64,000 nt of DNA, taken from NCBI GenBank assembly GCA_033032175.1, contig CM065331.1, forward strand, positions 9,114,370 through 9,178,369. Reading direction: 5' to 3'. Below the pieces are notes generated by a model that had not been told where the DNA came from, did not search any database, and worked only from the letters and a program-made list of their open reading frames with translations. A program made the position numbers and the translations under genes. The DNA comes from Saturnia japonica (lineage: Eukaryota; Arthropoda; Insecta; Lepidoptera; Saturniidae). This document shows, piece after piece, positions 1 through 64,000 of the stretch; the stretch's first letter is position 1, and each line of letters opens with the position of its first letter.

Positions 1-1179
1 ATTTCATAAACATGATACATAATTATAAATATTACTATCTTGGTTATAATATAATACAAGCAAGGATTAGGATTAAAACGATGATAATAAAACAAAATAT
101 TTACCTTATCAACAAATATAAAGTATTTGGTGTCTTTGGGTGTATTTATATCGGAATCTTATTGATAATCGAAGTCTTTCATATCTACTTTCAATTTCGC
201 TGGGCTTGCCACTTCTCTTAATACTGATAATTAGATGATAAATAGTGTAAGATTAGATAAGATATTTTAAGAGTTAACTGTGCAAGGGTCAACTACGGAG
301 GCACCACCAGTACATTTATTTTTACCATAAAACAGCGGTGCTTGTCCAGCTGTTTTCCAGTAACGTGTAAGATGGGAAATACACCAACACATATGTTCCA
401 ACTCTGTCGTTATGATTATCAACCTGTTTTTGAAAGGCGTTAGTTAAAAATGCTGTTTGTAATTTCTTATAAATAGACAGCAGTGACAACTTAATATTAT
501 GTAAACTGTGTGTCTATTTTCTTCTTGTTGTCAAAGAGAGGTTTTCAAAGCCCCGTTAAATAAAATGGGAACATGTAGAAAATTTGATTTAGTTTTGTCT
601 ACAACATTGAAAACACTTATTAAGAGCTATGGAAGAAATGTCTTTGGATATAACAACAAATGATAGCGATCGGATGATTGTACCCTATGGATTTTCCGGT
701 TCCCGGTTTGTTAGTACATACAATATGTATTAAAAACACTGTCGGATCCGTGGAGGTTTTATTAGGCTTTTTTATGTTATCTATATCAGATTATAAGTTA
801 AAATAATTACCTGTAACAAAATGTAAAAAAAATATTTGTTAAATGAGGAAAATTACATGGAAATACAGGCGGCGCGGCGCGGGGTACCGCTGTACGATAA
901 ATCATATCGCCACAGTGTTATCACGTTTTAAAAATTTGCTAAATTTTAGGAAAACTAAAACTAAATATGTAAAAAAATGTAAAAATCGCCATAACATTTT
1001 TATTTTCATAATAAATAAACTTTTGATTTTTTTTTTGGAATGTCATTGGGGTGTTCCTTTATACCCTTTTCGGAATCAACGGGGTTTTTTAAGCATATTG
1101 TATAGAAACTGAACATTCATGTAAATTTCCTTTATACACTCTTATTTACTTTCATTTAAATAAACCCTCCCATTTACAG
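1..1179 (+). other. Mucin intron, no exon seen
   Basis: Ends in the acceptor of exon A. No half chitin-binding domain or signal peptide in any + frame. A GC-rich patch near 865-895 followed by AT-rich sequence looks like the tail of a dispersed repeat. Confidence 0.6.
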
Positions 1180-4167
1180 ATGTGTGTATTAATATCTGAA
1201 GGTGGATGCACTCTTGGTACAGGCACAACAACGCCTAATATAACTCCTGAAGAATCTATCACAAGTACAAAATTACCATCAACTACAACAGAAGATGCAG
1301 AAATAATTACTTCCACTTTAGAAGCCACTCATAGCACTCCAACCTGGCCTCACACAACAGTGACCGATGATGACAGCATCATAACTAATCAGCCCTCCAC
1401 CACAGAAGGCGGTGAGAGCTCAGTGACCGCTGAACATACCACCACAGATGACGGCAGTACTACTAATTGGCCTCACACAACAGTGACCGATGATGATAGC
1501 ATCATAACTAACCAGCCCTCCACCACAGAAGGCGGTGTAAGCTCAGTGACCACTGAATATGCCACCACAGATTACGGCAGTACTACTACTTGGCCTCACA
1601 CAACAGGGACTGATGATGATAGCATCATTACTAATCAGCCCTCCACCACAGATGGCGGTGAGAGCTCAGTGACTACTGAATATGCCACCACAGATGGCGG
1701 CAGTACTACTACTTGGCCTCACACAACAGTGACCGATGATGATAGCATCATTACTAATCAGCCCTCCACCACAGAAGGCGGTGAGAGCTCAATGACCACT
1801 GAATATGGCACCACAGATGGCTACAGTACTATTACTTGGCCCCACACAACAGTGACTGATGATGATAGCATCATTACAAATCAGCCCTCCACCACAGAAG
1901 GCGGTGAGAGCTCAGTGACTACTGAATATGCCACCACAGATGGCGACAGTACTATTACTTGGCCCCACACAACAGTGACTGATGATGATAGCATCATTAC
2001 TAATCAGCCCTCCACCACAGATGGCGGTGAGAGCTCAGTGACTACTGAATATGCCACCACAGATGGCGGCAGTACTACTACTTGGCCTCACACAACAGTG
2101 ACCGATGATGATAGCAACATTACTAATCAGCCCTCCACCACAGAAGGCGGTGAGAGCTCAATGACCACTGAATATGGCACCACAGATGGCTACAGTACTA
2201 TTACTTGGCCCCACACAACAGTGACTGATGATGACAGCATCATTACTAATCAGCCCTCCACCACAGATGGCGGTGAGAGCTCAGTGACTACTGAATATAC
2301 CACCACTGATGACGGCAGTACTACTACTTGGCCCCACACAACAGTGACTGATGATGATAGCATCATTACTAATCAGCCCTCCACCACAGATGGCGGTGAG
2401 AGCTCAGTGACTACTGAATATGCCACCACTGATGACGGCAGTACTACTACTTGGCCCCACACAACAGCGACTGATGATGATAACATCATTACTAATCAGC
2501 CCTCCACCACAGATGGCGGTGAGAGCTCAGTGACTACTGAATATGCCACCACTGATGACGACAGTACTACTACTTCGCCCCACACAACAGTGACTGATGA
2601 TGATAACATCATTACTAATCAGCCCTCCACCACAGATGGCGGTGAGAGCTCAGTGACTACTGAATATGCCACCACTGATGACGGCAGTACTACTACTTGG
2701 CCTCACACAACAGTGACTGATGATGATAGCATCATTACTAATCAGCCCTCCACCACAGATGGCGGTGAGAGTTCAGTGACTACTGAATATGCCACCACAG
2801 ATGGCGACAGTACTATTACTTGGCCCCACACAACAGTGACTGATGATGATAGCATCATTACTAATCAGCCCTCCACCACAGATGGCGGTGAGAGCTCAGT
2901 GACTACTGAATATGCCACCACTGATGACGACAGTACTACTACTTCACCCCACACAACAGTGACTGATGATGATAACATCATTACTAATCAGCCCTCCACT
3001 ACAGAAGGCGGTGAGAGCTCAATGACCACTGAATATGGCACCACAGATGGCTACAGTACTATTACTTGGCCCCACACAACAGTGACTGATGATGATAGCA
3101 TCATTACTAATCAGCCCTCCACCACAGATGGCGGTGAGAGCTCAGTGACTACTGAATATGCCACCACAGATGGCGACAGTACTATTACTTGGCCCCACAC
3201 AATAGTGACTGATGATGATAGCATAATTACTAATCAGCCCTCCACCACAGATGGCGGTGAGAGCTCAGTAACTACTGAATATGCCACCACTGATGACGGC
3301 AGTACTACTACTTGGCCCCACATAACAGTGACTGATGATGATAACATCATTACTAATCAGCCCTCCACCACAGATGGCGGTGAGAGCTCAGTGACTACTG
3401 AATATGCCACCACTGATGACGACAGTACTACTACTTCGCTCCACACAACAGTGACTGATGATGATAACGTAATTACTAATCAGCCCTCCACCACAGAAGG
3501 CGGTGAGAGCTCAGTGACTACTGAATATACCACCACAGATGGCGGTGAGAGCTCAGTGACTACTGAATATGCCACCACAGATGGCGACAGTACTATTACT
3601 TGGCCCCACACAACAGTGACTGATGATGATAGCATCATTACTAATCAGCCCTCCACCACAGATGGCGGTGAGAGCTCAGTGACTACTGAATATGCCACCA
3701 CTGATGACGACAGTACTACTACTTCGCCCCACACAACAGTGACTGATGATGATAACATCATTACTAACCAGCCCTCCACCACAGATGGCGGTGAGAGCTC
3801 AGTGACTACTGAATATACCACCACTGATGACGGCAGTACTACTACTTGGCCTCAAACAACAGTGACGGACGATGATGGAGCAACAACTATTCAGCAAACT
3901 ACAGTCGTACCTTCAGAAGCTACCACCACTGAAAATACCTGGACTCCCACAGAATTAGATGAAAACACTTCTACTACCGGTGCATCGACTACTGAAATAT
4001 ACGAAACGACTACTAATCTGGAAGTGACGACACCCGCAATCTGTCCGCCAGGCTCCTTCGGTAATGTGCCACATCCAGATCGTTGTGATGCCTTTTTCAT
4101 GTGCCTCGGTGGTACCGCCATAAAGGTTGAATGCCCTCAAGGTTTCGAGTTTGATATAGTGGCGAAT
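1180..4167 (+). CDS. Mucin gene exon A (20-unit repeat exon)
   Basis: The acceptor ttacag ends at 1179 and the donor gtaagt starts at 4168; 996 codons, phase 0 at both ends. The exon opens MCVLISEGGCTLG, which is the Cys5-Cys6 half of a domain that begins off-window; this Met is internal and not a start. From 1345 to 3846 it holds twenty tandem copies of a 41-residue unit beginning WPHTTVTDDDSIITNQPSTT. One copy, around 3470-3610, carries an extra 14-residue (42-bp) partial duplication: 2502 bp = 20 x 123 + 42. The exon ends with the Cys1-Cys4 half (CPPGSFGNVPHPDRC ...). It is by far the longest exon of the gene. Confidence 0.88.
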
Positions 4168-7100
4168 GTAAGTTGACATTTTTTATTATTATATAGGTTT
4201 ATTAGTCTTATTGTCTCAAAAAATTTAATAATCTGAACAGTTTTCATAAATTTCAAAATATGCTAAGCTAGAAATGTTTTCATTTCTAGAACAAGAATCC
4301 ACTGTATGTAGCAGAATATAACAATTATATTCTAAATTTCATATATTGAATTTAGCATAAATACATCTTATTAATAAATGTGCTCAGAAAAAGTGTAAAA
4401 GTAAACACAAGTATATTTATTTCAAAACACTAAAGTTACCGTGTGCACATTCCAGGGGTGCATCTTAATAGCTGAAGGAGGCTGCACCTTAGGTCCAGCT
4501 GCAAGTGCTTCAACAACAGAAGGCGATGGAAGTTCACCCACAACGGAACATGTTACAACACCCTACCCTACAACAGATCCTGGTACTACAACGTGGCCAC
4601 AAACAACAGTGACCGATGATGATAGCATCATTACTAATCAGCCCTCCACCACAGAAGTTGGTGAGAGCTCAGTGACAACTGAATTTGGCACCACAGATGG
4701 CGGCAGTACTATTACTTGGCCCCACACAACAGTGACGGATGATGATAGCATCATTACTAATCAGCCCTCCACCACAGATAGCGGTGAGAGCTCAGTGACT
4801 ACTGAATATGCCACCACTGATGACGGCAGTACTACTACTTCGCTCCACACAACAGTGACTGATGATGATAACATAATTACTAATCAGCCCTCCACCACAG
4901 ATGGCGGTGAGAGCTCAGTGACTACTGAATATGCCACCACTGATGACGGCAGTACTACTACTTGGCCCCACACAACAGTGACTGATGATGATAACATAAT
5001 TACTAATCAGCCCTCCACCACAGATGGCGGTGAGAGCTCAGTGACTACTGAATATGCCACCACTGATGACGGCAGTACTACTACTTGGCCTCACACAACA
5101 GTGACGGATGATGATAGCATCATTACTAATCAGCCCACCACCACAGAAGGCGGTGAGAGCTCAATGACCACTGAATATGGCACCACAAATGGCGATAGTA
5201 CTACTACTTGGCCTCAAACAACAGTGACGGACGATGATGGAGCAACAACTATTCAGCAAACTACAGTCGTACCTTCAGAAGCTACCACCGCTGAAAATAC
5301 TTGGGCTCCCACAGACATAGATGAAAACACTTCTACTACCGGTGCGTCGACTACGGAAATATACGAAACGACAACTAACTTGGAAGTGACGACACCCGCA
5401 ATCTGTCCGCCAGGCTCCTTCGGTAATGTGCCACATCCAGATCGTTGTGATGCCTTTTTCATGTGCCTTGGTGGTACCGCCATAAAGGTTGAATGCCCTC
5501 AAGGTTTCGAGTTTGATATAGTAGCGAATGTAAGTTGACATTTTTTATTATTATCTAGGTTTATTAATTTTATTGTCTCAAAAAATTATATAATCTGAAC
5601 TGTTTTCATAAATTTCGACATATGCTAGGCTACAAAATGTTTTCATTTCTAGAATAAGAATCCACTCTACGTAGGAGGACATAATAATTATATTCCAAAT
5701 TTGATGTATTTCATTTATCATTATTAATAAATGTGTTCAGAAAAATGTAAAAGTAAACACAAGTATATTTATTTCAAAACACTAAAGTTAGCGTGTGCAC
5801 ATTCCAGGGGTGCATCTTAATAGCTGAAGGAGGCTGCACCTTAGGTCCAGCTGCAAGTGCTTCAACAACAGAAGGCGATGGAAGTTCACCCACAACGGAA
5901 TATGTTACAACACCCTACCCTACAACAGATCCTGGTACTACAACGTGGCCACAAACAACAGTGACCGATGATGATAGCATCATTACTAATCAGCCCTCCA
6001 CCACAGATAGCGGTGAGAGCTCAGTGACTACTGAATATGCCACCACTGATGACGGCAGTACAACTTCTTGGCCTCACACAACAGTGACCGATGATGATAG
6101 CATCATTACTAATCAGCCCTCTACCACAGATGGCGGTGAGAGCTCAGTGACTACTGAATATGCCACCACAGATGGTGACAGTACTATTACTTGGCCCCAC
6201 ACAACAGTGACTGATGATGATAGCATCATTACTAATCAGCCCTCCACCACAGATGGCGGTGAGAGCTCAGTGACTACTGAATATGCCACCACAGATGACG
6301 GCAGTACTACTACTGCACCCCATACAACAGTGACTGAGGATGATAGCATCATTACTAATCAGCCCTCCACCACAGAAGGCGGTGAGAGCTCAATGACCAC
6401 TGAATATGGCACCACAATGGGCGACAGTACTACTACTTGGCCTCAAACAACAGTGACGGACGATGATGGAGCAACAACTATTCAGCAAACTACAGTCGTA
6501 CCTTCAGAAGCTACCACCGCTGAAAATACTTGGGCTCCAACAGACATAGATGAAAACACTTCTACTACCGGTGCATCGACTACTGAAATATACGAAACGA
6601 CTACTAATCTGGAAGTGACGACACCCGCAATCTGTCCGCCAGGCTCCTTCGGTAATGTGCCACATCCAGATCGTTGTGATGCCTTTTTCATGTGCCTTGG
6701 TGGTACCGCCATAAAGGTTGAATGCCCTCAAGGTTTCGAGTTTGATATAGTGGCGAATGTAAGTTGACATTTTTTATTATTATCTAGGTTTATTAGTTTT
6801 ATTGTCTCAAAAAATTAAATAATCTGAACAGTTTTCATAAATTTCAACATATGCTAAGCTAGAAATGTTCTCATTTCTAGAACAAGAATCCACTCTATGT
6901 AGCAGAATATAATAATTATATTCCAAATTTCATATATTGAATTTAGCATAAATACATCTTATTAATAAATGTGCTCAGAAAAAGTGAAAAGTAAACACAA
7001 GTATATTTATTTCAAAACACTAAAGTTAGCGTGTGCACATTCCAGGGGTGCATCTTAATAGCTGAAGGAGGCTGCACCTTAGGTCCAGCTGCAAGTGCTT

Positions 7101-10100
7101 CAACAACAGAAGGCGATGGAAGTTCACCAACAACGGAATATGTTACAACACCCTACCCTACAACAGATCCTGGTACTACAACGTGGCCCCACACAACAGT
7201 GACGGATGATGATAGCATCATTACTAATCAGCCCTCCACCACAGATAGCGGTGAGAGCTCAGTGACTACTGAATATGCCACCACTGATGACGGCAGTACT
7301 ACTACTTCGCCCCACACAACAGTGACTGATGATGATAACATAATTACTAATCAGCCCTCCACCACAGATGGCGGTGAGAGCTCAGTGACTACTGAATATG
7401 CCACCACTGATGACGACAGTACTACTACTTCACCCCACACAACAGTGACTGATGATGATAACATCATTACTAATCAGCCCTCCACCACAGATGGCGGTGA
7501 GAGCTCAGTGACTACTGAATATGCCACCACTGATGACGACAGTACTACTACTTCGCCCCACACAACAGTGACTGATGATGATAACATCATTACTAACCAG
7601 CCCTCCACCACAGATGGCGGTGAGAGCTCTGTGACTACTGAATATACCACCACTGATGACGGCAGTACTACTACTTGGCCTCAAACAACAGTGACGGACG
7701 ATGATGGAGCAACAACTATTCAGCAAACTACAGTCGTACCTTCAGAATCTACCACCACTGAAAATACCTGGACTCCCACAGAATTAGATGAAAACACTTC
7801 TACTACCGGTGCATCGACTACTGAAATATACGAAACGACTACTAATCTGGAAGTGACGACACCTGCAATCTGTCCGCCAGGCTCCTTCGGTAATGTGCCA
7901 CATCCAGATCGTTGTGATGCCTTTTTCATGTGCCTCGGTGGTACCGCCATAAAGGTTGAATGCCCTCAAGGTTTCGAGTTTGATATAGTGGCGAATGTAA
8001 GATGACATTTTTTATAATTATCTAGGTTTATTAGTCTTATTGTCTCAAAAAATTTAATAATATGAACAGTTTTCATAAATTTCAAAATATGCTAAGCTAG
8101 AAATGTTTTCATTTCTAGAACAAGAATCCACTGTATGTAGCAGAATATAACAATTATATTCTAAATTTCATATATTGAATTTAGCATAAATACATCTTAT
8201 TAATAAATGTGCTCAGAAAAAGTGTAAAAGTAAACACAAGTATATTTATTTCAAAACACTAAAGTTAGCGTGTGCACATTCCAGGGGTGCATCTTAATAG
8301 CTGAAGGAGGCTGCACCTTAGGTCCAGCTGCAAGTGCTTCAACAACAGAAGGCGATGGAAATTCACCAACAACGGAATATGTTACAACACCCTACCCTAC
8401 AACAGATCCTGGTACTACAACGTGGCCCCACACAACAGTGACGGATGATGATAGCATCATTACTAATCAGCCCTCCACCACAGATAGCGGTGAGAGCTCA
8501 GTGACTACTGAATATGCCACCACTGATGACGGCAGTACTACTACTTCGCTCCACACAACAGTGACTGATGATGATAACATAATTACTAATCAGCCCTCCA
8601 CCACAGATGGCGGTGAGAGCTCAGTGACTACTGAATATGCCACCACTGATGACGGCAGTACTACTACTTGGCCCCACACAACAGTGACTGATGATGATAA
8701 CATAATTACTAATCAGCCCTCCACCACAGATGGCGGTGAGAGCTCAGTGACTACTGAATATGCCACCACTGATGACGACAGTACTACTACTTCGCCCCAC
8801 ACAACAATGACTGATGATGATAACATCATTACTAACCAGCCCACCACCACAGATGGCGGTGAGAGCTCAGTGACTACTGAATATACCACCACTGATGACG
8901 GCATTACTACTACTTGGCCTCAAACAACAGTGACGGACGATGATGGAGCAACAACTATTCAGCAAACTACAGTCGTACCTTCAGAAGCTACCACCACTGA
9001 AAATACCTGGACTCCCACAGAATTAGATGAAAACACTTCTACTACCGGTGCATCGACTACTGAAATATACGAAACGACTACTAATCTGGAAGTGACGACA
9101 CCTGCAATCTGTCCGCCAGGCTCCTTCGGTAATGTGCCACATCCAGATCGTTGTGATGCCTTTTTCATGTGCCTCGGTGGTACCGCCATAAAGGTTGAAT
9201 GCCCTCAAGGTTTCGAGTTTGATATAGTGGCGAATGTAAGTTGACATTTTTTATAATTATCTAGGTTTATTAGTCTTATTGTCTCAAAAAATTTAATAAT
9301 CTGAACAGTTTTCATAAATTTCAACATATGCTAAGCTAGAAATGTTTTCATTTCTAGAACAAGAATCCACTGTATGTAGCAGAATATAACAATTATATTC
9401 CAAATTTCATATATTGAATTTAGCATAAATACATCTTATTAATAAATGTGCTCAGAAAAAGTGTAAAAGTAAACACAAGTATATTTATTTCAAAACACTA
9501 AAGTTACCGTGTGCACATTCCAGGGGTGCATCTTAATAGCTGAAGGAGGCTGCACCTTAGGTCCAGCTGCAAGTGCTTCAACAACAGAAGGCGATGGAAG
9601 TTCACCCACAACGGAATATGTTACAACACCCTACCCTACAACAGATCCTGGTACTACAACGTGGCCCCACACAACAGTGACGGATGATGATAGCATCATT
9701 ACTAATCAGCCCTCCACCACAGATAGCGGTGAGAGCTCAGTGACTACTGAATATGCCACCACTGATGACGGCAGTACTACTACTTCGCCCCACACAACAG
9801 TGACTGATGATGATAACATAATTACTAATCAGCCCTCCACCACAGATGGCGGTGAGAGCTCAGTGACTACTGAATATGCCACCACTGATGACGGCAGTAC
9901 TACTACTTGGCCTCACACAACAGTGACGGATGATGATAGCATCATTACTAATCAGCCCACCACCACAGAAGGCGGTGAGAGCTCAGTGACTACTGAATAT
10001 GGCACCACAAATGGTGACAGTACTACTACTTGGCCTCAAACAACAATGACGGACGATGATGGAGCAACAACTATTCAGCAAACTACAGTCGTACCTTCAG

Positions 10101-13100
10101 AAGCTACCACCGCTGAAAATACTTGGGCTCCAACAGACATAGATGAAAACACTTCTACTACCGGTGCATCGACTACTGAAATATACGAAACGACTACTAA
10201 TCTGGAAGTGACGACACCCGCAATCTGTCCGCCAGGCTCCTTCGGTAATGTGCCACATCCAGATCGTTGTGATGCCTTTTTCATGTGCCTTGGTGGTACC
10301 GCCATAAAGGTTGAATGCCCGCAAGGTTTCGAGTTTGATATAGTAGCGAATGTAAGTTGACATTTTTTATTATTATCTAGGTTTATTAATTTTATTGTCT
10401 CAAAAAATTATATAATCTGAACAGTTTTCATAAATTTCGACATATGCTAGGCTAGAAATGTTTTCATTTCTAGAATAAGAATCCACTCTACGTAGGAGGA
10501 CATAATAATTATATTCCAAATTTGATGTATTTGATTTATCATAAATACATCTTATTAATAAATGTGCTCAGAAAAAGTGTAAAAGTAAACACAAGTATAT
10601 TTATTTCAAAACACTAAAGTTAGCGTGTGCACATTCCAGGGTTGCATCTTAATAGCTGAAGGAGGCTGCACCTTAGGTCCAGCTGCAAGTGCTTCAACAA
10701 CAGAAGGCGATGGAAGTTCACCCACAACGGAATATGTTACAACACCCTACCCTACAATAGATCCTGGTACTACAACGTGGCCCCACACAACAGTGACGGA
10801 TGATGATAGCATCATTACTAATCAGCCCTCCACCACAGATAGCGGTGAGAGCTCAGTGACTACTGAATATGCCACCACTGATGACGGCAATACTACTACT
10901 TCGCCCCACACAACAGTGACTGATGATGATAACATAATTACTAATCAGCCCTCCACCACAGATGGCGGTGAGAGCTCAGTGACTACTGAATATGCCACCA
11001 CTGATGACGGCAGTACTACTACTTGGCCTCACACAACAGTGACGGATGATGATAGCATCATTACTAATCAGCCCACCACCACAGAAGGCGGTGAGAGCTC
11101 AGTGACTACTGAATATGCCACCACTAATGACGGCAGTACTACTACTTGGCCTCACACAACAGTGACGGATGATGATAGCATCATTACTAATCAGCCCTCC
11201 ACCACAGAAGGCGGTGAGAGCTCAATGACCACTGAATATGGCACCACAAATGGCGACAGTACTACTACTTGGCCTCAAACAACAATGACGGACGATGATG
11301 GAGCAACAACTATTCAGCAAACTACAGTCGCACCTTCAGAAGCTACCACCGCTGAAAATACTTGGGCTCCCACAGACATAGATGAAAACACTTCTACTAC
11401 CGGTGCGTCGACTACGGAAATATACGAAACGACTACTAACTTGGAAGTGACGACACCCGCAATCTGTCCGCCAGGCTCCTTCGGTAATGTGCCACATCCA
11501 GATCGTTGTGATGCCTTTTTCATGTGCCTTGGTGGTACCGCCATAAAGGTTGAATGCCCTCAAGGTTTCGAGTTTGATATAGTGGCGAATGTAAGTTGAC
11601 ATTTTTTATTATTATCTAGGTTTATTAGTTTTATTGTCTCAAAAAATTTAATAATCTGAACAGTTTTCATAAATTTCAACATATGCTAAGCTAGAAATGT
11701 TTTCATTTCTAGAACAAGAATCCACTGTATGTAGCAGAATATAACAATTATATTCCAAATTTCATATATTGAATTTAGCATAAATACATCTTATTAATAA
11801 ATGTGCTCAACAAAAAGTGTAAAAGTAAACACAACGTATATTTATTTCAAAACCACTAAACGTTACCGTGTGCACAAACACAGTGGATGATGATGCATCA
11901 TTACTAATAGCTCAGAATTGGAGGCCAGTGACACCTAATTAGGACACAGATGCCAGTACTGCAACGTGCTTCACACAACAGAGAGGCGATGATGATAGAT
12001 TTACTAATCAGCCCCCACAGATGCGGTGAGAGCTCATGTGACAACTGACCCTATGCCTACAACAGATCCTGGTGACAGTACTATACGTTGGCCCCACACA
12101 ACAGTGACGGATGATGATAGCATAATTACTAATCAGCCCTCCACCACAGATAGCGGTGAGAGCTCAGTGACTACTGAATATGCCACCACTGATGACGGCA
12201 GTACTACTACTTCGGCCCCACACAACAGTGACGGATGATGATGAGCATACATTACTAATCAGCCCTCCACCACAGATGGCGGTGAGAGCTCAGTGACTAC
12301 TGAATATGGCCCACACACATGATGACGGCAGTACTACTACTTGGCCTCACACAACAGTGACGGATGATGATAGCAACACTTACTAATCAGTGACCCGACC
12401 ACCACAGCAAGGCGTGTCAGAGCTCAGTGACTACTTCGTAATATGGCACACACAAATGGTGACAGTACTACTACTGTGGACCGTCAAATCAATGCCCGCA
12501 AGTTTCGACGTTTGATATCAGATGATGTGAGCAACATTTTTTACTTATTTCTAGCTAAACTTACAGTCGTAACCTTTCAGATAAAGTACGACCGTTCTGA
12601 AAATTACATATGCTAGGTCTCCAACAGACATAGCATGAAAACATTTACTAATCTACACGGTGCATCGATAAACTGAAATATACGTAAACGACTACTATAT
12701 TCTGAAGTGACGACACCCGCAATCTAGCCGCCTAGGCACATTCAGGTAATGTGCCATCATTCCAGATCGTTGATGAGTGCACTTTTTCATGTCGCCTTAG
12801 TGGTACCGCCATAAAAGGATGAAGTCCCGCAAGGATATTCGATGTTATGATACCTAGTAGCGAATGTCACAAGTTGACATTTTTTATATAGTGACTAGGT
12901 ATTATACTAATTTTATTGTCTCACAACAGAAGGCATGGATCACATCAGTGAACTAGTTTCCACTACAATGATCGACAGTACTACTACTGGCCTCACACAA
13001 CAGTGACTGATGATGATAGCATCATCTACTAATAAGCCCTCCACTCTACAGAAGGTAGTGAGAGCTCAGTGACACTGAATTATGCATTCCACAGATGGCA

Positions 13101-16100
13101 TGTACTATTGACTTGCCTCATCACAAAGTGACGATCGATGATTAATACAACTGTGCTCAGCAACTAAAGTCGTACTCAAAGCTAAACCACAAGTGAATAT
13201 ACTATGCTCCACAAACACTAGATGATATAGCACTGTGCTACATACCAGGGTTGCATGACTCGGAATACTGAAGGAGCTGCACCTGAGTGACGCAGCTGCA
13301 AGTGCTTCAACAACAGAAGGCGATGGAATGTGCACCCACAACGGAATATGTTAGCAACTACGCCTACCCTACAATAGATCCTGGTACTACATAAGTATGG
13401 CCCCACAGCATTTGACATTTGATCGCGCAGATGAATGATAGTCATACATTACTAATACAGCCCATCCACTCATTCGTAGAATCAGCGGTGAGTAGCTCAG
13501 TGACTACTGAATATACCACCACTAGATTTGAATCGACAGTATTCATTACTACTTCACCCACATCAGACAGTAGACTGATGATGATAACTATCATTTACTA
13601 ATCATGCCCTCCACAACAGATTGCTGCGGTTTATGATGATTGCTCTAGTGTACTACTGAATATAGCACATCCACAGATGACGACAGTACTACTACTTCGC
13701 CACACAACAGTGACTGATGATGATAATCATCTATTACTAACCAGCCTGCCACCACAGAAATGACGGTGAGAGCATCAGATGATCTATCTGAAACATAACC
13801 ACTTACTGATGCACATGTTGCAGTACTACTACTTGGCCTCGAAACAACAGTGACCTTGTTTGACGATGATGAGTAAGCAACGAACTGATTCACCGCCAAG
13901 GAGCAAGTCGTACCTATCAGACATCTACCACCACTGGCAACAACCGTACTGACTCCACAAACAGAATTTAGATGAAAACACTTTCTAATGCTACCGGTTT
14001 GCAGAGTCGTACTACTGAAATATACGAAACGACTACTAATCTGGAAGATGAACGTTCACCACCCGGAATATGTACAACAAATCTGTCACGCCGAGGCGGT
14101 CCTTCAGGTACATGTGCCACATGACACAGTCATCAGTTCGATGATAACGCTTATTACTCATTAAAGCCCTTCAACAGAGTGCGGAACTCGTACACTGAAT
14201 ATACAAGTGAGGCTTAGTACTACATGGCCTCAGACAACGGTTTCGGAGATATGTGATGACTAGTAGCGAATGCTAAGTTGACATACTTTACTAGTCGTAT
14301 CTATCTGAAGGTACACCTGAATATATACTTGGTCTCCACAAAAGATGATATACACTTCTAGTACCAGGTGCATCGACTACGAAATTTGAAACGACTACTA
14401 ATTGGAAGTGACGACGCCAGAAATGTCTGTTCATTTCGTAGCAATCAATGAATCCACTTTACGTAGGAGGACCATAAAGTAATCCTATATTCCAAATTTG
14501 ATGTATTTGATTTATCATAAATACATCTTATTAATAAATGTGCTCAGAAAAAGTGTAAAAGTAAACACAAGTATATTTATTTCAAAACACTAAAGTTAGC
14601 GTGTGCACATTCCAGGGTTGCATCTTAATAGCTGAAGGAGGCTGCACCTTAGGTCCAGCTGCAAGTGCTTCAACAACAGAAGGCGATGAAAGTTCACCCA
14701 CAACGGAATATGTTACAACACCCTACCCTACAACAGATCCTGGTACTACAACGTGGCCACAAACAACAGTGACCGATGATGATAGCATCATTACTAATCA
14801 GCCCTCCACCACAGAAGTTGGTGAGAGCTCAGTGACTACTGAATATGCCACCACTGATGACGACAGTACTACTACTTCACCCCACACAACAGTGACTGAT
14901 GATGATAACATCATTACTAATCAGCCCTCCACCACAGATGGCGGTGAGAGCTCAGTGACTACTGAATATGCCACCACAGATGACGACAGTACTACTACTT
15001 CGCCCCACACAACAGTGACTGATGATGATAACATCATTACTAACCAGCCCTCCACCACAGATGGCGGTGAGAGCTCAGTGACTACTGAATATACCACCAC
15101 TGATGACGGCAGTACTACTACTTGGCCTCAAACAACAGTGACGGACGATGATGGAGCAACAACTATTCAGCAAACTACAGTCGTACCTTCAGAATCTACC
15201 ACCACTGAAAATACCTGGACTCCCACAGAATTAGATGAAAACACTTCTACTACCGGTGCATCGACTACTGAAATATACGAAACGACTACTAATCTGGAAG
15301 TGACGACACCCGCAATCTGTCCGCCAGGCTCCTTCGGTAATGTGCCACATCCAGATCGTTGTGATGCCTTTTTCATGTGCCTTGGTGGTACTGCCATAAA
15401 GGTTGAATGCCCGCAAGGTTTCGAGTTTGATATAGTAGCGAATGTAAGTTGACATTTTTTATTATTATCTAGGTTTATTAATTTTATTGTCTCAAAAAAT
15501 TATATAATCTGAACAGTTTTCATAAATTTCGACATATGCTAGGCTAGAAATGTTTTCATTTCTAGAATAAGAATCCACTCTACGTAGGAGGACATAATAA
15601 TTATATTCCAAATTTGATGTATTTGATTTATCATAAATACATCTTATTAATAAATGTGCTCAGAAAAAGTGTAAAAGTAAACACAAGTATATTTATTTCA
15701 AAACACTAAAGTTAGCGTGTGCACATTCCAGGGTTGCATCTTAATAGCTGAAGGAGGCTGCACCTTAGGTCCAGCTGCAAGTGCTTCAACAACAGAAGGC
15801 GATGAAAGTTCACCCACAACGGAATATGTTACAACACCCTACCCTACAACAGATCCTGGTACTACAACGTGGCCACAAACAACAGTGACCGATGATGATA
15901 GCATCATTACTAATCAGCCCTCCACCACAGAAGTTGGTGAGAGCTCAGTGACAACTGAATTTGGCACCACAGATGGCGGCAGTACTACTACTTGGCCTCA
16001 CACAACAGTGACCGATGATGATAGCATCATTACTAATCAGCCCTCTAGCACAGATGGCGGTGAGAGCTCAGTGACTACTGAATATGCCACCACAGATGGC

Positions 16101-19100
16101 GACAGTACTATTACTTGGCCCCACACAACAGTGACTGATGATGATAGCATAATTACTAATCAGCCCTCCACCACAGATGGCGGTGAGAGCTCAGTGACTA
16201 CTGAATATGCCACCACAGATGACGGCAGTACTACTACTTGGCCTCAAACAACAGTGACGGACGATGATGGAGCAACAACTATTCAGCAAACTACAGTCGT
16301 ACCTTCAGAAGCTACCACCACTGAAAATACTTGGGCTCCCACAGACATAGATGAAAACACTTCTACTACCGGTGCATCGACTACTGAAATATACGAAACG
16401 ACTACTAATCTGGAAGTGACGACACCCGCAATCTGTCCGCCAGGCTCCTTCGGTAATGTGCCACATCCAGATCGTTGTGATGCCTTTTTCATGTGCCTTG
16501 GTGGTACCGCCATAAAGGTTGAATGCCCGCAAGGTTTCGAGTTTGATATAGTAGTGAATGTAAGTTGACATTTTTTATTATTATCTAGGTTTATTAATTT
16601 TAATGTCTCAGAAAATTAAATAATCTGAACAGTTTTGATAAATTTCAACATATGCTAGTCTACAAATATTAGCATAAACACATATTATTAATTAATGTGC
16701 TCTGTAAAATTGTAAAAGTAAACACAAGTATATTTGTTTCAAAACACTAAAGTTAGCGTGTGCACATTCCAGGGTTGCATCTTAATAGCTGAAGGAGGCT
16801 GCACCTTAGGTCCACCTGTAAGTGCTCCAACAACAGAAGGCAATGGAAGTTCACCCACAACGGAATATGTTACAACACCCTACCCTACAACAGATCCTGG
16901 TACAACAACGTGGCCACAAACAACATTTACAGAAGATGACAGCATTATAACTAACCAACCGTCCACAACAGAAGGCAGCGACACCACAGTGAGCACTGAA
17001 TATGCCACCACAGATGACGGCAGTACTACTACTTGGCCTCACACAACAGTGACTGATGATGATAGCATCATCACTAATCGGCCCTCCACCACAGAAGGTG
17101 GTGAGAGCTCAGTGACCACTGAATATGGCACCACAGATGGCGGCAGTACTATTACTTGGCCTCACACAATAGTGACGGACGATGATGAAGCACCAACTCT
17201 TCAGCCAACTACAGTCGTACCTTCAGAAGCTACCACCGCTGAAAATACATGGGCTCCCACAGACATAGATGAAAACACTTCTACTACCGGTGCATCGACT
17301 ACGGAAATATACGAAACGACTACTAACCTGGAAGTGACGACACCCGCAATCTGTCCGCCAGGCTCCTTCGGTAATGTGCCGCATCCAGATCGTTGTGATG
17401 CCTTTTTCATGTGTGTCGGTGGTAATGCCATTAAGTTTATGTGCCCAGCAGGATTTGAATTTGATCCCGCTGCAGATGTAAGTGAAGTTATACTTTTTTC
17501 ATAATTTAATAGGCCATATTATTGTTAGAAATTCAACGGGACGTAGAAAGGACGTATATATTTTACTCAACTTATTAGTATTTTTGAATCACGTAGATGA
17601 ATTCATTATACATTCACAATTAGATATAAAACAAGAAAAGCAAAAACTATATTTTAATTATTATGACTCAACTAACATATTTGCTTTTGCTTTTTATTAA
17701 TTGATTCTCTGACGTCGTAAATAAATATTATATAGCTTATGTCACTCCTACAATTATGACGACTCTAACGACACCAAGTATGATAAAATTTCTCTCGCCG
17801 TTTAGGCTAGAGACCGTGCCAAAGAAATAGACGTATTTGCATAAATATGCTCGAAAAACATAACCTTGTTTTCACATTTGAGTAAAAAACGAACTCGGAT
17901 CCACACCGCCAATGTTGAGGCCAAAGCGTCGCTATGCCAACAGTCGCAAACATTGGGGCCAACAACCGGTCTGACACACACACAAATCAAAAGCAATTTT
18001 TAAAAATAACAACCTTTTTAATTGTTTGCGTGTTTTTCAGAGTTGTGTATTAATTGCTGAAGGAGGTTGTACATTAGGCGGCCCTACAACAGAAGGCGAT
18101 GAAAGTTCACCCACCGCGGAATATGTTACAACAAATTCTTCTACAACCGAGGCTGGTACTTCAGCATGGCCACAGACAACAGTCACAGACGATGATAACG
18201 TTATTACTAATAAACCATCTTCAACAGAAAGTGACGGAACTTCGACTACATCTGAATATACAAGTGAGGCTGGTAGTACTCCAACATGGCCTCAGACAAC
18301 GATTTCGGATGATAATGGTGTGACTACTCTTGAAACGACTACTCTTGAACCGACTACTCTTGAACCGACTACAGTCGTATCTTCTGAAGGTACAACCGCT
18401 GAAAATACTTGGGCTACCACGGAAAGAGATGAAAGCACTTCTAGTACCGGTGCATCGACTACGGAAAATTTTGAAACGACTACTAATTTGGAAGTGACGA
18501 CGCCGGCAATCTGTCCGCCTGGGTCGTTCGGTAATGTGCCACATCCAGATCGTTGTGATGCCTTTTTCATGTGTCTCGGTGGTACCGCCATAAAGGTTGA
18601 ATGCCCTCAAGGTTTCGAGTTTGATATAGTAGGCGAATGTAAGTTGACATTTTTTATTATCATTTACGTTTATTATTTTCGCAAAAATAATATAATCTGG
18701 ACAAAGTCGATAACTTTTGACTTGAATGAGTCGTTAAATTGATTTCAACAGTGGAAGGTAATAATTCAAAAACTAATGATAACAAAATCGGGGTATATAG
18801 TCTGGCAGTGCAAAATTTAATTATATCACCCGAAGTTGGAAGGTCACAGAATTCGTTACGTAGAGCGAGGACTGTGAAATCGTTAAGATGTATCGCTTGT
18901 TAATACAAAACATTAGTGTGGAATAGATTTGTGAATAATCATGGAGTAAAGCTAAAAATTAAGTAATAAATTTTTAGTGCCGAGTGCACACGCCTTGTTT
19001 AATGAAATTGCAGGGCGTTTGTGCGAGTCCACTCGAGATAAAAAGGCGGGCTTTTACCTTTCCCAAAAAATCAGTATTGCCATACAATGCGGCAATGCTG

Positions 19101-22100
19101 CTAGTATTTTGGGCACACTACCTAGTAGCCCCGTATTAGATCAAATCTGTATTTAATTTATTAGTAATATGAGTATATTAATTTTAGTAATTAATTAAAT
19201 TAATACAATGTCGGCCTTAACTCATCAAAAAACCTATCAAAACGTAGAAAACACACACGAATGGAAAGAGCTTCTCAACAGCAATCCCTTGTAATCTATA
19301 GAATTAATAAAATTGAAGTGTCTGTTTGTAAAGTCAAAATAACAGCTGTTTATACTAAATTCACATGAAAGTATACATATACGATATCTATAACAAAAAA
19401 CCATTTAAAAAAATTCTGTCTGTCTGTTTGTTCTGGGTAATCTCCGAAAAGGTTGGACCGATTTTGACGGGACTTTTACTGATAGATAGCTGCTGTTATA
19501 GGGAGTATCATAAGCTACTTTTATTTTAGAAAAAGAATAAGGGTTCCGCATAGATATAAAAAAATTTGGTCATGGTGACTCAATTCGGGCGCTTAAATGA
19601 CTTACGCTGAGTAAACCATAAGAGATATAGCAAATTAATATAATACATAGATGTAGGCTTTAATAAGACCCACAAAAAGTCAGGGAGAGGATACGTTTAT
19701 CTTCTAAGAAACAACCACAATAAGCATTTTTGTCATTGAAATAGCCGGGAGCGGGGAAGCAAGTTTTGCGCGGCCATTCTATAGTCCACATGAGCGAAGC
19801 CACGGGCACAGCTAGTAATTCATAAAACATCATAGGATATAAAGAATCTGAGCCGGGAATATAAAAAAGCATCCAAGCAGACTCTTATTTACGTAATATA
19901 TACCGCCGTGTCACAGACACTGCCACACGCCGGAATGTTTTGTGCCAGATACATGTTAGGTAAGTTTTTTTTCAGCCTAAAAATTCCATTATTTCAGCAA
20001 ATATAATAATGATATTTAACATTTCATGTATTTAAGGTAGTGTAGCGACATCTATCCTCGCCATAACTGACGCATCCTTCATAGAGACATCTATCTACGA
20101 CGCATTCTACATCGCGATATAAAAAAAAACCGAACAATTGAGTATATGTATATACAAGAACCCGACAACAACCGTTGGGCAACTGCCCGCCAGACATAAC
20201 ACCCGTCTGGTTGGAGGATCCTCCTTTTTCTATGGTGGATGAGGAACTTTACACCCTGTTCCTCACTTACCCCCAAAGTAGTAATAAATTGAGATTGTAA
20301 ACATTCATTCTGATTTAAATCTATGAACATTTTAGGGGTGCGTGTTAATAGCTGAAGGAGGCTGTACTTTAGGTTCAGTCACAAGTTCTTCAACAACAGA
20401 GGATGATGGAAGCTCATCCACAACGGAATATATTACAACAGCCTACCCTATAACAGATCCTGACACTACAATATGGCCACAAACAACAGTGACAGATGAT
20501 GATAGCATTACAAGTAACCAACCATCTACCACAGAAGGCGGCGAAATATCAGTGACCACTGAATATGCCACCACAGACGCCGGCAGTACTACAACCTGGC
20601 CTCACACAACAGTGACCGATGATGATAGCATCACTACTAATCAACCCTCTACCACTGAAGGCGTCGAGAGCTCGGTTATTACTGAGTATATCACCACAGA
20701 TGCCGACAGTCTAACAACCTGGCCTCACACATCAGTGACCGATGATGATAGCAACACTACTAATCAGCCCTCCACCACAAAAGGCGATGAGAGCTTAGTT
20801 ACTACTGAATATATCACTACAGATGACGGCAGTACAACAACCTGGCCTCACACAACAGTGACGGACGATGATGGGGTAATAACTCTTCAACCAACAACAG
20901 ACGTGTCTTCTGAACCTACAACCACTGAAAATACCTGGGCAACCACAAAAAGGGATGAGGGCACATCTACTTCTATTGCTTCGACTACAGAAATTTATGA
21001 AACAACTACTAATTTGGAAGTGACGACTCCAGCCATCTGTCCGCCTGGTTCTTTCAGTAACGTGCCCCATCCAAATCGTTGTGATGCATTCTATATGTGT
21101 GTCGGTGGTATCGCTATAAAAATTCAATGTCCCGAGGGTTTTGAGTTCGACCCTGCTGTTGATGTAAGTAAATTTGCATAATTTCTCTATTTTATGGTAC
21201 TATTTTAAGAAAATTTTATTTACAAATCGTTGCACTTTTAGACATTGCAATTTTACTGTTATTGCGCACAAGAAGTTTCACTTCAAAAATTCACTCCTTT
21301 ATATTTATTTTTTGTTCAAAATGCAGTAATTTAACTTAGTCTCAACAACGTAGATTTACAAAAAATACACAATTCTGTATAAACTAAATTACTGTTGAAA
21401 TAAAAAAAAAAAACACATGTGTGTAGTTAATACGCAACTCCCGGAAACCAAAAATATCTTCATTAAAATATTTATTTATTTCAGGAAATCTACAGCTCTT
21501 AAATTCTAACTTACATACATAATTAAGTTGACATATTGGCTTAGCCAAAATGATTTCAATCGTATTACAATAAAGATATAACAATCCTATACCCCAACGA
21601 AATTATTAATTAAATATTATTTGCATCAAAAAGTACGATGTTGTGCTTCTGGCGTGAATGTGTGTGGGTGTGTGTATGTGTTGTGTGTGTGTGTGTGTGT
21701 GTCTGTGTGTGTAATAATCACATATATTTATCAAACTCTGAATAAATCAATAGCTTTTCTTCTAAACGCTGCATTACTGTCAAAAAATATGTCGAAATTT
21801 TCAGCTTTAGCATTATATAACTGTGTACATCTTATCAACACTGAATTACGGGCATAATTGGTCTTGGTTGTACGAACGTGAAAGGTCTGGGGTTTACGGA
21901 TATGTTTAGTTGTAGTCCTTAGACCAATTCGATTCCAACAAAAATGAACAATCGATTTTATTGTTCATAAAATTATATAAAAACATCAGATCAGCTACCA
22001 AGCGTCTATGTTCCAGGGATAATATACCCAATTCCCGTAAGTTCTCATTTACATCCGCTGATAAAAGCATATCACGACGTCTTCAGCATCTTCAAAAATT

Positions 22101-25100
22101 TATTTTGAATGTTTTCAATTCCTATGGCTATGTATGTTATAATAGGGAGTCCATATTTGAGATGCAAATTCTAAAATACTTCTTACATAAGCACAAAATC
22201 TTTTCAAAATTTTTAAATCAGTGGTAATCGAACTATCCACCACTCGTTCTGTGCAGACAACAGTGCGTATAAGTCTGGTCATCTCACACCGCTAGGCCAA
22301 TTCAACAACAATCATAATTATTAAAATCAGGACTTGCATTAACCATGTATGTGTGTATTAATGTGTTCTATCTCATTTTCTCGTAGGCTAAATCTTATAG
22401 ATGTATGTGTTTGTCCTTTTTTAGTGTCACTTATTTGTTTCATCGCGTTTTAAATTACAGAAATACTAAAAAAGTATTTAATTGAAAAAATCTTCTTCAA
22501 AACAGCTATCTCTTCACTAATCCTTCCTTTATTTTGCAGGAATGTGTTATAATAGCAGAAGGAGGATGTACCTTAGGTGCAGCCACAAGCTCTGCGACAA
22601 CGGATAGTGATGCTAATTCATCCACCATGGAATATGTTACAACACACTTGCCTACAACAGACGTTGGAACTACAGTATGGCCTCAAACAACAGTCACAGA
22701 CGCTGACAGCATTGTAACTGACCAACCGTCTACATCCGAAAGCTATGGAAGCTCGGTCACCTCTGAATATACTACTACGGAGGCTGTTACAACTGCAGGG
22801 TTCGAACCAACAGTGACAGAAGATAACAGCAACCAACCGACAACAACAGAAAGTGTCGGAAGTTCATCTACCTTTGAATATACCACCACTGAGAGCGCTA
22901 GTTCTACAATATGGCCTCAAACAACAACAACGGATGACGATGGAGTGACTCTTCAACCTACTACAATCGTATCTTCAGAAACTACTACCGCTGGAAATAC
23001 CTGGGCTACCACAGACATAGATGAAAACACTTCAACTACCGGTGCATCTACTACTGAAAACTATGAAACGACTACTAATGTGGAAATAACGACGCCAGCA
23101 ATCTGTCCTCCGGGTTCGTTCAGTAATGTGCCACATCCAGATCGTTGTGATGCATTCTTTATGTGCGTCGGTGGTAACGCCATTAAAGTTGAATGTGTCG
23201 ATGGTTATGAATTTGATATTGAAGCAAATGTAAGTGATATATAATTATTCTGTATTATATATATATTGACGCAATAATGGCTGTGGTAGCGTGTAAGGAC
23301 ACCGCTTCCATCGAAATGAATTCGAACCCCTTAAATGAGCCTGAGCTTTCAGTGAAGGAGATATTATAATAAAATCCTAGCACGGTTGTAGAACGTTTTC
23401 TAATACCTGGGATGTTTTCCGAACCTTTTATAGTATTTCTTAGAACCTTCTTCTTAGGGCCTAAAGTAAATATAATCTTTTTGATTTGATTTGAATCCGT
23501 TATAGTTAAGGATTCGAGTATTAAATTAGATATAAACGATTGCCTCCCAATAGCGTGTACGTTTATCAGTGGATGTGAGTTGGAATCCAGCAATGAGCCT
23601 GCGAATTCGATGAAGATAAACATGGTGATGAAATCACAGCATGGTGGTAGGTCTTTGTCTGATGTCCGCCTGGCTAGCGACCACCCTCAAGTTGAAAATC
23701 TGTCGCTAAGCACCTATAGGTGTGTTCCGACAGCTGCACTTGAGAGCTAGTCTTCCACTAGGCTTAGCGTGCTACCACCTTGAGTCACATCATCAGGTAA
23801 CATTGTAGCTAAGCCCAAGACTATAAAGATTGAAGGGAAAAAATTCATTACATTAATTCGCCATTGTCCACAAATCACTATGAGACTTTAATTTACATAA
23901 TGATTATTAATAATAGTCATAGTGTCAAACATGTATTTATACAGAAGTGTAAACTTATAATTATGCTTTATTCCTACAAAGATTGAATTGTTATTATAAT
24001 TTCGAGAAGGTTTTAGGTATTTCAGTAATTAATAGCAGAATTTATACAAAATACTGTTATACTGTATCGTTCTAGGATTCAGACAAAGTAGTAAGCTTTA
24101 AGTATTAAAAAAATTGCATTTTACTTTGATTTGAAATACTCGTAACAGTTGTACCGTTCTGCACATTAGTACGTACTATGTACTTATTTGTAATTTAAAG
24201 ATTAATTTGATGTAAGCTATTTATTATATTTAAGTCAGTGTAATAAAATGTAATGAATGAAAGAAGAATGAGTAAACAAATTTATAATGCGAGTGTGAAA
24301 AGAAACGTTGGAAGAGGAAGGCCTAGACGAACATGCGTCGATCAAATCGGATACGTTTTGAAGAAAGGTCAGGTCAAGAGTACTCTAAACCGACGAGCAT
24401 GCATGAAAAGATTGGTGAATGTTGAAGAAGCCAAAGATGTATGCCAGTATCGTAGCGGGAGGAAAGACGTGGTCTCTGCCTACCTCTTTGGGAAATAGGC
24501 GTGATTTATGTATGTATGTAAGTCAGTGTAATATTGTTGCTTGGAATAAATCTTATATTACAAATAGGTACGTAGTATGTACTAATGTGCAGACGGCATA
24601 CAGTAGAAGATACATCATTCGTTTACTATAAGACATTTTTAAAATAGTGATTGAGAAATAGTTAATAATTAACAAAGATTTCTGAAATCGACTTTCGAGT
24701 AAATACAGTTGAAAGTTTTTCATTTTTTGTAATATTATCAGTCATTTATTGTCTTTATAGGGATGCATTGAAATAGCGGAAGGGGGTTGCACTCTCGGTC
24801 CGAGCACCAAACCTACAACTACCGATGGCTATGGTACTACTTCAGGGACAGATTATCCTAATACTGGTTTAACAGGACAATCTACTATTACAACTGATGA
24901 TGGTAACGTACGTCCTACGACGGAAGAAATCGGTACACCGGAATTTACAACTGCTCACACAACAGAATCTGATGAAATTTCTAGAACAACGATAGATGGT
25001 GATACGACAACTTTATCTCAGTCTACGTCAGAAGTTACAACAGCTACAGACGCAGCTACGACTCCATACCCATCGACAGAAACAACTCTTTATCCAACTA

Positions 25101-28100
25101 CGGTAGAACTAACAACAGATATTGAAACAACTTCCGAAAGCGTGTATACATCTACTGAAGAGCCAACAACACCACCTGTGTGCCCACCAGGTGCATTCGG
25201 CAATGTCCCGCATCCAGAACTGTGTAACTCATTTTACATGTGCGTTGCTGGTACGCCAATACAGTTGTTCTGTAGCGAAGGATTCGAGTTCGACCCTATG
25301 CTGGCAGTAAGTATTAATGTTAAAAGTACTGTAGTTATAGATTTTTTTTAATATTAAGCTTATATTGTTGTTTGTTACCATCAGAAATTTATAAGGCAAA
25401 ATCGCTTATAGCTATTATACATAGTGGAATTATAAATTGCATTGCAAAAATAAATTTAAAAACTTAAAATATTATTTTTGCAAGTACTTTTGCAAACATA
25501 CTCGGCGAACTGTGGGTGTACATTAGTACACTTCTGCCTATCCCTTCGGGATTATACGCGTGATGTTATGTTATGTGTTGTTTCGCAAAGAGTTTTACCA
25601 CGTATCTGCGTTATAAAACTAAATATAATTTTATTTTACCCTAGAAATGTTTCTGATAAAAGACATTATCCATACACATAATTTTTTTAATGAATACGCA
25701 ATTATATTTTCAGAATTGTATATTAATTTCTGAAGGAGGATGTACTCTAGGACAGAGCACTACGCCTTCCATTACCACTTCTTCTGAAGACACAACAACT
25801 TCTGAAATATATTTCACTACAAGTCCAGTAGACGAAGAAACGACAACAGAAATGTTTACATCAGTAACTGATGAATCAACTACAGAAGTCACATCGGAAG
25901 CTATTACGGCAACAACAGAAGAAGAAGCAGAACTCCAGACGACTACGGAGATAACAGAAACTACCACGGATGCAGTGACGACTCCAGCGATATGTCCTCC
26001 AGGGTCGTTCGGAAACGTTGCTCATCCGGAAGACTGTGCATCCTTCTATATGTGTGCGGCTGGAACTCCGATACTATTAACATGTAGCGAAGGTTTTGAA
26101 TTCGATCCCATTTCAAGCGTAAGTGTCACATAAACCCATTTTCAGGAAAAACAATATTCTAAAATCGTTGAATATTAGCTAATATCTAGGCGACCGAGCC
26201 TTAAAAAACACCGATCTAAGTAAATTTCGAATGCAAAACAATATCTTAATATAAAATTTCATCCAAATCGTTGAAGCCGGTTCTGGGAAACCTTTTACAT
26301 ATATATACAAGAATTGCTCATTTAATAGTATTAGATACTTGCTCTTGTCCCACCTATATAGGTAGGGTCGGCATAACTGAGATTCGGCTTAGTGTTTTAC
26401 GAGCGGCTGCCTGCCTGACTTCAACCCTCCTTGGGATCTCCTTGTTTTCTCTAGCAGAAGATAGGTAAATAGTCGAGTAATACTGTCGAATTCTTAAAAT
26501 ACCGAGGATACCGATTGAAACAGTGATTTACATCATCTGATAGGACGGTATAGAAATAATAACATAGAAGACAAAAGCGGTAGTACAGTATAGTCAGTGG
26601 TTGTTGCTTTCTTACTATAACAAACAACAACATTATAAACAAAAAACAATCATAACAACAACACGACATTTTGCGCGACTGTTTGCGAAATCTTAGCACT
26701 GCCACCTGAGATACAAGTTTACCTAGATTATGTAAAAAAACAACATGTAACTTTACTAATCCAATACTTTCTGATGTAATAATCTATGCATTTTTTTATC
26801 GTCCAAGCGACCGGTGCCGCGGCTACTGCTAGTCTATACATAGGTACTAATAATATGAAACTCAAAAGACTGTTTAACTTGCTTGTTTAAATACGATGAA
26901 TCTCTGAAACCACATGTCAGATTTGAAAAATTCTTTTTTAATATAGTCTATATAATGGAAAAGTTTATAGGACATATCTTTCACGCTACAAACTTAAGGG
27001 GCGGATAGTATTCATGAATGCCATGCAATTTGGCAATCTATAGGCAAGTACTAGAAGCGAGAACACTGAGATGCTACACGGATGTGGAGGCGTTAGGGTT
27101 GGGGGGGGGGGGGGGGGGGGAGAGTTGGTCAAAACATGTAGACTGTGTGAAACCTTGTGACGCTGCTACTTTAAAAGAAATCTATATATAAATCTTCATT
27201 TGCAGACTTGCGCCGTTATAGCAGAAGGAGGTTGTACACTCGGGAAGGTCACAACAGAAAATCCAGTCACAACTACGGAAATTGTAGAAACTACAACACA
27301 AAACGTAGAAACAACGACAATGCCTATTTGCCCACCGGGTACTCTTGGAAACGTTGCCCATCCGACTAAATGTGACCACTTTTATATGTGTACAGCGGGT
27401 ATAGCCTTTTTGCTGCACTGTGATGAAGGGAACGAGTTCGATCCCGTCAGTGGGGTAAATATACATAAGTTTAAATCATCACTATCACGCCTGTATCCCC
27501 GTAGGGTTAGGCAGAGGTACACCCACAGTTCGCCCGAATTTTTTTTAGGTAACCCATGTAATAGGGAACGAGCCTATTGCTAATCGAGCACAAAGCCAAA
27601 CTCCGAGCTGCTACTGAGAATTTCATAGAAAAACCCGATAACACTTTGCTCGACCTGGGAATTGTACACAGGACCTCGAGTATAACAGTTGCTTAAGAAA
27701 ACTAGGCTAATGAGGCACTCTTACAGTCTTCTTAAAACTGTATTAAGAGAAAGAAAGGGTTTGTCAGATTATAAATCTTTTGAAAAAGTAGGATAAGAGA
27801 CGGAGGTCTCTTTGAAGATTTCTCTGTACGTAGGACAGTCGTACTGGTGGAATACTTCCAATATACAGAAGATCCCAGCCAGATAACCTTGTGTTGTGTT
27901 CCTGTGGTGAGGAGGGTTTCCAGACCTCCTTGTGGTAGGTAGCTTGATGTGGTTACGGCAGCTGTAGGTAGGTTGGTGTGGTTACGGCAGCGCGCTAGTG
28001 ATATCAATGGTATTATAAGCGTCCATAAGTTACGGTAGCTGCTTAACATCAGGCAGGCCGTATGCTTGTTTGCCACTTTCGTAATTTTTTTTTGAATCCA

Positions 28101-31100
28101 CGTCGTGACTCAATTAAAGAATGTTTTTTTTTGGAAAGCTTTACAAAAAAGTATCTTCAATTTGTTATTATCTATATACAATTAATAAAATTGAAGTAAC
28201 TGTTTGTTATATAAAAATAACAGTTTTTTACTAAGTGCAACAAAACACCCATTTTAAAAATTATCGTCTGTCTGTCTGATTGTTCCGGGTAATCTCCGAA
28301 ACGGTTAGACCGGTTTTTACATGACTTTTACAAATAGATAGCTGATGATATAAGGAGAACCTAAGGCTATTTTTATTTTAGAAAAAGAATTAGGGTTCTG
28401 CACAAATAAAAAAAAAATTGATCATGGTGAGTCAATTCGGGCGCATAAATGGCTTACGCTGAGTTAACCATAAGAGATATAGCAAATTAATGTACTACAT
28501 AATTGTAGCAATTAAAAAGACCTACAATAAAGGCAGGAAGAGTATACAACAATCCACAATAAGCTTTTTTGTCTTTAAAATAGCCAGGAGGCGGGAGCAA
28601 GATTCACGCGGGCATTTTGTAGTTCACGTGAGCGAAGCCACGGGCACAGCTTAATATGGTAATTAATTCGGTAATTAATGAGTTTCACCGCCAAATATTC
28701 GATACTTAAATTTGCAATGTAACGGTTATATGTTCGTAGGTTTATATACTAAATGGATTTGATTAGGTTTGGTTGAAATTGTGACCATAATGCTAGAAAC
28801 AAATTAGCCATTGCAAATTTACTTTTTTTCAAGTCTTATCATGATTTAAAAAAAAACAAAATTATTCATGTCCGTACATTTCTATTTACTTTAGACTTTT
28901 CTCCCATATTACCTGCTGGTTATCTGGAAGAAAATACCGCGTGACACTAAGCCCGCCATTATACGATATAAAGTGCAAATAAAATTAAATTCATATATCA
29001 CCAGTTACGCCCATGAGCCGCTTTAGTGCTAAATTAATTGAGATCCTAAAAATGTTACTATTTTACAGACATGCGTAAAAATAGCTGCAGGTGGATGTAC
29101 TCTTGGTAGTGTAACTACTCCTGAACAAACGGCAACAAGTACGGAAACTTTAGAAACATCTTCGGAAAATGTTGACATAACTTCGGAAAATGTCGTCATA
29201 ACATCGGACAAGGTAGAAACAACTACAGAAGCTATATGCCCTCCGGGATCATTCGGCAACGTACCTCATCCGACGAAATGTGACCACTTCTACATGTGCA
29301 CAGCTGGGCAAGCGTTCTTGTTGTATTGCGGTGATGGATACGAATTCGACGCTGCGACGGGGGTAAGTTTCAATAATTTATATCACACCATTGAAATTTA
29401 TTCTAAGCTCTATAAAATGCGAGTTCATCTCGGCGGAAAATTAGTCGATGTACACAGGTTTGAAGCCCAGTACGTGTCAACGAATTTTTCTGAATTCCGC
29501 GTATGTACTTACTAATTGAAATTGGTAACGCTTATGGTGAATGAAAATGTTGTAAGGAAACCTAAACGCTTGAGATATGGTTGATATAGGTATGAGTAAA
29601 AGTATTGATTTTTTCTCATAAAATGATCGATATATACATAGTCGATATTTTTAACTGCGATATATCGATATTTATTTTAGAGTAACGAATTCATATCAAT
29701 TTCGATATATTTAAAAAAAATTTTGTTTATGTATTTAATGTTACTAAAAAGCCTTCCATGCTAATCGCGCAATGTTTATTTTTAAAAAATCCCACTACAA
29801 TTTGTATAAAATGCCATTTAACAGTGAGGCCATACATATTCTTTTTTTTTGTTTTGTCTTTGGTCTTACTGTGTACCAGTGCTGTATACGAAGATTAATT
29901 GTGTATCAGTACTTTATTTGTGATGGTAACTTCGGGGTAGCGCGGTTGGTGACCTCAATTAGTCAATCCGAATTGTTTAATTTTTTCATTTAATAAAGCA
30001 TAAAACATGCCTTCCCTGTGGAAACTTAAAAAAAAAATACAACGAGTAAGCTTCTGTACAAATGACAATATATCGATAATATTCTCTAAATAGTCATCGA
30101 TACTATTCATAAACACGATACGATAAATATCGATATATATTTTTCACTTGCACATCCCTAGGTTGATTTTATAGTAGAATGGTAAATTGACGAAACCCTA
30201 ACACAATAACGACTACTAAGAGATCATAATATGTAAATCGACACCCCTTACATTACCTCTGTTGATTTCTGAATCGACAATACTTATTAGACTAGCGTGG
30301 TGATTATCTATGGAAGGGGCCTTTTGATTTCTTTAGTGGGTCATTCATTTGCTTGTACTAGCGATCGCTCTAAGCTTGAAATTCGACCTCCGACTTTCAT
30401 AGACTATTTTCTGTTTGACATTTGCAGTATTTATAAACCTAAACAATGAGTATTATCTACATAACTTGCTGTCACTTTTCGTTGAGTGACAATGTCAATA
30501 TTTTCGGGGGTCTAAGTTCAATGGCACTGTTCAGGTTAGGATTCGCAGTATTAATTTATTTAATTTAATATATTAATAACAGATATTATAGATAAATTTT
30601 AGCTGTCTGTACTTCTTCTCCATATAAACTTTAACCATGCCAAATCTCACAGTCTTCCGTGAACGCAATACGCTTCAAAAGGTACCAAAAGCTTTTACTT
30701 CACGTGTTAATTTATAGATAATATCATTTGGGGCGACTGAAAAGTAATCTCCACGAGTGACTTTACCCGAGCACGTTTGACGTACCCTGGGCAGTAAGTT
30801 CCAATTCCAATTTCACTGACTGAGACCGATCTTTTGCTGCGGCTTCCTATCTCATTACCTTCTCAAAGGTGTTCTTTCCTGCTAAAACCATATTTACGTT
30901 AATTCATCGTCAAAATTAATGAGTCCAAACATCATTTTGAAGCTTATCTTCCCATACGAAATGTATTAGTTAAAAATTCGTTAATGAAAATATATATAAG
31001 GCGCCATCTATTAAAAAACTAATTAACTACGATGACAAAGATTGTTTACATTAGAGGTGATAATGATAATGAATGATGACTGGTACCTATTAAAAACGAA

Positions 31101-31449
31101 GAGCGGAAAGCTAAAAAAACGTGTGCAGTTTCTTTACAAGAACACATTATAACAATTAGCTAAAAAAAACAGTAATTACTCATGGTACTTCAATTATGTG
31201 TGATCACTTATCATCGAATTACCTACTAATATTAGTAAATACTAATGACCATAATCGAGATATTTGGAGACATTTTCATAATCGAATGATTACATTAGTA
31301 TATCTCATAATCGCCCACCGCTAGTTTACATCAGATATTGTGCAAAATATGTGCACGGACCAGCTAATATCAAATATACTAATTGTATGTTTTCTTTTCA
31401 GCAATGCGGTCCTATCACGTCTAACGGATGTACGGCGAATTTGCAATGA
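1180..31449 (+). CDS. Giant chitin-binding mucin (peritrophin / insect intestinal mucin type), 5' end outside window
   Basis: Multi-exon gene, 18 readable exons (about 14.7 kb coding, about 4,900 residues), listed separately below. The product should be a secreted, heavily O-glycosylated chitin-binding protein, most likely of the midgut peritrophic matrix. Every internal exon reads Cys5-Cys6 half domain, Thr-rich linker, Cys1-Cys4 half domain. Spliced domains have the spacing C-x13-C-x5-C-x9-C-x12-C-x7-C, which fits CBM14/peritrophin-A. All introns are GT-AG, and phase 0 except the one after the exon at 18041-18638. Sixteen complete domains can be read, plus broken ones around 11.8-14.5 kb. 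No signal peptide or start codon is visible upstream, so the first exon(s) lie left of base 1. The stop is TGA at 31447-31449. No canonical AATAAA is seen just downstream. Family and architecture are seen directly; the gut location is inferred from known peritrophins. A cuticle or tracheal role cannot be excluded. Confidence 0.85.
4268..4289. repeat. Perfect intronic hairpin, conserved in the duplicated introns
   Basis: Arms CTAGAAATG and CATTTCTAG around a TTTT loop, in the intron after exon A. The same 22-bp palindrome recurs in the sister introns at 8097, 9336, 10452, 11691 and 15544. Copies near 5630 and 6860 have a mismatch. Confidence 0.8.
4456..5529 (+). CDS. Mucin gene exon B (5 units)
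   Basis: Acceptor cacattccag, donor gtaagt, 358 codons, phase 0/0. The head GCILIAEGGCTLG completes the domain started in the previous exon. Five 41-residue units run from 4594 to 5208, then a WPQTTVTDDDG linker and the Cys1-Cys4 half domain. This is the first of the near-identical 1.1-1.35 kb exon+intron tandem copies. Confidence 0.88.
5808..6758 (+). CDS. Mucin gene exon C (4 units)
   Basis: 317 codons, phase 0/0, acceptor attccag, donor gtaagt. Same head, linker and tail as exon B with one 123-bp unit fewer. One unit has an unusual APHTTVTEDD start. Confidence 0.88.
7046..7996 (+). CDS. Mucin gene exon D (4 units)
   Basis: 317 codons, phase 0/0. The donor is gtaaga rather than gtaagt, a one-base difference from its sister copies. 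The SPHTTVTDDDN unit variant predominates. Confidence 0.87.
8285..9235 (+). CDS. Mucin gene exon E (4 units)
   Basis: 317 codons, phase 0/0, acceptor attccag, donor gtaagt. Nearly identical to exon D over both exon and intron, indicating a recent tandem duplication. Confidence 0.88.
9524..10351 (+). CDS. Mucin gene exon F (3 units)
   Basis: 276 codons, phase 0/0, acceptor attccag, donor gtaagt. Three 41-residue units between the standard GPAASASTTEG leader and the CPPGSFGNVPHP tail. Confidence 0.88.
10640..11590 (+). CDS. Mucin gene exon G (4 units)
   Basis: 317 codons, phase 0/0. The head is GCILIAEGGC coded with GGT TGC instead of GGG TGC, a marker shared with exons H, I and J. It is the last clean cassette before the scrambled stretch, so the partner exon for its Cys1-Cys4 half cannot be read. 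Confidence 0.87.
11808..14490 (+). other. Scrambled, indel-ridden copies of the exon cassette (probable unpolished assembly stretch)
   Basis: The sequence is recognisably the same array, but a base is inserted or lost about every 10-20 positions, and fragments are joined out of order. Exon-tail fragments with gcgaat-like ends lie near 12525, 12870 and 14270; an exon-head fragment lies near 13245; mucin-unit pieces run between them. No frame stays open beyond about 70 codons (best 12026-12238). Errors begin at about 11808 in an otherwise conserved intron and stop abruptly at about 14490, again inside a conserved intron. Insertions dominate over substitutions, the pattern of raw long-read sequence rather than of neutral decay. 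About two to three cassettes' worth of sequence is present. A decayed pseudo-exon block is the less likely alternative. Confidence 0.75.
14616..15443 (+). CDS. Mucin gene exon H (3 units)
   Basis: 276 codons, phase 0/0, acceptor attccag, donor gtaagt. First clean cassette after the scrambled stretch. The leader reads GDESSPTTEYV, a variant shared only with exon I, so H and I are sister duplicates. Confidence 0.87.
15732..16559 (+). CDS. Mucin gene exon I (3 units)
   Basis: 276 codons, phase 0/0. Sister copy of exon H. The last codons read Val-Val-Asn rather than Val-Ala-Asn. Its following intron (16560-16772) is shorter than in the other copies and lacks the conserved intronic hairpin. Confidence 0.87.
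16773..17477 (+). CDS. Mucin gene exon J (2 units)
   Basis: 235 codons, phase 0/0, acceptor attccag, donor gtaagt. Two 41-residue units. The leader and domain half begin to diverge (MCVGGNAIKFMCPAGFEFD), marking the edge of the recently homogenised array. Length is exactly 123 bp less than the 828-bp exons. Confidence 0.87.
18041..18638 (+). CDS. Mucin gene exon K, with apparent +1 frameshift at its 3' end
   Basis: Acceptor tgtttttcag; head SCVLIAEGGCTLG; one diverged repeat unit, a small TTLEP repeat near 18330-18370, then the Cys1-Cys4 half. Compared with its sisters (gatatagtagcgaat, then gtaagt) it has one extra G (gatatagtaggcgaat), so using the conserved donor at 18639 gives 598 nt, out of phase with the next exon. 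A donor at 18629 (gtaggc) would restore phase 0 but shorten the Cys4-Cys5 spacing. A sequencing error is also possible. The exon itself is well supported; its 3' boundary is uncertain. Confidence 0.75.
18639..20335 (+). other. Mucin intron K-L
   Basis: Contains repeat family 3 (19295-19818). Nothing else recognised; no additional half-domain exon found. Confidence 0.6.
19295..19818 (+). repeat. ~500-bp dispersed repeat family 3 copy
   Basis: Starts 'attaataaaattgaagtgtc' and ends 'gcgaagccacgggcacagc'. Carries a 'ctgtctgtttgtt' tract and 'ccgattttgacgggac'. Four more copies: 28170-28652 (+), 32575-33045 (-), 44687-45182 (-), 49057-49580 (+). No coding potential; non-autonomous. Confidence 0.75.
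20336..21163 (+). CDS. Mucin gene exon L
   Basis: 276 codons, phase 0/0, acceptor attttag, donor gtaagt. Head GCVLIAEGGCTLG. The 41-residue units are still recognisable (WPHTTVTDDDSITTNQPSTT) but diverged. The tail domain half reads CPPGSFSNVPHPNRC, with Tyr replacing Phe before Cys3. Confidence 0.87.
21658..21712 (+). repeat. GT-rich microsatellite
   Basis: Long (TG)n tract, lightly interrupted, in the intron between mucin exons L and M. Confidence 0.9.
22540..23229 (+). CDS. Mucin gene exon M
   Basis: 230 codons, phase 0/0, acceptor attttgcag, donor gtaagt. Head ECVIIAEGGCTLG. Three poorly conserved repeat units, then the CPPGSFSNVPHPDRC domain half. Confidence 0.87.
23262..23812 (+). mobile_element. 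SINE family 1, composite copy
   Basis: Head region at 23262-23400, and a second, fuller copy from about 23575 to 23805 with the 'cgcctggctagc' and 'cttccactaggcttagc' blocks, in the intron between mucin exons M and N. Confidence 0.65.
24246..24518 (+). mobile_element. 5'-truncated LINE, same family, in the mucin intron
   Basis: Encodes only the last 82 residues of the same LINE (MNERRMSKQIYNASVKRN ... RACMKRLVNVEEAKDVC). It ends in an ATGT-repeat tail and is flanked by a perfect 15-bp target-site duplication taagtcagtgtaata (24231-24245, 24519-24533). Confidence 0.85.
24761..25306 (+). CDS. Mucin gene exon N
   Basis: 182 codons, phase 0/0, acceptor gtctttatag, donor gtaagt. The head GCIEIAEGGCTLG starts right after the acceptor; there is no ATG in the first third, so a simple start-to-stop scan misses it. 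Thr-rich linker without the 41-residue unit (TTEVTTATDAATTPYPST-like), then CPPGAFGNVPHPELC and the rest of the Cys1-Cys4 half. Confidence 0.86.
25714..26118 (+). CDS. Mucin gene exon O
   Basis: 135 codons, phase 0/0, acceptor atattttcag, donor gtaagt. Head NCILISEGGCTLG, Thr/Glu-rich linker of about 80 residues, tail CPPGSFGNVAHPEDC with Cys3 and Cys4. Confidence 0.87.
27101..27120 (+). repeat. Homopolymer of 20 G
   Basis: Twenty consecutive G in the intron before mucin exon P. The true length is hard to sequence. Confidence 0.9.
27206..27454 (+). CDS. Mucin gene exon P
   Basis: 83 codons, phase 0/0, acceptor catttgcag, donor gtaaat (weaker than its sisters). Head TCAVIAEGGCTLG, very short Thr linker (about 25 residues), tail CPPGTLGNVAHPTKC to Cys4. 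Confidence 0.86.
27478..27722 (-). mobile_element. SINE family 2 copy
   Basis: Same head and body as 60145-60378; the B box is decayed (gtacaattcccagg). Starts 23 bp after the donor of mucin exon P. Confidence 0.7.
27730..28080 (-). repeat. Dispersed repeat family 4 copy
   Basis: On the - strand: 'ggcaaacaagcatacggcctg' ... 'ctggaaaccctcctcacc'. Same family at 49925-50235 (+) and, interrupted by the 120-bp insert, about 31640-31900 (+). Confidence 0.65.
28170..28652 (+). repeat. Repeat family 3 copy
   Basis: Same ends and internal blocks as 19295-19818, in the intron between mucin exons P and Q. Confidence 0.72.
29069..29362 (+). CDS. Mucin gene exon Q (last internal exon)
   Basis: 98 codons, phase 0/0, acceptor ctattttacag, donor gtaagt. 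Head TCVKIAAGGCTLG, linker with TSENV/TSDKV repeats, tail CPPGSFGNVPHPTKC to Cys4. Confidence 0.87.
29363..31401 (+). other. Last mucin intron
   Basis: Contains an AT-rich element with CGATATAT-type palindromic ends (about 29590-30170) and repeat family 5 (30355-30717). No exon. Confidence 0.6.
30355..30717 (+). repeat. ~350-bp dispersed repeat family 5 copy
   Basis: Starts ctagcgatcgctc, contains 'ctgtttgacatttgcagtat' and 'ggattcgcagtattaatt', ends 'ttcacgtgttaatttatag'. Copies at 36357-36706 and 43352-43697, all in the same orientation. Confidence 0.72.
31402..31449 (+). CDS. Mucin gene terminal exon R (48 bp)
   Basis: Acceptor gttttcttttcag ends at 31401. The exon reads QCGPITSNGCTANLQ then TGA. 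It supplies Cys5 and Cys6 of the last domain with exactly the x12 and x7 spacing seen elsewhere, then stops. It is too short for ORF scans but is required by the domain. Confidence 0.85.
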   Translation, partial: QCGPITSNGCTANLQ

Positions 31450-31743
31450 ACAAGGTTTTAAATACACGGAAAAATTCTTCTGGCAAAATTGTAACAAGAA
31501 ATACATTGGGGTTTAAGCCCGTGAAAGTGCCATTTTTATTGATGATTTTTTACATAAATCAATGATTTTTTTTTTTGTAAACTGCAAAAAATTGTTTTAT
31601 TTATCCCTTCGTTTTTGTTTTAAGTTTAAGATGAGATAGTTAATAATACCATAGGTATCACTAGTGCGTTGCCGACCTCGACCTCCACCCCCCCCTCTCA
31701 ATGAGCTAAGGAAACCTTCACCGCAGGAATACATTACACTAGG

Positions 31744-31863
31744 CTTCGCGGCTGAGTGCCTCTGCGCTCGCCCCCAAGTCCGGTGAAGCTGTAAAAGCCG
31801 CAGCGGCTCTGTTTTTGGATAGGGACCCTCAGGCTAACAGTGTAGTCAGTTCCAAAAAAAAAA
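31744..31863 (+). mobile_element. 120-bp retroposed insert with oligo-A tail and 13-bp target duplication
   Basis: A GC-rich 120-bp segment ending in about ten A's, bracketed by identical acattacactagg copies (31731-31743 and 31864-31876). It sits inside a copy of the 49925-50235 repeat family, whose continuity across the site confirms the insertion. Source RNA not identified; it may be a 5'-truncated LINE tail. Confidence 0.75.
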
Positions 31864-32574
31864 ACATTACACTAGGTTAGTTGGCTGCGATTTTGAATCT
31901 TGTTAAATTTTAATTAAAATATTAATGAAATATGTTTTAATGGTTAGACAGTTTTAATTGAAGTAAGTAATATTCTATATGACATAGAACATTTCAAATA
32001 ATATAGCCAGTATCACATCAAATCTTAATCTGGAATTTGCAAAACTTGGATAAATTGGATTTTGTAAACAAGCATAGTGATAATATTAGAGGTAAACACG
32101 AAATGATATTTCATGTTTTACTCCGAATAAGACTAGTATTAGTTTTTTTTTGTGTTAGGTTCTTTAATAAGATCATGAAGCACAAACAGATTTGCCGGAA
32201 AACAAGCTCAAGGGCCCTATTAAGCAGGTTTTACTGTCTGAAGTAGGGTGGATAATTATGTGCAATGAAGGAGATGTTTGGAAGTGACTCCTTCTCTGTG
32301 CGTTCACTTAATTTATAATATGTCTATTAACTGTAAATATTATTTGTACTGTTGGAAAACAAAGAGATAAAGATTTTTGATTTTGATGGGTACCTAATTA
32401 TTACATCATTTAACAAACAAATAGCCTTGTAAATACACAAAGTTATAAATTATTGAAAATCGATTTTATACTAAAGCTGTATATAATTATTCTTAATCGA
32501 TTTAACAAAGATTGTAAGTGATCGTAAATAATTGGCTTATCGCGAATAAAATCACAATCTTTTATGTTTATAAT

Positions 32575-33045
32575 ACTAGCTGTGCCCGCGGCTTCGCTCA
32601 CGTGTACTACAGAATGCCCGCGCGAATCTTGTTTCCCGGCTGACGGATATTTTAAAGACTTTTTAATGTCTACAACTATTTAGTACCGTAATTTGATATA
32701 TGTCAAGGTTTCCTCAGTGTAAGCCATTTAAGCGCCCGAATTGATTCACCATGACCAGATTTTTTTTCATTTGTACGGAACCAACCCTAATTCTTTTTCT
32801 AAAATAAAAGTAGCCTAAGTTACTCCCTATAAATTTAGCTATCTTACAGTGAAAGTCCCGTCAAAATCGGTCCAACCCTTTCGGAGATTACCGGGGCAAA
32901 CAGACAGACAGACAAAAAAAATTTTAAATGGTTTTTTTTTGTTACAGGTATCGTATATAACTTTCATAAGCATTTAGTAAAAAGCTGTTATTTTGACATT
33001 ACAAACAGACACTTCAATTTCATGCACATTACCTATAGATAGATG
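32575..33045 (-). repeat. Repeat family 3 copy, inverted
   Basis: Begins 'agctgtgcccgcggcttcgc' on the + strand. Lies between the two mucin genes. Confidence 0.72.
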
Positions 33046-34176
33046 AAATCCTAGTACCATTTGATTGAGAGTTGGAGAAACTTAAATTAATATAAATAAA
33101 ACACCGAAATAAATGTATAAATAATATTCAATAATTAATAATAGCTGATAATAATTTATTATAATATAAAACTTATATTATATATTTTACATATTTACAT
33201 ATATTTGAATACTATAAACTAAATTTCACTGTTCATATATAAAATAATATAATAAAATATTGTTTTTAAATAACTGTATTTTAACGTTATTTATTACATA
33301 CAAATAAATTATATACTGTAAATAATTATTCTTTAGGCGAATAAAAGGGTTTTCATGCTGGTTGGTACTGCAAGCATTTCTGAAACGAGTTTTTATAATT
33401 AAATTGAATATTGGTACCATCTGTAGAAATAATGCACTCTTTTGAAACAATAATGAAATATCTAGAAAAGTCTAGAACTCCGGAAGTAAAATAAGAAGTC
33501 ACGGTTGCACGGAACACGCACGCATTGAAACCTTATCGGTCCAACTACGTAAGCTTAGACTTAGATTTTCAATAGATTGTATCATTTTGACCGTAAGGAA
33601 TGAAAAAGGTTTTCTATTATTAGGATCAATGAGAATATCACACAAGCGAAGATGCATTTAAAATGTGTATATGCGTGTAAAAGACGTAGCAAGCAAGAAG
33701 GGAGAGGGGCACCACGTGTTATAACCGTCCATCTCTAGTAAACAAGTGTGCTTGCACCCACGCCCGCGAAATCTCCGTTCCCTCCGCAGGGGACGGGCGA
33801 TTAACTTTGTTCCCGCATACCCGCCACGTACCCCCTTTCCAGCTGCGACTCAGGCCTAAGTTCGTTCTTCCAGCCCACTGCTTGCACTACCTTCAAGATA
33901 CTGCACTTCACACTTGCACACCACACATGTTCTTTATGGGACCTTTTTTTCTTATTTTTGACTAGTTAATCTCAGACCAAATTGACAGATAACTAAATTA
34001 ATTTATACGATTTTTCTTTGCTATTTCCACCTGAAAAACATTAACGGTTGTTTCGTCTTTACGTTGTTTCTTTTTAGGCGGAAGTAGCCAAACCAAGCGG
34101 AGGACGGTAACGAGGACTTCACTCTTTATAACGTCATATTTGTTTCATTTGACACCTCTTTCTCTTATAACACTAC

Positions 34177-34182
34177 TTTATT
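34177..34182 (-). promoter_or_regulatory. Poly-A signal of mucin 2
   Basis: AATAAA on the - strand, 77 bp past the TAA stop at 34259. Confidence 0.6.
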
Positions 34183-34258
34183 AATATGCGATGTATATAT
34201 AGAAATATAAATTATTACTAACCTACAGAATTCTTTAGAACTGGTCCCTTTATCCGTA

Positions 34259-34306
34259 TTAACCCTTTTGTGGGGTGCAATTGGCTGCCTTAGGAGGTAA
34301 GCATAT
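34259..34306 (-). CDS. Mucin 2 terminal exon (48 bp)
   Basis: Acceptor aatcattccag, then ICLPPKAANCTPQKG and TAA. It supplies Cys5-Cys6 of domain 6 with the standard x12/x7 spacing. Same size and layout as the terminal exon of the facing mucin gene. Confidence 0.82.
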   Translation of the reverse strand: MCLPPKAANCTPQKG

Positions 34307-37300
34307 CTGGAATGATTAACACAGTGATATTATGAAGATAAAGTGTATGTAGTAAATGATTTAAAATATATAAGTAGAAGGGTCTTCACACAAGAGCAAT
34401 ATTCTAAAACGGTGGTAATTTCTTTGTTACTTACCAATAGGTCTAAGTTCAAGAGAAAACGAAAGATTCGAATTTAATAATCGCGAAAAAACTGCAAACT
34501 GAATATCTAACCTACCAATTTTTTCCTCATTTATGATGTCCTAAAAGTTGTGAAAAAAGCGTAAGTGATTATGAAGTTATTAATGTTGCCTAATGTGTAC
34601 CGAACGTGTATCATCACTTATATGTATAACGCTGTAATAATTGTGGAAACAAGATAGTGGTTTACAACTCGTTAAAATTGTGAAAACAAGCATAAGTGTT
34701 TGTAAAGTTGCCATTAGTGTATTGTCATTAACAACTCGTAAAAAATTGTGAAAACAAGCATATGTGATTGTAAAGTTGCCACTAGTGTATTGTCATTAAC
34801 AACTCGTTTAAAAAATTGTGAAAACAAGCATAAGTGATTATAAAGTTGCCATTAGTGAATTGTCATTAACAACTCGTTTAAAAAAATCGTGAAAACAAGC
34901 ATAAAAAATGTGAAGTTGCCATTAGTGTATTTTCATTTACAACTCTCTAAAATTGTGAAAATAAGCATAAGTGATTTTAGTTACTGTTAGCGTATTTTTG
35001 ATTATTTGTAAACGTGTATTGTAATAGTTTTTTTTAAGAAAAATTTAATAATCTTACCCGTAATTCAGAACTGAGTTCAAAATTGTATGGGCAGGTTTCT
35101 AATTTTGCGTTGCCATGTATGCACCAGTAATAATTCCTACATGATTCTGGATCCGGTACGATGTACGACAATAAAGAATGTTTATCACACAGTGAGTCCG
35201 AACCCGGCATTGTTCTTGGTTTGTTTGAAGTTGTCATAAGTTTATGCGTCGTTGTTGGTTTATGCGTAATTATTGGTTCATGCGTCGTTGTTACTTTTGA
35301 AGTAGTTTTAGGTCTTATAGTGATTATAGGGCCAACTGTAGTAGTCGTCATGTTACAATTAGCTTCGTCATTCGGTAAGCATCTCTAAAAAAATATTTTA
35401 TTAAACGTTTTAAATAGCATCTATGCTTATATTTATAGCATTGGTAATGTATTTTTGAAGTGAAAACTTCTATAGGATGGTTTGTATAGGTATTAAATTC
35501 ATGTAAGTCACCACCGACATGGTCACTCGACGTGTTAACGAAAAACCGCGTCTTTGTAGCTATATAACCTAAAAATTAAGAACATCATTTTTTTTTTTTT
35601 AATACTTACAGTTACTATGCAATGCGTATTTTATAGTAATTTAGGAGTTATTTTACTAACGTGATAAAACAAATTTGTTGTGTGAAACAGTTTTGATTTA
35701 CAAGTTTTAATTTACGATCAAAGAATTAATTTGGATATCCGAAAATAACAACTGTTTGTTTTCACTTCTGTCGGCAGTCCTCGTGACTGCTTTGTCTTTT
35801 TTTTAAATTATAATTTTCGATATATTAGTAAATAATAAAAAATCATTTTACCTTCAACTTTGGACTGAATTGCATATTATTCCAACACATTTCACGCAGG
35901 GCTTTACCGTAAATGCAAATATAAAAATATCTACAATCTAAAGGATCAGACAAGAGGTACAGTGACGTCTGATTAAAGCACATTAAGTCAGGCTTTGGTA
36001 CTGGTTTTGGAGTGGTTGTTCTTTTGTGAGTAGTGGTCGGTTTCCGAGTGGTTGTTGGTTTTAAAATTGTAGTGTTGCAGCCAGCTAATTGAGGTGGTTC
36101 ACAGAACTGTTAATAAAATAAGATATTATATTATATTAATTTAAAACTTGATAAAAAATTAAAAAAGAAACTTAAGCCGCGCATAATTTAATAATTGTCA
36201 GTAGCGCATAGTAAGTCCATGAAATTTCCCAATATCTCCAATTTACTGAGCAATAAGCATCTATGTTGACTTCAAGGACTATTCACTATTTATATTATTC
36301 TAAAGAAGCACATTTAATTATGTTTCATGTATATTTTACTATTGTACTATTTATTTATTACTAGCGGTCGCCCATTGTTCGAAATTCGTCCAGCGACTTT
36401 TTAATCATAAGTCTATTTTCTGTTTGACATTTGCAGTATGAACCTAAACAATGAATATTATATCACTTGCTGTCACTTTTCATTGAGTGACAATGTCAAT
36501 ATTTTAGGGGATCTAAGTTCAATGGCACTAGTCTGATTAGGATTCACAGTATTAATTAATTTAATTTAATATATTAGTAACAGATAAATTTTAGCTTTCT
36601 GCACTCCTTCTCCATATTAACTTTAACCATGCCAAATCTCAGTCTTCCGTGCACGCAATACGCTTAAAAAGGGGTAAGAAAGTTTTTGCTTCAGGTATTA
36701 ATGTAACGATTATACATTTTTATTATTTTTCCAGAGCCTATATGATATTTACTCCACAGAATTTGTTGATAGAAAGTGACTTTTTTACAGATATATTTAT
36801 AACATGCAGCGAATGTTTCAATAGTACCAATTATTTTACATGATTTTCATTATATTGTAGTTCGAAGATCTAAAATTGATATTACACAAGAAATTTCCCC
36901 TTACCTTACAAGGTTTATGATTTAGGTAAGAGTATATGTAATAGGATTAGGGTGTAGGTAAATCCTACGATGAAACGGTGCTTTTTGTGAAGGAAACAAC
37001 GTGATGGATCAAGGTGATCTAGGTAAGGTATTTTGAGCTTTTTTTAAGGTGAAACACAATTGGGCATTTATTGCAAAACTGCTATCGATATACCTTTCAA
37101 CTAGGTTTAGCGTATTGCCATGTTCTTCAGGATTTCCATTAAATATCATATGTTATTGTGATTACACACTAGCCTATTTTTTGAAGTGAAAACATCTTTA
37201 TCATCGTTGTGATTTGAAACGCGATGAAACGAAAAAGCGACACTAAACAGAGACAAACACATACCCATATATGAGTTACCCTACGAAAGAAGAGATAGAA

Positions 37301-40300
37301 TACAATATACAGTGTTTCCTATTAACTCGGTAACGTCTCTGTACGTGTTAGGTATGTGTCTGCGCTTCCGTATTACGAGGCCTTGGGAAAAAGCGTCATA
37401 GCAAGAGTGATGTATTGTTCACGTGTATCTTTTATGTTTTCTACCGCTTGTGAACTACACATATGTTTTTTTTCTGCGCCGTCTATCAAATTACAAAAGT
37501 TACAAAAAGCAGTTTAGCTAGGGGATGTTAGTGTGGTCACTGCCAAGAAATATTCTACCAGGTCTTGAATGGCATTATACTTATATGAATATAACTTACC
37601 AGCTCTTTCGGACTGAATTCAAAGTCGTAAGGGCATTTGAGATGAGTTTCTTTCCAATTCAGACAACGGTAGTAATGAGTACAACTCTTAGGATCTGGTA
37701 AGAGATAGAAGAAGTACGGTTTGTCGCAGACTATATGATCCGGTTTCACTGTTGGTTTGCTAGTAGTTGTTGACCATTTGGGTTTCCGAGTAATTATTGG
37801 TTTTAAAGTTGTAGTTGTGTTGCATCCAGCTAATTGAGGTGGTTCACAGAACTGTATATAAAACAAGCTAAATTATTAAATAGGAAACAAAAACCCGACT
37901 GCAACAAAAACACTTGACTATTTTTTGCTTTTTATTTGATTTCAAGACCTCGTATTTAATATTATATAGTCTATGCCACTCCCACAATTAAGACGAATGT
38001 AACGATACCTCGTATGCTAAAATCCATCAAGCCGTTTAGGTTACAGAACGAATTAGACATACATTAAAAAAATTACCCTCCTTTTTCGCAATCGGGTAAT
38101 GAGTTATAATTTGAAATTTATTCAAAACTTGATACAGAAAAAAAAAAACTTAATCCACGCTATAAAGTAGCATCTAGTACATCCAAGAAATTTCCTAATA
38201 TCTCCAACTGACCGACCCATAAGCATATGAATTGATTTCAAGGTCTATTAATTATTTATTTAATTCATTGGAAGCATTTAATTCCTTCTTCAAAGAGTCC
38301 TCTTTTATTTATTTCCCAGAAACCACGTGAAATTGGTTCCGCAGAACTTGTGAACGTATATATTTATAACATGTAGTGAATTTTTCAAAAGTAATATATT
38401 GTAATACGCAGCGTGGCGACACTCAAGAAGTGTTTGTTGTGGTTGACTTTTTCTCTTAGATTTTTAATTACACTGTACTTTAATCTGCCCCCCCCCCCCT
38501 TTAACTACTCCCATGGTCATATATTTAATTAAACTTCAATACACGTAACGATATTGATGATAATTATATGAATGTGACTTACCAGCTCTGACGGACTGAA
38601 TTCAAACCCATAAGGGCATTTTATTTGAGTGCTTTTCCAATTCAGACAACGATAATAATGAGTACAACTCTTAGGATCTGGTACGAGATAAAAGAAGTAC
38701 GGTTTGTCGCAAACTATGTTATTCGGCTTCACTGTTGGTTTGCTAGTAGTTGTTGATTTTTCAGTTGTTGTGTGTTTAGGTGTAGTCGTTGGTTTGTGAG
38801 TAGTTGTAGGTTTTCGTGTAGTGGTTGATTTGTGAGTAGTAGTTGGTTTGTAAGTAGTTGTTGGTGTGTGGGTAGAATTAGGTTTGTGAGTAGTCGTTGG
38901 TTCGTGAGTAGTTGATGGTTTTTGTGTAGTTGTTGATTTGTGCGTGGTCGTTGATGAGTGAGTAGTACTTGGCTTGTGCGTCGTAGATGGTATGTGGGTT
39001 GTAGTTGGTTCATGAGTAGTCGGTTTGTGAGTAGTCGTTGGTTCATAAGTAGTTGTGGTTTTTTGTGTAGTAGATAACTTATGCGTAGTTGTTGGTATGT
39101 GGGTAGTAGTTGGTTCGGGAGTAGTTGTTGGTTTTTGTGTAGTAGTTAGTTTGTGCGTAGTCGTTGGCTTGTGCGTAGTTGATTTATGAGTAGTCGTTGG
39201 TTTATGAGTGGTTGTAGGTCTTTGTGTCGTTGTTGGTTCATGAGTAGTCGTTGGTTCGTGAGTAGTCGTTGGTTTATGAGTGGTGGTTGGTTTGTTAGTA
39301 GTTATTGGTTCGTGAGTAGTCGTTGGTTTATGAGTATTTGTCGGTCTTTGGGTTGTTGTTGGTTCATGAGTTTTCGTTGGTTCCTGAGTAGTTGTTGATT
39401 TATGTGTAGTAGTTGTTTTGTGCGTAGTTGTCGATATGTGAACAGTAGTTGGTTTGTAAGTAGTTGTTGGTTCATGTGTAGTAGTAGGCTTTCGTGTAGT
39501 AGTTGGTTTATGAGTACTTGTAGATTTTCGTGGAGTAGCTGCTTTTTTAGTTGTAGGTTTTTGAGTAGTTGTTGATTTGTGCGTAGTAGTTGATATGTGA
39601 GTAGTGGTTGGTTTGTGACTAGTTGTAGGTTTTCGTGTATTAGTTGGGTTGTAAGTAGTTGTTGGTTCATGAGTAGTTGTTGTTAGTGCTACACAATGGG
39701 CGTCATTACGCGGTAAGCAGGTCTGTAAAATTATTTTACAACTATTAAATATTTTAATGTATCAATATTTTATAAAATAATATACAAGTTAGAAATGGTT
39801 GACAATCTAAAATTTTATATTAATAATGTTGGTCTGAGATAATTTATTAAATATAAAACAAAATTAACAAAGTCGTAAACTTTCGAAAGGCAAATACGAA
39901 CATAGCAAATACAATTTGGTCGAATATTCATTAAGACCTACCTTTGTGCCAAATTTAAGGTGCTCTATAGGTTTTGATAATGTTTCAGTGAGGGGGGCCT
40001 TGTCTATAGGTACTTATTGCATGATCTATATCTTTTTTTGCAGCAATATGAACCTTAGTATTCGATATTAATATTAACTTTGTACTTCAAGCCGTTTTCA
40101 ATATAAACAGACGCTGGCGGAGGCGAGGTACTACATATGATTACAGGGGCGGGTTGTGTAGCTGTGTAGGAGAGCTGACACCAATTTTTGGGTAGGTATT
40201 TGAGGCAAGCTGAAAACTTGTCACATACCTCTCCTATTATATCCCAACACGGAATTGCAGACCTGGCTCGTGAGGAGCGGGGCTAAATCAACCCCTACAT

Positions 40301-43300
40301 TTTTTTTAATTTATTAATTTTTTCCCCCAAAAATATATTTGAGGCAATACGCAATTTATATATGTTGCAATGTAATACTTAAAGAATACGAGAAAAAATA
40401 AGCCAGACAATTTAATCGGGGATTTAACATTGCCAGACGCGTGCAAAAATTTTTTGCAAAAAATTATAAAAATGTTTTTGAGGCAGCTGGAAATTTTTAA
40501 TGGAGTGTTATTTATAACTAAAAAATAAGATTCCCAAAAAGACAGATCATTTCGGTGGGGCTCTCTATCTGCCAGGTGATCAAACAAATAATGGATGGGT
40601 ACAAGCTGTAGTGTGAGAGAGAGCGCATATCGACAGCTGTCTTCGTTCTTGCTTGCCGCGTTACTATTGGCTCTGGCGAGGCCACGTGACTTACAATAAC
40701 TCATGAGGTTTCTCTAGCTGCGCCGCTGTTACGTAATTTATAACTAATGACAAAATATTATATTACCTACTTACTAGAATTTTAAATTTGTTTTTTCTTT
40801 TTTAAACTAAGATTTCTTTTTTTATTAAAAAGTAAACAATCGTTCCTTACTAAAATATACATCACACTTTTGTAACTGAAAAGAAAACCCAAGTAGAAAT
40901 AATTTACATAAAAATTTACAAAATGTATATGCAGTAAGATATTATGATGAAAAGATAATAAGGACAGTGTAAGTACGTAGTCCAATACCTAAGTAGATAA
41001 CCCAAGAAATACAGTCGGAGGGCAGCCCTAGTGCATGCTTATTTATCGAGCGGCTGCAGGTAATTATTTCAAAAACACTGCCGAGATAACATACTGTTTA
41101 CTTTAGTGTATTGTGTAGTGTAGGCAACGAGCTACTTCGTCCCCGCCAACGTTTGTCACATAGGACGGTCGCACACGAACTTGTACCACTACAAATTTGT
41201 GTTACTCGTCATACAAATTTGTACAAGTTTGACTCAACACTCGTCACATCGCGTCGAGTAGCGTGAAGTGTTAAAATTTTGTTATTTCTGCTTTAAACTC
41301 ACCAGTAATATAGGGCTGAATTCAAGATCTCCTGTGCAGGTATTCCTAATGGGGTATCCTAAAATACACCAGTAGTAGTGATTACAAGACTCTGGGTCTG
41401 GGACACGGTAGTACAAGAAGACGTCGCGGAAGCATAAATGTTGTTCAAATGATGTAATTTCTTTAAAGCTATTTGTTCTCCGATCCATTATCATATTTGT
41501 GATGCACACAGCACTTGTGTTTGATATACATTCCTGCGAAATATAATTTAAATTAAATACAAAAAGTAACTAGTGTCCGACTAAAACGCGTCGGTTTTTC
41601 AGCCGAAACCGAATTTTCGGCCTCGATTTCAGTTTTGACCGAAATTGAACATTTTAGCATGTCCAAATTTATGTTGTGTCTCAAATTAAGTGTATTTTTA
41701 CTATTTTTTACATATTATACAGATAGTTAACTAGTGTTAAATGATATAAAAACAATAATTGATATATGTAACAAAAAATATTATTTATTCATGTTACATT
41801 AATAATTTAACATGTTCCAAAGTAACAGGTATATCTACATGTTAAAGGCTTTTGTTAAACTAATAAGTGATTATTGTTTATTACTTTCGTTCATTGTCAA
41901 TTGTTGATATAACATAAATAAATATTTAATGTACGTATGTAAATAATAGTAAAAATACACTTATTTTCAATACCCATATAAATAGAAAAGGATAACTAAC
42001 ATATCAACGCACAGCCTAAAATACTGTGGCTAGGACCATAATTTTTTTCATACGAGTTCCTTTTAAACTGTAGGTGAACACTAAGGAAGGATTTTTGGAA
42101 ATTCAGCGCCTATGGTGATGATAAAAAGGGTGAAAATTTGTATGAAAATCCGTTATTTTTGATGATAGATCTATGAAAATTGGTATTAAGCAATTCAGTT
42201 AGAAAGTAAACAAGGCAATTTTTAACAAAAAATAAAACCAATTTCAACGGTTTTCAAGAGTTTCCTGGTGCATCTTCGAAGTTGAAGGTCCAATACTAAT
42301 GAAATTAAAATGGAACCAAAAACATCCCTTATCAAACAAAAAAAGAATTATCCAAATCGGTTCATAAACACAGAAGTTATGATTGAACATCCATAAAAAA
42401 AAACACATTATACATTCGAATTAAGTAAACTGCGTATTTTTTTCGTCGGTTATTAATATGGGACATAACTATGACGTAACGAACTCCGCAGGAAACGCTC
42501 TAGTACAATATAAATTTTAACATGTCTTGATTATGTTTTCAGTTACGATTTCGGCCGCAGGCCTCGTGGCGCTGTGGTAGTCAACGCTACTATTGAGCCG
42601 AGAAGTCGCGGGTTCGATCCCCGCCCATGACTGACTTTGTCTGATGAGCATAAATGTCAGTTGTGTGGGTCTGGGTGTTAAATATCTATATATGTATGTA
42701 TATCAGCTGTTTAGTTACCATATTACAAGCTTTGCTTAGTTTGGAATTAAATGACCGTGTGTGAAATTGTGTCCTCATATATATTTATTCGGTATCGGTT
42801 TCAACTGAAAATCCTGTTACGTTCCGACACTAATAATAATATAAATTGATATTAGTGACTTTTTAAAGTATGTTTAAATAACAATTTAAGGACGTATATT
42901 AAAAAATATTTTTATTATACACAATAAAAAAATAACAGTAAAATGAATTCACATTTTAATTACTGTTGGCTAATTTCATTATTTCGTACTTTTGTGACAT
43001 AATACGCGCGTAGCTCTTAATTGGGGCCACGACAACCAGAGTTGCCTATCTGCTTTTTTCAACCTATCCATTCAGCCAAAAGACATCCACCACTTAACAT
43101 AGATAGACCTACCCCAAAGATAACCACAATGACAAGTCCTGCGGCTAGTCCTGCAACCTTCACTAGGTCGTCGGTCCACCTTCCACGCTACGTCTTTTTT
43201 CGATAAATTCACCTATTAACATAATTATTCATAATCTAAACATGTGCTTTTATAAAACCACAATCGCCTGAACTTAATGGCACATGTGTAGTGACTAAGT

Positions 43301-44654
43301 ATCTAAGATATATATATATATATATTCTCTTGATTTTATGTACATTTAAACTTGCTAGCGATCTCCCTAAGCTCTAAATTCGACCATCGACTTTTTGATC
43401 ATAGACTATTTTGTTTGACATTTGCAGTATTCATGAACCTAAAGTACTTGCCGTCATTTTTCGTTGAGTGAAAATGTCAATATTTAAGGGGGTCTAAGTT
43501 CAATGGCACTTGTCGGGTTAGGATTCGCAGTATTAATTTATTTAATTTAATATATTAGTAACAGATATTATAAATCAATTTTAGCTTTCTGCACTCTTTC
43601 TCCATATAAACTTTAACCATGCCAAATCAGTCTTCCGTGCACGCAATACGCTTAAAAAGGTACCGAAAGCTTTTGCTTCACGTATTAATATATAGATTTA
43701 CACTACTTATTTTTAGCATGTCAGAGCAACTTTTAATGAAGGCAAAGCCATTATGGTTTTGTAAAAGCAAATTTTTAGGTTATGAATATGTTAATAGGTA
43801 AATTTATCCAAAAAAAAAAAGACGCAGGTGGACCGACGACCTAGTGAAGGTTGTAGGAACTCTCTGAGTGCAAGCAGCGCAGAACCGATCATTGTGGTTG
43901 GTTGATCCCACGTGAATATAGAATCAACCTGCGAGACGAAACGAATAACGAAATTACGATAAAAATATCCAGCGAAGGACGTATATTCACAATGCCATGC
44001 CAACTCACCGTTACTTTCTGTTGTAATTGCTGAACGGCGCCGATGTGGTTCAGCTATTTATATTCAAAGGTCCTGAATCTTCACGCACCCACTGTATACA
44101 GACACACTGGCTTGATAGTTTACAGTTCTAGAGCACGAGGTTCATGAGGAAACGTCCGAGGCGCAAGAGTTTTGCACCGTGCGGAAGCGACAGTGTTCCC
44201 ACGAGATTGTCGTGAGAGCCGGTGCTGACAACGACAAATCGAAACAAAACTAACCCCCTGGATATCATAATTTTAGCGACGAAAAAAATAATTAAATTTA
44301 AACTACCGACTTTGATTGGTAATTGCTGCAACAGTGGTGATCTTTAGGGTAGGCTTATCTCCAGCAATGTACGTCTTCTAGGCCACTCTGTTTCTCGTGG
44401 CCACAGTTTTGCCTTATACTAAACTCGCTAAAAGAAAACCAGTGGGACATTTCACTGACCGTTATTAATTACCATTTCATAAATATCGAAAGTGAATCCA
44501 TCCGGACAGTCTGACTCCGTATCAATTGCATTCTCACAGGCTAAATATTTCTGGCAGGATGTCGTGTGAGGCAGATTCCCCTTGTACCCTTCATCGCAAG
44601 GGCTGCTCTGAGCCGATGCTACTAAGGCCAGGAGGATAGGCAGCCACTGTTCTC
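34259..44654 (-). CDS. Second peritrophin-type chitin-binding mucin, six chitin-binding domains
   Basis: Seven coding exons (2,435 nt, about 811 residues), listed below; the initiator exon is not resolved. It starts with a signal peptide and carries six CBM14/peritrophin-A domains, each of pattern C-x13..15-C-x5-C-x9-C-x12-C-x7-C and each split by a phase-0 intron one residue before Cys5. This is the same design as the + strand mucin it faces tail-to-tail, about 2.8 kb away. The large third exon is a basic TTTHKP/TTTHEP repeat mucin segment. The stop is TAA at 34259-34261, with a poly-A signal 77 bp downstream. The product is likely a secreted peritrophic-matrix protein; tissue is inferred, family is seen. 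Confidence 0.85.
34664..34995 (+). repeat. 67-71 bp minisatellite in the last intron of mucin 2
   Basis: About 4.5 copies beginning acaactcg at 34664, 34731, 34799, 34869 and 34940. Each contains 'ttgtgaaaacaagcataagt' and an 'agttgccattagtgtattgt' block. Non-coding. Confidence 0.8.
35058..35384 (-). CDS. Mucin 2 exon 7
   Basis: 109 codons, phase 0/0, acceptor tttttttag, donor gtaaga. RCLPNDEANC completes domain 5. A linker of about 45 residues (TTHEPIITHKPTTTHK) is followed by the half domain LCDKHSLLSYIVPDPESC. Confidence 0.85.
35852..36106 (-). CDS. Mucin 2 exon 6
   Basis: 85 codons, phase 0/0, donor gtaaaa. The head FCEPPQLAGC is identical to that of the previous exon, followed by a short RKPTTTHK linker. 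The half domain is diverged: MCFNQTSLYLLSDPLDC, ending CWNNMQFSPKLK. Confidence 0.84.
36357..36706 (+). repeat. Repeat family 5 copy
   Basis: In the mucin 2 intron between its fifth and sixth exons; antisense to the gene. Confidence 0.7.
37600..37851 (-). CDS. Mucin 2 exon 5
   Basis: 84 codons, phase 0/0, acceptor atatacag, donor gtaagt. FCEPPQLAGC completes domain 3, a Thr/Lys/Pro linker follows, then the half domain VCDKPYFFYLLPDPKSC. It is a close duplicate of the 3' end of the preceding repeat exon. Confidence 0.85.
38583..39722 (-). CDS. Mucin 2 repeat exon (Thr-Pro-His-Lys repeats)
   Basis: 380 codons, phase 0/0, acceptor attttacag, donor gtaagt. TCLPRNDAHC completes domain 2. About 310 residues of short imperfect repeats follow (TTTHKP, TTTHEP, TTTHKS, TTTQKP, TTTRKP), then the Cys1-Cys4 half VCDKPYFFYLVPDPKSC of domain 3. 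The frame is open throughout although the DNA is a simple-sequence tract; other-frame ORFs in it (38729-39046, 39302-39670) are shadows. Lys is mostly followed by Pro. Confidence 0.84.
40975..41215 (+). repeat. Inverted long-range repeat with 56140-56345
   Basis: The segment from 'ctaagtagataacccaagaa' through 'gccgagataacatactgttt' to 'cgcacacgaacttgtac' returns in reverse complement at 56140-56345, 15 kb away. Function unknown; probably a dispersed element. Confidence 0.6.
41303..41533 (-). CDS. Mucin 2 exon 3
   Basis: 77 codons, phase 0/0, acceptor atttcgcag, donor gtgagt. ECISNTSAVC completes domain 1. A short linker without mucin repeats follows, then the Cys1-Cys4 half of domain 2 (LCFRDVFLYYRVPDPESC). 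Confidence 0.84.
41573..42830. mobile_element. Non-autonomous DNA transposon with terminal inverted repeats
   Basis: The left end gtgtccgactaaaac ... tttttcagccgaaaccga matches the reverse complement of the right end (gtgtcggaac ... attttcagttgaaaccga). It is flanked by TA on both sides (41571-41572, 42831-42832), as for Tc1/mariner-like MITEs. No transposase frame. Contains the SINE at 42562-42790. Confidence 0.6.
42562..42790 (+). mobile_element. tRNA-derived SINE nested in the transposon
   Basis: tRNA-like head with a clear B box (cgcgggttcgatccccgc near 42607-42624) and a D-arm-like start (cgctgtggtagtc), followed by an unrelated body. The acceptor stem does not pair, so it is not a functional tRNA gene. 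Confidence 0.65.
43352..43697 (+). repeat. Repeat family 5 copy
   Basis: In the large 5' intron of mucin 2, between the two RTE fragments. Confidence 0.7.
43815..43905 (+). mobile_element. RTE-type LINE C-terminal fragment
   Basis: Reads RRRWTDDLVKVVGT, then a stop, VQAAQNRSLW; the motif is typical of the C-terminus of RTE-like endonuclease/reverse transcriptases. A second fragment of the same motif (RWTDDLVKVAG) lies on the - strand near 43110-43205. Confidence 0.65.
44473..44654 (-). CDS. Mucin 2 signal-peptide exon and first half domain
   Basis: Acceptor gttctttag on the - strand, donor gtaatt. Two bases complete a codon from an upstream exon, then EQWLPILLALVASAQSSPC. The hydrophobic stretch ending ASA is a classical signal peptide. 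The Cys1-Cys4 half follows (PCDEGYKGNLPHTTSC ... CPDGFTFDIYEM). No in-frame ATG lies in the exon, so a short upstream exon ending in phase 1 must supply it; I could not identify that exon convincingly. Confidence 0.82.
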
Positions 44655-44686
44655 CTAAAGAACGTTAGGTTTCAGTTTATACAAAA

Positions 44687-45182
44687 TACTAGCTGTGTCC
44701 CTGGCTTCGCTCACGTGGACTACAGAATGCCCACACGAATCTTGCTCCCCCGCACCCGGCTATTTTAAAGACAAAAATGCTTATTCTGAGTGTTCTTTAG
44801 AAGATAGACATACACGTTGGCTGAGTTTTTTGTAGGTCTTTTTAATATCTACAATTACGTAGTACATTAATTTCATATATCTATTAAGGTTTACTCATCG
44901 TAAGCCATTTAAGAACCTGTATTGATTCACCATGGCCAGTTATTTTATTTGTGCGAAATCCTAATATTTTTTCTTAAATAAAAGTAGCTTAAATTACTGC
45001 TTATAATATCAGCTATATATCAGTGAAAGTCCCGTCAAAATCGGTCCAAACGTTTCGGAGATTACCCGGAACAAACATACGACAGTCAAACAGAAAGACA
45101 TACAAAAATTTCAAAAAATGGTGTTTCGTAACAGTTATTATAACATTACAAACAGACACTTCAATTTTATTAATTGTATAGA
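44687..45182 (-). repeat. Repeat family 3 copy, inverted
   Basis: Lies in the 5' intron of mucin 2 between the candidate promoter and the signal-peptide exon. Confidence 0.72.
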
Positions 45183-45329
45183 TTGATAGATAGATTGTAA
45201 AACAAATAGATTAAATAAACCCAAGGTACTTCAGTATAATTTCACCTTATTAACTGTAATCACCGTGTCAACTTGTATTCCTGTAATTCACTTCATTAAC
45301 TGTATCAATCTTGCACATACAGCCTAACT

Positions 45330-45362
45330 AGTCGCTCAGTACAGACTGCCCGTCCTTTTATA
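45330..45362 (-). promoter_or_regulatory. Candidate TATA box and start region of mucin 2
   Basis: TATAAAAG on the - strand at 45362-45355, followed by CAGTC/GACTA-like starts within 15-30 bp. It lies 0.7 kb upstream of the signal-peptide exon with a single dispersed repeat between. Position and orientation fit, but no initiator exon with a matching splice phase was found, so this is tentative. Confidence 0.4.
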
Positions 45363-46354
45363 GTAAACCAATACTTAAGAAACGACATTTTCTATCGAAA
45401 AGAATAACCGGAAGTAAAAACCGAGCTACTAAGAGTTAAATAGAATAATATTAAAATCTAGACATATTCTAAAATAAAAGATAATAACAATATGTTTTAT
45501 GGTAGACTAAACAATAATTGTCGTCAAGCTGAAAATATAATTATGTTTTATAAAACCTTAAACAATAATTATAACATATTATTTTGTACAAACTACCGCC
45601 ATGATCGAGAAGTTTTAATAGAATTCTCAACTTATTTTTCATTTCGAAAATATGTAATATTTATTAAAATACGTAATATTTATTAAAATTAAAAACTATA
45701 TTTTTCGTAAAGCTAACAAGATGGATGTAGAATTGTATTATACTATTTCAAATTTTTTATTTCCTCGATGACAGTTATAATTTGATAGTTGTAGTGTTGT
45801 GACCAAATAAGTAATGATATCGATCTGAATGAATAGCGATATGAAATAAGTAGTCACGATTCATCAGATATTGATTAAAATAAATAAATAAAGATTACCT
45901 GCCGTTATAATTATTTCGTTTCATTGTCGAGTACCTACCTATACCTGCTTATTTTACAACAGCTTCGAAAATTTTGAAGAAGTTGGCATTATCAATCAAG
46001 AATTAATACGTGTAACATCTTGTAATGAAATATAATATTAGTTAATAAATTTGTACAAAAGTATCCGGCAGTAGTTTAGTTTCTTTTGTAAAAAAATATC
46101 GGTTCTGATAACGTGTTATATTTATCGATATAGCTCCATTCCTATCAGTTTCTCCGACTCTGGTATAACCTTGTACGTGTGTAAACGTGATATTTTTATA
46201 AAATAATGCATACATAATGTAAAAAAGACACTCGGTCAAGTTTTCACAGTAGCTGTCATCGAGAAAATAAAGAAATGGAAATGGTATAATTGTAGATGTG
46301 TGGCGAAACATCTAATCACATTTTTGTATTAAATTGCGTTGTGGCCACAATCTT

Positions 46355-46625
46355 CACCTAATCTTAAGTGATGATGTGGCCCAAGATGGTAGCGTGGTAA
46401 GCTTAGTGCAGCAGCCGGAACACACCTATGGCTGCTTCGCGATAGTTCAACTTGAAGCTAGTAGCTAGCCAGGCGGGCATTTCAAAAAGCTCTACCACCA
46501 TGCTATGGTTTCATCACGATGTTTTCCTTCACCGAAAAATCAGGCTGTTAGCGGGGATTCGAACTCACGGCGATCGACGCGAGTCCGTAGACGCTACCAA
46601 CTGAACCATCATTGTTTTAAAAATA
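46355..46625 (-). mobile_element. SINE family 1 copy, inverted
   Basis: Same body as at 46985-47260 but in reverse orientation, 360 bp away, so the two could form a long hairpin. Confidence 0.75.
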
Positions 46626-46984
46626 CTATGAAAGGTAAATACTTTGACACTGGCTGGTGCTTTTTGCGGCGCCAAATCAAGAAGAAGAAATTAATGCCAC
46701 TCACCCATTTCTGCGTATTCTGGCTGCGTCACAAAGTCGCACGCGCAGCCGTCTCCAAAGATTTTATATCGAACAGTTAATTTTGATTATATTTTAATGA
46801 CCGTTCAAAATTGAATTTGAATAGTTTAATTTCCAAGATAGTTATATATTAGTTTCAGGAATAATACAGGAAATTTTAAAACCTCGTATAATGCAATTAT
46901 AGTCGGGTAGGTACTAAGTATAGACGCAGTTATTTATCAAATATCATCTATATTATTAAATTTGTAGTTCAGTCTGTACATTAG

Positions 46985-47260
46985 ATGCAATGACGGCTCA
47001 GTGGAAGCGTGTACGGATATTACGATAATCGACGTGAATTCGAATCCCTACGATGAGCCAGAGCGCCCGGTGAAGGAAAACATCGTGATGAAACCATAGC
47101 ATGGTGGTAGGGCATTTTCAAATGCCCGCCTGGCTAGCTACCACCCTCAAGTTGAACTATCACCAAGCACCAGTAAGTGTGTTCCGAGAGCTGCACTTGA
47201 GAACCAGTCTTCCACTAGGCTTAGCTTACCATCTTAGGTGAGATTGTGACTAATAAAGAA
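46985..47260 (+). mobile_element. SINE family 1 copy
   Basis: tRNA-like B box (gaattcgaatccc), then a body with 'gtgatgaaaccatagcatgg', 'gcccgcctggctagctacca' and 'cttccactaggcttagc'. The family also occurs at 23262-23812, 46355-46625 (inverted), 54525-54770 and 57605-57870. Confidence 0.75.
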
Positions 47261-49056
47261 CTTTAAAAAGGTTTGCAGCCGACTCTTAATGTTAACTTGA
47301 TAGGTACCGGCATGAGCGAAAAAATTTTTTTATCCTTTTTTAACAACAGAGTTTTTCGCTTTACGCTGTGATTTCCTATCTCTTTTGTTTCAACATGCTG
47401 ATAACAAAATGTGTACCGTGTTCAAATTGCTTTTAGTGAGAGTATAATATAACGCGTCTATTTATAAAACTTCATTCAATGTCACCTATTTATTCATGTT
47501 TAAAGAAAATTGTCTGTCCTTACGTACGTTTTTACTTTTTTACGTTCTTACTATGTATTTCTATGACGTAAAAAAACAACAAATAAAACTTGAAACATTT
47601 TACATCGCATGCCAACAATACTAAGTCAGCTATAAATGATAATAATGTGAATCTTTACTGACTTTTTTCTCGTTAATTTTTTTAATAATCTATACCAATA
47701 TAAAATAAAGCAGGAAAGTTTTTTGTTTGTTTGTTTAAACACGCTAATCTCTGGAACTACCAGTCAGATCCGAATTTTTTTTTTTGTATATGATAGCCAG
47801 ACTCTCGAGGACTAGTATAGGCTATTTAAGATTAGGCTATAACTCACAGATAGCCTTAAATGTTGATTTTTGTTATAAGTCGGAAGTCGAGGCCCTCCCG
47901 AACTACTTTAACCTCGTGCGCTGACGTAATCATTAATGATACGGAAATATAATTTTTTACAATAATACTGGTCCTTAGTATACCAAAAAAAAATCAGCGA
48001 TAGCATATACATAAGCCACAATAAGAAAACTTCTAACAAAGATTCCTTGAAAATTAAAAAGTGATTTTAAGCATTCTTTTTGGACATGGCATATTAATCC
48101 TTACAAACAAAAGTTACTTCATCATAAAGATAATTTTATGAAGTTAAATTAAGTTTAAATACATCGTTTGTTTTAAGATTCCAAGCTAGGTTTGGTCACG
48201 AGATATTTTTTATTTATACAAACATTAAATTATATATAAAAAAAAAAAACATGAAAACGAGTGATGGTTAAGTTAATCATGTCGCACAAATGCTACGAAA
48301 ATAATACCCTCAAAAACAAAGGTACCAATACAAGACAATTTGAAAGTCCAATGCCAATGAAATTTAAATGAGACCATCCTTGAGATATGGCTGAAGATCC
48401 CTTAAAAAATCCGTCTTTTTTTTGAAGTCGGTAAAAAAAGGAACAAATAAAATCCACGAGATTATTTACTTATTTATTTAATTAACATTAATTATCTGAT
48501 TAAAAATATAAATTTAAAAAGATTTAAAATAAAGAAAGACATAATATCTGATTATTCATTTACATACATCGCATTATTACCCAATAAATATGTCACAAAA
48601 GAATTAAATATGAATAAACAACGTAAATTGTAAATTTAAAAACCCCTCGACACGTATCTATTCATGGAAACCTTTCCAATGAGCCCAAACGCGATATCTC
48701 TGCTGTAATTTGGTCAGGGGTTAAGTATCCTAAAGATTCCAGATCACGCCACAGCATCAGGTAAATGTTACCGTATTTTTCCAATATCATTGTAGTAACA
48801 GAATACTAAATTTCGACTCGATCAGTCCTGCGAAAGGTGCTCACATGTATTTATAAACTAGAAGAGGATCTGATAATCTTCAAACGGCTGCGGTTGAGTG
48901 AGTTCTTGATGAGGGATCTGATCATTACATATTTTTAATTATCCCAAACTATTTTGTTCACTACATGAGCATCTTCCTAATAATATTTATTCCTCGTTCT
49001 AATACTACGTGTATTCCACTTGTATTGATATATTTAGTGTCTTTATTTATCATCTT

Positions 49057-49580
49057 ACCTATACAATTAATAAAATTGAAGTGTCTGTTTGTAATGTCAA
49101 AATAACAGCTTATTACTAAATGCATATGAAAGTATATACGATACCTATAACAAAACACCCATTTCTAAAATTTTTGTCTGTCTGTCTGTTTGTTCCGGGA
49201 TAATCCCCGAAACGGTTGGACCGATTTTGATGGGACTTTCACTGATAGATAGCTGATGTTTTAAGGAGTAACTAAGGCTACTTTTGAATTTTTTAAAGAA
49301 TTAAGGTTCCGCGCAAATAAAAAAAAACTGCTCACGGTGAATCAATTCGAGCGCCAAAATGGCTTACGCTGAGTAAACCATAAGAAATGTAAAATTAATG
49401 TAGCTACAACATAATTGTAGGTATTAGAAAGACCTACAAAAATGTCAACATATGTCTATCTTCTAAGGAGCACCCACAAAAAACATTTTTGTCTTTAAAA
49501 TAGCCGGGAACAGGGAGCAAGATTCGCACATGTGCCCGATCGATGGCATTATGTGGTCCACGTGAGCGAAACCGCGATAA
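49057..49580 (+). repeat. Repeat family 3 copy
   Basis: Same family; ends just beyond the RNF113A poly-A signal. Confidence 0.72.
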
Positions 49581-49596
49581 ATTACATCGATGTTTT

Positions 49597-49602
49597 TTTA
49601 TT
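49597..49602 (-). promoter_or_regulatory. Poly-A signal of RNF113A
   Basis: AATAAA on the - strand, 73 bp past the stop codon. The dispersed repeat at 49057-49580 abuts it downstream. Confidence 0.6.
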
Positions 49603-49674
49603 GTATTACATAATATTACAAAAAAGATCTTTTAAATAATACAAAGGCATATCCTTTGCTGCTTTAAGTATTTG

Positions 49675-60985
<11,311 letters not shown>

Positions 60986-61439
60986 TTTGATGAACAGAAA
61001 GTATGGTATATTCGATATACAAGTTTATCCTGAATTAAATGTTGTTGTTACTGGCGTATATATACACAATGTACACATTATCTGCACTGCAAATCCTTTA
61101 AACGCTTATCCTCCTTCTTTAAAATATATTATACTCATTCAGCACTGAATACTAAACCAATAATCAATACAAAATATACATTTTAATAATATGCACCAGT
61201 AAAATAGCATAAACAAAATAGGTAGTTTTCCCGGTTACTTATATATGATTGCCAACTAAAAAAAAAAGTTCCCCAGAACAAAACAACAAAGCTAAACCTC
61301 TAAAAATATTTATGGTAAGCATCAAATAATAGAAATTGTTGTGGTTTGAAAATAAATCCTATCTTTTTATAGTTGTAGTTTACTATAGGTACTGGCAGCA
61401 TGTACTATAATATATTCTCTATATTAATAGTTTAGTGTT

Positions 61440-61764
61440 TCTTCTTCTTCCTAACTTGGCAACCGGTCTCCTTTAATGAAGATCATTACTGCCATTATCG
61501 AGTGAATTATATTGTCATGTGTTATAACGATTCAGTATCCTAACAAGATGGTGGCTTCCTTGTTAGAACTTTGTAGGAAGTTTTTGTGGGATCTCGGAAT
61601 GAATGCTTTCAGCTTATATTTATAATCCACATCACTTAAGCACAAAAACCAAACTATTTCACGCAAAACGCCACCAATATTACATAATATAGGGTCAAAA
61701 ACCTATGTAAATTAATTAAAAATAAAAACCACAACATGTTACTTCAAGATCCCGCCAAAAACTC
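61440..61764 (+). repeat. 325-bp direct repeat, copy 1
   Basis: From 'ttcctaacttggcaaccgg' to 'tcccgccaaaaactc'. Copy 2 at 62115-62439 (offset 675 bp); a degenerate third copy of the 3' half at about 62825-63003. No open frame. Confidence 0.85.
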
Positions 61765-62114
61765 GTTTTGTGTTTCGACTTTAAAGTAATGTCAGGAAAA
61801 TAAAACAAGAAAATGTAGGCACTATAAATGTAGAGAAAGATTCAATAAACTGTGTTGAAAACGAACCAAGAAGTGAATTGTTATTATTTAGTATAGAAAT
61901 TAACTGCAAAAAATTAATTACTAGAATTACTATTTATCTATATGGAAATTCTTAAAAGTTATATTATACAGTAAATTATATGAACTAATCTTAAAATTCA
62001 TTTTACCTAAATATATATTGGCCGATATAAGAACATTCACAACTTATAGAAAATTTAAGGACAAAAGTCGCAAGCTGGCAATAAAATATTAACTGTCAAC
62101 TTGACAGTCAACCT

Positions 62115-62439
62115 TCTTCTTCTTCCTAACTTGGCAACCGGTCCTCTATAATGAAGACCATTACTGCCATTATCGAGTGAATTATATTGTCAAGTGTTAT
62201 GACGATTCAGTATCCTAACAAGATGGTGGCTCCCTTGTTAGAACTTTCTAGGGAATTTTTGTGTGATCTCGGAATGAATGCTTTCAGCTTATATTTATAA
62301 TCCACTTCACTTATGCACAAAAACCAAACTATATCACGCAAAACGCCACAAATATTACATATTATAGGGTCAAAAACCTAAGTAAATGAATTAAAAATAA
62401 CAACCACAACATGTCACTTCAAGATCCCGCCAAAAACTC
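62115..62439 (+). repeat. 325-bp direct repeat, copy 2
   Basis: Same ends as copy 1, with scattered substitutions. Confidence 0.85.
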
Positions 62440-64000
62440 CAACAGTCAACCTTTTTTCTTTGGTACAATTTTTCTCTTTCTTCGGGAAAGAAAAAGGCAA
62501 AGATATCTAAACCATGCAGCTAAGTCAGATGTATTTATAATCCATGTTTAGATGTCATTTATAGAAAGGCCGAAACCATGTCCTCTGTTTTTTCTTCTTC
62601 TTCTTGTATTTTTATAATGTCCATGTTTTTGCCTTCGTAGTTTTTTCTAATTTTCAAAATGAGTTCAAACAAGATGTTTCCTTCTTATTTACAGCCATCG
62701 ATTTTTATAATAATATATCTATGGTTAGAAATAAAGGGAGTTTTGTGACAACTCATATTGTATTTTTTTCTTCACATATGAATAAATACTAATATAATAA
62801 TAATAAATAAATATAATAATACTCCTGCTGCACTTCATTTATGTACAATAACCATACTATATCACGCTAAACGCCACCAATATTACATCAGGGTTAAATT
62901 GCATTTACTAAATTACAAGTTACATTGCGGCAAAAAAACCAAAGTGAATGAATTAAAAATGAAAACCACAACATGCCACTTCAAGATCCCTCCAAAAACT
63001 CCCATAACATATGTAATTTTGTTTTTCATAGACAAAGATTTATGAATTCTCTGAAAATTAACTCCAGCTAGTGTCCTTTTCAAACAATTAAAAAAAATGA
63101 GGTAGTTCTCAATTCGAATGTATTATATTATGGATGTTCAGGCTGCATAACTTCTTTTTTTATGAACCTATTTAGATGATTATTTTTTCGGTGGAAAGGG
63201 GATACCTTAAGCCTCAAAGGTGGTCTTATTTTAATTTCGGACCTACGACTTCGAAGATACACCAGGTAAATCCACAAAACTGTTAAAGTTAGTTACATTT
63301 TTGTTAAAATAAGGCCTTGTTATTGTAGACAAAAAGTATGTACATTCGTTTACAATATTGAATCATTAGTAACCAACTAGTTAATTGGAATATCGTTTCA
63401 ATATTTAGATAGTACCTACTATTAAAAAAGCTCTTGATACTAACAAAAACTTAGGTATCTGTACTAATAGAAATACAACTAAACTGATGTAAGAGTAAGC
63501 AAATAATTATTTATGTATGAATTGATGTAATGTCCGGTAGCGTAATCGTTGATCTTTAATAAATTTTAATTAGGAGTTTTTGACGGGATCCTATTTACTT
63601 AGGTCGCCAACAGAATCAACATCAACACATCATCTTTAAAAAATTTATACAGTACAGTATTTTAATTAAATATATCCCTAATAAAATTATAGGCAACGAC
63701 GGCATGCACATTATTAAATCCTATTACATTGTATATTTTTAATAATTTATACAAACAGCGCTATAAAATAAAAAATCAATCACAAGCAAATATAAATAAT
63801 GTTAAAGTAGGTACACAATAACTAACACATTTGTAATACTCTTGGAAGTAATGTTGTAATTTCTAATGAGTCTATTTAATGGTGAACAGTAACCTAGATT
63901 TGTACGAGATCGTTTCTCACAAATAATAATTTATAGGTTCCTGTTCTTGGTATTTTTGATGGTAAGGTTATATTAATCTCTGAAAGAAGTAGGAGCACAT

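What the first reader, a model, noticed from the sequence alone, without database searches (positions are those of the whole stretch)
1180..44654. Chitin-binding domains assembled only at exon junctions, in both mucin genes
In both genes every chitin-binding domain is split by a phase-0 intron exactly one residue before Cys5, and every internal exon is half domain, mucin, half domain. Spliced spacing is invariant from Cys2 on (x5, x9, x12, x7) in all 22 domains that can be read, except across the frameshifted exon K. Because cassettes are symmetric (0/0), any exon can be duplicated, lost or skipped without breaking frame or a domain. That makes it a self-templating system for growing or alternatively splicing a matrix protein.
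Basis: partly seen in the sequence, partly recalled or inferred. Interest (0 to 1): 0.75.

Follow-up and report, generated by a model that had tools for sequence, protein, structure and literature searches.

The report
Gut-lining mucin genes with splice-assembled domains
In two neighbouring moth or butterfly genes for mucin-like, chitin-binding proteins, every chitin-binding domain is encoded as two halves on different exons, so exons can be added or skipped on paper without breaking the protein, and predicted protein variants of a related moth look as if that happens.

Summary
In the window 22 of 23 exon joins rebuild a CBM14 chitin-binding domain spaced x5,x9,x12,x7, split by a phase-0 intron one residue before Cys5; the miss is frame-shifted exon K. 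Gene 1 begins 9 kb upstream; four upstream joins also fit (26 of 27). Both genes run half-domain, then half-mucin-half cassettes, then half-domain and stop.

The intron is probably ancestral: seven of 126 other CBM14 hits in this genome show the same donor position, six with a matching acceptor half; 110 of 126 run on past Cys5. Tandem copying of exon plus intron explains the uniformity.

Relatives support the junction and suggest skipping. Five of seven Pectinophora gossypiella isoforms differ by whole cassettes, placing the junction within two residues of the predicted site if it is uniform. Two carry a hybrid cassette, and a Manduca pair differs inside mucin.

"Self-templating" goes too far: ordinary duplication of symmetric exons suffices, and splicing in this species is untested. 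Window 11.88-14.50 kb looks like assembly noise over two more cassettes.

New variant of a known kind.

The parts
1180..4167 (+). Gene 1 exon A: C-half domain, mucin (about 18 copies of a 123-nt repeat), N-half domain
4456..5529 (+). Gene 1 exon B, same layout
5808..6758 (+). Gene 1 exon C
7046..7996 (+). Gene 1 exon D
8285..9235 (+). Gene 1 exon E
9524..10351 (+). Gene 1 exon F
10640..11590 (+). Gene 1 exon G
11880..14495 (+). Garbled stretch covering about two more cassettes; insertion-dominated noise, probably assembly
14616..15443 (+). Gene 1 exon H
15732..16559 (+). Gene 1 exon I
16773..17477 (+). Gene 1 exon J
18041..18636 (+). Gene 1 exon K; frame shifted by one base just before its donor, so its true end is uncertain
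20336..21163 (+). Gene 1 exon L
22540..23229 (+). Gene 1 exon M
24761..25306 (+). Gene 1 exon N
25714..26118 (+). Gene 1 exon O
27206..27454 (+). Gene 1 exon P
29069..29362 (+). Gene 1 exon Q
31402..31449 (+). Gene 1 last exon: C-half domain, then stop
44473..44654 (-). Gene 2 exon a: hydrophobic leader and N-half domain; acceptor phase 1, exon with the ATG not found
41303..41533 (-). Gene 2 exon b, cassette
38583..39722 (-). Gene 2 exon c, cassette with long mucin
37600..37851 (-). Gene 2 exon d, cassette
35852..36106 (-). Gene 2 exon e, cassette
35058..35384 (-). Gene 2 exon f, cassette
34259..34306 (-). Gene 2 last exon: C-half domain, then stop

Best explanation
These are two lepidopteran mucins of peritrophic-matrix type: CBM14 chitin-binding domains alternating with Thr-rich mucin. 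An ancestral CBM14 gene carried a phase-0 intron one residue before Cys5. Tandem duplication of the unit 'exon plus flanking intron', most simply by unequal exchange between neighbouring copies, multiplied it. Each copied exon therefore starts with the Cys5-Cys6 half of one domain and ends with the Cys1-Cys4 half of the next, and each domain is closed only by splicing. Growth has two levels: whole 0/0 cassettes, and in-frame 123-nt mucin repeats inside exons. Skipping, adding or losing a cassette leaves frame and domain intact, so exon skipping should be tolerated. Shown from sequence: the exon anatomy, the same donor position in other genes of the genome, recent exon-plus-intron copies, and junctions in relatives that fit. 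Inferred: splicing itself (no RNA seen), unequal exchange as the copying step, gut-lining role, and any real use of skipping.
For: 26 of 27 joins fit. Seven introns of the young cassettes are 90.6-100% identical in pairs, two of them identical. Exons B-J and L are exactly 828 + k x 123 nt, matching a 123-nt repeat. Seven other hits share the donor position, six with an acceptor half before Cys5. Nine adjacent gene 1 domains (A-B to I-J) are 98-100% identical to a sibling and at most 63% to 90 domains of 11 relatives. Pectinophora isoforms place the junction at -2..0 residues if uniform. Of 88 homologues scanned, two Eumeta entries begin or end exactly at the site, and an Arctia and an Achroia entry run on past it as an unread intron would.
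Against: No RNA for this species. Only proteins, not genes, of other species could be searched. The C12 hit lacks a clear acceptor half. Four other CBM14 hits are split at a different phase-0 point, 8 residues after Cys4, so introns near Cys5 have more than one origin or have moved. The Manduca pair and the hybrid cassette in two Pectinophora isoforms do not fit.
Confidence: 0.8

Rival explanations
1. The split layout is kept by selection because it lets the insect make many mucin lengths from one gene by skipping cassettes (functional alternative splicing), rather than being a passive trace of duplication.
For: Five of seven Pectinophora isoforms are clean ordered subsets of cassettes; Amyelois isoforms X2 and X6 differ by one 138-residue block whose possible ends include the site (range -64..+13). 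224 of 224 forward joins tested in gene 1 keep the spacing.
Against: Isoforms over near-identical repeats can be alignment artefacts: X7 and X8 differ by a single residue, and X7 and X17 contain a hybrid cassette. The Manduca pair breaks inside mucin. A sister gene keeps unsplit domains beside split ones.
Confidence: 0.25
2. The introns were inserted independently at a donor-like (proto-splice) site before Cys5 in many domains.
For: In five of six unsplit domains counted in L013/L014 the two codons at the site begin with GT after CAA, so a suitable site exists.
Against: The young cassettes share their intron sequences at 90.6-100%, so those were copied, not inserted anew.
Confidence: 0.04
3. 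Gene 1 is decaying: exon K and the 11.88-14.50 kb stretch are real lesions.
For: K is out of frame; the stretch has no open exon.
Against: The stretch aligns to two cassettes with 524 inserted, 19 deleted and 83 mismatched bases over 2,520 template bases (my sums of the table), and is perfect again from 14,496: this looks like unpolished long-read sequence. The alignment used low gap costs and a best-of-64 template, so the exact numbers are rough. All other listed exons are open, and a J-to-L join bypassing K keeps the spacing (among the 224 joins).
Confidence: 0.06

Closest known systems
Insect intestinal mucins and other CBM14 (peritrophin-A) peritrophic matrix proteins
   Same: CBM14 domains alternating with Thr-rich mucin; lepidopteran relatives named mucin-2-like or mucin-5AC-like by their sources
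   Different: Here each domain is split by an intron at the same point; most CBM14 hits elsewhere in this genome are not (110 of 126 run past Cys5). Expression and location untested
Exon shuffling of symmetric class 1-1 modules (Patthy 2021, PMC8001218, passages seen)
   Same: Exon units with introns of equal phase at both ends, so they can be copied or skipped in frame
   Different: Class 0-0 instead of 1-1, and cut inside the domain instead of at its border; copied within one gene, not moved between genes as far as seen
Repeat-protein genes with exon units out of register with the folded repeat (recalled, no call)
   Same: Exon unit is shifted against the structural unit and spreads by tandem duplication
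   Different: Here a disulfide-bonded domain is completed across each junction, with long mucin between

Membership tests
CBM14 / peritrophin-A domain (PF01607) | Profile score above Pfam's cut-off after splicing | tested here: met
   10 of 10 spliced domains given (of 26 that can be joined) score 34.4-55.5 bits against a cut-off of 22.1
CBM14 / peritrophin-A domain (PF01607) | Six cysteines with the family's spacing | tested here: met
   26 of 27 joins x5,x9,x12,x7; K-L fails by frame
CBM14 / peritrophin-A domain (PF01607) | Binds chitin | not testable with these tools
   No assay
Insect intestinal mucin / peritrophic matrix mucin | Chitin-binding domains alternating with Thr/Pro-rich mucin stretches | tested here: met
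   Exon translations
Insect intestinal mucin / peritrophic matrix mucin | Signal peptide | tested here: inconclusive
   Hydrophobic leaders seen by eye in gene 1 e1 and gene 2 exon a; no predictor run, no ATG found for gene 2
Insect intestinal mucin / peritrophic matrix mucin | Made in midgut and present in the peritrophic matrix, O-glycosylated | not testable with these tools
   No expression or protein data
Class 1-1 exon-shuffled module | Phase-1 introns at both domain borders | tested here: not met
   Introns are phase 0 and lie inside the domain; definition from PMC8001218 passages
Alternatively spliced tandem cassettes | Transcripts that include or omit single cassettes | tested here: inconclusive
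   Isoforms of relatives only: Pectinophora 5 of 7 clean, Amyelois compatible, Manduca not; none for this species

The most novel reading that the evidence does not exclude
Gut-lining mucins of Lepidoptera are splice-assembled polymers: the chitin-binding domain is cut at one conserved point so that any cassette can join any later one, and each lineage both expands its cassette set by exon-plus-intron duplication and expresses many mucin lengths by skipping. Unsplit domains in a sister gene keep a donor-like GTTTG or GTATG at the same point, so even there an alternative donor could shorten the protein while still closing a domain.
Probability: 0.25. Interest if true: 0.65.

Novelty: new variant of a known kind. 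Interest (0 to 1): 0.5.

Why it matters
It is a clear case of a class 0-0 exon unit, cut inside a domain, that has spread by duplication, whereas the review seen here describes class 1-1 modules cut at domain borders as the rule. If the skipping is real, the make-up of the gut lining of moths could be tuned by splicing and by cassette number, which one long-read cDNA experiment would test.

Tried and rejected
Pseudogene reading of the garbled stretch: not preferred, because the noise is insertion-dominated and ends abruptly. Independent intron gain: rejected for the young cassettes. A GC-AG donor in exon K: considered before looking, dropped when the sequence showed an ordinary GTAAGT out of phase. 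A second gene of gene 2's type: a half-domain of gene 2 found 20 places at E <= 0.01, of which 5 are gene 2, 14 gene 1 and one on C4. Rfam found nothing in the window at its gathering scores. A blastn step inside one search printed nothing and was replaced by a pairwise alignment.

Literature: ten searches of the held open-access library listed no paper whose title or abstract start describes this layout. Only listings were seen, except passages of PMC8001218. Subscription journals are mostly not covered.

Known faults in my own calls: gene 2 exon a was entered with a wrong start, so the six of 21 forward joins that involve it failed there; the a-b join was checked correctly, the other five were not rerun. 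In one search the N-half count for exon K is meaningless because of its frame shift. The genome-wide CBM14 table scored 150 of 185 candidates, so its counts are lower bounds; 'past Cys5' means that the match reaches profile position 46 or more. The kinds of split among the 16 shorter hits were read by eye.

Full report
WHERE IT IS. The window lies at C28:9114370-9178369 of a 580 Mb genome in 402 contigs. Gene 1 runs on + and gene 2 on -, converging.

CHECKING THE OBSERVATION. Both strands were scanned for 'AG, one codon, Cys, x7, Cys' and 'Cys x5 Cys x9 Cys x11 GT', which gave the exon ends directly. Gene 1 does not start in the window: a coding exon with an ATG and a hydrophobic leader lies in L011 (ATG at L011:962, about 9.0 kb before the window), followed by exons at L011:3442-3723, 4644-4934 and 7185-9299. 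In the window follow exons A to Q and a last exon of a half-domain and stop at 31402. Gene 2 has exon a (44654-44473), five cassettes and a last exon at 34306. Joins: 20 of 21 in gene 1 and 6 of 6 in gene 2 have x5,x9,x12,x7; in the window alone 22 of 23. Ten spliced domains, of ten given, pass Pfam's cut-off for CBM_14. The G-H join is counted, but the garbled stretch lies between these two exons.

THE GARBLED STRETCH. From about 11,880 to 14,495 the sequence resembles two more cassettes (best of 64 template pairs from exons B-I: intron, exon F, intron, exon H, intron). Over the whole 3,025-base alignment I sum 524 inserted, 19 deleted and 83 mismatched bases. Intact cassettes aligned the same way show 33-63 mismatches and 4-5 gaps in each direction per 1,239 bases. 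At 14,496 the match becomes perfect at once. I read this as unpolished long-read sequence over two real cassettes; raw reads are needed, and the low gap costs used make the numbers rough. The single extra base in K could have the same origin; that is not shown.

SYMMETRY. Of 25 internal exons of the two genes 24 are multiples of three; K is not. Of 224 forward joins i<j in gene 1 (K left out as donor) 224 rebuild the spacing. In gene 2, 15 of 21 did; the six misses all involve exon a, entered wrongly in that call, and a-b was later shown right. So on paper cassettes can be skipped freely.

HOW IT GREW. Introns A-B, B-C, C-D, D-E, E-F, F-G and H-I are 278-288 bases long and 90.6-100% identical in pairs over aligned bases; F-G and H-I are identical. 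Two intron types, seen in E-F and F-G, are interspersed along the array, which suggests that blocks of several cassettes were copied. Exons B-J and L are exactly 828 + k x 123 nt long, matching the 123-nt tandem repeat inside them: growth at two levels. The nine domains from A-B to I-J are 98-100% identical to a sibling and at most 63% to 90 domains of 11 proteins of other species; in Pectinophora isoform X4 eight of ten domains are 94-100% identical to a sibling and all ten at most 67% to the window's. In Spodoptera frugiperda P0048, by contrast, siblings reach only 79%. So arrays expanded, or were homogenised, separately in some lineages and not in all.

WHERE THE INTRON COMES FROM. A CBM_14 search of the whole genome gave 146 matches (150 of 185 candidates scored). 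Of 20 in genes 1 and 2 none reaches Cys5; of 126 elsewhere 110 do. Of the other 16, read by eye, seven show a phase-0 donor 11 residues after Cys4, as in the window (C28 four, C18 two, C12 one); four show a phase-0 donor 8 residues after Cys4 (C3 two, C4, C2); one is phase 2 (C8), one phase 1 (C16); three are irregular or frame-shifted. For six of the seven an acceptor half one residue before Cys5 follows; for C12 only x8-spaced candidates appeared. A further gene at C28:9.2606-9.2737 Mb (-) has exons 9273745-9273290, 9266625-9265324 and 9264468-9263212, all multiples of three without stops, that begin and end at this junction, and a last exon from 9261344. Three of these four hold two whole unsplit domains each. 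In five of six unsplit domains counted there, the codons before and at Cys5 read GTT TGT, GTT TGC or GTA TGT after CAA, resembling a splice donor. The simplest history is one old intron shared by several genes, multiplied by duplication in genes 1 and 2, and accompanied by in-exon duplication in the sister gene.

OTHER SPECIES. Only proteins could be searched. Seven Pectinophora gossypiella isoforms (X4, X6, X7, X8, X12, X14, X17) share one contig length and their sequence blocks, so I take them for one gene. Cut in silico one residue before each Cys5 they fall into 13 cassettes in constant order, and five are clean subsets. The cutting itself assumes the site. The test free of that assumption is how far each junction could slide: -2..+20, -44..0, -44..+41, -2..+5 and -42..+43 residues for the five kinds of skip; if the position is the same in each, only -2..0 remains. 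Against: X7 and X8 differ by one residue, and X7 and X17 contain a hybrid cassette; two comparisons with X17 need a break at +6..+39, which in such repeats may be misassembly. Further isoforms exist in the clusters (P0052 stands for 10 sequences) and were not seen. Amyelois X2 and X6 differ by one 138-residue block, range -64..+13. A Manduca pair (P0023, P0027) differs, apart from its N-terminus, by a 112-residue block with ends in mucin, which does not fit. Ends of entries give separate hints: of 88 proteins scanned, Eumeta P0002 begins one residue before Cys5, Eumeta P0011 ends 11 residues after Cys4, and Arctia P0007 and Achroia P0033 run 6 and 7 residues past the same point, each starting with Val, as an unspliced GT donor would read; P0009 and P0031 begin 7 and 6 residues before Cys5 and are ambiguous.

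WHAT IT MEANS. By the usual CBM14 disulfide pairing (Cys1-Cys3, Cys2-Cys6, Cys4-Cys5; recalled, no call) two of three bonds would cross the exon junction, so neither half could close alone. The layout follows from one ancestral intron plus duplication; no special growth device is needed. That symmetric exons can be skipped in frame is general (PMC8001218, passages), but that review finds class 1-1 modules with introns at domain borders, so a class 0-0 unit cut inside the domain departs from the usual kind. Ten searches of the held library listed no description of this layout (see tried and rejected).

VERDICT. Observation confirmed; interpretation partly supported; an ordinary mechanism behind an unusual and cleanly testable layout.

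Noticed in passing
window 11880-14495: Garbled sequence with mostly inserted bases over two cassettes, clean again from 14,496; looks like unpolished long-read assembly.
   Followed up: partly
L013/L014, C28:9.2606-9.2737 Mb (-): A sister gene uses the same junction but keeps whole unsplit domains inside three of four exons read; five of six of those carry donor-like GT codons at the junction point.
   Followed up: partly
window 58403-59435 (+): Broken open frames that by eye resemble a LINE-type reverse transcriptase (motif recalled, no family search).
   Followed up: no
window 34674-34976: A 70-nt tandem repeat, 4.4 copies, in the last intron of gene 2.
   Followed up: no
L020 and L021, C18:10.87 and 10.90 Mb (-): Two places about 33 kb apart with seven unsplit CBM14 domains each and the same codons before Cys5: a recent gene copy or an assembly duplicate.
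   Followed up: no
L012:1028 and L012:5034 (-): The same short stretch occurs twice 4,006 bases apart just downstream of the window, suggesting a tandem duplication.
   Followed up: no
C3:12.83 Mb, C4:19.16 Mb, C2:23.26 Mb (L029, L033, L034, L032): Other CBM14 genes have a phase-0 donor 8 residues after Cys4, three residues before the point seen in the window: a second intron position near Cys5.
   Followed up: no
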